From NCBI GenBank assembly GCA_020002185.1, contig CM034533.1, positions 69,879,888 to 69,943,887 of the forward strand: a DNA stretch of 64,000 nucleotides, in the 5' to 3' direction. The DNA is from Paraescarpia echinospica. Its lineage: Eukaryota > Annelida > Polychaeta > Sabellida > Siboglinidae. The notes below the pieces were generated by a model. The model saw only the letters and a program-made list of their open reading frames with translations. It had not been told where the DNA came from and searched no databases. Of the stretch, positions 1 through 64,000 are shown piece by piece. Positions within the stretch are counted from its first letter, which is position 1. Each line of letters starts with the position of its first letter. The translations under genes and the position numbers were made by a program.

Positions 1-710
1 GTCTGTCACTATTTTCTTGAAGGTGTTGGTTCGCAAGTTCAGGTAAATGTCTTTGCCATCTACAATGGTAAGCGGTGCAAATTTCCCACCTATCGTTGCT
101 TTGAATGCTCCTGCTACATCAGGATCCTTACGTTTCTCGATGTCAAATTTGATTCTTGTGTAATTTGGCTTGCTGACCCTCTTCAGGCGAATGTGGAAGG
201 TTGTCATCAACAAGTCATGATCATGTGAGTTCTTTCAGTTTCCCTGCAGCTCTCAGTGTCCTGACGTTCCATGTGCCGATGGTGATATTGTCTCTTCCAC
301 GGAGCTTCTTGGCAGGGGCATCAGTAGCATACTTATCACCTCCGTCCTGGTGTACGGCGGAAGGCGCGGTCATTGTTGACCCGGGCTGTGACCGATCCCG
401 TATGTGATTTGAACTGGTTTTCATGATCATGGTGTTTCTTGAGCAGATTTGCAACCTAGCGGAGCCCACCCCTCTCCAGGCTGGTTGACCACAGCCGATA
501 TCCACCAGAAGATGTGGCTCGCCTTGATCCCGAACACGTGACCGTTGAACTCTTCCTGGAGCCCTTCCGCCCTAGCCGTTGACTTCGTCGAGGAAGACAT
601 CCGCCCTGTAATGTGCTAGCATCACCGTATTTTATCCATAGGCGGTAGACTCGTGGGGGGCGGGAGCGTCTTATTCCATCCCGTACAGGTCCATTGGACA
701 TGTCCACTGC
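1..710 (-). mobile_element. RTE-like non-LTR retrotransposon fragment, 5' leader and collapsed endonuclease
   Basis: Read on the minus strand, positions 505-221 encode a start of an AP-type endonuclease (ITIGTWNVRTLRAAGKLKEL). Positions about 230-1 encode a segment typical of the end of the same domain (HDHDLLMTTFHIRLKRV, then IKFDIEK and GGKFAPL). The two join almost directly with a frame change near 221-235, so most of the endonuclease is deleted. Upstream minus-strand sequence to about 710 resembles the leader of these elements. The element leaves the window at position 1. It lies in the intron that follows the polycystin exon at 1439-1640. Family assignment is by motif recall and could be RTE or a near relative. 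Confidence 0.6.
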
Positions 711-1160
711 TCTGCGTTTATGGTTTTGAAATCAGAGTTTTCCTTCTCCTAGACCCACTGCCTGCCAACGCTAATGAGCTGGGTCTACCCAGGTTTGCAA
801 TCAGAGTCGCCCTTCTCCTAGATCCCTAGCATACTAGCTTGGGGCCGTAAGGGGCCCAGTATTCGCAGTATACCACAAGGATGTCATGCTAGTCTTGTCT
901 ATGGAAAGGCTATGTACCAGCAGGGGAGGGTAGTCCCTTTCCACACCTGTTAGGAGGTTAGCTGGCGGTTGCAGCTGAAAGCAAGTGTGTGAAGCGCATG
1001 CACAACAAACATCTCACTACACTACGACTCTAGACACATCACACTGACCTGTGTTAACACCACACCTATCAATACAGACAATAATTGCTAATGATAATTT
1101 AAAAAATCATATGAATAATCCAAATGTGCGTTGAGCCTTTTAGTTCCTTACGTTCATTTA
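711..1160. other. intronic sequence without recognised gene
   Basis: No exon or element was recognised. The stretch contains a short partial duplication around 730-830 (two similar copies of an 'atcagagt...ccttctcctaga' block) and is otherwise unique-looking. Confidence 0.4.
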
Positions 1161-1167
1161 ATGTGGG

Positions 1168-1168
1168 T

Positions 1169-1205
<37 letters not shown>

Positions 1206-1235
1206 CGTGCGTGTGTGCGTGCGTGGGTGCAGGCA

Positions 1236-1272
<37 letters not shown>

Positions 1273-1330
1273 CGTGTGTGTGGTGTGTGCGTGTGTCTGT
1301 GTGTGTGCGTGCGTGCGTGCGTGTGTGTGT

Positions 1331-1386
<56 letters not shown>

Positions 1387-1428
1387 CGTGCGTGTGTGTG
1401 TGTGTGGTGTGTGCGTGTGCGTGTATAC
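1168..1428. repeat. (GT)n microsatellite with GC interruptions
   Basis: About 260 bp of TG repeats with GCGTGC and GGTGTG interruptions. On the gene's strand it is a (CA)n tract starting about 10 nt after the 5' splice site of the exon at 1439-1640. Open frames through it are low-complexity artefacts. Confidence 0.95.
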
Positions 1429-1438
1429 TCGCTAGTAC

Positions 1439-1640
1439 CTGGACGCGGCTGAAGGTGCTGTGTGTGGGCCGTGAAACGACTGACAGCCAGAGGTGGTCGT
1501 CCGTGAGTCTGGCCCGGGCTTTGGAGAAGAAGACAACGTTGAAACCAGCGTCGTCCTTGTGACGAGTCACCGGCACGGTACGTTCCACCAGCCCGTCCCC
1601 CTCCTCCGCTGCTAGCCACCGCCCACACAGGAAGAAGTAC
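1439..1640 (-). CDS. polycystin-1-like gene, exon after the PLAT domain
   Basis: Acceptor tcgtgcag and donor CAG|GTACTA flank a 202-bp exon that enters in phase 2 and leaves in phase 0. It encodes the conserved polycystin-1 stretch after PLAT. It starts [10 protein letters not shown], continues with an acidic EEGDG run, then LVERTVPV, a [14 protein letters not shown] block and ends with STFSRVQ. This segment is cytoplasmic in polycystins, between TM1/PLAT and TM2. The phase matches the preceding PLAT exon at 2249-2409. Downstream exons for the remaining membrane helices must lie beyond position 1. Confidence 0.88.
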
Positions 1641-1679
1641 CTGCACGAACAACACCACGACTACTGCTTGCAATTCTCA

Positions 1680-2030
1680 TAATTAACATTACTAGCAAAA
1701 ATTCCCGTCACCTGACGGGATGTCTTGGTAGTAGGCAGTTGTGAAAGTAATATTTACCAAATGTTAGAACACACACAGCATCATTACATGAATACCATTA
1801 CATAGTGCGTTCGCAGATATTCGTTGTTCGTTCAGAATGACGATGGTCGAATATAATGTGAAGTTCACGTCCATCGATAGGTCCTAGTCGTGATAGTGAA
1901 GAATTGTTAAATACTATTCGAATTGCTATGCTATTTGCATGAGGTTAAACAAACATTATTGTGTCTGCGTCTACTCCATTTTTGCCAAGTCTGTGACACA
2001 GGAGCCATTTTCCCGTATTTGCCGAGCGCA
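1680..2030. other. intron, nothing recognised
   Basis: Part of the intron between the exons at 2249-2409 and 1439-1640. Apart from a short self-complementary block near 1700-1720 (cccgtcacctgacggg), no feature was recognised. Confidence 0.4.
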
Positions 2031-2248
2031 CATGGTTCTTTACCTTTCGATAGTAATTTACCTGTCAAGGGTAGTTTACCTGTTGATGGTACATTACCTA
2101 TCAAGAGTCGTTTACCTGTCAGGCGTACATGTTGAGTGTAGTTTACCTGTTGATAGTCAGTTGCTTGTCGAGAGTAGTACACCTGTTGGGAATAGCCTAT
2201 CGTACCTATCGAGGGTAGTGTACCTGTCGACTCTTGAGGGCAGTTTAC
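2030..2248 (-). repeat. ~20-bp minisatellite made of a 5' splice site
   Basis: Ten or so degenerate units of about 20 bp lie directly downstream of the donor of the exon at 2249-2409. On the gene strand the recurrent core is GACAG|GTAAAC, identical to the end of that exon and the start of its intron (CGACAG|GTAAAC). Variants include GATAGGTAAT and AACAGGTAAAC. The array looks like a tandem amplification of the exon-intron boundary. Confidence 0.75.
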
Positions 2249-2409
2249 CTGTCGGACGTTATCAGGTCTTCGACGATGACCTTGTCCAGGAACCATCCAG
2301 CCTCGGCACCAGATCCAGAGTTGTTGTGCCAGATCCGGAGGAAGAGCAGCTCCCCTAGTGGCAGGGCTGTCGACATGAAGAACTTACGAACAGACCCGCG
2401 GCAGAAGAT
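2249..2409 (-). CDS. polycystin-1-like gene, PLAT domain exon 2
   Basis: 161-bp exon, phase 0 in and phase 2 out. Acceptor cgtcgtcag|ATC and donor GACAG|GTAAAC. It encodes the second half of a PLAT/LH2 domain: VRKFFMSTALPLGEL, LFLRIWHNNSGSG, AGWFLDKVIVEDL. The pattern R.F......LG.L...IWH.NSG....W.L..V.V.DL is that of PLAT in polycystin-1 and PKDREJ proteins. PLAT is a beta sandwich on the cytoplasmic side that binds lipid and partner proteins. It joins in phase to the exons on both sides. Confidence 0.92.
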
Positions 2410-2639
2410 CTGACGACGAAGAAAAGACACCTCGCTCACATTAAGCCGACTGAATAAACGTGGAACTTGCATATGTAATAGTTATACATTATTTGTAATT
2501 TCAAGTTTCGGTATTATATGTCTTATCAGTGTTTATCTTATGGTGATTTTAATCTATTATTTAATGATTTATTTATGGGTTTTTTTAATATACATTTACT
2601 TTATTGTACAGCGCATCGATCCACAAAGCGGGATTTGGC

Positions 2640-2840
2640 GTTAAATAAATAGAGCATTATTATTATTATTACAACCATAACATTGTGCACGTCATAATAT
2701 TATTACATAACATGTGAGTATGACATGAAACTCAAATTAATTATTTCTCGAGGATCAATATCGCTGTGGCAAAACTCCACAAAATACCATAGTCCTTGTC
2801 CACTTACGATCTGGAGTAGTTATACATATATATATATATA
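2640..2840. other. intronic AT-rich sequence
   Basis: AT-rich intron ending in a short (TA)n run at 2822-2840. A (ATT)n run lies at 2656-2670. No gene recognised. Confidence 0.4.
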
Positions 2841-3124
2841 TTTAACTAGATTACCACCCAGAGAATACATATATGTATATATATATATATATTGTATATA
2901 TATATATTGTATATATATATATATATACAGATTACCACCCTGAGAATACACGTATGTATATATCTGAATATTGTATATATATATATATATATACAATATT
3001 CAGATATATACATACGTGTATTCTCAGGGTGATAATCTGTATATATATATATATATATACAATATATATATATACAATATATATATATATATATGTGTAT
3101 TCTCTGGGTGGTAATCTAGTTAAA
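2841..3124. repeat. near-perfect ~284-bp palindrome (fold-back/MITE-like)
   Basis: The outer end tttaactagattaccaccc at 2841 is matched in reverse complement by gggtggtaatctagttaaa ending at 3124. Complementarity continues inward through several (TA)n blocks to a centre near 2983. The only spacer is a TA run. It ends about 40 bp from the donor of the exon at 3163-3333. The outer motif CTCTGGGTGG...TTAAA recurs at 13299-13339, which suggests a mobile family. Confidence 0.85.
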
Positions 3125-3162
3125 TTTATCTTCTTGTTAGATTTAAAGTGAGAAACACCTAC

Positions 3163-3333
3163 CTTCCTCTTGCCATCATCGAGGAGTCTCATGCCCGTGT
3201 CTCCCTGATCCCCGGCCAGAATGAAGCACACGTTGGAGGTTGTGCCGGCGTGAACTCTCAGGCCCGTGAACACGGATACATGGTAGCCGTAGGTGTGAGT
3301 CGGGTCGTTGTCCATCAACGGTATCGTGCCCCA
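3163..3333 (-). CDS. polycystin-1-like gene, PLAT domain exon 1
   Basis: 171-bp exon, phase 0 in and out, acceptor cttgctacag and donor AGGAAG|GTAGGT. Encodes 57 residues starting WGTIPLMDND, then YGYHVSVFTGLRVHAGTTSN, VCFILAGDQGDT and GMRLLDDGKRK. The Y.V.V.TG...AGTTS.V.F.L.G..G.T pattern is diagnostic of the PLAT domain start. It follows the first transmembrane exon and precedes the second PLAT exon, in the order known for polycystin-1 proteins. Confidence 0.93.
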
Positions 3334-3417
3334 CTGTAGCAAGCAACCCACGTCTAAACGTGACGGTTTTATACATGGTATGCTCTTCCTCTGTGCACAG
3401 TACAACAAAAACACGAC

Positions 3418-3730
3418 CTTGTGGCTATAGCGTCAGACACTCAGTCGAGAGAACCTGTGTTTGAATCCTGTGCTGCCGGGTCAAACCTTGGACAATTTCG
3501 TTCACTCTACGTTGCTCCAGTTCACCCAGCTGTATGAATGAGTACCTGGCTATAGACAGTGGTGTATGTTTGTGTATGAAGAGTCGTCGCGCATATATTG
3601 CAGCGTAGCTGAATGTTTCCCAGAAAGGTCGATATTGTGTTTGATTGATCAGGTCTGCCAGAGTGTAAAGTGTAAAGCGCCTTGAGCAGTCCTGGGGACT
3701 GGATATTGCGCTATATAATAACTTACATTT
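3418..3730 (+). mobile_element. tRNA-derived SINE
   Basis: The head has a tRNA-like B box (gtgtttgaatcctg near 3462). It is followed by a conserved middle (gttgctccagttcacccagc) and a tail (gcgccttgag...ggatattgcgctatataa) of the kind shared with CR1/L2-type LINE 3' ends. A related copy lies on the minus strand at 19449-19744, which confirms an interspersed family. This copy is partly decayed at the A box. Confidence 0.75.
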
Positions 3731-3907
3731 TACTTATATAAATATGCTCTTGCTACAACGACGTCCTGCTCCACTGTAAGATGTAACGATGCATTAAACA
3801 ACTGTGGACGAAGACTTAGTAACCGCTCAGACTTTAATGACTTCAGCTACAGCGTGTCTGCTTCCGTGCATATATGTCCGGATGCATATACTGGAATTAA
3901 CCTTGTC

Positions 3908-4869
3908 CTCTCGCTGTCCTTCCTGTCACCGTTCCTACATTACCTTCTCGATGTCCATCCTGTCACAGATCCTACGTTACCTTCTCGGTGTCTTTCCTGT
4001 CACCGTTCCTACGTTACCTTCTCAATGTCCTTCCTGCCACAGTTCCTACGTTACCTTCTCGATGTCCTTCCTGTCACCGTTCCTACGTTACCTTCTTGAT
4101 GTCCTTCCTGTCACTGTTCCTACGTTACCTTCCCGGTGTCCTTTCTGTCACAGTTCCTACGTTACCTTCTCGATGTCCCTGCTGCAACAGTTCTTACGTT
4201 ACATTATCAATGTCCTTCCTGTCACCGTTCCTACGTTACCTTCTCAATGTCCTTTCTGTCATAGTTCCTACGTTACCTTCTCGATGTCCTTCCTCTCACT
4301 GTTCCTACGTTATCTTCTCGATGTCCTTCCTGTTACAGTTCCTACGTTACCTTCTCGATGTCCATTCTGTCACAGTTCCTACGTTACCTTCTCGATGTCC
4401 CTCCTACAACAGTTCTTACGTTACATTCTCAATGTCCTTCCTGTCACCGTTCCTACGGTACCTTCTCAATGTCCTTTCTGTCATAGTTCCTGCATTACCT
4501 TCTCGATGTCCTTTCTGTCACAGTTCCTACGTTACCTTCTCGATGTCCTTCCTCTCACTGTTCCTACATTACCTTCTCGGTGTCCTTCCTGTGACTGTTC
4601 CTACGTTACCTTCTCTACGTCCTTCCTGTCACAGTTCCTATGTTACCTTTTCGATGTCCTTTCTGTCACAGTTCCTACGTTACCTTCTCGATGTCCCTCC
4701 TGCAACAGTTCTTACGTTACATTCTCAATGTCCTTCCTGTCACCGTTCCTACGTTACCTTCTCGATGTCCTTACTGTCACCAATTCCTACGTTACCTTCT
4801 CGGTGTCCTTCCTGTCACCGTGCCTACGTTACCTTCTCGATGTCATTCCTGTCACATTTCCTACGTTAC
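3908..4869 (-). repeat. 37-bp minisatellite, ~26 copies of an exon-end plus 5' splice site
   Basis: Period 37 bp, checked at 3971, 4008, 4045, 4082 and 4119. On the gene strand each unit reads GACAGGAAGGACATCGAGAA then G|GTAACGTAGGAA. The true exon end at 4870 reads GACAGGAAGGACATCGATAA then G|GTAACGTAGGAA. Each unit thus carries 21 nt of exon and 16 nt of intron, including a complete 5' splice site. Because 37 is not a multiple of 3, all frames rotate through the array, and the long open frames here are artefacts. Confidence 0.92.
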
Positions 4870-5112
4870 CTTATCGATGTCCTTCCTGTCCATGCGTCTT
4901 GCCCACACGAGCAGGAGGACGTAGACGACGAGGATGGCGATGACAGTGCAGTATCCAAGCTGGTTCGTCGCCAAGTTATCGACAATATTGATATTGCTGA
5001 AGTCAATCGTGTTTACTTTAGGCGCCGTGAATCCGGTCGCGAATGACTTGGTTTCGTCGGGTAGATCCTTGCAGTCGCATTCCAATAGATCCATACTCGA
5101 GGTGCTTGAGAC
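4870..5112 (-). CDS. polycystin-1-like gene, GPS second half and first transmembrane segment
   Basis: 243-bp exon, phase 0 in and out, acceptor actttgcag|GTC and donor ATAAG|GTAACG. The 81 residues begin VSSTSSMDLLECDCKDLPDE, where the CDC pair and following SFATGF match the end of a GPS motif. A linker with IDFSNINIV follows, then a hydrophobic helix LGYCTVIAILVVYVLLLVW (TM1) and the positive cytoplasmic end ARRMDRKDIDK. The sequence ARR.DRKD..K is typical of polycystin-1/PKDREJ. The first half of the GPS (C..W...GC) should lie in an upstream exon that I could not find. Confidence 0.9.
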
Positions 5113-5239
5113 CTGCAAAGTAACAAGACGGTGATATGCAGCAGGCGAACGGAAGGAAGCACGATTGACTGTTGTGCAGCATAGGGCCTATGCACTGCGT
5201 TCTTTTCTTAATAAAATACGACGAGAGTGCTTCTTCATT

Positions 5240-7236
5240 CATCGCCCCGGTCTACAACAACGCACTAAGTGATACATCTCCGCACTTCCTCCTCATCGCC
5301 CCGGCTACAACAACGATACACTAAGGCTGATACACTCCGCTTCCTCCTTCATCGCCCCGGCTACAACAACGCTACAACAACGCACTAAGTGATACACTCC
5401 GCTTCCTCCTCATCGCCCCGGCTACAACAACGCACTAAGTGATACACTCCGCTTTCTCCTCATCGCCCAGGCTTCAACAACGCACTAAGTGATACACTCC
5501 GCTTCCTCCTCATCGCCTCGGCTACAACAACGCACTAAGTGATACACTCCGCTTCCTTCTCATCGCCCCGGCTACAACAACGCACTACGTGATACATTCC
5601 GCTTCTTCCTCATCGCCCCGGCTACAACAACGCACTAAGTGATACACTCCGCTTCCTCCTCATCGCCCCGGCTACAACAACGCACTAAGTGATACACTCC
5701 GCTTTCTCCTCATCGCCCAGGCTTCAACAACGCACTAAGTGATACACTCCGCTTTCTCCTCATCGCCCAGGCTTCAACAACGCACTAAGTGATACACTTC
5801 GCTTCCTCCTCATCGCCTCGGCTACAACAATGCACTAAGTGATACACTCCGCTTCCTCCTCATCGCCCTGGCTACAACAACGCACTAAGTGATACACTCC
5901 GCTTCCTCCTCATCGCCCCTGCTACAACAACGCACTAAGTGATACACTCCGCTTCCTCCTCATCGCCCCGGCTACAACAACGCACTAAGTGATACACTCC
6001 GCTTTCTCCTCATCGCCCAGGCTTCAACAACGCACTAAGTGATACACTCCGCTTCCTCCTCATCGCCTCGGCTACAACAACGCACTAAGTGATACACTCC
6101 GCTTCCTTCTCATCGCCCCGGCTACAACAACGCACTACGTGATACACTCCGCTTCCTCCTCATCGCCCCGGCTACAACAACGCACTAAGTGATACACTCC
6201 GCTTCCTCCTCATCGCCCCGGCTACAACAACGCACTAAGTGATAATCTCCGCTTTCTCCTCATCGCCCAGGCTTCAACAACGCACTAAGTGATAATCTCC
6301 GCTTTCTCCTCATCGCCCAGGCTTCAACAACGCACTAAGTGATACACTTCGCTTCCTCCTCATCGCCTCGGCTACAACAATGCACTAAGTGATACACTCC
6401 GCTTCCTCCTCATCGCCCCGGCTACAACAACGCACTAAGTGATACACTCCGCTTCCTCCTCATCACTCCGGCTACAACAACACACTAAGTGATACACTCC
6501 GCATCCTCCTCATCGCCCCGGCTACAACAACACACTAAGTGATACACTCCACATCCTTCTCATCGCCCCGGCTACAACAACAACGCACTAACTGATACAC
6601 TTTGTTTCCTCCTCATCGCCCCGGCTACAACAACGCACTAAGTGATATACTCCGCTTCCTCCTCATCGCCCCGGCTACAACAACGCACTAAGTGATACAC
6701 TTCGGTTCCTCCTCATCGCCCAGGCTTCAACAACGCACTAAATGATACACTCCGCTTCTTCCTCGTCGCCCCGGCTACAACAACGCACTAAGTGATTCAC
6801 TCCGCTTCCTCCTCATCGCCCAGGCTTTAACAACGCAGTAAGTGATACACTCCGCTTCTTCCTCATCGCCCAGGCTTCAACAACGCACTAAGTGATACAC
6901 TCCGTTTCCTCCTCATCACCCCGGCTACAACAACGCACTAAGTGGTACACTTCGCTTCCTCCTCATCGCCCAGGCTTCAACAACGCACTAAGTGATACAC
7001 TTTGCTTCCTCCTCATCGCCCCGGATACAACAACGAGCTAAGTGATTCACTCCGCTTCCTCCTCATCGCCCAGGCTTCAACAACGCACTAAGTGATACAC
7101 TCCGCTTCCTCCTCATCGCCCCGGCTACAACAACGCACTAATTGGTACATTTCGCTTCCTCCTCATCGCCCAGGCTTCAATAACGCACTAAGTGGTACAC
7201 TTTGCTTCCTCCTCATCGCCCCGGATACAACAACGC
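5240..7236. repeat. 50-bp satellite, ~40 copies, with an 11-unit higher-order period
   Basis: Period 50 bp (gatacactcc at 5391, 5441, 5491). Units alternate between a ccccggctacaac and a cccaggcttcaac version. The diagnostic variant cgcactacgt at 5581 recurs at 6131, 550 bp later, in the same order of flanking variants. This indicates a block duplication of 11 units. The last third (from about 6570) is more diverged. It fills the intron upstream of the exon at 4870-5112. Confidence 0.9.
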
Positions 7237-7820
7237 GCTAGGTCATATACGGACAATACTGGAATACAATTTACGCCTCATTTACACAAGCAGTTATTGT
7301 CCGATTATGTCGCTTAGTGGAAATTTCCGAAAACACCCTGACAACTATATATAATCTAAATAAATAGAATAAGTGAGTTTTGATTCTATATATATTGTGT
7401 AGGTGATATCGTAGGATTTAAAATAACAAAAGGGGTCAGAGGCAATGACCACACGTTTTACGTTACAAATGCCATGTTACAATGTATGATCAATTTCAGG
7501 TCGTGGTTTTGACATGATTGTTTTGCTTGCCCTCCAGTTTCTATTACATTGTGGAACATCCGGTGGATGCATTATACGCCAGGGAAGACTTTTACGTTTT
7601 ACAGTTTGTTCTAAGACTGTTAGAAGATATATCTCAACATCGCTGCCAATGTCCACAGAACAAACGTGAATGACACATCGGGGGAGGGTCACAGTGGATT
7701 GTAGGAGGTGCCGGTTGGTTGTGATGTTATTAGTGTGTAGTTGTTTCCAGCTTTCGGCAACGTTCTAATACCTGACTAATCTGCATATATTGTAGTTACA
7801 ATGTTATGGTCTTATGAGCT
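7237..7820. other. intron, no recognised gene
   Basis: A 71-codon open frame on the minus strand (7692-7477) has no recognised domain and no good splice signals. Otherwise nothing was recognised. Confidence 0.4.
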
Positions 7821-7825
7821 CTCAC

Positions 7826-8290
7826 TCAAATTACTTCCTTAGACTTAGTTCCTCCTGTTTCTTTCGGGACATCTTTCGACGAGGTTCCTACAACTGGACG
7901 GTCATTTTTGACCACTTTTGCCTCATTCCAGGTGATTCCCATTTCTGCCAAGTCTTCTGTAAATGTCTTGCGCCAGGTCTTAGTCGGCCTTCCTCTTTTC
8001 CTGTTACCACCGGGACCCACTCCATCGCTACATGTGCACGTCTCTCCCTCGGTAGACATAGTACATGCCCAGCTAGTCTCCTTCATCTATGCCTGATGAT
8101 GTCATACACTCTTTCCAGACCTGCCCTCTTCATCACTTCTTCATTGGTGATGTGCTCTCTCCATGGTATGCTCAATATGAACCGAAAGCATCGCCTGTTG
8201 AAGATGTCCAATTTCTTGGATAACCTCATTGTATTCTTCCACGTCTCGCTGGTTGGCAGATGTGCTAACCTCTATGAGATTATGTAACAA
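7826..8290 (-). mobile_element. 3' end of a non-LTR retrotransposon reverse transcriptase (degenerate)
   Basis: Minus-strand frames, with frameshifts, encode the C-terminal tail seen in many LINE ORF2 proteins. They contain NRRCFRFILSIPWREHITNEE, then a GLERVYDIIR-like block, then GRPTKTWRKTFTEDLAEMGI and NEAKVVKNDRP. The reverse transcriptase core is missing, as expected of a 5'-truncated copy. It sits in the intron just downstream of the exon at 8338-8512. Confidence 0.65.
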
Positions 8291-8337
8291 AGTAATCTGA
8301 AAAAATGAAAGAAACCAATGTAGAAAATAAATCTTAC

Positions 8338-8512
8338 CATTTTCATCAAGTGCTAATATTCCGATGTAAGCAAGGCCTTCCTTCACTGTATTCTCCGGCA
8401 CTATGACCACTCTCGGTTGACGATCTCGATATGGCAGAGAAACGCTGAAGTCGTGGACGTCTGCAGTCGGCCGGTGTTTCGACTTGTCCGTCGCGTTGAA
8501 CTTCATGTACAC
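8338..8512 (-). CDS. polycystin-1-like gene, GAIN-region exon
   Basis: 175-bp exon, phase 0 in and phase 1 out, acceptor tatacaatcag|GTG and donor GAAAATG|GTAAGA. Encodes VYMKFNATDKSKHRPTADVH, then DFSVSLPYRDRQPRVVIVPE and NTVKEGLAYIGILALDENG. The YIGIL block resembles the beta strands before a GPS site in polycystin GAIN domains. The next exon found (4870-5112) starts in phase 0, so one exon with phase 1 to 0, probably the first half of the GPS, is missing between them. Confidence 0.75.
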
Positions 8513-8514
8513 CT

Positions 8515-8990
8515 GATTGTATATTGCAACAGTTACTAAAATGAATCGTTACCTCTAACTTATGAACTTCTAAAATATATTACTATATAACAATATAACA
8601 TACTATTTTGAACACATGTCACATCAGTGTTAATGCTCTCATTTCTATAAAACATAAAACGACAGCCAGAAGGTAGGCGTACATGATATCATTGGACCAC
8701 AAAAAGTGAACCAACTACACGGCAGAAGTTTAAATGTTTTCTTCATTTCATTGGGAGGGGATTGAACTTTCAGTAATCCAATATCTTGCTCGTCCATTGT
8801 TCATCTTATCGTTTTGCCATGAATTAAACCCTTATTAAAGAGTGTTTTGCTAGGTCTTTATTTCTTGTGCTCAAGGTATGTCCAACACCCGTCTTATTCA
8901 TATTTTCAGATCAATTGGAAACTATGTCGTTAAAATATATTCAATTAACCAGGGAGAAACTTCAGTTAAAACGTTACTGATGGCGTCCCT
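8515..8990. other. intron, nothing recognised
   Basis: Short intron between two polycystin exons; AT-rich and free of recognised elements. Confidence 0.5.
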
Positions 8991-8992
8991 AC

Positions 8993-9204
8993 CTTTATCG
9001 TTTCCGCTGTCACTTCACCACTAATCTCCAGCAAGACAGCGCTGTGGGCAGTGTCAACTTTCATAGCCAAGTATATCGTGTCGTTTTCTGCGTAACGCGT
9101 CACATTCTTGACGTCAACCTCGCTTACGTTCGCCGCTTGTCGCAGACGGAACGACAAGTTGGAGAGACCTGCTTGGCGAAGACTTGAGGAAGACTTGTGT
9201 TCGT
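8993..9204 (-). CDS. polycystin-1-like gene, GAIN-region exon
   Basis: Donor ATAAAG|GTAGGG joins in phase 0 to the exon at 8338-8512. The preferred acceptor is catgtttcatcag|AC, which follows a pyrimidine-rich tract (exon 212 bp). An alternative acceptor, gccaagcag|GT, at 9168 gives a 176-bp exon in the same phase. Encoded residues include LSNLSFRLRQAANVSEVDVK, NVTRYAENDTIYLAMKVD and AHSAVLLEISGEVTAETIK, an alternating beta-strand pattern expected of a GAIN domain. Entry phase is 1, but the preceding exon found (13465-13692) ends in phase 0, so a boundary is wrong or a short exon is missing. Confidence 0.7.
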
Positions 9205-9229
9205 CTGATGAAACATGGGAAGGATAGTG

Positions 9230-9600
9230 TCAACATGTCTTGTTGGAGACGGGAGTAGGGAGGAGAGACGTGGGTAGGAAGAAGAGACGGGAGTAAGGAG
9301 GAGAGACAGGGTTAGGGAAAGAGATGGGAATAAGAAGGAGAGACGGGAGTAGAGAGAAGAGACTGGGGTAGGAAGCAGAGACGGGGTTATGGAGACGAGA
9401 CGGGGGCAGGGAGACGAGACGGGGGTAGTGAAACGAGACGACGTTAGGGAGAAGAGACGGGGGTAGGAAGGAGAGGCGGTGGTAGGGAAGAGAGACGGGG
9501 GTAGGAAAGAGAGACGGGAGTTGGGGGGGAGGCGGGGGTAGGGAGGAGAGGCGGGGATAGGGAGGAGAGACCGGGAATGGGGAGAAGAGACAACGTTATG
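9230..9600. repeat. ~20-bp polypurine/polypyrimidine minisatellite
   Basis: Degenerate units of about 18-22 bp such as gagacgggggtagggaggag. The plus strand is almost pure purine; the gene strand is pyrimidine-rich. It begins about 25 bp upstream of the acceptor of the exon at 8993-9204, so it extends that intron's pyrimidine tract by over 350 nt. Confidence 0.8.
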
Positions 9601-10020
9601 TTGTGGTGACTAGAAATGGAACCGCCTTGTTGTCGTGAGAGTAGAAAGTGCAGTATAGTGATACATTCAGATATAATTTCGGTTACTGACGGAGACGGAA
9701 GTTGCATTTACTGTAAAACAAACCGATGTTATTATTATTACTGTGGTGCTCATGTTGGATAGCCATTCGGCTATCTCCACCAACTAAATTAGTAGTATGA
9801 CGTTTGTTACATCAAGTATGACTAACAGGACACAACGTCGGAGTCGACATCTCGTAATCGGGACCTTGACCAGGCAGTTGTAGGTTTGATTACACAACTA
9901 ATAGCACGTTTACATGCAACGCGTGTATTTGCTACTTCAGGGACAAAACTTCCAAACAACATTACCGTATGTAACAACACCTATATTAGCATTAGACGGA
10001 CGTTACCAATCTTATTGCAT
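9600..10020. other. intron, nothing firmly recognised
   Basis: A consensus-like acceptor on the minus strand near 9709 is followed by stops in every usable frame, so no exon is called. Scattered ATT runs occur near 9728. Confidence 0.4.
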
Positions 10021-11865
10021 TAGTGGGACCTACTACCACATTAGTAGGACGTGCCACTACATATTACCATTGCATTCGGACGTACTACATACTGCATTAG
10101 TGGGACCTACTACCACATTAGTAGGACGTACCACTACATCATTAGGACGTATTACCATTGCATTAGTGGGACCTACTACCACATTAGTAGGACGTACCAA
10201 TACATTATTAGGACGTACTACCATTGCATTAGTGGGACCTACTACCACATTAGTAGGACGTACCACTACATTATTCAGACCATGCATTACTACTTTGCTA
10301 CCAATACATTATTAGGACGTACTACCATTGCATTAGTGGGACCTACTACCACATTAGTAGGACGTACCACTACATTATTAGGACGTATTACCATTGCATT
10401 AGTGGGACCTACTACCACATTAATAGGACGTACCACTACATCATTAGGACGTATTACCATTGCATTAGTGGGACCTACTACCACATTAGTAGGACGTACC
10501 AATACATTATTAGGACGTATTACCATTGCATTAGTGGGACCTACTACCACATTAATAGGACGTACCACTACATATTAGGACGTATTACCATTGCATTAGT
10601 GGGACCTACTACCACATTAGTAGGACGTACCACTACATCATTAGGACGTATTACCATTGCATTAGTGGGACCTACTACCACATTAGTAGGACGTACCACT
10701 ACATCATTAGGACGTATTACCATTGCATTAGTGGGACCTACTACCACATTAATAGGACGTACCACTACATTATTAGGACGTATTACCATTGCATTAGTGG
10801 GACCTACTACCACATTAGTAGGACGTACCACTACATCATTAGGACGTATTACCATTGCATTAGTGGGACCTACTACCACATTAATAGGACGTACCACTAC
10901 ATCATTAGGACGTATTACCATTGCATTAGTGGGACCTACTACCACATTAGTAGGACGTACCAATACATTATTAGGACGTATTACCATTGTATTAGTGGGA
11001 CCTACTACCACATTAATAGGACGTACCACTACATCATTAGGACGTATTACCATTGCATTAGTGGGACCTACTACCACATTAGTAGGACGTACCACTACAT
11101 CATTAGGACGTACTACCATTGCATTAGTGGGACCTACTACCACATTAGTAGGACGTACCACTACATTATTCGGACGTATTACCATTGCATTAGTGGGACC
11201 TACTACCACATTAGTAGGACGTACCACTACATCATTAGGACGTACTACCATTGCATTAGTGGGACCTACTACCACATTAATAGGACGTACCACTACATCA
11301 TTAGGACGTATTACCATTGCATTAGTGGGACCTACTACCACATTAGTAGGACGTACCACTACATCATTAGGACGTATTACCATTGCATTAGTGGGACCTA
11401 CTACCACATTAGTAGGACGTACCAATACATTATTAGGACGTATTACCATTGCATTAGTGGGACCTACTACCACATTAGTAGGACGTACCAATACATTATT
11501 AGGACGTATTACCATTGCATTAGTGGGACCTACTACCACATTAATAGGACGTACCACTACATCATTAGGACGTATTACCATTGCATTAGTGGGACCTACT
11601 ACCACATTAGTAGGACGTACCACTACATCATTAGGACGTATTACCATTGCATTAGTGGGACCTACTACCACATTAGTAGGACGTACCACTACATCATTAG
11701 GACGTATTACCATTGCATTAGTGGGACCTACTACCACATTAGTAGGACGTACCACAACATTATTAGGACGTCCTACCATTGCACTAGTGGGACCTACTAC
11801 CACATTAGTAGGACATACCAATATATTGGTGGAACGTACCATTGCATTCCTGTGACCTACCATTA
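10020..11865 (-). repeat. 66-bp higher-order minisatellite of three 21-24-bp subunits, ~28 copies
   Basis: The 66-bp period is checked at cattagtggg (10161, 10227). Each unit is three subunits that on the gene strand read roughly ACTAATGTGGTA followed by GTACGTCC or GTAGGTCC. The end of the exon at 13465 and its donor read ACTAATGTCATG|GTACGTCC, so subunits look like copies of that boundary. 66 is divisible by 3, so both strands stay open for over 400 codons; these are not genes. A LINE at 11950-13265 separates this block from the remnant at 13375-13464. Confidence 0.9.
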
Positions 11866-11949
11866 TATTAGAGTGTAACCCCGGAAATGGTAGCTACTAT
11901 CAGGATTAACACCTGGGATTCCGCCTGCAAATTAGCGTACCGCTTGCAC

Positions 11950-13265
11950 CAATGTGTCAGACCTTTAAATTTATACAGGTGAGAAACAAATCAGAGAAGT
12001 ATAGACCAGTGAGTTTAACATCAGTGATTTGCAAATTATTAGAAAGACTAATTAAAGATCACATGGTGGATTTTCTTGTTAAACATAACTTGATAAACCC
12101 ATCTCAACATGGGTTTTTTTTAAAGCGAGGTCATGCTTAACAAATATGTTATATTTTTTGGAAGACAACACTAAGAGGGTAGATGAGGCATCACCAGTAG
12201 ATATCGTCTACTTAGATTTTCAAAAAGCTTTCAACAAAGTACCACATCAAAGATTACTGTTTAAACTAAATGCCCATGGCATAGGAAATGGTATAATTAA
12301 CTGGATAAAAAAATGGCTGATTGACAGAAGACAACGTATAGTAGTTGATGGGGAGGCTTCAAACTGGAAATCGGTATTGAGTTGGGTACCACAGGGATCA
12401 GTACTAGGACCTATATTATTCTTAATATATATCAACGATTTGGATGATGAAATAACAAGCAAGGTGTTGAAATTTGCGGATGATACAAAAGTGTTTAGAA
12501 GGATTAAAAGTGATGGAGACAACATTTACAAGATGATCTTGACAAGTTGATCAACTGGTCTGAAAAGTGGCAAATGCTGTTCAATTTTGGGAAATGTAAA
12601 TGCCTCCACGCAGGGCATGGGAACGAAGAGGTAGAATATACAATGGGGGGTACTGTACTAAGTACTACTGTAAAAGAAAAGGACTAAGGGTTAGCCATTA
12701 GTGCTGATATGAAGGTTTCAGAGCAGTGCGGAATTGCAGCTTCAAAGGGAAATCAAATCCTTGGATTAATTAGGCGAAGCATAACGTATAAGGAAAAAGA
12801 GCTAATAATACCACTGTACAAAACAATATTTAGGCCTCATTTAGAATGTTGTATTCAAGCGTGGAGGCCATATAGCAGGAAGGACATAGATATGCTAGAA
12901 AGAGAGCAACTAAAATGATACAAAAACTGAGGGATCTTATTTACGAAATACGCCTAAAAATGCGGCTTAACAACACTAGAGACCAGGAGATTGAGAGGAG
13001 ATTGAGAGGAGATCAGATAGAAGTGTTTAAAATAATGAATGGTTATGAAAATATTTTTTTCTCAGTTAAGAAAGATAGAAGGACTAGAGGACATGATGTT
13101 ACATTAGCAAAGGAGCAGTGTAGATTAGACATAAGAAAGTTCTCATTTTCACAAAGAACTGTAAATGAATGGAACAGATTATCTGCTGATTGTGTGGGTG
13201 CTAGTAGCGTGAATATGTTTAAAAATAAAATCGACACATAGATAAAAGGGTCGGACTCTCGATAA
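11950..13265 (+). mobile_element. degenerate non-LTR retrotransposon reverse transcriptase
   Basis: Plus-strand frames in order encode reverse transcriptase motifs: KYRPVSLTSVICKLLERLI, then DIVYLDFQKAFNKVPHQRLL, WVPQGSVLGPILFLIYINDL and the active-site-like KFADDTKVFRR. The C-terminal tail includes QILGLIRRSITYKEKELIIP, then PHLECCIQAWRPY and FSFSQRTVNEWNRLSADCVG. Frameshifts and stops near 12138, 12545 and 12685 break it. The active site reads FADD. A close relative lies in reverse orientation at 45360-46830. The copy inserted inside the splice-site array of the polycystin intron and is 5' truncated. Confidence 0.85.
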
Positions 13266-13268
13266 TTG

Positions 13269-13340
13269 CAATATTGCCACCTAGAGTTAATTCTCTGGGT
13301 GGCAATATTGTTAAATTTTGTCTTGTTAAATCTAGAGTGT
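13269..13340. repeat. short inverted repeat related to the palindrome at 2841-3124
   Basis: caatattgccacc and ggtggcaatattg form a perfect inverted repeat around a gttaattctc centre. The right flank (ttctctgggtggcaatattg then ttaaattttgtcttgttaaa) matches the right end of the palindrome near 3100-3150. This suggests two copies of one fold-back family. Confidence 0.6.
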
Positions 13341-13374
13341 ACGACAGCATCAGTGGGAAGAACATATACTTTAA

Positions 13375-13464
13375 TGGGACGTACCAACATTTTAATCACG
13401 CCGTTGTTGAAGTAGGCCCAACCACAGCATTTGTTGGATGCACTATTACATTCCTGGGACGTAC
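13375..13464 (-). repeat. remnant of the splice-site array adjoining its exon
   Basis: Diverged units of the 10020-11865 array directly follow the donor of the exon at 13465-13692. On the gene strand GTACGTCCC blocks recur about every 20 bp. This places the array origin at this exon-intron boundary. Confidence 0.65.
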
Positions 13465-13692
13465 CATGACATTAGTAACCCGACCGCTGTTTCCGGCTGG
13501 AATGGTGACGTTGGCGTGACCGGAAGATGACACTATATGAGATGCATTACTGGAGATTGTTTGTAAGACAGCAGATACCGGCAGTGAATCGTTCCCATAC
13601 TTTACTGGCCCTTCGTCCAATCCAGCTTTGTCTTTCACGTTGGCGTAAATCCGGGAAAGAAGGTGTTCTACCTGGTGTTCAGCACTTTGTTT
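13465..13692 (-). CDS. polycystin-1-like gene, exon before the GAIN core
   Basis: Called with acceptor tctgtgtttaag|AAA and donor GTCATG|GTACGT (228 bp, phase 0 to 0). An alternative acceptor, gaacaccag|GTA, at 13671 also keeps phase. Encodes KQSAEHQVEHLLSRIYANVK, DKAGLDEGPVKYGNDSLPVS, AVLQTISSNASHIVSSS and ANVTIPAGNSGRVTNVM. A helix followed by an A.VTIP strand fits the start of the GAIN subdomain in this family. It joins in phase to the exon at 14455-14561 but not to the exon at 8993-9204. Confidence 0.72.
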
Positions 13693-13744
13693 CTTAAACA
13701 CAGAAAACGATATTAGTAACTGATCACCTGTAAACACGCTACAC

Positions 13745-14085
13745 CATTTATGTCACAATTGGATCCTGTGCAACGTGTTGTACTGTACCATTTATATCAA
13801 TCTGAATACATTTATTATTAGCAATTTTTGAGTTGGATTGTACATACATTCAAGATAAAATAAACAAAACCTCACATGAATAATATTCTGTTATAAACCA
13901 CAATACCACAAGAACGGTTTTTAAATAATTATAGAATACGTCGTATACAATACATAAAAGTAATGCAATTCATCTAACATTACACTTTAAATAAATTCAC
14001 CAAAACGACCCTTGAACAAAACTCACTCATAACATGACATATACAGTTAACTGTAAATACTGTTTTATACAATCCATTGATACCA
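13745..14085. other. intron, nothing recognised
   Basis: AT-rich, no recognised coding or mobile sequence. Confidence 0.4.
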
Positions 14086-14095
14086 TGCTTGTGTA

Positions 14096-14300
14096 TATGC
14101 GTGTGTGTGTGTGCGTGTGTGTGTGTATGTGTGTGTGTATGTGTATGCGTGCGTACGTGCGTGCGTGTGTGTGTGTTTGTGTGTGTGTTTTTTGTGAGTG
14201 TGTGTCTGTGTTTGTGCGTGTGCGTGTTCGTGTGCGTGTGCGTGTGCGTGTGCGCCTGTGTACGTATTTGAGTGTGCGCATGTGTGCATGTGCGCGTATG
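14096..14300. repeat. degenerate (GT)n microsatellite
   Basis: About 200 bp of TG/CG/TGCGTG repeats in the intron downstream of the exon at 14455-14561. Confidence 0.9.
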
Positions 14301-14454
14301 TGTAATATCAATATATAAAATTATAATACATCTATGTGTCTAGAATGGTGACGTTGATGCACTGGACATGACATTTGAGCTTAATCTAACTGTAATATAG
14401 CAGGGCTCTACTCGGTGTATTAAAACAAGTGGAGCCAAACAGAGCAGGTCCTAC

Positions 14455-14561
14455 CAGTTTCCTTGTGTCCAGGCGTCGCTGTTCCTTCTTCATCTCTTCT
14501 CGCTCCTCCGCCTCTTCGTCCGGCACCTCGTCCAGGTTACGCTCCACAGCCACCGGCACGG
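14455..14561 (-). CDS. polycystin-1-like gene, charged linker exon
   Basis: 107-bp exon, phase 1 in and phase 0 out, acceptor attgtgcggccag|CC and donor AAACTG|GTAGGA. Encodes VPVAVERNLDEVPDEEAEER then EEMKKEQRRLDTRKL, a strongly acidic then basic run likely to be helical or disordered. It was placed by splice phase and by the continuous frame with its neighbours rather than by a conserved domain. Confidence 0.6.
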
Positions 14562-14619
14562 CTGGCCGCACAATTACACGCACGTTACATCGCATCTACG
14601 TCTCGCTGTATTGTAAATA

Positions 14620-14726
<107 letters not shown>

Positions 14727-14808
14727 AAGCGTCGTGTGCCTGTGCCTGTGCACATATATAATGTAGTTCCGCAAATAAAGTATCAAGACAAACTTTCAGG
14801 TAACTTAC

Positions 14809-14862
14809 CTGGTGGTTTTAGATCTATGAGGTTCAACGCTGGCTTCATGTACTGTAAGAGCA
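14809..14862 (-). CDS. polycystin-1-like gene, 54-bp exon
   Basis: Donor CCACCAG|GTAAGT is near-consensus. The acceptor catgtgttgtag|TG gives phase 1 in and 1 out, matching both neighbours, and encodes LLQYMKPALNLIDLKPP with its split codons. A second acceptor, gctcttacag|TAC, at 14851 would break phase with the exon at 16491-16572. The peptide is helix-like with no named domain. Confidence 0.6.
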
Positions 14863-16035
14863 CTACAACACATGAGTATGTTATAAGAGCACTACAAGAC
14901 ATGAGTATGTTATAAGAACACCACAACACATGAGTATGTTATAAGAGCACTACAACACATGAGTGTGTTATAAGAACACTACAACACATGAGTATGTTAT
15001 AAGAACACTACAACACATGAGTATGTTATAAGATAACACAATAGTAAGAACACTACAACACAAGAGTATACTATAAGATAACACAATAGTAAGAACACTA
15101 CAACACAAGAGTATACTATAAGATAACACAATAGTAAGAACACTACAACACAAGAGTATACTATAAGATAACACAATAGTAAGAACACTACAACACAAGA
15201 GTATACTATAAGATAACACAATAGTAAACACTACAACACAAGAGTATACTATAAGATAACACAATACACTACAACACAAGAGTATACTATAAGATAACAC
15301 AATAGTAAGAACACTACAACACAAGAGTATACTATAAGATAACACAATAGTAAGAACACTACAACACAAGAGTATACTATAAGATAACACAATAGTAGGA
15401 ACACTACAACACAAGAGTATACTATAAGATAACACAATAGTAAGAACACTACAACACAAGAGTATACTATAAGATAACACAATAGTAAGAACACTACAAC
15501 ACAAGAGTATACTATAAGATAACACAATAGTAAGAACACTACAACACAAGAATATACTATAAGATAACACAATAGTAAGAACACTACAACACAAGAGTAT
15601 ACTATAAGATAACACAATAGTAGGAACACTACAACACAAGAGTATACTATAAGATAACACAATAGTAAGAACACTACAACACAAGAGTATACTATAAGAT
15701 AACACAATAGTAAGAACACTACAACACAAGAGTATACTATAAGATAACACAATAGTAAGAACACTACAACACAAGAGTATACTATAAGATAACACAATAG
15801 TAGGAACACTACAACACAAGAGTATACTATAAGATAACACAATCGTAAGAACACTACAACACAAGAGTATACTATAAGATAACACAATAGTAAGAACACT
15901 ACAACACAAGAGTATACTATAAGATAACACAATAGTAAGAACACTACAACACAAGAGTATACTATAAGATAACACAATAGTAAGAACACTACAACACAAG
16001 AGTATACTATAAGATAACACAATAGTAAGAACACT
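14863..16035 (-). repeat. 45-bp minisatellite, ~25 copies of a 3' splice site
   Basis: Period 45 bp, very homogeneous from about 15030 to 16035 and more diverged near the exon. On the gene strand each unit contains CTTGTGTTGTAG|TGTTCTTA. The real intron end and exon start read CATGTGTTGTAG|TGCTCTTA. The array adjoins the exon at 14809-14862. Because 45 is a multiple of 3, long open frames run through it; they are not genes. Confidence 0.9.
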
Positions 16036-16059
16036 ACAGGAGAAGATTGTAATATAACA

Positions 16060-16200
16060 GAAATAAGAGTCATAATAATAATAATAAGGTAACGTTTTTG
16101 TACCTAAATCCTCGGAAATCAAGCCCAGAGGCGCAACAATACAAAATGTATGTATTATGTATGTATGTATGTATTATGTATGTATGTATTATGCATGTAT
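16060..16200. repeat. short interspersed repeat end plus (ATGT)n
   Basis: An (ATA)n run is followed by aagcccagaggcgcaacaa, which resembles aagctcagaggcgcatcaa near 17097, and then by ATGT tetranucleotide repeats. This marks a second interspersed family with two partial copies in neighbouring introns. Confidence 0.5.
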
Positions 16201-16490
16201 TATTAATTACGAATCAACAGAAATATGCGACGTGTAAAAAAATTAATGCGCCCATCATAGATAGGAGGTGGGTCTTTCTCAACACGACCTATTTTGGAGG
16301 GTATACAAACCAGCGTTACACGGGGGTGTGGGTTTGACAAAATCCAAATTTAGCGTGAAGAATTGCATGGATGTTTCCATACAACTTAAAGGTATAGTTT
16401 ACGATCACTTTAGAACATGTATTTAGATAAGTGGATAAGCATTCCACATTAAAATGTAAATATTTTCTTGAATATAAAAATGACACTCAC

Positions 16491-16572
16491 GTTCAATTGT
16501 ATCTTTCTTTAGCGGGTCTGACATGTTTTCTAACTTCCCATCGCCAATGCGAATCAAATTTAGAGTATATTC
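16491..16572 (-). CDS. polycystin-1-like gene, 82-bp exon
   Basis: Very good signals: acceptor cattttctttcag|GAA and donor TTGAAC|GTGAGT. Only one frame is open: EYTLNLIRIGDGKLENMSDP then LKKDTIE, phase 0 in and 1 out. Neighbouring exons on both sides match in phase. No named domain; it lies in the linker between REJ and GAIN. Confidence 0.75.
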
Positions 16573-16589
16573 CTGAAAGAAAATGACAT

Positions 16590-16930
16590 GCAATAAAGTT
16601 GCATACCGTTGATGTGATCTTGGTGTCGTGTTATGTAATAAATACGTAAGACAATAACACACTTAAAGCGATCTGTCACTACTCAGTCGTCACGGGTATC
16701 GCAAGTCACGTGATGTGACGTCATGTGTCATCAGCGTATCACTAGAAATAACGATGGTTCAGCCTCAAATAAGTACTTTTGTTTCAGTCGACACGGATGG
16801 TGGGAATTTGGAAACGATGGATGCAGCGTTTTTCAGGATAATAGGTATGTCTTCAGGCGACCTCTTCTCGTTCCGAGTGTATTCATTCATCGTTCTCAAC
16901 ACTGACGTCAGTACCTACAGCAGAACATAC
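16590..16930. other. intron, nothing recognised
   Basis: Intron sequence without recognised elements. Confidence 0.4.
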
Positions 16931-16936
16931 ATCACA

Positions 16937-17482
16937 TGCATATATATATATATATATATGCATATATATATATATACATACATACATACATACATACATA
17001 CATCGTGTATATATGTATAAACAACGTGTGTATATATATATATATAATAATAATAATAATAAAATAACTTCTATTGCGCCACAATCCTTGAACACTAAGC
17101 TCAGAGGCGCATCAAAACAAAAAGGATTGGTCAATCTCAAAATCCATAAACAGTATTCCAGTTGTCAACAGATGGGTCAAGGCGCTAGGGAGCTACGGCG
17201 GATAAGCAAGGTTGTAAAGATAAGTTTTTAAATGACGTCGGATTTTTTAAATATTTTCAACTGATCTAACACTAAGAGGGAGCATATTCCAAAGAGTTGA
17301 TACAGCAACAGAAAAAGCCCTAGTTCCAATGTTAGTGTTGAATTTAGAACAAAAAGTAGGTCAGAACTAGATGATCGAAGCATATTACACCTGCGGATGA
17401 GTTCGGACCCATTCATATACAATGTGTACTTACATACAGCCATGCAAGCATACATACATACATACATACATACATACATACA

Positions 17483-17516
<34 letters not shown>

Positions 17517-17713
17517 CATACACATACATCCATACATAAATGAATATATACACACATACATATATACATACATTCATATGTTCGCACACAACTACTCATA
17601 TAAGATGTACGCATGCACATACACACACACATACACACACATACACACATATATATATATATTATAATATATATATATATATATAATGTATATATATATA
17701 TATATATTATAAC

Positions 17714-17744
<31 letters not shown>

Positions 17745-18010
17745 CATGCATGCGTGCCTGAGTGCGTGCCTGCGTGCGTGCCTGCGTGTGTGCCTGCGTG
17801 CATGCCTGCGTGCGTGCTTGCACGCGTCTGTGCGTACATAAATACATACATAAATGCATGCATACATACGTACCTACGTACATACGTACATACGTACATG
17901 TGTACGAACGTATATACATGTTCGTACAAACACATACTCATATACAATCTGTGAACACATACATACATGCATGCGCACGCACACACACACGCGCACGCAC
18001 GCGCGCGCCG
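16937..18010. repeat. composite microsatellite cluster
   Basis: TA runs at 16940-16990 and 17030-17060, (CATA)n at 17450-17580, CA and TA runs at 17610-17740, GTGC-rich repeats at 17755-17835, (ACATACGT)-like repeats at 17840-17970 and CA/CG repeats at 17970-18010. A non-repetitive block at 17060-17420 resembles the end of an interspersed element (gcgccacaatccttg). Confidence 0.85.
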
Positions 18011-18058
18011 CTAGCACCATATGCCACATAGCATAAACTAATGTATCATTTTTAATAC

Positions 18059-18124
18059 CTCTGATGCGTTGTTTTGACCACCGCTCGATGCGGTGTTTGT
18101 TTCGTTTCCCGACGGCACATCTTT
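18059..18124 (-). CDS. polycystin-1-like gene, 66-bp linker exon
   Basis: Acceptor aaatttacag|AAA and donor TCAGAG|GTATTA; 22 codons, phase 0 in and out. Encodes KDVPSGNETNTASSGGQNNA then SE, a Ser/Asn/Gly-rich linker with two potential N-glycosylation sites. It is supported by phase with both neighbours, and its small size makes it less certain. Confidence 0.6.
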
Positions 18125-18179
18125 CTGTAAATTTAAACCGAAAAAAGTCAGTCTTAATGTGTGAAAAAGACAGCCAGCA

Positions 18180-18600
18180 ATGGTGACGTCAGTAGTGACA
18201 TCAGTAGTGACATAAATAGTGACATCAACGCTGACCTTAACAATGACATCAACATTGTCACAATCACAGATACGTTAGGTTTTCCATACGAATAGTAACA
18301 GATTAGTTAACATTTACTGTACAAAATAGCGTAACGTTGTTACGGGTCGAGTAAGTCGTGAATGTGGGGTGGACGTGGAGTGAACGTGGCGTGTGCAAGA
18401 AGTGAACGAAGAGAGAACATGGAGTGAACTGTGAGTGAACGTGGAGTGGAGTGGATGTGGAATAAACGTGCAATGGACCTGGGGTATGGAGTAATAAAAA
18501 CTTGGAACAGATAGTGAACACGGAGTAGACGTTGTATGAACGTGTAATGACAGTAGTGTGAACGTTGGCTGAACATTGAGTGCACGTTGTGTGCACGTGG
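18180..18600. repeat. degenerate short tandem repeats in intron
   Basis: Two low-order blocks: gtgacatcagta-type units at 18183-18260, and gtgaacgtggagtg-type units of 14-18 bp at 18350-18600. The latter reaches the donor of the exon at 18610-18750. Confidence 0.65.
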
Positions 18601-18609
18601 TTAACAGAC

Positions 18610-18750
18610 CGTAAAGAGCGGCACGGCAATAGCGACGGCCACTTGGAACTTGGCGAGCACGGCGGGTAGTGAATCGTTGGGATCGACGTGCGCCAGTCTC
18701 TGCGCCTTCTTCAGATTCAAAGAGAAACTGTTGTTTTCAGGCGGGTACAC
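18610..18750 (-). CDS. polycystin-1-like gene, REJ-region exon
   Basis: Acceptor acgttgcag|GTG is good. The donor that keeps phase is CTTTACG|GTCTGT, which is weak. Forty-seven codons, phase 0 in and out: VYPPENNSFSLNLKKAQRLA, HVDPNDSLPAVLAKFQVAV, AIAVPLFT. It follows the REJ exon at 21942-22177 in phase. The weak donor is the least certain part. Confidence 0.65.
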
Positions 18751-18799
18751 CTGCAACGTACCAAAACCGACGTGCACACACTTGCAGAATAGTGACGAT

Positions 18800-19225
18800 A
18801 CACATCGAACGTCGAACATGTATAGGTATCGAAGTTATCGCACAGAACGTCAGTCTTGTGGACAGAGTGACGGCATAACATAGAACGGCAGTCTTGTGGG
18901 ACAGAGTGACGGCATAACGTACAATGGCAACACGTCAAACGTCAATCTTATGGGACAGCATGACGACAAAGGTAAAAGGAAATAAATGACGACATCAGGT
19001 AAATTGTCAGCATAGTGGGACAGGGTGAAGGAAATACGTAGAACGCTGTCTTGGTGGGACAAAGAGAGAGGATCACGTATAAAATCATCCTGGTGGGACA
19101 GGTGAAGGTAATACGTAGAACGCCAGTCTGGTTGGACAGAGGCATTACATAAAACCTCAATGTTTGACGATACCACGTCATCCTGGTGGTCTGAGTGGCG
19201 GACTCACGGAGAACGCTCATTGCGA
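18800..19225. repeat. ~40-bp degenerate minisatellite
   Basis: About ten diverged units with the core cgtagaacg.cagtcttgtgggacagagtga. They lie in the intron upstream of the exon at 18610-18750 and differ clearly from the other arrays. Confidence 0.75.
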
Positions 19226-19448
19226 TATCAGTCTCCGTGTTACTTCACAGCAATGACACGTTAAAACATGTCCGACGGCCTTTTTGATGCAGCAGATATA
19301 TAGACATGTAGGCCTACACACAAGTTGTTCGCCATATTGTTCCACACACGGCTATACACACATGCACGTTGAAGTTGTATGCTGCATAAGGCAATATTTA
19401 GTTATACGATCCGGTTGAATTCTGTCATAGCGTACACAAAAGGTAAGT

Positions 19449-19744
19449 TCTTATATAGCGCAGTATCCAGTCCAAATATTGCTCGTACACTTTTCCCTGG
19501 CAGATCTGTTCAATCGAACACCATCTCGACTTCTCTGGGAAGCATCAAACCACGCTGAAATTAATGCGCAAAGACTGTTCGTGTACAAGTGTCCAGCACC
19601 GTCTACAGCCAAGTCCCCATTCATACAGCCGAGCAACGTAAAGTGAACGAACTTGCCCAAGGTACGACACCGCAGCACAGGATTCGAACCTTCTCTTGAT
19701 CGAAAATCCGAAGTTCTAGCCACTGCACCACTGCGCTACACAGC
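19449..19744 (-). mobile_element. tRNA-derived SINE, full-length copy
   Basis: On the minus strand it starts tgtagcgcagtggtgcagtg (A-box region). It has B box ggttcgaatcctg, a middle with ttcgttcactttacgttgct, and ends ggactggatactgcgctata. It is the same family as the copy at 3418-3730 and better preserved. Confidence 0.8.
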
Positions 19745-19794
19745 TATACACGCCTAATGTTGTACGATGTCGTTGCGCACACGGCTATACAAAC

Positions 19795-21708
19795 ATTACG
19801 TGCAAGTATACGCTGTCATCGCGCTCACCGTTACACTTTTATACGCTGTCATCACGCTCACCGTTACACTTTTATAAGCTGTCATCGCGCTCACCATTAC
19901 ATTTTTATTCGCTGTCATCACGCTCACCGTTACACTTTTATAAGGTGTCATCGCGCTCACCATTACATTTTCATACGCTGTCATCACGCTCACCGTTACA
20001 CTTTTATCTGCTGTCATTGCGCTCACCGTTACACTTGTATACGCTGTCATCGCGCTCACCGTTACACTTTTATCTGCTGTCATTGCGCTCACCGTTACAC
20101 TTTTATACGCTGTCATCGCGCTCACCGTTACACTTTTATATGCTGTCATTGCGCTCACCATTACACTTTCATACGCTGTCATCGCGCTCACCGTTACACT
20201 TTTATCTGCTGTCATTGCGCTCACCGTTACACTTTCATACGCTGTCATCGCGCTCACCGTTACACTTTTATCTGCTGTCATTGCGCTCACCGTTACACTT
20301 TCATACGCTGTCATCGCGCTCACCGTTACACTTTCATATGCTGTCATTGCGCTCACCGTTACACTTTTATACGCTGTCATCACGCTCACCGTTACACTTT
20401 TATACGCTGTCATCAGGCTCACCATTACACTTTTATACGCTGTCATCACGCTCACCGTTACACTTTTATACGCTGTCATCACGCTCACCGTTACACTTTT
20501 ATACGCTGTCATTGCGCTCACCGTTACACTTTTATACGCTGTCATCACGCTCACCGTTACACTTTTATACGCTGTCATCACGCTCACCGCTGTCATCACG
20601 CTCACCGTTACACTTTTATACGCTGTCATCACGCTCACCGTTACACTTTTATACGCTGTCATCACGCTCACCGTTACACTTTTATACGCTGTCATCACTC
20701 ACCGTTACACTTTTATACGCTGTCATCGCGCACCACCACTTACACTTTTATACGCTGTCATCACGCTCACCGTTACACTTTTATACGCTGTCATCACGCT
20801 CACCGTTACACTTTTATACGCTGTCATCACGCTCACCGTTACACTTTTATACGCTGTCATCGCACTCACCGTTACACTTTTATACGCTGTCATTGCGCTC
20901 ACCGTTACACTTTTATACGCTGTCATCACGCTCACCGTTACACTTTTATACGCTGTCATCACGCTCACCGTTACACTTTTATACGCTGTCATTGCGCTCA
21001 CCGTTACACTTTTATACGTTGTCATCGCGCTCACCGTTACACTTTTATACGCTGTCATCGCGCTCACCATTGCACTTTTATACGCTGTCATCAGGCTCAC
21101 CATTACACTTTTATACGCTGTCATCACGCTCACCGTTACACTTTTATACGCTGTCATCATACGCTGTCGTTACACTTTTATACGCTGTCATCACCATTGC
21201 ACATACACCGCTGTCATCACGCTCACCGTTACACTTTTATACGCTGTCATCACGCTCACCGTTACACTTTTATACGCTGTCATCACGCTCACCGTTACAC
21301 TTTTATACGCTGTCATCGCACTCACCGTTACACTTTTATACGCTGTCATTGCGCTCACCGTTACACTTTTATACGCTGTCATCACGCTCACCGTTACACT
21401 TTTATACGCTGTCATCACGCTCACCGTTACACTTTTATACGCTGTCATTGCGCTCACCGTTACACTTTTATACGCTGTCTTCAGGCTCACCGTTACACTT
21501 TTATACGCTGTCATTGCGTTCACCGTTACACTTTTATACGCTGTCATCACGCTCACCGTTACACTTTTATACGCTGTCATCACGCTCACCGTTACACTTT
21601 TATACGCTGTCATCACGCTCACCGTTACACTTTTATACGCTGTCATCACGCTCACCGTTACATTTTTACACGCTGTCATCACGCTCACCATTACACTTTC
21701 ATACGCTA
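19795..21708. repeat. 33-bp satellite, ~57 copies
   Basis: Unit ttacacttttatacgctgtc plus atcacgctcaccg, 33 bp. Variants (atcgcgctc, attgcgctc, tatctgc) alternate regularly in the first third, which shows higher-order duplication, and a block around 20400-20700 recurs at 20760-21160 and 21190-21600. On the gene strand every unit contains TATAAAAG and GGTGAGCG. Being divisible by 3, it leaves open frames of several hundred codons on both strands, which are not genes. Confidence 0.92.
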
Positions 21709-21714
21709 AAGTTG

Positions 21715-21915
21715 TAAGCAGGGGCGGATGCAGATAGGGTAATCTATGGGGGACCAACAACTTTCAATTGCACCCCCTTGACGCTTGCCAAAACAACCTT
21801 TAGACTCTCTAACACGTCCAATTGTAACCCCTCCTTGAGGCTCAACAATACGGGTGCACATTCCAAAGGTTTAGGATGCACATGCCCCCCAGGCCCCTGG
21901 GTCCGCCTATGGTAA
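21715..21915. mobile_element. remnant of an interspersed DNA element
   Basis: Begins gcaggggcggatgcagatag and ends with gcccccaggcccctgggtcc; the region 27085-27200 has a related start (cagtggcgggtccagagac). Such ends are common in non-autonomous DNA transposons. No coding capacity. Confidence 0.45.
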
Positions 21916-21941
21916 GCTATCCGCGCATACAATATACTCAC

Positions 21942-22177
21942 TTGTACGTTCAGTGGGCACGCTGTCGTTGCGCCAACCATATTTCTGATGTAGGCAATGA
22001 ACGTAATGGTATAGTTGTTGTTGGGATCGCCAGGTGGTAGTGGTGCCTCGTTTATGGAGAGAGGTGTGGTGACGTCGTTCAGCATGTAGGCGAAGTCGTA
22101 AGACAGGCGATTCTCTGGCAGGGCCATGCCGTCTGTCCAGTCGGTGCAGTTGAGACGGAACACGTCGAAGGCCCGCC
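21942..22177 (-). CDS. polycystin-1-like gene, REJ-region exon
   Basis: 236-bp exon, phase 1 in and phase 0 out. Acceptor atgacgtgtgcag|GG and donor GTACAA|GTGAGT are strong. Encodes RAFDVFRLNCTDWTDGMALP, then ENRLSYDFAYMLND and later NNNYTITFIAYIRNMVGAT with TTACPLNVQ. The F.L.C..W.D.....L.Y.F pattern is characteristic of the REJ module of polycystin-1 and sea urchin sperm receptor proteins. Extracellular. Confidence 0.9.
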
Positions 22178-22204
22178 CTGCACACGTCATATGGATTTTT
22201 ACTT

Positions 22205-22237
22205 GGCTATATATATATATATTTATATTATATATAT

Positions 22238-22274
<37 letters not shown>

Positions 22275-22275
22275 T
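22205..22275. repeat. (TA)n microsatellite
   Basis: About 70 bp of TA repeats with short interruptions, upstream of the REJ exon on the gene strand. Confidence 0.95.
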
Positions 22276-22439
22276 CCCTGGAATTTACTACAATTCTTAT
22301 CTATCGTTCACTAGTTAAGTTTCTTTTCGAATATTATATACAAGCTATCGACATATACCCCAGAAGGGCAGATTTAACATAAGTGTTAAAAGGAATTGTG
22401 CATAGGATACACTAATGTCTTCATTGGCAGCCTGTCTGG

Positions 22440-23272
22440 GAGGCCAATGAAGACCAGGTAGACCAGACAGACCAGGTAGACCAGATAGACAAAGTAGACC
22501 AGGTAGAACACGGTAGACCAGATAAACCAGGTAAACCACGATATACCAAATATACCAGGTAGACCATGTAGACCATGATAGACCAGGTAGACCAGGTAGA
22601 CCATAATAAACAAAAATAGACCAGGTACACCAGGTACATCAGGTACACTAGGTAGACCAGGTAGACCAGATAGACCAAGTAGACAAGGTAGACCAAATAG
22701 ACCACGTAGACCACGTAGACCACGTATACCACGTAGACCATGTACACCACGATAGACCAGGTACACCACACAGACCAGGTAGACTAGGTAGACCAGGTAG
22801 ACTAGGTAGACCAGGTAGATTAACCAGACCAGGTAGATCATGTGGACTAAATAGACCAGGTAAACCAAGTTGTCCATGTAGACCATGTATATCAGGTAGA
22901 CCAGATAGACCAGGTACACCAGGTATACCAGGTACACCAGGTACACCAGGTACACCAGGTACACCAGGTACACAAGGTAGACTAGACAGACCAAGTAGAC
23001 CAGGTAGAACGTGTAGACCAGATAGACCATGTAGACCTTGTAGACCACGTAGACCATGATAGACCAGGTAGACCACACATACTAGGTAGACAAGGTAGAC
23101 CAGGTAGACCAGGTAGACCAGGTACACTAGGTCGACCAGGTAAACTAACCAGACCAGGTAGATCAGGTAGACTAACTAGACCAGGTGAACCATGTAGAAC
23201 ATGTATATCAGGTAGACCAGATAGACCAGGTACACTAGGTACATTAGGTACACTATGTCGACCAAGTAGAGT
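22440..23272. repeat. 9-bp minisatellite (accaggtag)n, ~90 degenerate copies
   Basis: Core unit accaggtag with frequent variants (acca.gtag, accaggtac). It starts within 20 bp of the donor of the exon at 23289-23462 and fills most of that intron. On the gene strand it reads (CTACCTGGT)n, so frames encode Val-Tyr-Leu runs. These are not genes. Confidence 0.9.
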
Positions 23273-23288
23273 CTGGTAGATGACTCAC

Positions 23289-23462
23289 CTACTCTCGGCT
23301 GGATGTCGCAGGTTCCCCCGGATGGCGGCAACGTGGCATGCAACTGAAGAGAGTTGATGCCGTTCGCCTGGCCGTCAAACACGGTCAGTTCGAGTTTGTA
23401 GTGGCCACCAGCCGTCATCACGTGCTCCGGGATCACCATGTGCGAGTTAACGCCAACAGTTG
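23289..23462 (-). CDS. polycystin-1-like gene, REJ-region exon
   Basis: 174-bp exon, phase 1 in and out, acceptor ttggatcaacag|CA and donor GAGTAG|GTGAGT. Encodes TVGVNSHMVIPEHVMTAGGH, YKLELTVFDGQANGINSLQL and HATLPPSGGTCDIQPRVG. The Y.L...V.D.......L.....P..G.C.I.P..G pattern is the classic REJ module signature. Joins in phase to its neighbours. Confidence 0.92.
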
Positions 23463-23499
23463 CTGTTGATCCAACAAACAAGCGTAGGTGAGTGCAACT

Positions 23500-25250
23500 G
23501 TATTACCTTAGTGGCTTTGTTTTATTGTTTACTAGCCGAGCTAACCGGCGTTGCTCGGGGGAGAAGGGCGGTCGCCTGCGCGAAAACTGTTTTGAAACTT
23601 TGATCCCCGATATCCCCACTGCCATGGACGAATTTATTTGTATACGTTTTATATCGGAACTTCGCAGTTTCAGTTCTATCCCTGAGAAAGCCATTTGTAA
23701 ACCAAGTTTTTTCCTATATGTTTGCATTATCCTACCCTTCTTAACAGGGCAATGATGATTATTCAATGTAGTAAATATATTTATAAAATATGTATACGCC
23801 AGGTGTGCATCGTCAGCTTCTAACACATCATCCCACTTTTCTTGCCTCATACTTTCAATAAACGTGCATACATTATCATATTTTACAAGTCTTACATATT
23901 TAAAAGTGTCACATTTATGTATCTCTATATCATAATTACATCAAGCAAATATCGGCAAAAGGTCGCTGATGTCATTGATTAATAACCCAGGTCTAACTGA
24001 GTAATTCGTTTGATTAGTAAATATTTTGTCTATTAGGGCACAGGAGTATGTTGTAATTCGACTCGGTTTATCTATTAACGGGAACAAACCTAAACAATAC
24101 ATACAATCCAAAAAACTCTTTGTCCCGTTGTTTGTGTCTTGTTTTATGAGATCGATATTAAAATCACCACATACAAAAATAGATTTACTTGGCTTGACAT
24201 CAGTAAACAACTGCTTCATACCCTCTCAAAATAGGTTTATGTCTGAACCCGGGGTTCTGTCTACCCAACTCACAATTATATTTTTGTGGTTTTTCATGTC
24301 CAATTCCACAGTGACACATTCAAATATATTGTCAATCACATTTGATTTTATTGCTCGAAGTTTGCAAGTGAATCTTTCATTAAAATACAAAGCCACATAC
24401 CCCCTCCTTTTTTGCTATATCTTAAAATGTGGAAAACGTCATATCCGTTTAATGGTAATCATCAACTGTGCTAGAATCAGCACAGGTCTCTGACATGGCT
24501 ATGCTATCAAACGACAGTTTAAAGTCATCAATTAAATCCTTAATGTTTTCACAATTTTTATTTAATATTCTAGCATTAAACTGTATAAATGATAGGCCAC
24601 TCTCTGCTGTGACATTGCGTACAAACTGTTCATCTATATAGTATTTTGATTTGGTATATGCACACTAATATAAAAATGATTATCTGGATCTAAATTATTC
24701 AAAACGCCACTCGATCTATCTTCAACATCACAATCATCATATTCACATTGTTGAAAAGAAGTATCGGAACATACTGTCATCGGATGTAGAATTAAATTCT
24801 ACAAAGTCATCAACGTCAACACTTAGAAGGGTAAATCTAGACTAGCCATAGTCAATGTCTGTTGAGATAGCTATTGTCAATGTTCGTGCGTCGTTCTCCC
24901 TGACTACGAGTTTGTCACAGGAGAGATAAGCAATCTTGCCCTTCTCCCTTGCCTTACGCAGTTTGGGGAGTAGCTCCTTACGTCTCGCCATCACCCTATT
25001 TGAGAAGTCCTCATCTACATACACACCACGGGGCTACTCGTTGCGGGCGGCCTGTAGAATCGCGTCGCGCTGTTTGAAGTTTTCGAACTTCACGACCACT
25101 GTCTTCGGTTTGCCCGAGTGTTTGTTTCCGCCAGTTCTATGCACCCGCTCGATTCTCACTTCGTTTGCCTGTTGTTTTGGCAGTTTCACCGATTACACAA
25201 ACGTTTTACGCAGATCATCCAAGACGTCTGAAAACTGTTATTGCATCAGT
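23500..25250 (-). mobile_element. degenerate LINE (L2/CR1-like): ORF1 end and endonuclease part
   Basis: On the minus strand, 25200-24842 encodes an ORF1-like end (GKPKTVVVKFENFKQRDAIL, VYVDEDFSNRVMARRKELLP, AREKGKIAYLSCDKLVV). Positions 24219-23941 encode an AP endonuclease segment (SIFVCGDFNIDLIKQDTNN, LFPLIDKPSRIT, GLLINDISDLLPIF). Positions 23850-23780 continue with NHHCPVKK. Stops and frameshifts break each block and the reverse transcriptase is absent. It lies in the intron between two REJ exons, in the same orientation as the host gene. Confidence 0.75.
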
Positions 25251-25383
25251 GTTCTAGCGCCAACGCGTTTTTGTACAGAACACTTTTATCTCAATAACTA
25301 TAACTTAGCGACAGCACACACCATACCAAGACGTAAGTTGAATGCAGTGTATCTAGAGTAACAGATAGCATATCAAGACTCAC

Positions 25384-25523
25384 TTGTGTCGATGAGTATG
25401 GTGTCGTTTGACAGTGTCCACACGAACCGATAGCTGCGGTCTCTAGAACAATCAAAGCACGAACCGACGAACTCCAGAGTCTTCACAGGGTTCACCCGGA
25501 TCCAGAAGTATTTCTCCAGACAC
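25384..25523 (-). CDS. polycystin-1-like gene, REJ-region exon
   Basis: 140-bp exon entering in phase 2 and leaving in phase 1. Acceptor cttgtcggccag|GTG and donor ACACAA|GTGAGT. Encodes CLEKYFWIRVNPVKTLEFVG, SCFDCSRDRSYRFVWTLSND, TILIDT. The C..C.....Y.F.W.L pattern marks the REJ region. The intron side of the acceptor is the last unit of the 49-bp array at 25524-26900. Confidence 0.9.
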
Positions 25524-26900
25524 CTGGCCGACAAGAACTGTCATCATCATCGGGAAACAACACCTACGACATCAGGCCGACAAGAACTGTCATTATCAAC
25601 GGGAAACAACACCTACGACATCATGCCGAAAAGATCGGTCATTATCAACGGGAAACAACACCTACGACATCAGGCCGACAAGAACCGTCAGTATCAATGG
25701 GAAACAACACCTACGACATCAGGCCGACTAGAACGGTCATTATCAATGGGAAACAACACCTACGACATCAGGCCGACTAGAACGGTCATTATCAATGGGA
25801 AACAACACCTACGACATCAGGCCGAAGATAACGGTCATTATTAATGGGAAACAACACCTACGACATCAGGCCGACAAGAACGGTCATCATCAACGGGAAA
25901 CAACACGTACGACATCAGGCCGACAAGAACGGTCATTATTAATGGGAAACAACACCAACGACATCGGGCCGACAAGAACGGTCATTATCAACGGGAAACA
26001 ACACCTACGACATCAGGCCGACAAGAACCGTCAGTATCAATGGGAAACAACACCTACGACATTAGGCCGACTAGAACGGTCATTATCAATAGGAAACAAC
26101 ACCTACGACATCAGGCCAACAAGAACGGTCATTATCAATGGGAAACAACACCTACGACACCAGGCCGACAAGAACGGTCATCATCAACAGGAAACAACAC
26201 CTACGACATCAGGCCGACAAGAACGGTCATTATCAATTGGAAACAACACCAACGACATCAGACCGACAAGAACGGTCATTACCAATGGTAAACAACACCA
26301 ACGACATCAGGCCGACAAGAACGGTCATCATCAACGGGAAACAAAACCTACGACATACGACATCAGGCCGACAAGAACGGTCATTATCAATGGGAAACGA
26401 GAACATCAGGCCGACAACGACATCAGGCCGACAAGAACGGTCATTATCAACGGGAAACAACACCTACGACATCAGGCCGACAAGAACGGTCATTATCAAT
26501 GGGAAACAACACCTACGACATCAGGCCGACAAGAACGGTCATTATCAACGAGAAACAACACCTACGACATCAGGCCGACAAGAACGGTCATTATCAATGG
26601 GAAACAACACCTACGACATCAGGCCGACAAGTACGGTCATTATCAACGAGAAACAACACCTACGACATCAGGCCGACAAGAACGGTCATTATCAATGGGA
26701 AACAACACCTACGACATCAGGCCGACAAGAACGGTCATTATCAACGGGAAACAACACCTACGACATCAGGCCGACAAGAACGGTCATTATCAATGGGAAA
26801 CAACACCTACGACATCAGGCCGACAAGAACGGTCATTATCAATGGGAAACAACAACTACGACATTAGGCCGACAAGAATGGTCATCATCAACGGGAAAGT
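25524..26900 (-). repeat. 49-bp minisatellite, ~28 copies, abutting a 3' splice site
   Basis: Plus-strand unit cgacaagaacggtcattatc plus aatgggaaacaacacctacg plus acatcaggc (49 bp), with a few truncated units near 26350-26420. On the gene strand units end ttcttgtcggcctga, while the intron ends ttcttgtcggccag at the exon. The functional acceptor is thus the last, slightly changed unit of the array. Confidence 0.9.
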
Positions 26901-26929
26901 TGATCATGACAACGACATAAACACGTAAG

Positions 26930-27345
26930 TAAAAACTCTAAGTAACTATCGTTGTGTTTCTTTGAATACTTGGCCAACTCGTAGATGAGAGGCCAACAGT
27001 CAAAGGAAGTGAATGAACAAAGACGTAGTCGAGAGGACATCGAGGCATAGATACTGTTACAATGCTCAAACATTAGTGTAACAATATATGCAGTGGCGGG
27101 TCCAGAGACAGTAGTCTACGAGGGGAATCCTCACATTACACCCCCCCCCCCGAAGCTCGCAAAAACATTGGCGGCCGAACCAAATTCATATTAGGTGGGC
27201 TGAGCAAGAGCTTTAGCATGACTCCGACGTCGGATCTTGACATTGGAAGACGGGGGTGGGGATGAACATGGGACGCTATATCAGAAATAAATTATTATTA
27301 TTATTATAGCGCGGCCAAATCCCAAAGCCTATGATGTGGACGCTT
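26930..27345. other. intron with a mobile-element remnant
   Basis: Positions 27085-27200 (cagtggcgggtccagagac, a poly-C run and cgaagctcgcaaaaac) resemble the element at 21715-21915. An (ATT)n run lies at 27288-27307. No gene recognised. Confidence 0.45.
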
Positions 27346-27347
27346 AC

Positions 27348-27558
27348 TTGATAACGACGGACGGCGGGTTCTTTGCCGACACCTTTAGCAGCTGTTGGGC
27401 CCGGCTCACCCAGTGTTCCTTCATCACCTGCACTGCCATCACGATTGTCCTTTTGTCTTCCAACAAACTCGCACTGAACTCGAAGTGGTCAGTGTTTGTT
27501 AGGTTCAACTTTCCCGGGCCGTCTCCGAAGCAGCCTCCCAACGCCCCGCGCGGTCTAC
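27348..27558 (-). CDS. polycystin-1-like gene, REJ-region exon
   Basis: 211-bp exon, phase 1 in and phase 2 out, acceptor cctagctgcag|GTA and donor ATCAA|GTAAGC. Encodes RPRGALGGCFGDGPGKLNLT, NTDHFEFSASLLEDKRTIVM, AVQVMKEHWVSRAQQLLKVS and PPSVVIK. The F.F.A.L......V...V.V.K..W..RAQQ pattern is the early REJ module. It continues the REJ start at the end of the large exon. Confidence 0.92.
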
Positions 27559-27777
27559 CTGCAGCTAGGTTAATCAACAAATCGTGATCAGGATATTAAG
27601 TAAATACATGTTATTATGACAACTACGATAAATAGCATAAAGAGAGGTGATCCGGAGGTAGCCGAGGGTATTATTGAGATGTCCGGGTGGAAATTGTATG
27701 TGCGACGAACTAAATTACTTGGATGGTTTCTTCTGAGCGTATGTCGCACTTTGCACTTTGTTATTTCATTAAAGATG

Positions 27778-27805
27778 TGTCTGTGTGTGCGTGCGTGTGT
27801 GTGTG

Positions 27806-27845
<40 letters not shown>

Positions 27846-27885
27846 TGTGTGTGCGTACGTGCTTCACTGCGCGCGGGTGTGTGAG
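27778..27885. repeat. (GT)n microsatellite
   Basis: About 100 bp of interrupted GT repeat, roughly 80 bp downstream of the donor of the large PKD-repeat exon on the gene strand. Confidence 0.93.
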
Positions 27886-27962
27886 CGCGTGCATTTTAGA
27901 AATATCATAGATGTCTTAGATACATATTAACGCCAGCTGGGATCCAATCAATCGGGTCTTAC

Positions 27963-30119
27963 CCGTTGGAAGCGGAACAATAGGAGGATTGGCCATCTCT
28001 ATCACAGGGTCTTCGTCCTGCCTCCAGCAGTACCAGGTGTACGAGAGGGGCTCTGACGTCCTGTCAAGATCTTCCGTCACCACGTTCATGACAATCGTGT
28101 CTTTGCTCGAGACTAGCCGGTAATCGTTGTACCGGATGCGAACAATGAAGCCACTATGACCTTCCACCTTCACCTGTGTCATTAGCTCGCGCTTGCTAAC
28201 GAGGTTTGTGCAAGTTAGTCGTGTCATGAATTCCCCGGGCTGCTGGTAGACGTGTGTCTTAGTGTAGGGAGTAGTTTCATCCACACGCTCCCTGTAGTCC
28301 GACTGGGAGCTCCCGTCACCGAATTCCCATAGGAAGAAGACGTTCTCTGCCGACGCACTTGAGTTGACAGTGAACGTAACGAGGGGATCGCTCGTCCGCT
28401 CCGGGGAGCTGAGCTTGAGGCCCTCTAGCGGCGCCTGGACGACTATGTTGTTGAGGGAGGGCGACATCGCACTGACGTTATTTGAGACGACCACGCTGAC
28501 GCTGTAGTTGCCAGTTGCGTTGTACACGTGCGATACGTGAAACGTGGCCCGTGTTGGCGAACTTCCCCTGTAATGGATGCCGTTGTCGTGAACTTCTACG
28601 TCGTACGTCAGATGTGACCCGGTCGTGACGGTGAAGCTGATGTTGAACACGCCTCCCACGGCGATCGCTACGACTGACGTCGTCACCTTCAGACCACTGA
28701 CGATCTCCTGCACGACGACAGGCGTCGACGCGTTCCTCCACGAGACGAGGTTTGAACAATTGACGTACACAATTTGGTTCCCGAATACCGGCCTTCTGTA
28801 CGTGTGGTCAATCATCAGAGTCCGTCCGACGACCAGCTCTTGTGCGGACATCGTCGCCCCGGTCCCGTCACCAAACTCCCACCGACAGACAAGGTCAGTG
28901 GGCCGCGACAAATCTGACCCCACGCGAAAGGTGACCTTCTCCCCCATGGTCACTATCGCTTTGGGGGTGGTCAGCCTGATGTCCGAGATGACCTCCTGCA
29001 CGACCACGGATAGAGTGACGTTTTCGCTGCTCACCGCGTTCCTTAGGTAGAATACAGGGGAGAAGTTGCCTGCATTAATGTACGTGATCCCGACCGGTGC
29101 CCAGCTGCCGGTTACTCTCATTACTATAGTAAAGTTGACAATGGTTTGGTTACTTCCTGGGTCTGCCCATCCAGTCACGTTGGAGCCATACTCTGCCGAC
29201 ACGACGAAGTCTAGACACTGACCCACTCTAACGATTGTCCCGTTTTTTGCCACAACCGCCACCCCTTGCAATGCCTCGACCACTCCCATGGATAACTGCG
29301 TGGGTTCAAAGCTCTGCCCGTTAGTAACTTTCACGACTGACGAACCGTGCGAATGATGACCCGACACTTTCTCCAGCACCGTCACGTTCAGCCGGCGCAC
29401 GTTATCGGAGCATACGCTGTAGCAACGCACGTTGACGTTATATGTGCCCGACTCGTTGAACGCGTGGTTTACACGTACGCTGTCGGTGACCACCGCGAAG
29501 TAGAAGTCGCCAAAATCAACCCGGCACATGGCGTTTTGGCTGACCGGATCAACAGTCCAGTTGAACTTGCACGAAGTGAGTTCACACGTGTACGTGACGG
29601 CTAGGTGGGTGGGGATGGTCGCCGTGACATTCACCTCTCGCGAGACGCTGCCGAACGGGTTAGAGCACTGCACAATGACGTTATAGACGCCGCAGTCTCG
29701 GTACTCGTGTTTAGACAAGAAAGACGAGACACTGCTGTTGTCGCCAAAGTCATAACGACAAGTCGGATCACTGCCTGCATCGTACGTTACTGTAATTTCG
29801 CAGTTTGTCTTGTTGCACCACGGGTAGATCGTAAGATTGCTCAATGTCGCACGCGTCATCAGGAAGACTGTCACGTTAGATGACGACACGGAGTTGTTTG
29901 CCGTGAATGTCAACGTGTGGTCACCAACGCGGAAGGCGTACGTGATGATGGGCACGCACGTGCTGTTACCCGTCACCCGTCGCAGCTCTTTTCCGTTGTC
30001 GTCCGTCAACGTCACGCTGATGTCACCGCCGCCTTGCACGAACACGGTGAAGTTGACGTTTTCCAAACGTCGCGACACGTTGTGACTTGACCAGACGTTG
30101 AGCCCGGACACTGGCATCC
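27963..30119 (-). CDS. polycystin-1-like gene, large exon with PKD repeats and REJ start
   Basis: A 2157-bp exon, acceptor gctgtatttctag|GG and donor CAACGG|GTAAGA, phase 1 in and out, open throughout (718 codons). It encodes about seven Ig-like PKD repeats. Clear ones carry CRYDFGDNSS, CRVDFGD, CRWEFGDGTG and FLWEFGDGSS, each followed by a H.Y...G.Y.V.V strand pattern. Others are degenerate in the WDFGDGS loop. Many N-glycosylation sites occur. The end (VRIRYNDYRLVSSKDTIVMN, then LSYTWYCWRQDE) starts the REJ module. Human PKD1 also has most PKD repeats in one giant exon (exon 15), so the architecture is conserved. Extracellular, probably mechanosensory or ligand-binding. Which polycystin-1 paralogue it is cannot be told from this fragment. 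Confidence 0.95.
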
Positions 30120-30191
30120 CTAGAAATACAGCTCTTGAAATAAATCAACCCACTCACGAATATAACAACACTACCATAATTTGGAAAAGTC

Positions 30192-30412
30192 GTATGTTAC
30201 CTTTCTGAATACTTGTTTGCTCAGACGGAGCTTTCGGCATCCTCTCGATGCCTTCGTCGGCGTTGAGCTGATTCACTTCCAGGTTGTCATGTCACGTGGT
30301 TGGTGTTCATCACATGACAGCACTTCCAAGAATCAGTTCAACGCTGACGAAGGCATCGAGAAAATGCCGAAAGCTCCGTCTGAGCAAACAAGTATTCAGA
30401 AAGGTAACATAC
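30192..30412. repeat. inverted repeat with 83-bp arms (fold-back element)
   Basis: Left arm 30192-30274 and right arm 30330-30412 are near-perfect reverse complements (for example ctcagacggagctttcggca against tgccgaaagctccgtctgag). The spacer is 55 bp and is itself partly self-complementary (tgtcatgt / acatgaca). It lies just upstream of the large PKD exon. No coding function is supported. Confidence 0.9.
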
Positions 30413-30414
30413 TA

Positions 30415-31390
30415 CATTTCAAATCATGAACGTAACTGAATCCGTAAAAACCTACATGCTGGAACACTACCATAAGATGAACGACGGCAATCATAAAACC
30501 GTTGTAGCCTAGCATAACAGTAATGGCTTTATACCATCACGGTGACGGAGACCTACACAGAATGTGATTGTGACGTGACATGACAAATACGTATCTGCGA
30601 GTCGACAGTTTTCATGTAACTGTCACGTCGCAATGCGATGTAACCTGTTACATACCTATGACGTAAACGTGACGTCACACTCTTAGTTGGGTATTCTTAC
30701 CAAATCAAGTAAGCACCCTATGTGTTCTTGATGGCAAATGTTACCACTAGATAGAGTTACAAAAGTTCTGAGAAACTTCTCACGCCAACGTCGTTACCTC
30801 TCTCCCGATCAACACACCCTTACAAACATGCAAATTGCAAAAGGTACATATATTTCACAACGAGCATATTTATGCAAATACATATCCATGCAGAATAATG
30901 CGTCTGATTATAACTTATGCTATGTAAATGGTAAAACACTATACACGTTGATCATATAAATCTTAGTTGGTGTTACTTAGGCATACAACCGGCGACGTGT
31001 TTCCCCAGGATAATCGTTCGCAATGAAATACACGGAAAATATTCCTAACATATTCGAAAATACGCGCTGTGAAACGTGGACAAAAACGAAAGCAAACAAA
31101 CTAAGATACACATAAATAAAATGCAGTAATTGCAACGGCGTGGCAACGAGTACAAAGCGGACATGACAAGAAGACGTATAATATACACGGCATTGACACG
31201 TCTCAGCGTGAGACACGTCTCAGCGTGAGACACGTCGCCTCAACTTTGCTACATAGTTATTCTTAAATTAGTGGTTAATTATTAAAAATCGGAAGCAATC
31301 AATTATAGTGAATTACCAAGCATCGGCCATTATCAATCACAAGAAATAAATATACGTTTATAAGACGTATTACAATTAATTATATCAATG
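30415..31390. other. no gene recognised
   Basis: AT-rich sequence with dispersed TGACGT motifs (30540-30700). A short tandem 'agacacgtctcagcgtg' occurs at 31195-31230. I found no exon of the polycystin gene here. Confidence 0.4.
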
Positions 31391-31394
31391 TTAT

Positions 31395-32985
31395 TCGTGT
31401 AATAGGCTTGTAAATACAACGGCGGATACTTACCTATCCGATAATAATCAATATCAATCATAAGACATAAAGATACGTTTATATGACGTGTTACTGTTAG
31501 TGATAGTCATGTTATTCGCAAGGCCTATAGATATACATGTCAATACAACAGCGGATACTTACCTATCCGATAATAATCAATATCAATCAAAAGACATAAA
31601 GGTACGTTGATATGACGTGTTAATATTAGTGATAGTCATGTTATTCGCAGGGCCTATATATATACATGTCAATACAACTGCGGATACTTACCTATCCGAT
31701 ACTAATCAATATCAATCAAAAGACATAAATGTACGTTGATAGGACGTGTTACTATTAGTGATAGTCGTGTATTCGCAGAGCCTATAGATATACATGTCGA
31801 TACAACAGCGGATACTTACCTATCCGATATTAAGCAATATCAATCAAAAGACGTAAAGATACGTTGATATGACGTGTTACTATTAGTGATAGTCATGTTA
31901 TTCGCAGGGCCTATATATATACATGTCAATACAACAGCGGATACTGACCTATCCGATACTAATCAATATCAATCAAAAGACATAAAGGTACGTTGATATG
32001 ACGTGTTACTATTAGTGATAGTCATGTTATTCGCAGGGACTAAATATATACATGTCAATACAACAGCGGATACTTACCTATCCGATACTAATCAATATCA
32101 ATCAAAAGACATAAAGGTACGTTGATATGACGTGTTACTATTAGTGATAGTCGTGTTATTCGCAGAGCCTATAGATATACATGTCGATACAACAGCGGAT
32201 ACTTACCTATCCGATATTAAGCAATATCAATCAAAAGACATAAAGGTACGTTGATATGACGTGTTACTATTAGTGATAGTCATGTTATTCGCAGGGCCTA
32301 TATATATACATGTCAATACAACAGCGGATACTTACCTATCCGATACTAATCAATATCAATCAAAAGACATAAAGGTACGTTGATATGACGTGTTACTATT
32401 AGTGATAGTCGTGTTATTCGCAGAGCCTATAGATATACATGTCGATACAACAGCGGATACTTACCTATCCGATATTAAGCAATATCAATCAAAAGACGTA
32501 AAGGTACGTTGATATGACGTGTTACTATTAGTGATAGTCATGTTATTCGCAGGGCCTATAGATATACATGTCAATACAACAGCGGATACTTACCTATCCG
32601 ATACTAATCAATATCAATCAAAAGACATAAAGGTACGTTGATATGACGTGTTACTATTAGTGATAGTCATGTTATTCGCAGAGCCTATAGATATACATGT
32701 CAATACAACAGCGGATACTTACCTATCCGATACTAATCAATATCAATCAAAAGACATAAAGGTACGTTGATATGACGTGTTACTATTAGTGATAGTCATG
32801 TTATTCGCAGGGCCTATAGATATACATGTCAATACAACAGCGGATACTTACCCATCCGATACTAATCAATATCAATCAAAAGACATAAAGGTACGTTGAT
32901 ATGACGTGTTACTATTAGTGATAGTCATGTTATTCGCAGACCCTATATATATACATGTCAATACAACAGCGGATACTTACCTATC
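31395..32985. repeat. 129-bp satellite, ~12 copies, each with a donor-like sequence
   Basis: Period 129 bp (gcggatactt at 31422, 31551, 31680). Units are highly similar; two sub-types (gggcctatata and gagcctatagata) alternate over part of the array. On the minus strand each unit contains ATCGGATAG|GTAAGTATCC, an almost optimal 5' splice site. The block lies upstream of the large PKD exon and ends at the inverted repeat at 32992. Confidence 0.92.
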
Positions 32986-32991
32986 GGAGAA

Positions 32992-33630
32992 ACAAGTAAC
33001 ATGTTTCGTCTAAACATAACGATGTGCATAATCATATACGATCCAGTGAATCGATCAACAAAGTACACGCCTTAACGCACGCACACACGCACACAGGCAC
33101 ACACGCCCACACGCAATCACGCACACACGCACACACACACGCACGCACGCACGCGCACACGCACACAAGCACACACGCACACACGCACGCACGCACACAC
33201 GCACACACGCACACACGCACACATGCACACACGAACTTGCTTGAGCGTGTCATATTATAATAATGTTATAAGTTATATAATTGCATGACCATAATGGATT
33301 GGACACTAAACATAGCAGTCATGTCACGTCATATGTCATCTCGTCACATAGTAAATAAATATATATATTTATCCAGTCCATTATGGTCATGCAATTATAT
33401 AACTTATAACATTATAATAATATGACACGCTCAAGCAAGTTCGTGTGTGCATGTGTGCGAGCACGCGTGCGCGTGTGTGCGTGTGTGTGCGTGTGTGCGT
33501 GTGTGCGTGTGTGTGCGTGTGTGTGTGTGCGTGTGTGCGTGCGTTAAGGTGTACGCGTATACTTTGTTGATCGATTCACTGGATCGTATATGATGATGCA
33601 CATCGTTATGTTTAGGCGAAACATGTTACT

Positions 33631-33633
<3 letters not shown>
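32992..33633. repeat. ~640-bp inverted repeat with CA/TG-containing arms
   Basis: Arms 32992-33302 and 33371-33633 are reverse complements, including acaagtaacatgtttcg against its partner at the far end and ttgcatgaccataatgga near the loop. The arms contain long (CA)n and (GT)n tracts of different length. The spacer is about 68 bp. A (TA)n run follows at 33634-33665. This is a large potential hairpin or fold-back transposon. Confidence 0.9.
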
Positions 33634-33667
<34 letters not shown>

Positions 33668-33669
33668 TA

Positions 33670-34120
33670 TGTTTTGCTCCATTCCGTATCGTTATGTTCC
33701 CTCATGTCCTGGATGTGCCGTCGTGTCATCAATTTTGGATGTCTTCCTGTATTCCATTGCTGCCCAGAGATGTCTCATCCCTTGTCACGCAGACTTCAGT
33801 CAGTACCCAGGCATCTAATACTGCAATCAGTGTAAGGTTTTTTTTTACAATCAGGGCAGTAACAGCAGTCTGAAAGTGAATGTTTGCCCAAAAAAGAGTT
33901 GTATAATATCAGTGTGCGCCCCCGTGCCCGTGCGCGCTTATTAGTCCTTCTGGGACACCACGAGGGACACTATGAATAATGAATCGTCGATTATTTGTCC
34001 AGCGGATATGTGAAAAGATTGTGCACTTTTTGATAAAAGCAACACACTCTGCTCATTTGTTCTATACACCAAGGGAACCATTTTAAAGATTGGAGACATT
34101 CCAGATGTTGCTGCGTTCAG
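33670..34120. other. no gene recognised
   Basis: No coding sequence or repeat family recognised. Confidence 0.4.
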
Positions 34121-34560
34121 AAATGGCGGCCATTTTTTTAAATGGCCGCCATATTCACTTCCCCCATATCTGCGTTACATAGAGCAATAATATTTGTGTC
34201 TATATGTAGGTTTTAGGGGTCAAAGATTTCATATTTCTTACTTTTGGACTTCTCCGACATTCACATCTGCCATTTTTAAGATGGCGTTCGTCAATGTAAG
34301 TGTAATGATATCTTAATAACTACGTTACGTAGAGCCGTATCGTTTACGTTTTTGAATAGCATGGAGGATAGCGATTTCACAAAGGTTATAACGTTTTACC
34401 TTCGTTAACTGCCAACATGGCTATATCCGCCCTTTTTAAAGAAACAAAAAGTATATTTTTTTAGATGCGATGATTTCAAGTACATTACTTTTGACATTCA
34501 TTAACTTTAAATGTACCTCCCACTTTGAAATATCCGCCATTTTGAAAGATGGCGGCAGAC
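34120..34560. repeat. interspersed sequence with ATGGCGGCCAT-type motifs
   Basis: atggcggccat and atggccgccat form an inverted repeat at 34123-34152. Further AAGATGGCG or GCCATTTT motifs occur near 34270, 34530 and 34545. The motif resembles YY1-type sites. It is probably a repeat of an old element rather than a promoter. Confidence 0.4.
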
Positions 34561-34729
34561 AAAGCATGTTATTCCCGTTAATATTTATATATCATTGAAC
34601 CTTGAAGTTGGTGTCAAAACATGTTTCGTGATGCGACGAAGTTAAGGGTGTTATTAAGATATTCTCTAAAACGGGCAATGTCACTTCAAACGTTAAATTA
34701 CTATACCTTGTAAATCTACAACAACAATT

Positions 34730-34870
34730 TCAAAACAGTTCACACATCTCACTGACATATCCGCAGCATTGGCACAGCATTGTGCAGCGCAGGTTGGCTT
34801 TGAAACACCGACACTGTCCTCTGCAACCACAGTTGATGATCGCATGGCAAGCTGTGCCTGCAGGTGGCAG
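34730..34870 (-). pseudogene. cysteine-rich tail of a transposon-encoded protein (fragment)
   Basis: Minus-strand frame encodes ACHAIINCGCRGQCRCFKAN then LRCTMLCQCCGYVSEMCELF. The spacing C.C...C.C.....CT..C..C...S..C is like the cysteine-rich C-terminal tails found in several transposon proteins. No start or upstream domain is present. Confidence 0.4.
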
Positions 34871-34964
34871 TGCCATCAACTGCACTATATAGATATATAC
34901 TAGATATATATTACACATGTTGTTCAAAGTTACCGTAAAAGGCATCAATTTGTACCCTAATAAT

Positions 34965-35700
34965 GATATGTTTTCGCGCCGATAAATTTCTGTGTGTGTC
35001 AGTGTAAACTTTTCGTTTTCGCGCCATTGGATTATTTAAAAACATGTCATGCTTGTGGTGAATGTTACTTGGAACCAGTTTTGTAGCTAATTACTTGTTG
35101 CGCCAATCGAATTTGTTGATACAAGTGTCAACTACTTGTTTTCGCGCCATTCTATTATTTCAAAAAACATACAATGGTCATGATCAAATTTTGGTAGACG
35201 GGCGTCAATACGTTCAGGATATTTATTCTTTAAAAATTATTGTTAGATTTCAGTTATTTGTTTGACTTTTTATAGTTATTATTACAATTAATGGCAAAGC
35301 CTCATTCTGCTGTTTGTTTACTAAAAGAGTCAATTTTATCATTAACAGAGAAACCGAGCTTTCGTAGACGCTAAACGCCCGCGTTAACCTGAAGATCTAA
35401 TTTTTTTTGTCGCAACACATCCCTTGCACATCGGATGATCCGTACTCGCGTAAAACGACACATTTAAGCTATATATATAGGCCCTATTCCTCATTTTGTA
35501 ACTAATAAGTTTTCGCGCCGAACGAATTTGTTGTGGCTAGTGTCAACTTTTCGTGCCTTTCGATAATTTAAAAAACATACTGCACATCATGCATCTGGTT
35601 AATTTGTGGACCGTTAATTTTTACCAGGCGGCAATTTGTAATTAACTTGTTTTCGCGCCTATCGATTTTGTTGTTGTCACGTTTTCGTTTTCGCGCCATT
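34965..35700. promoter_or_regulatory. cluster of TTTTCGCGCC motifs in a degenerate repeat
   Basis: TTTCGCGCC or TTTTCGCGCC occurs near 34970, 35015, 35139, 35509, 35651 and 35688. It is embedded in loosely repeated units of 40-170 bp with recurrent gtgtcaact and atttaaaaaacat blocks. The motif matches an E2F-type consensus (TTTSGCGC). The cluster ends about 60 bp before an ATG at 35758. Regulatory use is inference. Confidence 0.4.
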
Positions 35701-35757
35701 ATATTTTGAGAAAACGTATAAAACATCGTGCATCTAGTGAAATAGACCACAACAAAC

Positions 35758-35950
35758 ATGGGACGTCCATGGGGAGTGTCAACCTTTCATTTTGATAGAA
35801 TAATCTTTTATCTGACCACTGGGAAGTATCCACGGAGTTTGAAGAATGACTGCGGGAAGAAAAGCCATTTTAAGCGCCAGGCAAGCAATTTTGCTGTGCG
35901 TGATGGAGAGTTATACTTCAAACACAGGCTCCATCGGCACATTGCTGGAG
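35758..35950 (+). CDS. possible first exon of an integrase-like transposon gene
   Basis: The ATG frame MGRPWGVSTFHFDRIIFYLT then TGKYPRSLKNDCGKKSHFKR, QASNFAVRDGELYFKHR continues to a donor-like GG|GTAATT near 35951. The pattern I..YL.TG.YP......K..F.R.A..F.V.DGELY.K is found ahead of zinc-binding integrase domains in Ginger-type transposons and related domesticated genes. Downstream exons were not found. It may be a remnant. Confidence 0.4.
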
Positions 35951-36039
35951 GTAATTATCGTCTCTTTTATTTGCTTTATTCGGTTTTTAATTACTTTGTG
36001 CAAATATGTTATTTACGCTGGTTGAATAATATATAGTAT

Positions 36040-37500
36040 ATTCGTATGCAGCGTACGCAAACCAGTTATGCACAAAGAGCCGCGTAGGGTATCCGCTCCT
36101 TTACGCCAAATAGGGTATAAACCTCTGATTCTCAAACGTCGCCACAAATGACAGGTATAAAATCATACAGACCATCAATGCAAGCTTGAGACATTTTTTT
36201 TGCCAAAATGCGTAGCTAATTAAAGCGTCACCTGCGCATCGAATGATCCGTACTCACGTAAAAGACACAATTATGAGTCATAATAAAAGTATTCCTCGCA
36301 CAGACCTACAATAAGTCTTTAGGAAGTCATTGCTACATTAGCATTAAACATTGGATGTTGCTTAGATTTTTTTGAAATTTGTTTAAATGTGTTGCTTTTA
36401 TGGTATTTATATTTTCCTTGAATACAAAAGGAATTAATTGATAATATAGTAAAATATAATTGTTTTCACAGCCATGCTAAATATGATTTATCTAGATATA
36501 ATATTTTTATATAGAAAAAGGACAGCGTACAACTATAATGAAGTAAATTCAATCTATACAATTCTGTTATCGAATACAACTTAGAGGGTATATGGCAATT
36601 TTAAATGAAATTCTCCTAAATGTTGCACATACGTAACTTAGATAAGTGGAGAAGACGATCCCGTAATGTTATTTGTTATATAACTATTGTCAACTTTATG
36701 ATAAATGTTGCTTAAGAGGTCTGTTTTGCACGTAGTTCAAATACATATGTGCATTGTTAATGACATACACCAGTTTATTTGCCATTTGTTTGTTGTTTTA
36801 GTTGATCACTGGCTGCTTAAAATATAGTGCAAAAATATCCCGTCAGCTACAATATCAACAGTCCGGTCCGCCACTGTTTTTAAACTAAATATCCCGTAAC
36901 TCGGTTACTAGTGTGTTGTTTAAGTCAATGGATAACACCTTTATTAACAGAAGATAATGTTAAGGTAGACATATACCACCACCTAATGACGGCATTTTTT
37001 ATCCCATCCGCAACGTTGATATATACCTCTATATTAGCCATATCAGATAATATTTATTTAATTGTTTGCACACTGTATAATCCATATTGCGACTTATAGA
37101 GGTATATATATATCTGTAAGAGAAAGTTTGATTACAAATACTAATAGGGATATGAAGAAGTGAAGTCTCTGAATGCCTCGTCCGCAGCAAAAACGAATAC
37201 CACGGAATCGTACTTAAGAGAGAGATGTTCAAATGATGCCGAACTGTTGTTGTTATAGTTCTCGTCGACGTATCGCTGTTGGAGTGGCCACCGAGAGATA
37301 CCTAGTACCTACAATTCCACAAATATCGGCTGATATGTCGAAGGTCACGAATGTAAAGAAACAACGACACATTGTTTTATAAATATGCTATATAATACTA
37401 ACAAAAATTGTAAAAACGTCCAGGTACCGCGCTGAGGCAGCTTGTCTGACATTGTGATTTTACAATGGAAGTGTAGTGAAAAATGTACGACGTTGTCTTT
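36040..37500. other. no gene recognised
   Basis: AT-rich sequence. A block near 36230-36300 (gcatcgaatgatccgtactc) repeats one near 35420-35460 (gcacatcggatgatccgtac), so both belong to one old element. Confidence 0.4.
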
Positions 37501-37744
37501 GTGGAATTCTTGTCTTACCTTTAATCTAGGCTTTGTTGTTGCCGTTCTCGGTGATGGTGACTCCTGCCTCCGTGTCGCCGGGGGAAGACGACGGCGGTAG
37601 GACACGTCGCATCCCGAGTACCGCGGTACTCCGCCCTGCTCATGTCTGTGTGCTGTGTAATGTTGACGGCTCTACATTCCGTCGTCTTCTCTCGTTCTCT
37701 CTCGTTGTCAGCCAATACTTTGCTGACCGCGGCTTGTATACTTT

Positions 37745-38070
37745 CACTGATATGGTAGACCTACGTCGTGTCTAGTGTCACTGATAGGGTAGACCCGTAT
37801 CCTGTCTAGTGTTACTGACTGGGTAGACCCGTGTCCTGTCTAGTGTCACTGCAAAGGTAGACCGTGTCCGGCCTAGTATCACTAACAAAATAGACCCGTG
37901 TCCTGTGTGTCACTGTGTCACTGGCAGCATAGACCCCTGTCCGATCTAGTGTCGCTGGTCGGGTAGACCTATGTCATGTCTAGTGTCACTGACAGGGTAG
38001 ATATGTGTGCTGTGTCGGATCACTTATAAGATAGACCCACGTCCTCTCTAGTGTCACTGGCCGGATGCTC
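37745..38070. repeat. ~38-bp degenerate minisatellite
   Basis: About eight units with the core gtctagtgtcactgacagggtagacccgtg, diverging steadily to the right. Confidence 0.8.
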
Positions 38071-38599
38071 TGTCTACTGTGCTGATGCCAACGTCCAGTG
38101 ATGAGCCATTCTGGAATGTCAAATGGAATCATCCGTCGCGCAGAATATTTCGTTCGGTACAAAATGCGTGTGTTTTCCTGTACCCACGACAACCGATATG
38201 ACTGGCATTTAAAATAACGTGGAAAACAATTATACAAAAGGAATGGCGCCACGCTGGTGCGTCCAATTTACATTTCGTGCACAAACGGCGTAATTATATT
38301 GCGATATTTTAGAATAGGCCCACTCGGGAATATTCATTTGCGGATCAGCTTCAAAACAAAAATGTTTTTACGTAAAGGCCAGCATTGTAAATGAATGTAA
38401 ACTAGTCTGTTGCTTCTCCAAGGTAAACTAATTGTCATTCACTTACAAACATATACATATATACATATATATATATAATGCAAATTGTTAGACAGAAGCC
38501 ATGAACTTAATAAAACTGATCACGATTTACACATTCTAACTACGGCTCAAAAGTCGCCAACATGTAACGAGTAGAGGCTAACATTAGGTGGCTGTGTGA

Positions 38600-39150
38600 T
38601 ATTGACAAGTCAAGTTTCTCACAGAATGTCTTCTGCCACTAGCTCCATACAAGAAGGAGTCCACATCATTCGGTAGCTTCTTCTGCTTGACGCACTATTA
38701 CTCTTCATCTCCCTCGGTCTTCTGCGATGGTCTTCTGCGATGATCTTCCATTTTGGCCTTTTGTACCTGTCCCCCAAGATCTCGTTTCAGCTATCATTCC
38801 ACCTCCGTTTTGGTCTTCTTCTTTTATATCACCCTTCTCTGTTTCCTTCCTCTTTCTATTACACTTTTTTCACCAATCCTCTGCACATGACCATCTTAGT
38901 CTGTTGTCAACGACTTTCATTTGTACGAGTTTTTGGTCATTTATATTCTTACAATTCATATGCCTTCCGTCTTCTCGGGTTACTTTGCATATTTTTTGGG
39001 CCCAGTTGTTTTCTCCTACCTATTTAGCTCCTCCTGTCTCTACGTCAGTGTCAATGTTACCAATCCTAATACAAAGTCTAGTACCACGCAGGCTTCCGAC
39101 ACTTTTCCCTTTAGTCGTGTCTTCACCGTTTTGCCTCACATGATCCCTAC
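38600..39150 (-). mobile_element. degenerate LINE ORF2 C-terminal tail
   Basis: The minus strand encodes, with stops, segments such as KRRRPKRRWNDS, RPKWKIIAEDHRRRPREM and RSYRMMWTPSCMEL. These resemble the GRPKRRW...W.....D region at the end of many LINE reverse transcriptases. Severely decayed. Confidence 0.45.
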
Positions 39151-39689
39151 AGAACGAGATGCACATAAATATATACATATCCTGATGGTATTATCGGAAA
39201 GTTACATTCCCAGTGCAGATATGGAAGTTACACTAGAAGAATACAAAGAACGCTTCCACCGCCGTTTCTCTTTACTTCCACTGTGGCCTGTTGTGCCACA
39301 ACCGATAAGTCCGTTCATCTTAAATAAGACTTCAGCCACCTATGGCGTGTAGGATCACGTAAGTTCACCGGTGAGGCACCTTCTTACTCTTAGACAATCA
39401 TTTCTATTACACAAGATTGCAGTGCTTCTCAGAAATGACTTTACATCTTTGTTCTTTGTAGTATCACAATAATACTTAATACGGTTATTTGTGTTGTTTG
39501 ATGTCCAGCCACATGTGTTGAGGTACATCGACATATACCAGAACATAGCGGCCACACGTCGATAAGCAGGTGTCATCTGGAGCTTGCTGTGTTGCATGGA
39601 TAGTAATATTGTTAAATGTTGTGCACTGGCATTAACTAAACTATTGTTAGAAGTAATCCAGTGTTCGATAATTTAGTGTCATAGTAAAC

Positions 39690-39940
39690 ATGTCTCTGCC
39701 TATCTATGTCTCTCTCTGTCTGTGTCTGTGTCTGTGTCTGTGTCTGTGTCTGTGTCTGTGTCTGTGTCTGTGTCTGTCTCCCTCCCTCCCTCCCTCCCTC
39801 CCTCCCTCCCTCCCTCCCTCCCTCCCTCCCTCCCTCCCTCCCTCCCTCCCTCCCTCCTCCCTCCCTCCCTCCCTCCGTCCCTCCCTCCTCCCTCCCTCCT
39901 CTCCTTCCCTTCCTCCCTCCCTCCCTCCCTCCCGCACATA
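39690..39940. repeat. (TCTGTG)n and (CCCT)n tandem tracts
   Basis: TCTGTG/TGTCTG repeats at 39712-39776 are followed by nearly pure CCCT repeats to about 39935 and a short CA tract. The purine/pyrimidine asymmetry is complete in the second part. Confidence 0.95.
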
Positions 39941-40539
39941 CACACACACGCACGCGCGCACACACACACACGTTTCATCGCGCCGTGTGTGCCCGGCTTG
40001 TGTGAAATGATACAAAATGTCAGCTGCGTCGTGTTTGTGTGACACGCTTGATCAAGCAGTCGCTCCCGACACAAATGCCAGAAGAGGATGACGTTCGCAA
40101 TAAAGGCTCTCTTCAAAGAAACTCCACTGTGACGACAACAGGTGTAATTAACTTAATTTCCCCAGAGTGAGAACTTCATCGGCGCTTTTGAGCGGACCAT
40201 TTTACCGGAGACACTAGATTGACTCAAACAAGTGACAATCGACCAGCTCTCCACATCCACGAACGATGCATATCGTTGCTAGGTAATTCAGACGGAACGA
40301 CATGCGACGTAAACGTCAACGGATGCCAACAACAACACGTTTGATGAGATGGTGCAATCGACTAATTGACACGCACTGCATTATAGACTTGTTGTGTTGC
40401 GTTTTGTTTAAGTCCGCGGAAATGTGATCAGTTATCAAGTATTAATAATGAGCCGCGTAATGCACAAACACCATATGTCTGCCCCCCAGAGAAATTCCAG
40501 GGGGCATCTGCCTCCCCTGTTCCCGCGCCTATGACGACA

Positions 40540-41885
40540 GACCATTGCCTCATGCGACTTTACGATTCGTGGGGTCAGTGGTAGGTGAATCTATGTCTGT
40601 TACCGAGTGATGTTCTGTGGAAACTGTAGCAGGCAGAACGTTGTCACTTGCGATGTCGTTTTCTACGAGATCAAGAGAGGACGGACTACTGGTATTTGCA
40701 GAACTAGAGTTAAGTAAATATATGGTCTGTTTTTGCCGCAAAATCTGCGTTATAAAAACAAGGCTAGTTGTTGGGAAGATTCTAGTGATGGCGTATCTTT
40801 TGATAGCTGTTCGCATTATTGCTGACGTCTCGTATGCCGTTCCAACAAGTTCTCCCATCTAGATATGACTTTTCTAAGCCATATGTATTGGAATTGTTCA
40901 AAATATGTGCTTAGTGGCAGCATGGAGGAGTTAATGCGACGTGTGCGGTGGAGTCGTGAGCGCCATAATACCCGTCTCCCAGCATATCAGCATTGCTCCA
41001 ACGCTCTTTGTGTGCGCCTTGTGCCCATCTAGGATGAGCAGAACTGGATCCTCCTTTGATGGCTTCACACATGCGATGACATGATTCAGCCACTTAACAA
41101 ACAGGTGTGTTTGCATCCATCCGGATGGGTGGTACAGAGATTTACATCCGTGAGGCAGGCCGTTCTCTAGTTGCTGGTTGCTTCGTTGCCTTGGGAAAAT
41201 GACACCTGGTGGTACATAATGTCCCGCAGCACTGACGCACATCAATCATGTCACAAGTGTCCTTCGTTCTGCAGAGGTCAGCTGTCCCACCTGTATTTTG
41301 CCCTTCTTAGCAAGCACGTTTCCTTGTTTCGTTGCAGCCGTGCAAAACGCCGTTTTATGGACATTATACATACTAGACGGACCAAGTTTTTATTTGTCAA
41401 TAACGGCCTGTAAATTGTCAAAAAGGCGGCGACGATTACACGGTTGAAACCTGTTGCCCGTGCGGCACTGGTAGGCTGTGGAGGCGTTATCTGGGAATGC
41501 CTTTTCCTGAATGCTGCTACCCATCCTTCACCAGCCAGTTCACTTTCCATATTAAAAGAGCAAACTGCAACGCTAATCGTCTCACGTCAGTTATCGACAA
41601 TCTAAACATCCTCGATTCAAGTTCAAGAATATGGTCACACAGTTATTGTTCCTCTTCCTCAGAAAACACGGGTTTGTGGTGTCAAAGGCCAATTCTTGAT
41701 GCACCTCTTACAGATTTCGAAGTCGCCCATTTCATCCTTCGTCTGTGGGTTGTTCTTGGTACGTTGAAGGTAGCCGCTGCTGTTTTCACGTTGCTATCTG
41801 ATCTAACCTCACCGATGGCTTTTGCCATAGGCACATCGCTCACGCGCTTGCTGCGTACTTGTTCGTTTATAAGGTCTCACCATTA
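40540..41885 (-). pseudogene. broken pogo/Tigger-like transposase
   Basis: On the minus strand, 41550-41280 encodes the DNA-binding end with GEGWVAAFRKRH and TSAARATGFNR. Positions 41245-40931 encode the DDE_1 catalytic part (SAAGHYVPPGVIFPRQR, HPSGWMQTHLFVKWLNHVI, KPSKEDPVLLILDGHKAHT, TTPPHTSH). The LDGH aspartate is present. The C-terminal part at 40858-40550 is a separate frame. At least two frame breaks and missing segments make it inactive. Cut-and-paste Tc1/mariner superfamily. Confidence 0.75.
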
Positions 41886-41889
41886 AAAA

Positions 41890-42930
41890 CAGCAATAACG
41901 TACATACATACGGTGTTCAGTGTATACAGAATATAATAGTCATGTGCAGAGCAAAATAAATTAATGGGAGGGCATGGTGCGGGGCATAATGTTATTACTT
42001 AAGCGATAACATCCGCAATCTAATTTCGACCATAAATCTTTAAATTTACTAAATGTCCACTTTAATATAAAGTTATAATTATTATTGTGTATGATTAGAC
42101 ATCAAATATACTAAATAATAACACTCCATTAGCTATGAATGAAATTTTATATCACAAATACTGCAAATTCCGTCAAACGTAATGGAAAGGGGTTATAAAG
42201 GTGATGTATGAGGTATTTCCTGTCCCCCCCCCCCCCCCCCCGTATCCATTTCTGATGTCCACTTTTGCGTATTTTTTAAGTACTCACTTCTCCATGTAAC
42301 GCAAAAAGCACAGGGCTAAGTTAACACAAATATGCCCACTTTGCCCCGCATGTCCAATATGCCCCATCCACGTCGCCCCCATATTCGCAGTCGTAACAAA
42401 TATGGGCCATTCCCATGCGCTATTCCGAGAACATTGTTCATAACTTAGTCTTACCTACACATACATCTAGCAGATTACACGCTTAAAAACGTTTCCAATA
42501 TTTCTGACATATACGACTAGGAAAAGCGTTCAAAATACAAAAAAATCGCTCGAAAATACACTAAAAGCAACTTACGCCAGAACGTAACAATGACAACTGA
42601 TTTGGCACGTGAATGTGATGCAGGCAAGTGGTAGTGATACCAACTAATGTTTTTTTTTTATCACATCAACGTTAGTTGATGCAAGTCTGATGCAATTGGT
42701 CTGAGCTTAAAATGTTACTGTCAATTTTGCCCCCAGTGGGCGCTTTGCCCCGATCTCCCCTACTTCCCTCTAAAAGTACGTTCGTTTTGAGAAAGACACC
42801 CTGTCTGTTACGGACACATCAATTGTTTTCACTCGTCGCATATATCTGTGTTGATTCGTAATTCGCTGGTATGATAAAGGTATGGAAAGTAACAACCACT
42901 GTCGATGTTTAGACCTATATATTTTATTAC
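41890..42930. other. no gene recognised
   Basis: AT-rich; a poly-C run lies at 42225-42241. Motifs such as tgccccgcatgtccaatatg (about 42340) and ttttgcccccagtgggcgc (about 42724) recur near 47000 and 50690-50880, suggesting an old dispersed repeat. Confidence 0.4.
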
Positions 42931-42942
42931 GAGTAACGAGTG

Positions 42943-43118
42943 ATAAGGGAAGAGCGGGTGATAAGGGAAGAGCGGGTGATAAGGGAAGAGCGGGTGATAA
43001 GGGAAGAGAGGGTGATAAGGGAAGAGCGGGTGATAAGGGAAGAGCGGGTGATAAGGGAAGAGAGGGTGATAAGGGAAGAGCGGGTGATAAGGGAAGAGCG
43101 GGTGATAAGGGAAGAGCG
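42943..43118. repeat. 18-bp minisatellite, 10 copies
   Basis: gataagggaagagcgggt repeated about ten times with only g/c changes in the gagcggg position. Confidence 0.95.
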
Positions 43119-43486
43119 GGTGCGGTAGCTGCGCGGATAGTCGCGCTGGGCCTTGGGTTTCTAACCAACTGAAAAAGGTACTTAATAACAAGAAAAAGGC
43201 TTACTTTCAGGCAGACTTGGCTGGACGAAGAGAAGTTCAAAGGAGTGTCAGAAATTGGGAAAGCAAGAGAGAGCTCAAATGTTCAAAACAGTTGATATGA
43301 GAACAGTCGATGAAAACAAGTCATATGCTATTCTGATTTGTCATGTAAATTTTAGTGTTGGTTATATTTATGGGGTGGCTCCTGTGCTAGCGATATTATA
43401 TATCTTAATGGGAGTATCCCGACCTTATCTATTACTTGCGTTATTCGTTGTATATGTATCGTATTTATAGGTCAAATAAATTGATT

Positions 43487-43517
43487 CTGAGTTCTGAGTT
43501 CTGAGTTCTGAGTTCTG
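43487..43517. repeat. short (gagttctga)n tract
   Basis: Four copies of ctgagtt near the end of an AT-rich segment, typical of a LINE 3' tail. Confidence 0.7.
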
Positions 43518-43679
43518 CCATGGACTTTGTGAGGGTTAAGAACAAGCTCATGCCAGCGGCATGTCAGGAATTAGTTAGTATTTTCAGCAATGGAGGTGTT
43601 AGTTAGTTAGTTAATTAATTAAGTAAATGTCACTGCCTCTATTAATGTAGATGTGTACCACGTTTCAGTGTTCAATGTT

Positions 43680-44590
43680 ATGAGTTGGCAGACATATGGA
43701 CATGTCTGCCAACACATCAGCGATTTTCCGGTCCTGCTATTTCCACCTACATCACATCAGCCAAATCAACAAGTTCCTGCCAAGACAGACCAGGGAGAGA
43801 GTAGTCAACGCATTAGTGACATCAAGGCTCGACTATTGCAACTCCCTCCTGTACGGCACCATGGACAAGAACTTTGTACGGTTACAGCGTGTCCAAAACT
43901 CTGCAGCCTGAATGATCGTGCGAGTGCCCAAATACGCTAGCATCACGCCAGTGCTCCAAGACCTACATTGGCTGCCGGTACGAGAACGCGTTCGTTTCAA
44001 GGTCCTGGTATTCGTGCACCGAGCTGTCAACAAGTGTGGGCCCGTGTACCTGAGCGAGTTTGTCTGCCCCTACGTGCCCACCAGGTCCCTTCGGTCAGCG
44101 GGAAATCGTCAACTTGCGAGACCGCGAACAAAAGTTGCAAAGTTGGAGACGCGAGTTTTATGGCAGCAGCTCCGGACCTCTGGAACGATTTACCCACATC
44201 AATGCGTGAACTAAACAGTGAAGCAGCTTTTAAAAGCGCATTAAAAACACTCTATTTTAATCGATATTTTAACTCCAGCAGCCGCCGCAGTCCCGGATCT
44301 GCGGAGTGATCTATTTGTTTTCAATGCATGTAATGAACACTGAGACTTTTAAGAGCACTTTTAAACACTCTCTTTTAATAAATATTTTAACTGCTATAGT
44401 GACTTTTAGACTTGGCATTAAGCTTTTATCAATTATCTTTTGTTCATATGACATGATAATACTAATATTTAAAGATACTTTTTTAAATATATTTTTTTTA
44501 TTTAATTCATTACTTTTTGGATTTATTACTATTTTACATGTAAAGCGCCTTGAATAGTTTCTAACTAGAGTTGACGCTATATAAGTATAT
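43680..44590 (+). mobile_element. LINE reverse transcriptase C-terminal end (CR1/L2-like), 5' truncated
   Basis: Plus-strand frames with one or two frameshifts encode ARTSAIF-like and INKFLPRQTRERVVNALVTS, RLDYCNSLLYG, LQRVQNSAA, HWLPVRERVRFKVLVFVHRA and, in another frame, PDLWNDLPTSMRELNSEAAF. This order is typical of the end of CR1/L2-type ORF2. The 3' end has tgtaaagcgccttgaatag and an (ATTT)n tail to about 44615. Confidence 0.8.
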
Positions 44591-44909
44591 TTATTTATTT
44601 ATTTATTATTTATATTATTTGTCGAATTTCAAGTGATAATAATTCAATGTACTGCTTAAGTAAGTAATAGCAATTGTACCAATAACAGATGTGTATGTTC
44701 TAGATAAGCAAGTTTAAAATGTATACGTAGTTGACGTTTATGTGAAAGTTATATGTGAAACTGCCAGCAAACGTAATAATTTTTTTTGGATTTATGCAAA
44801 TTTGATAAAGCATATGAGAGAGGAAGTAGAGTTTTGCAAACATACTGTAACCTTCCGAAACACAAATAAATATTGATTGAGTGTTACTATATGGTAGAAA
44901 TGGAATTAT

Positions 44910-45345
44910 GACATTATTTGACTTTTGACCTTCATCTGACCTTGATCTTGGCCTTCAGAACCGGGCAGCCCCCTCTCAAAAGTTGTATATGGTCATAAAG
45001 TATACGTGTGCAAAATATTTTGTTTGGGGCCTCTATGGAAATTGCTCTGATAAAAAGAAAACGATATATATGTTTTTGCTCATTTGGCGGCCATTTTGAA
45101 TTTATACAAATTAATAAATCATCCTGTGGAAAGAAATGATTCAATAGATAAAGCAGCCTTTGAAAACTTTTTAAAATATTATTTAAGTTTCGAGATATTG
45201 GACAATTGGTAGAAATGGGATTATAACATTATCAATATTTGACCTTGACCTGACCTTGACCTTTAAAATCGGGCAGCCCTCTCTCAAAACATTTGTACCG
45301 TCCTAAGGTACAACTGTGCCAAATGTAGTGCTTTGTTCCAGCGTG
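44910..45345. repeat. imperfect ~300-bp tandem duplication with TGACCTTGACCT motifs
   Basis: gaccttcatctgaccttgat with aaccgggcagccccctctca (near 44927-44980) recurs as gaccttgacctgaccttgac with aatcgggcagccctctctca (near 45241-45290). Old dispersed repeat; no coding potential. Confidence 0.65.
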
Positions 45346-45359
45346 TCACGATCATTCCC

Positions 45360-46830
45360 CTAAGCGCCTCCACTAAATAGGTGTCTTTCATAACCAAGAT
45401 CTTTCAGTTCAGGAATCAGCTTAGTTGCTCTTCGTTGCACTCTTTCTAGCTTATCTATGTCTTTCTTACGATATGGCCTCCATGCTTGTATACAATATTC
45501 CAAATGTGGCCTAACTATTGCTTTGTACAGTGGTACAATTAGCTGTTTCTCCTTATATGTGATAGTTCTCCCAATTAGCCCTAGTATTTGGTTGAAGCAA
45601 CAATTCCACATTGCTCCGAAACTTTCACGCCAGCACTAACTGTTACTCCTAAGTCCTTTTCTTTTACAGTTTTACTTAATATAGTATTCCCCATTATGTA
45701 TTCTTTGTTCACCAGTCCATGTCCTATGTGGATGCATTTACACTTCCCAAAATTGAATAACATTTGCCATTTTCAGACCATTTGACCAATTTGGCTAGAT
45801 CATCTTGTAAAGTGTGTTTATCTGCATCTGCTTCAACTGTTCTGAACACTTTTGTATCGTCTGCGAATTTCAGTACTTTGCTTGATACATCATCATCCAA
45901 ATCATTTATATATATCAAGAATAATATGTCTCGACACCGACCCCTGTGGCACTCCACTCAAACCTGGTTTCTAGTTTGAAATCTCCCCCTCTACTATTAC
46001 TCTCTGTCTTCTGTCTGTCAACCAGGTTTGTATCCAACTGATCACACCATCCCCTATACCACGTGATTTAAGTCTAAGCAACAACTTTTGATGTGGCACT
46101 TTATCAAATACTTTCTGAAAATCTAAGTAGACAATACCCACTGGTGACCCATCGTCTGCCCACTTTGTAATTTCTTGCAAAAAACATAGCAGATTAGTTA
46201 GACAAGACCTAGCTTCCAGGAACCCATGTTGAGATTCATTTATTAATTTGTGTTGTACAAGGAATTCCACCAGGTGGTCTCTAATAAGCGTTTCTAATAA
46301 TTTCTATAAAACTGATGTTAAGCTCACTGGTCTGTAATTATCCGTCTTGCTCCTCGATCCCTTTTTAAATAATATAATGGTGTTATGTTTGCTTCTTTCC
46401 ATTCTAGTGGAACGATTCCCTCTTTAAATGACAAGTTATAGAATATAGCAAGTGGTATACTGATTTGGTCTACAATTTCCTTAAGCAGTTTTGGTGGTAT
46501 CCCGTCAACTCCAGGTGATTTGTTTTCTTTCATCATCTAAATTTTCTTTGATATGATTTCAGAAATAACAAACAACTGCCCTAAGTGATTTGATGCATCC
46601 CCTTAAAATGTATTAACTGGTAATGGCAATGAATTTATATCTTCTGTGGTAAACACTGAGCTGGAATACTCGTTCAGGGCCTCTGCCATTTGAAACCCAT
46701 CCGATATTACGTTTCCTTGACTGTTTTCTAGTGGTCCCACCTTATCAAGAACCTTCTGTTTACTCCTTACATAAGCATAGAAACTCTTGCTATCATTGTT
46801 TTTATATCATTCGCCCATTTTTCTCAAACG
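45360..46830 (-). mobile_element. degenerate LINE reverse transcriptase, same family as 11950-13265
   Basis: Minus-strand frames encode SPGVDGIPPKLLKEIVDQIS, then LINESQHGFLEARSCLTNLL, IVYLDFQKVFDKVPHQKLLL, LIYINDLDDDVSSKVLKFAD with DTKVF, and the tail ILGLIGRTITYKEKQLIVPL. Active site FADD. Frame breaks near 46320, 45970, 45725 and 45600. Sequence between 46540 and 46830 encodes the start of the domain (NEYSSSVFTTEDINSLP-like). Confidence 0.85.
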
Positions 46831-46899
46831 TTCGTTTGGATTTTAGAATTTCGGTTGTAGTTAGGTTAAGGGCCTCTTTGTAGTTGCTAATTGGACAAA

Positions 46900-47085
46900 T
46901 GTTTTATCGGTGTGTTGTAAATGTTGCGGGTGCATGTAAAAAACTGTAATATTGTCTAAATAGTAATGTTTTGAATACTGTACATATGGGGCAAAAATAC
47001 CAAGTTGCAGTTGGGGCAAAACGCATTGGGTCGGGGGTACTCTAGCTGCCGTTGATATAACTATAAAAGTGATTAAATGAGTTGC
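46900..47085. other. no gene recognised
   Basis: Contains ggggcaaaaatacc and ttggggcaaaacgcattggg, similar to motifs near 42720 and 50860. Confidence 0.4.
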
Positions 47086-47092
47086 AAAGGTC

Positions 47093-47280
47093 TATTAGTG
47101 CAAACGAGTATATAATAAACATGTTAAGTCAAACGAGTATATAATAAACATGTTAAGTCAAACGAGTATATAATAAACATGTTAAGTCAAACGTGTATAT
47201 AATAAACATATTAAGTCAAACGAGTATATAATTAAAATGTTAAGTCAAACGAGTGTATAATTAACATGTTAAGTCAAACG
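47093..47280. repeat. ~31-bp minisatellite, six copies
   Basis: Units gtcaaacgagtatataataa plus acatgttaa with late units showing attaacatg variants. Confidence 0.9.
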
Positions 47281-50200
47281 CAGCCACCACCGATACATAT
47301 AAATGAGATATCAAATGAAAGACTGATATATGATTGTTCTTGGGGAAAGCAATAATTAGTTTTATCTACATAATGTCTAGGCCTACGAAGCTGTAGGTGA
47401 CCACACCCAAATTGCGTACGAGAATATAATTTCCGTTTATGTGGCAAGATCACAGATGCAACTACTGGTCAGTGTGACACATTGTTTACAAAGTAGTCTT
47501 ATTCCGCTAACTTTTGGAACCAACGGAAGGGGTAGTAAAGACAAAAAACGCGAAGACGTGAAAATGTACACACCGTTCGTTCACCTATTTGACAGCATAC
47601 ACATCGAAACATCAATTGCCATGTTACCAATAATTATTGCACTGTTCTTATATTATTGTTTCACTAATACGAAGTGCCTATCAGTAATAACAGTAATAGT
47701 TACGACTAGCTACCGCAGAACAGTGACGTCAGTGTTGTATGCTACGGCACAACTTTTTGCGATTCATTCTCAAGTCGGTACGAACACAAATATTCAACGT
47801 ATGTACAAATGAGCTTATATTTCGTGTACAACTATTTACTATTGTGGAAACGTAGTTATATAATATAATATATCAATCTATTAGAAATACATACATGGCA
47901 AGAATGACAACTTGTTTGTATTTAAACAGCTTATGCCAGAATAGTGACTGCATTAATATTTTGCGTTTTATCTCCCTAAGTAGGCACTAGTCTTTAGAAC
48001 AACTTGGTTGCATAGCTTGCTAGTTATTATATCTTATCCCACGATAACGGTCTTTTATCTAACGAATGCTACATACTATGTAACAAATGCGTTATTGTTA
48101 TTGCAAGCGTGATTTTTATAGTTGTTCAATGTATGTTGACCAGTAGATCATGACTTTCACAAAGTGGTCTTGAATCGTACAACTTGGTGGTAAAACGACT
48201 GATAGTGTTAAACCATTTGATGACAAGTCGTGGGGGAATATACATATAGCAACAATATAAGACAGGTTATACAAGACGTTCAAGTATTTTGTCATAAAAC
48301 TATCCGATCAGTATGATTTAAACTTGAGCTACCATATACAGTCACTCAACAGAAAGGTTAGGAGAATGGTCTTCTTAGTACTACTAAACCAAACTTATGG
48401 TTTTTTATAGAGGTCCCCCAAACCAGCTCTATCGGCGTGTTTTCAGACGAATGTGTAAATTGTAAGACTGCATCTAAATCTGCTGGAAAGCCAAGCGCGA
48501 ATAAATGGGTAGCTGTGAGGTAGAACAAACAAGGGACATCATCAGGCAAGCAGTAGAGTTATTACACTATGAAGTTATGCTTTCACGAATAGCAGGATTA
48601 GCCAGTAAAGCAAATGAAGTTAAATATCACATTCACGCAGAGGAGAATACATTAAAAGATCACTAGCAGTAACCAAAACTAACATGTAAAGCAGTTACAC
48701 ACTGCAGCATTTGAAGCCTAACACCGGATACACATCACATTGATTGAAAACCAAGAGTCTGAACTGCTTACCCCTCTGCACAACCGATATATGGAAAACA
48801 TGGCAACGGTTGAATCTACATATCCAGTCCAAACGTTGTGTGAGAGCATTTAGAAACAATATCCTACTCAGTTGAAAAAATTCAACTGTAGCAACAAGCA
48901 GGGACTGATCGTATATAACGCAACTCTAAGAGAGGAACGTGTCGTAAGACGGGCTACCTTCGCTGATATATCGGCAGAAGAGGCAGCATTTCATCGCAGA
49001 TCATTATCATGTTACTGAAGAGTTCAAAGCAAGACATACCACATGCTATGACAGCAGTAGCTTTGACACGCGCACGAAAGACTCCACCAGAGCTGATGGA
49101 TTCCCTCAGTGTTATGCACCGGTTGCAGTGAGTCTTCTTCTAACGATCGAACTGAAGGACTTGTAAGTAAAGTCAACGTCAGATGATGTCGTGTTCGCAA
49201 CTACAAGGGTTCGAACAAAAGCGCCCATGCACCTATGTATGGGATTTAAATCAGGATTATGACAGGTAGTAGAACATTACTGGAAGTCATCAATCGCTTC
49301 GGCTATTCCACCAGGTATAAATAGTGTAGTAGAAACGGTTGACACTGACTTGGCCACACATGCATCAGACATACACTGTACTACGGCAGATGTTTTACAC
49401 TAAGTCGCGGGTATGTGAGAATTAGCATGGGATAACTACCATGAGAGTAACGAGACATTGTCGACACTATTTCCGGCGGTGGTACTCCTCGTGATACTGT
49501 CCTCTTACCAACACATCGAAGACGAAACCTATTTTCAATCCAAAGATAATTATGAATAACAGACACCTGTTGATCCTCTCCCTGCGATTCTGCTTTCCAA
49601 CATGTAAACTTCTAAAAGTTGATTTCCCTGTGAAATATACCACTTTGGTGCCTTATTGAACGAAACCAAAGATCACAGTTTTCCATTATATTATAAAGTT
49701 CTTGATATATCAAGACCATTACAAATTACCAAAGTGGAGTACCTGAAATCAAAGATCACAATAAGTGTGCGACAATGTCCATGGCTCTTGGAGAAACAGG
49801 CACGATGCAATATTTGTAATATGCGTCTCATGCTTGGAGCACTTTCGACGGCGGTGTAAAACAGTCCATCAAAACAAATTGGACATTGTTGTCAGGACGT
49901 CTCTTGAAAAGTACGTGTACAGGTAACGTGACCGCTAAGACTTTGCAAATGGGAAGCTGCAAGCAGCAGCTTACAAAATAAACAAACAACGTGGGGAAGT
50001 CGATGGTTTGCTGCTTACTATTAGACGTGATGGAGTTATAGAAAAGGCTGAATAAATTTCAGTTATTCCTGGGCAAGACGTTTGTGGTGAATGATGAACA
50101 GACAAAAGAGCAAAATACATTCTATTTCTTCAATATCTGCATGCTAAACTGTATGAGGACAATTACCAAATATATTGGCCACGTGTATAAACTTGTGGAG

Positions 50201-51100
50201 CCAGAGCGACGAAGCAAATGACGTGGATATTTCTGGCGGACGAATCGCCGCTAGAGTCATCATTCCTTCGCCAACAGAATGTTCCTGTGCCGACATTTCC
50301 CAGTGAGTTTAGACAACCAGAAGAAAGATTCTCGCAGTAGCGTAGATGCATGTAACCTCAGGCGCAAAGAATGTCACGATGTAATATAATACAATGAAGA
50401 CAAACTTCTACCGTTGGTCAGTATTTTAATCGTGCACAAGTCTAATTTCCCACATTGTGGGAAACGCTCCTACGCCGGCACCAACAATCCACGTGGAGAC
50501 GATTATTCTGTAGCAGCTAGTTCTTGAGATGAACTGCGCGTGTCTGTGCGGCTTCAGAATGACCACCATCTTGGACAAGGCAACCCACGCTCGGCTGTGC
50601 ATCGAAACGAAACCGAAAGAAGACGTGCATACAGGGCGTTTTTTAACGTACAAAGTGGGGGCCTCCCCCAGTCAGACAAACTTCCCCCAGTGTGCCCCAT
50701 TCTTCCAAACCAGCCCCATGTAGGGCTTACTTTCTATTCGTTTATATGAAAAATTAATATAATACATTATATTAAGCTTTCATATATGCCTAAGGGTTAT
50801 GACCATAAGTATTAATGTATGCGTAAACTGCTCTTTTTGCCCATTAGAAGTGCCCTTTTAAGACATTGCCCCCAGTGAAAATTCAATAAAAAAAACGCAC
50901 TGGTCTGGTCCAACTGTTCGAATTATCACATATCTCACCAAGGAACGATGCGTTGTCTTGATCTGCATCAACAACATTCATTTTGCCCCTGTCCGAAGCT
51001 AACGACCGCGATTCGTGGATCTGCAGCACCTTGCGAAATGTTCACGAAGACCGCACGATTTGCACTTTATATAAAGGGCAGGACATCTTCCTTTTGTGTG
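47281..51100. other. long stretch without a confident gene
   Basis: Short open frames only. Parts of 48430-50350 give broken peptide segments (for example around 48560 and 49270-49330) that suggest a much-decayed mobile element, but I cannot name it. 50600-50900 has the gcccc(c)agt motifs shared with 42720 and 47000. Confidence 0.4.
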
Positions 51101-51149
51101 TTTCATGTGTCCACATCGAGTACAGTCCTTTGCAGACTGCGTGTGAGAC

Positions 51150-51700
51150 TGGGCGATGGATTTCACTTTCATCGCTGATTGCGGGCTCGCACAACACTAC
51201 GACAGGGTATGCGTGTTTAGTTCTCGCATTTGTCGCTCTACTTCCTTACAGCTTTCGCTTCGGTCAGAAGACTTACGTCCAACTTCTGCATTTCGCTAGA
51301 TACATCTTGATCCCGTACACCAACAACGACGCGATCCATAATCTGTGTTGAATTGTCCAGACATTCACATGTGTCCGCAGATTCGTTCAATGCACGAATA
51401 AACTGTTCCATCGTCTCTCTTTCCGCTTGCATTTTGCCGTATTGCCGCGGTGAAAAATAGTAATCAAACTCTTTCCTTACACTGGTGGGCCTATACTTAA
51501 CAATTTCATCTGCAAGGAGGCCAATAGTGGAACATTATTTTATAGACTCAGCCCTTGGTCCCATACTGTACAATGTACTCTCAATTTGTACACTATCTTC
51601 TTCCTTGTCAAGTTTGGAAATCGTCCGGAATCTTGACCACCAATTGATCTACTTTGACCAATTCTCGGGAAGAAAGTGAAACTCATTTGGCGGATTAAAT
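51150..51700 (-). pseudogene. Ty3/gypsy gag fragment
   Basis: Minus-strand frames encode a gag start (GFNPPNEFHFLPENWSKSI, WWSRFRTISKLDKEEDS, STLYSMGPRAESI) and the following helix region (MEQFIRALNESADTCECLDN, QIMDRVVVGVRDQDVSSEMQ). The pattern F...FR..S.LD.E.E..Q...LLYSMG and later DRIVVGIRD is typical of Mag-like gypsy gag. Frame breaks near 51435 and no pol nearby. Unrelated to the Gmr1-like element at 55196. Confidence 0.65.
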
Positions 51701-52269
51701 CCGCGAACACAGAATACGTCTGCTTTACTACTACAATGCTGACTACTGTTGTCTTATTTGTTCGCTCGGTGGCGCCACTTGTAATTTCACGTCACTCGCT
51801 GATCCAGAGCAAAATTGTGCTCTTAAAAATACTTTCTTGAGTTCCATAGACTTTCTCGGTATACCATTCGGTTTTTCTATGTCGTTCGTTCGATTCACCG
51901 TATTGGGCCAACCTGTTACGTTGGGTCTACTAGGTGAAATATATATATAGGCATACCACCTATCACATAACGAATGCCAACCGGCAAAGCGCCATCAACG
52001 TAACAATGAGTGCATCACACAACAGATTCCATTTATGTCACATCGAACGAACGAACCCTCGATTCACAATGCGACGTCCTTTCAAGAGTTCTTGTTCAAA
52101 CTGACCGTTTGGATGTAGAGAGGGTATGTTCAATAACTTACACTTTAATTTACCTAACGATGAAAAGTTATAGTAGGCCGTACATTGGTTACAACACAGA
52201 GGAATTCATTTACAGTTTTAGTTGTACAATTCTTATCAAAAGCGTCGTGTCAGTTGAACGCCAGATGTG

Positions 52270-53690
52270 CCGCAGTGGTAGACATCCGGGGCGGTTGTTG
52301 TAGTATAGTAGACATCCGAGGGCGGGTGATGTACTATGGTAGAGATCCGGGGCGGGTGGTGTACTACGGTAGACATCCGGGGGCTGGTGATGTACGGTGG
52401 TAGAGATCCAGGAGCGGGTGATACACTATAGTATACATCCAGGGGCGGGTGATGTACTACGGTAGACATCGGGGGGCTGGTGATGTACTGTGGTAGAGAT
52501 CCGGGAGCGGGTGATACACTATAGTATACATCCAGCGGCGGGTGGTGTACTATGGTAGACATCGGGGGCTGGTGATGTACTGTGGTAGAGATCCGGGAGC
52601 GGGTGATACACTATAGTATGCATCCAGGGGCGGGTGATGTACTACGGTAGACATCGGGGGGCTGGTGATGTACTGTGGTAGAGATCCGGGAGCGGGTGAT
52701 ACACTATAGTATACATCCAGGGGCGGGTGATGTACTACGGTAGACATCCGGGGGCTGGTGATGTACTGTGGTAGATATCCGGGAGCGGGTGATACACTAT
52801 AGTATACATCCAGGGGCCTGTGATGTACTACGGTAGACATCGAGGGGCTGGTGATGTACTGTGGTTGAGATCTGGGAGCGGGTGATACACTATGGTATAC
52901 ATCCAGGGGCGGGTGGTGTACTACGGTAGACATCCGGGGGCTGGTGATGTACTGTGCTAAAGATCCGGTAGCGGGTGATACACTATAGTATACATCCAGG
53001 GGCGGGTGGTGTACTACGGTAGACATCTGGGGGGCTGGTGATGTACTTTAGTAGATATCCGGGAGCGGTTGATACACTATAGTATACATCCAGGGGCGAG
53101 TTGTGAACTACGGTAGACATCGGGGGGCATGGTGATGTACTGTGGTAGAGATCCGGGAGCGGGTGATACACTATAATATACATCCAGGGGCGGGTGGTGT
53201 ACTACGGTAGACATCCGGGGGCTGGTGATGTACTGTGGTAAAAATCCGGGAGCGGGTGATACACTATAGTATACATCAAGGGCGGGTGATGTACAACGGT
53301 ATACATCGGAGGGCTGGTGATGTACTGTGGTAGAGATCCGGGAGCGGGTGATACACTATAGTATGCACCCAGGGGCGAGTGATGAACTATGGTAGACATC
53401 CAAGGGCGGGTGTTGCATTATAGCAGACATCCGGGAGCGGGTAATGTATTATGATAAAAGTCTGGGTGGGCGGGCGGGTGATGTACTATGGTAGAGATCC
53501 GGGGGCGGGTGATGTACTACGGTAGAAATCCAGGGGCGGGTGATGTACTATGGTAGAGATCCGGGGGCAGGTGGTGTACTATGGTATACATCCAGGGGTG
53601 GGTGATGTACTATGGTATACATCCAGGGGTGGGTGATAAACTATGGTAGACATCCAAAGGCGGATGTTTTACTATGATAGACATCCGGTA
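52270..53690. repeat. ~92-bp higher-order minisatellite of three ~31-bp subunits, ~15 copies
   Basis: The marker gatacactatagtatac recurs near 52421, 52513 and 52604 (91-92 bp). Each unit is three related subunits ending gtagacatccg, gtagagatccg and gtatacatcca. The array becomes irregular after 53400. Confidence 0.9.
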
Positions 53691-53802
53691 ATATGGCTGG
53701 TGATGTGATCCCACGAAAACAAAATGTTCAGTTGAACAAGTGTGTTGTTTCTGTGTTGTTTTTAGTTATCTAGAGAGTTCTTGATAGTGTATTTCAGGAT
53801 CC

Positions 53803-54784
53803 TTTATTCACAGCCATCTATTGACCAGTGGAGTGGCCCCAATGTAATGTATAGAACATGTATAGACATCATTGAACTCTAGTTGTGGCTATAGAATGGG
53901 ACCTCAGTCCATAACGATACATTGACATCCTCCATGCGCACCACCTGACGGCCTTCCTTCAGATTCACCCGGAGGGCGACACTTTCCAACAGAACCAACG
54001 TTAGTCTGCATGTCAGGGTCAGATACAATTCATTCACACCTTTCTCCGGTCTCCCTTCCTCTACACCCATCATCCCAACCCTGTCACATGTCAGGGTCAG
54101 ATACAACTCATTCACCCCTTCCTCCATTCTTCCTTCCTCTACACCCCTCCTCCCAACCCTGTCACATGTCAGGGTCAGATACGACTCATCCAACGCTTCC
54201 TCCAGTCTCCCTTCCTCTACTCACCTCCTCCCAACCCTATCACATGTTAGGGTCAGATACAACTCATTCACCCCTTCCTCCGCGAGGATGAACAGTTTCG
54301 CCACCCAGTAGAGTCAGTTTGGTGAATGCAGGTGAAAGTAACTGAAACGTCACGATTAAAAAGCTTTGAAACAATACTAACTGTAAAAAAAACGTGAAAC
54401 CAATTTTTTGTTTGGCCCGTTGCGACGTCCTGGCCGCTCGTATCCTCACCCGACTCGACGCACTGTCCATTACGTCCTCCTCCACAACCTCTGTCACCTC
54501 CATGTCTCTCCTCACCACGACGCCAGGTCCAATGCTTCCTCCTACACAACCTCAATTAGTTGTATCTGACCCAGATATGGGGACTAGCGTTGGTCTTGTT
54601 GGAAAGTTTCGCCCTCGAGGTGAATCTGAAGGAAGGCCGTCTGGTGGTGCGCATGGAGGGTGTCAGTGTATCGTTGTGCACTGAGGTCCCAATCAATAAC
54701 CACAATAAGAGTTCAATGATGTCTGGACGTGTTCTATACATTACATTGAGGCCACTCCACAGTCAATAGATGGTTGTGAATAAA
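53803..54784. mobile_element. fold-back element with ~230-bp inverted arms and internal 78-bp repeats
   Basis: The left arm 53803-54038 begins tttattcacagccatctatt. The right arm 54554-54784 ends with its complement, atagatggttgtgaataaa. Complementarity includes accacctgacggccttcctt against aaggaaggccgtctggtggt. Between the arms are about 3.5 copies of a 78-bp unit starting atgtcagggtcagata (54010, 54088, 54166). No transposase is inside. Confidence 0.88.
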
Positions 54785-54825
54785 GAACGTTCGCAATGCG
54801 CCCGTTAATTGCCCATCGCCTCCCA

Positions 54826-54883
54826 CGAGAATTGTGACCCGTAGTGGTCGTGTGAGCAAGCCACCAAGACGCCTGGACTTGTG
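54826..54883 (+). pseudogene. C-terminal tail of a gypsy-type pol
   Basis: The frame TRIVTRSGRVSKPPRRLDL followed by TGA is the tail seen at the end of many Ty3/gypsy polyproteins (TRSGR...KPP.RLDL). Nothing upstream continues it, because the fold-back element ends about 40 bp before. It is the remnant of another LTR element. Confidence 0.5.
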
Positions 54884-55195
54884 AACTATGACCAGGTTAA
54901 CCCAAGGGAAACGTCGCGAATGAGACGTTCCAGTCCCACCAGGGTAGAATAATCCCTGAGTGACCCGTAGTTGTTTAGTTCAAGACTGCAGAGTCTACCC
55001 TACAGTATATTTAACTTTAGATGTGTTACAGTAGTAGTTCGCGCACGAAGAGTTGTTCGCAAGAAGAAGCTGAACTTTATATCTTAGTTTCGAGGAAGCA
55101 CATAATGCCAAAGACACTGATATTGTTTAATAATTTCAGTAATTTGAGCTTTAATTAGAAGTGTGAATAATGGCAAGACAATGAAAGCAGACGTA

Positions 55196-56747
55196 TGTCA
55201 CAAAGTGGTTTGTATAGAATTTAATCAGGCTTTAGAACAGTGGTTTTGTATACAAGTATGGTTGATGGGATGGTGCTGCCATCTCTGGTATGTACTGTCG
55301 CGGAGGTATATGCTGGTGCCCTCTGGCGATTAAGGCGTGTAACGTTTTAACTGCCGACGAGTCATATTTAATTAATTTCATTTGTAGCGTACACCACTAA
55401 TTCTACGGTTAGGCATACCAAATTTGGTACCTGTAGAAATTATTTAACATGACTGGTAAAATGGTGACCTGTCAAACTACTTATGTTGTGGTTATAAAAA
55501 GATTATATTATGAACTTATAAAAGTTGTTTACAGAAATGTAGGTGTGAAAAACACTAGGGTCACACGGAACTTATGAATAAAGTGCGTGTTTTATTAAAA
55601 TTAAGGATTAATTCATGATAGTTTGAATGTACGACGAATATTGTAGTATCCGTATCGATACAGGGAATCCAGTGATATTAATTATGTAAGTAATTCACGT
55701 AAGTTAAAGATTGAATGAGCACTTATATACCCATACGTTTAGCTCGCAAAATCTATTTTAAACTCAGCGAGTTGAATGGATTGCTTCGAAGTGTGAATGG
55801 TTTCGGGAGCCAGTTTTTGAAGCGACTTTAATTTGTATTAAGTGTTGTAATTGGTCATACTAACTTCCGGTCGTCAAGTTATATAAGGGACGGACGGCCA
55901 TTCGTGGCGAGACGAACATTTGAGCAGAAGAAAGTGATACACTCTCGTCTCCAGGAATTGGGCTGAAACGTGTGTCCGCCCAACGCCTGTAGTAAATACT
56001 TCTACGATTTCAACAGTACTGATTAGTTGTGAGACGCTGCACTTCTCACGCGTTGAAGAAGACTGAGCGATAACCGACTGCAGTTCCGTTTTGATGTGAT
56101 CTTCGAATGCAAGGCCACCACCGTTTCGTCTGCTAGCTGTCGTAACACAGACTCCGTGACAGACCTTCTAGACATCGCCGATGTCGTGACATCGTTTCCG
56201 TGTTGTCGCCTGGTGATTCGCGTGGGATCGACAAGGCAAATCTACCGTCTACTTGATCGCCCGAGTCGCCTGCTTTCATCTACGTGAATTCGTTCGCCGA
56301 ACGCCGAGCGACTTTCGACTTCGTCCTGACATCTCGCCGAACGCGACCGATGCGAACGTTGACATTCGCACATCACGAGACATTCATTGGTTACAGTTCA
56401 TAGACTTTACAACGGTGTATACCCGTCTTCATGTAAGTGACCAGCTGTTTAAATTGTCTCCCATGTAATTTCGTATTTGGATGCATACTCGTTGAGTACA
56501 ATGTATGGTGTTATAAATATAATGTCATAGCAGAGTAACCGTTGGCCAACTATCACTGAACCGCTTTTGTTTATTGTTGATGTATTAAATGGGAATGCCA
56601 GTTGGCTTCTCGTACATACATATCTGATGTCACGTTATGTCTCTCGTTCACTCCGAATCCTAGTGCACCTGAACCTATAACTTGCTATGTCAAATCGGGT
56701 ACCGCCAATTTATTAATTTATTAATACTTACACTCGATTTTGTGACA
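55196..56747 (+). mobile_element. 5' LTR of Gmr1-like Ty3/gypsy retrotransposon
   Basis: Starts TGTCACAAAG and ends ...TTGTGACA, about 1552 bp. The first ~812 bp align with 63179-64000 with scattered substitutions and a 9-bp size difference in a TTTTATT run near 55590. The end is placed at the TG...CA boundary two bases before the primer-binding site. The LTR contains the promoter: TATATAAG at 55880-55887. Confidence 0.9.
55880..55887 (+). promoter_or_regulatory. TATA box of the LTR promoter
   Basis: TATATAAG, conserved in the 3' LTR at 63872-63879, followed by a conserved GC-rich stretch. Transcription would start about 25-30 bp downstream, near 55910. Inference from position and conservation. 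Confidence 0.55.
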
Positions 56748-56749
56748 AC

Positions 56750-56767
56750 TGGGGGCTCGCGCCGAGA
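56750..56767 (+). other. primer-binding site, tRNA-Pro-like
   Basis: TGGGGGCTCGCGCCGAGA begins two bases after the LTR end. Its first ten bases equal the start of the proline-tRNA primer site of many retroelements (TGGGGGCTCG); the rest diverges. Confidence 0.6.
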
Positions 56768-57180
56768 TTTTGAGTTGGACGGTAACTTTTGGTGCACAGG
56801 ATTCGCTGAACAAGAGCATTACGTTTCCCTATTACCGTATAACATGTTTGAGATATTAGTTTAGAAGCAAGGCAGTGCCAAACTAAGAAACTAGGTCCTC
56901 CTCGAACTTCATCTTTTAAGGAAGGAAACTAAATGCCATTAACTATCAGTTACTTTATCGAGAAGTTATTTACCTAGGGTACGAACCATTACTTAATGGG
57001 TTAAATGAAGTAAGGGGTTCACGAGTAACAACGATTGACAGTAAGATAGACTGAATACGATGACGATCGTTATTGCAGCTATTAGTTATCGTTTGTAAAG
57101 CATACAGTTTATGTGTGCGCTAGCGGTCCCAGAGTTAGTCCGGTAGTTGACTAGTGTACGGTCCCTAGCCGAGGTACGTT

Positions 57181-58160
57181 GGTTAGAGAAGGTCCCCCGT
57201 CGACCTTATGCACTGGATATTTCCTTGCAGTCAGCATAGTAAGATAGATGCATCACAAGGAAGTCTTGTTAGATCCTAGCATTCGGTCCCGTGTTGACCC
57301 AGTTTATGCGTGGTTAGAGAAGGTCCCCCGTCGGCCTTATGCACTGGATATTTCCTTGCAGTCAGCATAGTAAGATAGATGCATCACAAGGAAGTCTTGT
57401 TAGATCCTAGTATTCGGTCCCGTGTTGACCCAGTTTATGCGTGGTTAGAGAAGGTCCCCCGTCGACCTTATGCACTGGATATTTCCTTGCAGTCAGCATA
57501 GTAAGATAGATGCATCACAAGGAAGTCTTGTTAGATCCTAGCATTCGGTCCCGTGTTGACCCAGTTTATGCGTGGTTAGAGAAGGTCCCCCGTCGGCCTT
57601 ATGCACTGGATATTTCCTTGCAGCCAGCATAGTAGGATAGATGCATCACTAGGAAGTCTTGATAGATCCTAGTATTCGGTCCCGTGTTGACCCAGTTTAT
57701 GCGTGGTTAGAGAAGGTCCCCCGTCGGCCTTATGCAGTGGATATTTCCTTGCAGCCAGCATAGTAGGATAGATGCATCACTAGGAAGTCTTGTTAGATCC
57801 TAGTATTCGGTCCCGTGTTGACCCAGTTTATGCGTGGTTAGAGAAGGTCCCCCGTCGGCCTTATGCACTGGATATTTCCTTGCAGCCAGCATAGTAGGAT
57901 AGATGCATCACTACGAAGTCTTGATAGATCCTAGTATTCGGTCCCGTGTTGACCCAGTTTATGCGTGGTTAGAGAAGGTCCCCCGTCGGCCTTATGCACT
58001 GGATATTTCCTTGCAGCCAGCATAGTAGGATAGATGCATCACTAGGAAGTCTTGTTAGATCCTAGTATTTGGTCCCGTGTTGACCCATTTTATGTGTGGT
58101 TAAAGAAGGTCCCCCGTCGGCCTTATGCAGTGAGTATTTTCGTGCAGCCTGCATAGTGAA
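57181..58160 (+). repeat. 131-bp tandem repeat in the retrotransposon leader, ~7.5 copies
   Basis: ggttagagaaggtccccc recurs at 57181, 57312, 57443, 57574, 57705, 57836 and 57967, with a variant at 58098: exactly 131 bp each time. Copies are nearly identical except the first and last. It lies between the primer site and gag, in the transcribed leader, and is not open for translation. Confidence 0.95.
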
Positions 58161-58300
58161 TTAGTCGGATATCTAGGAGATCCAGAGTGACCCTAGTTAT
58201 TTGTTGTCATAGTTTGACTCGACTATTAGAGGTGGATAGATAAGCCCCTCTAAAGTGTTTCCATAGATATTACCTAGATAGCTAGTAATAGGAATACACT

Positions 58301-58720
58301 ATGGAATTTCAACAGCATATGGAGATAGGCGAGAAATTGAAATTGGAAGGAACTGAGCTCTTAGAGTTTGTTCGCCATGAACAGGAGCAACAGCAGGCTA
58401 AGGAGAAAGCCGCTATTGAGCGTGATGAGAGAGCACTTGAGCGTGAGCGCCAGTGTGCTAAGGAGAAAGCCGCTATAGAGCGTGAGGAGAGGGCACTTGA
58501 GCGTGAGCGCCAGTGAGCTAAGGAGAAAGCCGCTATAGAGCGTGAGGATAGAGCGCTTGAGCGCCAGCGCGCCAAGGAGGAGATGGATAGTAAGATGAGG
58601 CTAGAAGAAATGTGGCATGAGAAAGAGATGGCAACATTACACCTAGAAGCCAAGAAAGCTAAGGCAGAGGGGTTGGATGCGTCTAATAGAAGCCTAGATA
58701 ATTCCCGATTAGGAATGTAG
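58301..58720 (+). pseudogene. N-terminal coiled-coil part of gag, split by two stops
   Basis: Starts MEFQQHMEIGEKLKLEGTEL and becomes a Glu/Lys/Arg-rich coiled coil with imperfect repeats (AKEKAAIERDERALERER). A TGA at 58514-58516 stands where the previous repeat has TGT, and a TAG at 58718-58720 directly precedes the ATG of the main gag frame. All three segments share one frame, so gag was once continuous or is read through. The same coiled-coil leader position before a SCAN-like capsid is expected of this clade. Inactive as it stands, unless stops are suppressed. Confidence 0.7.
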
Positions 58721-59773
58721 ATGCCCAAACTCCCCGAGTTTAGGGAAGCAGACGATAATATCGATGCTTATTTGACTCGTTATGAGCGCTATGCTGGGAA
58801 CGCAGGGTGGAATAGAGAGGACTATGCATTAAGACTGAGCAGTCTTCTAAAGGGTCGCGCGTTAGATGTGTATTCTCGTCTTCCTAGAGATGACATGCAA
58901 GATTATGATAAACTTAAGCAGGCCCTTTTAGCTAAATTTCAGCTAACTGCCGAAGATTACCGGCGAATATTTGTTATAAGTAAACAGGGGGTAGATGAGA
59001 CTGCAGCCCAGTATCTTGGTAAATTAGACCATAACCTGAGCCAGTGGATCAGATTAGCAGGAATCCACGAATTCTATGGAGAATTGAGGGACTTATTTTT
59101 GCGGGAGCAATTTTTGCATTCATGTCCTCGTGAGTTAACCGTATTCATTAGGGAGCGTACACCCTCGAGCATGGAGCCAGTGAAGGAACTAGCAGACGTA
59201 TATGCTGCATCACGTATGGCCGCAGGACTTAAGGAAATACCTAAAAAGATTGACACACGCGACAACTCCCATTCTAGGGGTGGTCGAAAGGAAGAGGGAA
59301 AGTCATTGTTTCGCCCCGATAAGTACTCCGAAAATAAGAGACTTAGCGCCACACCCCCTCGTGAGCCTATGAGATGTTTCTTGTGTTCACAACCAGGTCA
59401 TAGGGCTGTAAATTGTCCCACGGGTAAACCCCGCCAGTTCTCCCCAGGGAAGCCGAGTCCACGGCACGAGGCCGGCAATTGTTGTATTGCAGTCGAGAAG
59501 GTTGACCACCTTTGTAGCGATGAAGCAACTATGAAGTGTGGGTGTAAGATCTCACTTGTAGGATTTGTATGTAATCACACATACCCTAACTTACCAGTGA
59601 TGTGTGGCAGACTGAATGAGAAACCAGTTGAGGTTCTAAGAGACACAGGATGTAGTGGGATTGTAGTTAAGAGAGATCTAGTTAATTCAGATCAATTAAC
59701 TAAACATAAGAAGATCCTTGTCATGCTAGACCGTTCAACCATAATAGTCCCCGTAGCCAGTGTTTACCGGTGA
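58721..59773 (+). CDS. Gmr1-like gag (SCAN-like capsid, zinc knuckle) and start of protease
   Basis: 350 codons. Residues 1-130 form a capsid region with a SCAN-like pattern (YLTRYERYAGNAGWNREDYA, LSSLLKGRALDVYSRL, DYDKLKQALLAKFQL). A CCHC zinc knuckle lies at 219-232 (CFLCSQPGHRAVNC). An aspartic protease motif with DTG at 308-310 (VEVLRDTGCSGIVVKRDL) follows. The frame ends in TGA within the protease; its second half continues in the +1 frame from 59757. The SCAN domain of vertebrate zinc-finger proteins is known to derive from a Gmr1-like capsid, which fits. Structural protein and maturation protease of the retrotransposon particle. Confidence 0.88.
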   Translation: MPKLPEFREADDNIDAYLTRYERYAGNAGWNREDYALRLSSLLKGRALDVYSRLPRDDMQDYDKLKQALLAKFQLTAEDYRRIFVISKQGVDETAAQYLGKLDHNLSQWIRLAGIHEFYGELRDLFLREQFLHSCPRELTVFIRERTPSSMEPVKELADVYAASRMAAGLKEIPKKIDTRDNSHSRGGRKEEGKSLFRPDKYSENKRLSATPPREPMRCFLCSQPGHRAVNCPTGKPRQFSPGKPSPRHEAGNCCIAVEKVDHLCSDEATMKCGCKISLVGFVCNHTYPNLPVMCGRLNEKPVEVLRDTGCSGIVVKRDLVNSDQLTKHKKILVMLDRSTIIVPVASVYR

Positions 59774-62700
59774 AACTGAGGTACTCTGTGTCGACAATCC
59801 TATTTGCGACGTAATCATTGGCAATGTGACAGGAGTTCACGCCAATATCCATGGAGAAATGGAGTCGTGCCCCGACCAGGTAGATCCAGGGAAAACTGTT
59901 GACGTGCCCTGTAACGTTGCTGAGGTGCAAGACACTAAACAGCTAGATCCTGAAGATGTTGTAGCAGGAGTGGTAGAAACTCGTAATCAGGCTATACAAC
60001 GAAATAAGGATCGACTCCCCCTACGCGTGCCCGAGGTAGAGCATGTAAACATTTCAGCGGAAGCTTTCCGGATGGCACAGAAGAAGGACCCTACTTTGAA
60101 GGCATGTTTTGCCAAAGTCAGGCGTCCTCAGGATGAAGACACTCAATCGAGTCACTACTTAGTGAAAGGGGATTTGTTATACAGGCATTTTCAACGGCGA
60201 GAAGGACTGGAAGAGTGGAACCAGCTTGTGGTCCCCTCAGAATATCGCAAGCAAATTCTATGCTTGGGCCACGAAGCTATTTTGGCAGGTCACCTAGGTG
60301 TCAAAAGAACCAGTGACCGTATCCTGAGAAATTTCTTTTGGCCAGGAATTTTCGGTGACATAACCAGGTACTGTCAGTCTTGTGACATATGTCAGATAAC
60401 GTTTCATAAGGGTAAAGTAAAGGTCGCCCCGGTGGAACTTATGCCGTTAGTGGGGGTGCCCTTCGAGAAAGTAGCTATCGACCTGATAGGCCCCTTATCT
60501 CCCCACACGGATAAACACCATAGATGGGTGTTAACACTAGTTGACTGTGCCACCCGGTACCCAGAAGCAGTCCCCCTAATTTCGACTACGACCGAATCTG
60601 TAGCAGAGGCGCTATTGTCGATATTCGCCTGGGTAGGTTTCCCTCGCGAGATCCTAAATGATAACGGACCGCAATTTGTGTCAGGTGTGATGAGAGAGAT
60701 AGCCCGTCTGATGTCAATACAACAAGTGCACTCCACCCCGTATCACCCGATGGCTAACGGTCTTGTCGAGAGGTTCAATGGTACGCTCAAGAAGATGTTA
60801 GTTAGGATGTGTGCCGAGCGACCCCGAGATTGGGATCGGTACATTGAACCTCTGCTCTTCGCATATCGAGAAACTCCTCAGGGGAGTACCCGTTTCTCCC
60901 CGTTCGAACTGCTATACGGAAGAACAGTCAGGGGACCCATGGCAATCTTGAAAGAGTTATGGGAGGATGACCCCCCTGATAGTGAGACCAGGGTAACGTA
61001 CCAGTACGTGTTAGAGTTAAGAAATCGTATCGAAGATACATGTAAAATGGCAAGGGACCACTTGTTTTCGTCCCAGGTACGATACAAGAAGCATTTTGAC
61101 AAGAAGTCAAAAGAACGCACCCTTGAAGTAGGGCACCAAGTGTTAGTTCTGTTGCCGACTGACCATAACAAGCTACTTATGCAGTGGAAGGGCCCCTACG
61201 AAATAGTTAAGAAGGTAGGGAACAACGATTATCAAATCCAAGTAGGAAACGCCCTGCGACTATTCCACGTGAACATGCTAAAGGAGTACGTGGCTAGGAC
61301 TGAGTATGCCACAGCAATTACCGCCATCCTCAATCCTGAGGATGATCTCTCATTGGAGGTGCAACCTTTACTTGAAGGACGAGTAGAGTGTGGCAAGGAT
61401 GTTTCCCTAGCATCAGGACTTAGCAAGTTGCAAGTTGGTCAGATAGGGCAACTGACTGAGGAATTTGATGAGGTATTTTCTGATAAGCCAGGGTGTACTA
61501 GTTTAGCCGAACATTCCATTAAACTAGACACCACTAAACCTATTCGGGTAAAGCAGTATCCAATACCTTATGCAAAAGTGCCCGAGGTAGTTGAGGAAGT
61601 GGATAAGATGCTTAAGCTTGGGGTGATCGAACACTCCGCATCACCCTATTGTTCCCCCCTTCTACTGGTTCGAAAGAAAGATGAGACAAATCGTCGTGTA
61701 GTTGATTTCCGCAAATTAAACTGCGCAACTACTTTCGATGCGGAACCTATGCCTGACCCCGAGGCAATATTTGCTTCTCTCTCCAAAGACTGTATTTTCA
61801 GCAAGCTGGATTGTTCCAAACGCTATTGGCAAATAAACATAAACGCCAACGATAGGGAAAAAACACCATTTTCTACCCCCTCGGGCCTATTTCAGTTTCT
61901 GCGTATGCCTTTTGGATTAGTTAATGCAGGCGCAACATACAGTCGCATGATGAGGAAACTATTGTTGGGCATAAAGGGTGTAGACAACTATGTGGATGAC
62001 ATCGTGGTCCACACACAGACTGTACCCCGCCAGGTGTTCACTCGACTCAGAGAGGCAGGGGTCACGGTTAAACCATCAAAGTGTTGTTTTGGGTACCCCA
62101 GGATAGATTTCGTGGGTCACCAAATAGGAGAAGGGCAACTCATGACACAGGAAGATAAGGTAGAGCGAATACGGGACGCTCCCGTCCCTCGAACAGTCAC
62201 CCAAGTTCGTTCTTTTCTTGGGTTAACCGGATATTATCGTAAGTTCATTCCGAATTTCGCGACGGTAGCTACTCCTTTGACAAATCTTACAAAGAAAGGT
62301 CAGCCCACCCGAGTAATTTGGTCGGCCGATGCCGACCGTGCCTTCACAGAAATGAAAGCTATGATGTGTAATGCCCCTATACTGAAGCTCCCCGATTTTG
62401 ATCGCCCCTTTGTGCTTCGTACGGATGCATCCGATACCGGTGTAGGAGCTGTATTGCTCCAGGAGTATGAAGGAAAATATTTCCCGGTAGCATATGCAAG
62501 CAAGAAGTTGTCTGCGGCCCAGATGGCCTACGCTGTGATCGAGCGAGAGTGTCTCGCTATCGTATGGGCTCTCGAGAAGTTCTCAAACTATTTGTACGGC
62601 CAGTTGTTTGTACTTCAAACGGATCATCAACCGTTAGCTTTCCTCCGTACGGCCCGATTATCAAATCCCAGGTTAATTCGATGGGCTTTGAAACTTCAAC

Positions 62701-62786
62701 CTTACAGGTTTCGGATAGAAGCTATTCCTGGAAAGGAGAATGTAGGAGCAGACTTTCTTAGCCGGCAGTATGTCAAGGAAATCTAA
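59757..62786 (+). CDS. Gmr1-like pol: protease end, integrase, reverse transcriptase, RNase H
   Basis: About 1009 codons, +1 to gag, overlapping it by 17 bp with no ATG start (first GTG at 59760). Numbering from that GTG: protease end ICDVIIGNVTG (15-25); H2C2 zinc site H171, H178, C205, C208; integrase core D241, D301, E337 (DD35E); a GPYEIV...LFHVNMLK module (478-508); reverse transcriptase from about 580 with active site YVDD at 744-747; RNase H with D889, E930, D955 and D998. Integrase before RT is the Ty1/copia order, but the sequences are Ty3/gypsy-like, which defines the Gmr1 group. The stretch after YVDD (HTQTVPRQVF) is about 8-10 residues shorter than usual, so RT may be inactive. 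Confidence 0.92.
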   Translation, partial: PVFTGETEVLCVDNPICDVIIGNVTGVHANIHGEMESCPDQVDPGKTVDVPCNVAEVQDTKQLDPEDVVAGVVETRNQAIQRNKDRLPLRVPEVEHVNISAEAFRMAQKKDPTLKACFAKVRRPQDEDTQSSHYLVKGDLLYRHFQRREGLEEWNQLVVPSEYRKQILCLGHEAILAGHLGVKRTSDRILRNFFWPGIFGDITRYCQSCDICQITFHKGKVKVAPVELMPLVGVPFEKVAIDLIGPLSPHTDKHHRWVLTLVDCATRYPEAVPLISTTTESVAEALLSIFAWVGFPREILNDNGPQFVSGVMREIARLMSIQQVHSTPYHPMANGLVERFNGTLKKMLVRMCAERPRDWDRYIEPLLFAYRETPQGSTRFSPFELLYGRTVRGPMAILKELWEDDPPDSETRVTYQYVLELRNRIEDTCKMARDHLFSSQVRYKKHFDKKSKERTLEVGHQVLVLLPTDHNKLLMQWKGPYEIVKKVGNNDYQIQVGNALRLFHVNMLKEYVARTEYATAITAILNPEDDLSLEVQPLLEGRVECGKDVSLASGLSKLQVGQIGQLTEEFDEVFSDKPGCTSLAEHSIKLDTTKPIRVKQYPIPYAKVPEVVEEVDKMLKLGVIEHSASPYCSPLLLVRKKDETNRRVVDFRKLNCATTFDAEPMPDPEAIFASLSKDCIFSKLDCSKRYWQININANDREKTPFSTPSGLFQFLRMPFGLVNAGATYSRMMRKLLLGIKGVDNYVDDIVVHTQTVPRQVFTRLREAGVTVKPSKCCFGYPRIDFVGHQIGEGQLMTQEDKVERIRDAPVPRTVTQVRSFLGLTGYYRKFIPNFATVATPLTNLTKKGQPTRVIWSADADRAFTEMKAMMCNAPILKLPDFDRPFVLRTDASDTGVGAVLLQEYEGKYFPVAYASKKLSAAQMAYAVIERECLAIVWALEKFSNYLYGQLFVLQTDHQPLAFLRTARLSNPRLIRWALKLQPYRFRIEAIPGKENVGADFLSRQYVKEI

Positions 62787-63178
62787 GTGGGTATTGTAGC
62801 GGACAGACTGAGTTAGCATTGAATGATTAACTAGAAATGTTACTTCATTAACAATGTTTCGTTTGAGAAAGTAGGGTACGGCATAGCTCGGTTAATCTGT
62901 AGGCAGGGTAGGTACTCGTGTATACGACCCTCCCCTCCGGAGCATAATTCTTGTTTGATTGTATTACTTATGTAAGAAAGGCCTATTAGTCAGTTGACAC
63001 TGCCTTGTCTCACTAAGAGTATTTTTTTGTATTTGATGATCTCTAATTTGATAAGTGTTCACGCTTGAAAGAATAGGTGGGGCGTATAATACGCTAATTA
63101 AGTGTGACGAAACAGATCAACATAAGGAAGATATTTGACGCAGATCGGTGCAGATTAAATTCTTAAAGGCCGGGGTAA
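62787..63178 (+). other. retrotransposon 3' untranslated region with polypurine tract
   Basis: No open frame. The short G/A-rich run aaaggccggggtaa at 63165-63178 precedes the 3' LTR and is the likely plus-strand primer tract, although it is weak for this role. Confidence 0.55.
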
Positions 63179-64000
63179 TGTCACAAAGTGGTTTGTATAG
63201 AATGTAATCAGGCTTTAGAACAGTGGTTTTGTATACAAGTATGGTTGATGGGATGGTGCTGCCATCTCTGGTATGTATTGTCGCGGAGGTATATGCTGGT
63301 GCCTTCTGGCGATTTAAGGCGTGTAACGTTTTAACTGCCGACGAGTCAGATTTAATTAATTTCATTTGTAGCGTACACCACTAATTCTACGGTTAGGCAT
63401 ACACAATTTGGTACCTGTAGACATTATTTAACATGACTGGTAATATGGTGACCTGTCAAACTACTTATGTTGTGGTTATAAAAAGATTATATTTTGAACT
63501 TATAAAAGTTGTTTACAGAAATGTAGGTGTGAAAAACACTAGGGTCACACGGAGCTTATGAATAGAGTGCGTGTTTTATTGTTTTATTAAAATTATGGAT
63601 TAATTCATGAGAGTTGGAATGTACGATGAATATTGTGGTATCCGGATCGATACAGGGAATCCAGTGATATTAATTATGTAAGTAATTCACGTAAGTTAAA
63701 GATTGAATGAGCACTTATATACCCATACGTTTAGCTCGCAAAATCTATTTTAAACTCAGCGAGTTGAATGGATTGCTTCGAAGTGTGAATGGTTTCGGGA
63801 GCCAGTTTTTGAAGCGACTTTAATTTGTATTAAGTGTTGTAATTGGTCAGGCTAACTTCCGGTCGTTAAGTTATATAAGGGCCGGACGGCCATTCGTGGC
63901 CAGACGAACATTTGAGCAGAAGAAAGTGTTGCACTCTCGTCTCCAGGAATTGGGCTAAAACGTGTGTCCGCCCAACGCCTGTAGTAAATACTTCTACGAT
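63179..64000 (+). mobile_element. 3' LTR, cut by the window end
   Basis: Starts TGTCACAAAGTGG and matches the 5' LTR to the last base of the window, including TATATAAG at 63872-63879. About 730 bp of LTR and the target-site duplication lie outside the window. Confidence 0.92.

What the first reader, a model, noticed from the sequence alone, without database searches (positions are those of the whole stretch)
1439..32985. Splice-site arrays: several introns of one gene are filled with amplified copies of their own splice junctions
At least four introns of the polycystin-like gene carry private minisatellites whose unit is the local exon-intron boundary: 2030-2248 and 3908-4869 (donor), 10020-11865 with 13375-13464 (donor), 14863-16035 (acceptor). 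A fifth (25524-26900) ends exactly at an acceptor that is a modified unit. Unit lengths (20, 37, 66, 45, 49 bp) and sequences are unrelated, so this is a repeated process rather than one spreading repeat. Consequences could include decoy splice sites, length-dependent splicing or cryptic exons. Replication slippage seeded at splice junctions is one possible origin. I do not know of a description of this pattern across one gene.
Basis: partly seen in the sequence, partly recalled or inferred. Interest (0 to 1): 0.88.

Follow-up and report, generated by a model that had tools for sequence, protein, structure and literature searches.

The report
Splice sites copied into intron repeats
In one polycystin-like animal gene, several introns carry tandem repeats made from the gene's own splice sites; repeats of this kind were already described in lancelets and in a few human genes, but several in one gene make a good natural test of how cells pick the right splice site.

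Summary
The arrays are real. They are unequal: the 37-bp array at exon N repeats 21 exon plus 16 intron bases; arrays at I and P repeat the splice site with few exon bases; K is looser; C only abuts an acceptor and its units lack the AG.

A second inverted gene copy, roughly 95% identical, keeps GT and AG at all 16 introns, while several array lengths differ (N: 26.5 versus 16.5 units). Many array donors pair with U1 as well as the real one, yet using an array site retains a stop codon.

Such repeats are known as "mirages" in amphioxus (PMC3087553, PMC3902484); human ABCA7 and CBS have cases. So: a new member of a known kind. Strong minisatellites fill 19.5% of the surrounding 332 kb, so junction-seeking is not required. 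Organism unidentified; no RNA.

The parts
1439..30119 (-). Polycystin-1-like gene, exons A (27963-30119), B (27348-27558), C (25384-25523), D (23289-23462), E (21942-22177), F (18610-18750), G (18059-18124), H (16491-16572), I (14809-14862), J (14455-14561), K (13465-13671), L (8993-9193), M (8338-8512), N (4870-5112), O (3163-3333), P (2249-2409), Q (1439-1640); continues below coordinate 1
   Evidence: splice model; Pfam PKD, REJ, PLAT; human polycystin-1; second copy
3909..4890 (-). N donor array: 37-bp unit = 21 bases of exon N end + 16 bases of intron start, 26.5 copies; full boundary repeat
   Evidence: only array with exon bases beyond chance
14855..16038 (-). I acceptor array: 29-bp (6.2 copies) and 45-bp (23.3 copies) units, each array running through TTGTAG|TG; reaches 8 nt into exon I
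   Evidence: acceptor fixed by reading phase
2039..2256 (-). P donor array: degenerate ~18-bp unit, ten donor-like sites counting the real one (first intron bases at 2248 ... 2043)
10018..11865 (-). K donor array, main part: 66-bp unit of three 22-bp subunits holding GTACGTCC donor-like sites
13375..13480 (-). K donor array, exon-side part: degenerate subunits from the end of exon K; parted from the main array by a LINE-like stretch
   Evidence: sequence; sites at 13464 and 13384
25519..26898 (-). C acceptor array: 49-bp unit, 27.8 copies; ends 5 nt inside exon C; units lack the acceptor AG
19807..21707 (-). 33-bp array in intron E>F; possible further junction-derived array, undecided
   Evidence: 60-mer score 14 in the window (chance maximum 14) and 16 in the second copy
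31409..32985 (-). 129-bp array (12.2 copies) holding a donor-like TAG|GTAAGT; no exon was established beside it
   Evidence: sequence

Best explanation
These are mirage-type minisatellites. Short tandem duplications arise all over this repeat-rich genome. When one happens to cover a splice junction, the exon-side copy of the site still serves, so the change is tolerated, and slippage or unequal exchange then expands it into the intron. The array is normally removed with the intron; an array site used by mistake gives an mRNA with an early stop. Shown: array anatomy, junction content (N, I, P; K loosely), length differences between two gene copies, stop codons in the retained parts. Inferred: the order of events, that the exon-side site is the one used, and removal of mis-spliced RNA by nonsense-mediated decay.
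For: Junction 12-mers recur only in their own intron. The second copy has the same arrays at the same places with other lengths (N 26.5/16.5, I45 23.3/8.3, C 27.8/14.7 units) while all introns keep GT and AG. All array sites found would retain a stop: P 9 of 9, N 24 of 24, K 33 of 33, I 25 of 25; second copy 10 of 10, 15 of 15, 40 of 40, 11 of 11. Array donor bases are not the best conserved part of the N unit (rank 4 and 8 of 37 circular windows), as expected of neutral copies. Minisatellites are everywhere in the region (75 arrays scoring 150 or more in 331,887 bp). In human CBS a 68-bp duplication of an intron/exon junction leaves normal mRNA (PMC2630376, passage), and mirages did not disturb splicing in amphioxus RT-PCR (PMC3087553, passage).
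Against: 5 of 13 arrays reach a junction (3 by TRF ends) where random placement gives 0.45 to 1.57, which leaves room for a bias. No RNA shows which site is used. The stop-codon result is one fact per array, because the first retained stretch already holds the stop. Arrays at I, P, K and C carry few exon bases, no more than chance when tested alone.
Confidence: 0.7

Rival explanations
1. Junction-seeded birth: something about splice junctions (AGGT motifs, co-transcriptional structure, fork stalling) makes tandem duplication start there preferentially, so introns grow from their own ends.
For: 5 of 13 arrays against 0.45-1.57 expected; chance of 5 or more 4e-5 (within 5 bp) to 0.012 (within 20 bp). 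Donors and acceptors are both hit.
Against: By TRF ends only 3 of 13, chance 0.008 to 0.2. The gene was chosen because the pattern was seen. Arrays are dense everywhere. The one minisatellite of the downstream part of the gene that was looked at closely lies between, not at, its junctions.
Confidence: 0.15
2. Working arrays: copy number tunes how much transcript is mis-spliced and decayed, or exon skipping, so that the arrays act as a length-dependent brake, as reported for ABCA7.
For: Array donors match or exceed the real one in U1 pairing: N 20 of 24, K 27 of 33, P 4 of 9. Lengths differ between the gene copies. ABCA7 VNTR length correlates with lower expression and exon 19 skipping (PMC5954066, abstract and passages).
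Against: No sign that array donor bases are specially kept. Amphioxus mirages were reported not to disturb splicing. No RNA here.
Confidence: 0.1
3. Chance neighbours: in a minisatellite-dense genome some arrays simply end beside exons, and the shared bases are partly accidental.
For: Density; C units lack the AG; the exon-only test fails for all but N; one exon-K interior 25-mer matches intron J>K at score 15.
Against: No junction 12-mer of 32 recurs in any other intron, while I, N and P recur 21, 15 and 4 times in their own.
Confidence: 0.1

Closest known systems
Amphioxus 'mirage' minisatellites (Adh3, globins BflGb6 and BflGb9, PGBD5, TnC)
   Same: Tandem repeats spanning an intron/exon boundary, donor or acceptor side, with splice signals in many units and unstable copy number (PMC3087553 passages; PMC3902484 passages)
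   Different: Five candidate arrays in one gene here against one or two in the published genes whose passages I read; most units here carry few exon bases; the species is not identified
ABCA7 intron 18 25-bp VNTR (human)
   Same: The unit begins with the exon's own donor; using a unit donor causes a frameshift and early stop (PMC5954066, passages)
   Different: Units begin at the GT, so no exon bases are repeated, unlike N; splicing and expression were measured there, not here
CBS 31-bp VNTR and 68-bp junction duplication (human)
   Same: A VNTR named as crossing from exon into intron, and a duplicated intron/exon junction that leaves normal mRNA (PMC2630376, passages)
   Different: Single cases; the exon/intron split of the VNTR is read from its published name only
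Interferon-induced 6-16 (IFI6) minisatellite
   Same: A minisatellite that supplies multiple splice donors (title seen in a reference list; otherwise recalled)
   Different: Donor use is stated in the title; use is unknown here

Membership tests
Mirage minisatellites | Tandem unit spans the exon/intron boundary | tested here: met
   N fully (21 exon bases); I reaches 8 nt into the exon; P and K with few exon bases; not met at C as a copied site
Mirage minisatellites | Units contain AG/GT splice signals | tested here: met
   N 25 of 26 GT, P 10 of 10 GT, K 34 of 56 GT among anchor sites; I 26 TGTTGTAG sites; C units lack the AG
Mirage minisatellites | Copy number is unstable | tested here: met
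   Differs between two gene copies at N, I and C, unchanged at P; paralog or haplotype not resolved
Mirage minisatellites | Regular splicing is not disturbed | not testable with these tools
   no RNA
Mirage minisatellites | Found in a lancelet (the group where the name was given) | tested here: inconclusive
   Genome 1.08 Gb, contig of 76.6 Mb; haemocyanin search found nothing, nor did any control genome; COX1 search did not complete
Intron gain by tandem duplication (Rogers model) | Both intron ends derive from one duplicated segment | tested here: not met
   Each of the five arrays sits at one end of its intron, e.g. the N>O array stops 575 nt before the acceptor; O acceptor scores 14 against its intron, at the chance maximum
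ABCA7-type splice-donor VNTR | Array length changes splicing or expression | not testable with these tools
   no RNA and no population sample

The most novel reading that the evidence does not exclude
In this genome splice junctions are preferred birthplaces of minisatellites, so introns grow outward from their own splice sites in gene after gene, and the spliceosome routinely picks the exon-side copy among dozens of equally U1-complementary decoys by position or exon context alone.
Probability: 0.17. Interest if true: 0.72.

Novelty: new member of a known kind. Interest (0 to 1): 0.42.

Why it matters
One gene offers several separate, length-variable arrays of near-identical splice sites, donors and an acceptor. 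That is a natural dose series for asking how the real site is chosen when motif strength cannot decide, and whether such arrays cost expression, as reported for ABCA7. If the species is not a lancelet, it extends mirages to another lineage.

Tried and rejected
Rejected: one spreading repeat (units unrelated); an artefact of wrong exon edges; strong selection keeping array donors; E>F as a firm sixth case (14 in the window, 16 in the second copy); the 24-bp array of a downstream intron as junctional. A homologue search with residues 720-1316 of the A-M protein found nothing. The haemocyanin search found nothing, but no control genome rang either. Other genes of this genome could not be sampled, so generality is untested.

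Full report
What the gene is. On the minus strand of 1439-30119 I built 17 exons, A to Q, from splice signals and reading phase. Exons A-M join into 1316 aa without a stop and N-Q into 259 aa. Phases do not match between M and N, so an exon is missing there. Pfam finds PKD, REJ and PLAT domains, and human polycystin-1 matches N-Q at 2.6e-25, gapless across the N/O and P/Q joins and with two single-residue gaps near O/P. The gene recurs in inverted orientation on the same contig, 210-270 kb away. All 17 exons are there; the 16 compared (A left out) have no stops, with pS 0.045 and pN 0.029. The duplicated stretch runs from near the start of what was fetched (69.632 Mb) to about 69.69 Mb; aligned pieces of 700 bp or more on its main diagonal are 90-98% identical. 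Paralog or other haplotype is not resolved.

Do the arrays contain the junction? Four tests. (1) Centred 20-mers, at least 16 of 20 matching, over 1-33100: I acceptor 25 copies, K donor 54, N donor 25, all in the adjacent intron; none for the other 31 of 34 junctions, P and C included. Among exon-internal 20-mers 10 of 4201 had two or more copies, in four clusters (D, E, N, Q). (2) Centred 12-mers with up to one mismatch: I 21, N 15, P 4 in their own intron and nothing in other introns for any of 32 junctions; second gene copy 12, 12 and 5. (3) Local alignment of 60-mers: N 32, I 23, K 18, C 18, P 15 in their own intron; the maximum of 480 other-intron comparisons is 14, reached 4 times; E donor and O acceptor score 14. 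In the second copy the order is N 34, I 23, K 17, E 16, C 16, then P and O 14, maximum of others 14, so there P falls to the chance level and E rises above it. In a 25-mer version one control, from inside exon K, reached 15 against intron J>K. (4) Exon bases alone (20 nt): only N exceeds chance, 18 against a maximum of 12 in 480; second copy 20 against 11. So N is a full boundary repeat; I and P are repeats of the splice site with few exon bases; K is looser; C is an array that ends at an acceptor whose AG the units lack.

Site by site. At N the exon end and the array consensus are the same 37 bases with two differences, one in the second copy; 26 copies lie in register (one spacing 38), 25 with GT. 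At I, phase decides between two acceptors: exon H ends in phase 1 and exon J needs phase 1, so exon I must be a multiple of three; that holds for the TTGTAG site (54 nt) and not for the TTACAG site (43 nt) (sequence). The acceptor is thus the last unit of the array. At P ten donor-like sites follow one another, mostly 18 bp apart, irregular near the exon, one of them weak. At K the exon-side subunits and the main array are parted by a stretch that reads like a LINE reverse transcriptase (motif recalled).

Length change. TRF units, window and second copy: N 26.5 and 16.5; I45 23.3 and 8.3; I29 6.2 and 7.2; C 27.8 and 14.7; M>N 39.7 and 10.0; the 9-bp D>E array is 90.3 in both, and intron P>Q has 608 and 610 bp. 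Identity of N units is the same within and between copies (0.864, 0.855, 0.862), which suggests that the arrays predate the split and changed by gain and loss of units.

What the decoys would do. By U1 pairing energy 20 of 24 N, 27 of 33 K and 4 of 9 P array donors equal or exceed the real one; second copy 12 of 15, 29 of 40 and 4 of 10. One of the window K sites lies in the LINE-like stretch. Each array site found leaves a stop in the retained part (P 9 of 9, N 24 of 24, K 33 of 33, I 25 of 25; second copy 10 of 10, 15 of 15, 40 of 40, 11 of 11). Because the first retained stretch already holds the stop, this is one fact per array. Array use therefore cannot make the normal protein, so the exon-side site should be the working one (inference), and that choice cannot rest on the nine donor bases alone. 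Array donor bases are not the best conserved part of the N unit (rank 4 and 8 of 37 windows), which fits neutral copies.

Is a junction-seeking process needed? Minisatellites scoring 150 or more make up 75 arrays and 64,806 of 331,887 bp around the gene; the stretch includes both gene copies and a masked run. Of 13 arrays in the 16 introns, 3 cross a junction by TRF ends (chance of 3 or more 0.008 within 5 bp, 0.2 within 20 bp), 5 if the degenerate chains at P and K are counted (4e-5 and 0.012); random placement predicts 0.45 and 1.57. The gene was picked because the pattern was seen, so this excess is suggestive only. Tolerance explains it simply: a duplication covering a junction leaves a working site, while one inside an exon is usually lost.

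What is known. [quoted passage not shown] Lancelet PGBD5 has two such repeats (PMC3902484, passages). Human ABCA7 has a 25-bp VNTR that begins with the exon 18 donor; retention of one unit causes an early stop, and length correlates with expression and exon 19 skipping (PMC5954066, abstract and passages). CBS has a 31-bp VNTR named as crossing from exon into intron and a 68-bp junction duplication with normal mRNA (PMC2630376, passages). A worm minisatellite is linked to multiple alternative splicing (PMC4039745, passages). The original Adh3 paper is not held. I did not see five in one gene in what I read; the searches were made, in open-licence PMC papers only.

What remains open. Species: only 1.08 Gb and a 76.6-Mb contig are known, larger than the Branchiostoma genomes I recall, so it may lie outside the group where mirages were named; this is not shown. 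RNA: none.

Noticed in passing
window 1-38060 and G000:C3:69632001-69691500 (L004-L008, L011): The gene and its surroundings lie in a large inverted duplication (90-98% identical pieces), paralog or misplaced haplotype.
   Followed up: partly
window exon A 27963-30119; L004 from 8302 to L005 644: Exon A of the second copy holds about 186 nt more and stays open (804 against 742 codons), so the PKD part varies in length.
   Followed up: no
window 5113-8337: Phases of exons M and N do not match: an exon is missing from the model, in an intron with a 50-bp array (39.7 copies here, 10.0 in the second copy).
   Followed up: partly
window 31409-33640: A 129-bp array with a strong donor-like site in its units, next to a long inverted repeat; in the second copy the array is 944 bp instead of 1577 bp.
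   Followed up: no
window 21719-21913: A stretch with inverted ends, possibly a small DNA transposon, lies between the 33-bp array and the donor of exon E (sequence; judged by eye).
   Followed up: no
window 14340-14356 and exon K near 13502: A 17-base stretch inside exon K has a near copy (one mismatch) in the preceding intron J>K.
   Followed up: no
window 55190-64000: A Gypsy-like retroelement with direct repeats near both ends and a 131-bp array in its leader (sequence; array).
   Followed up: no
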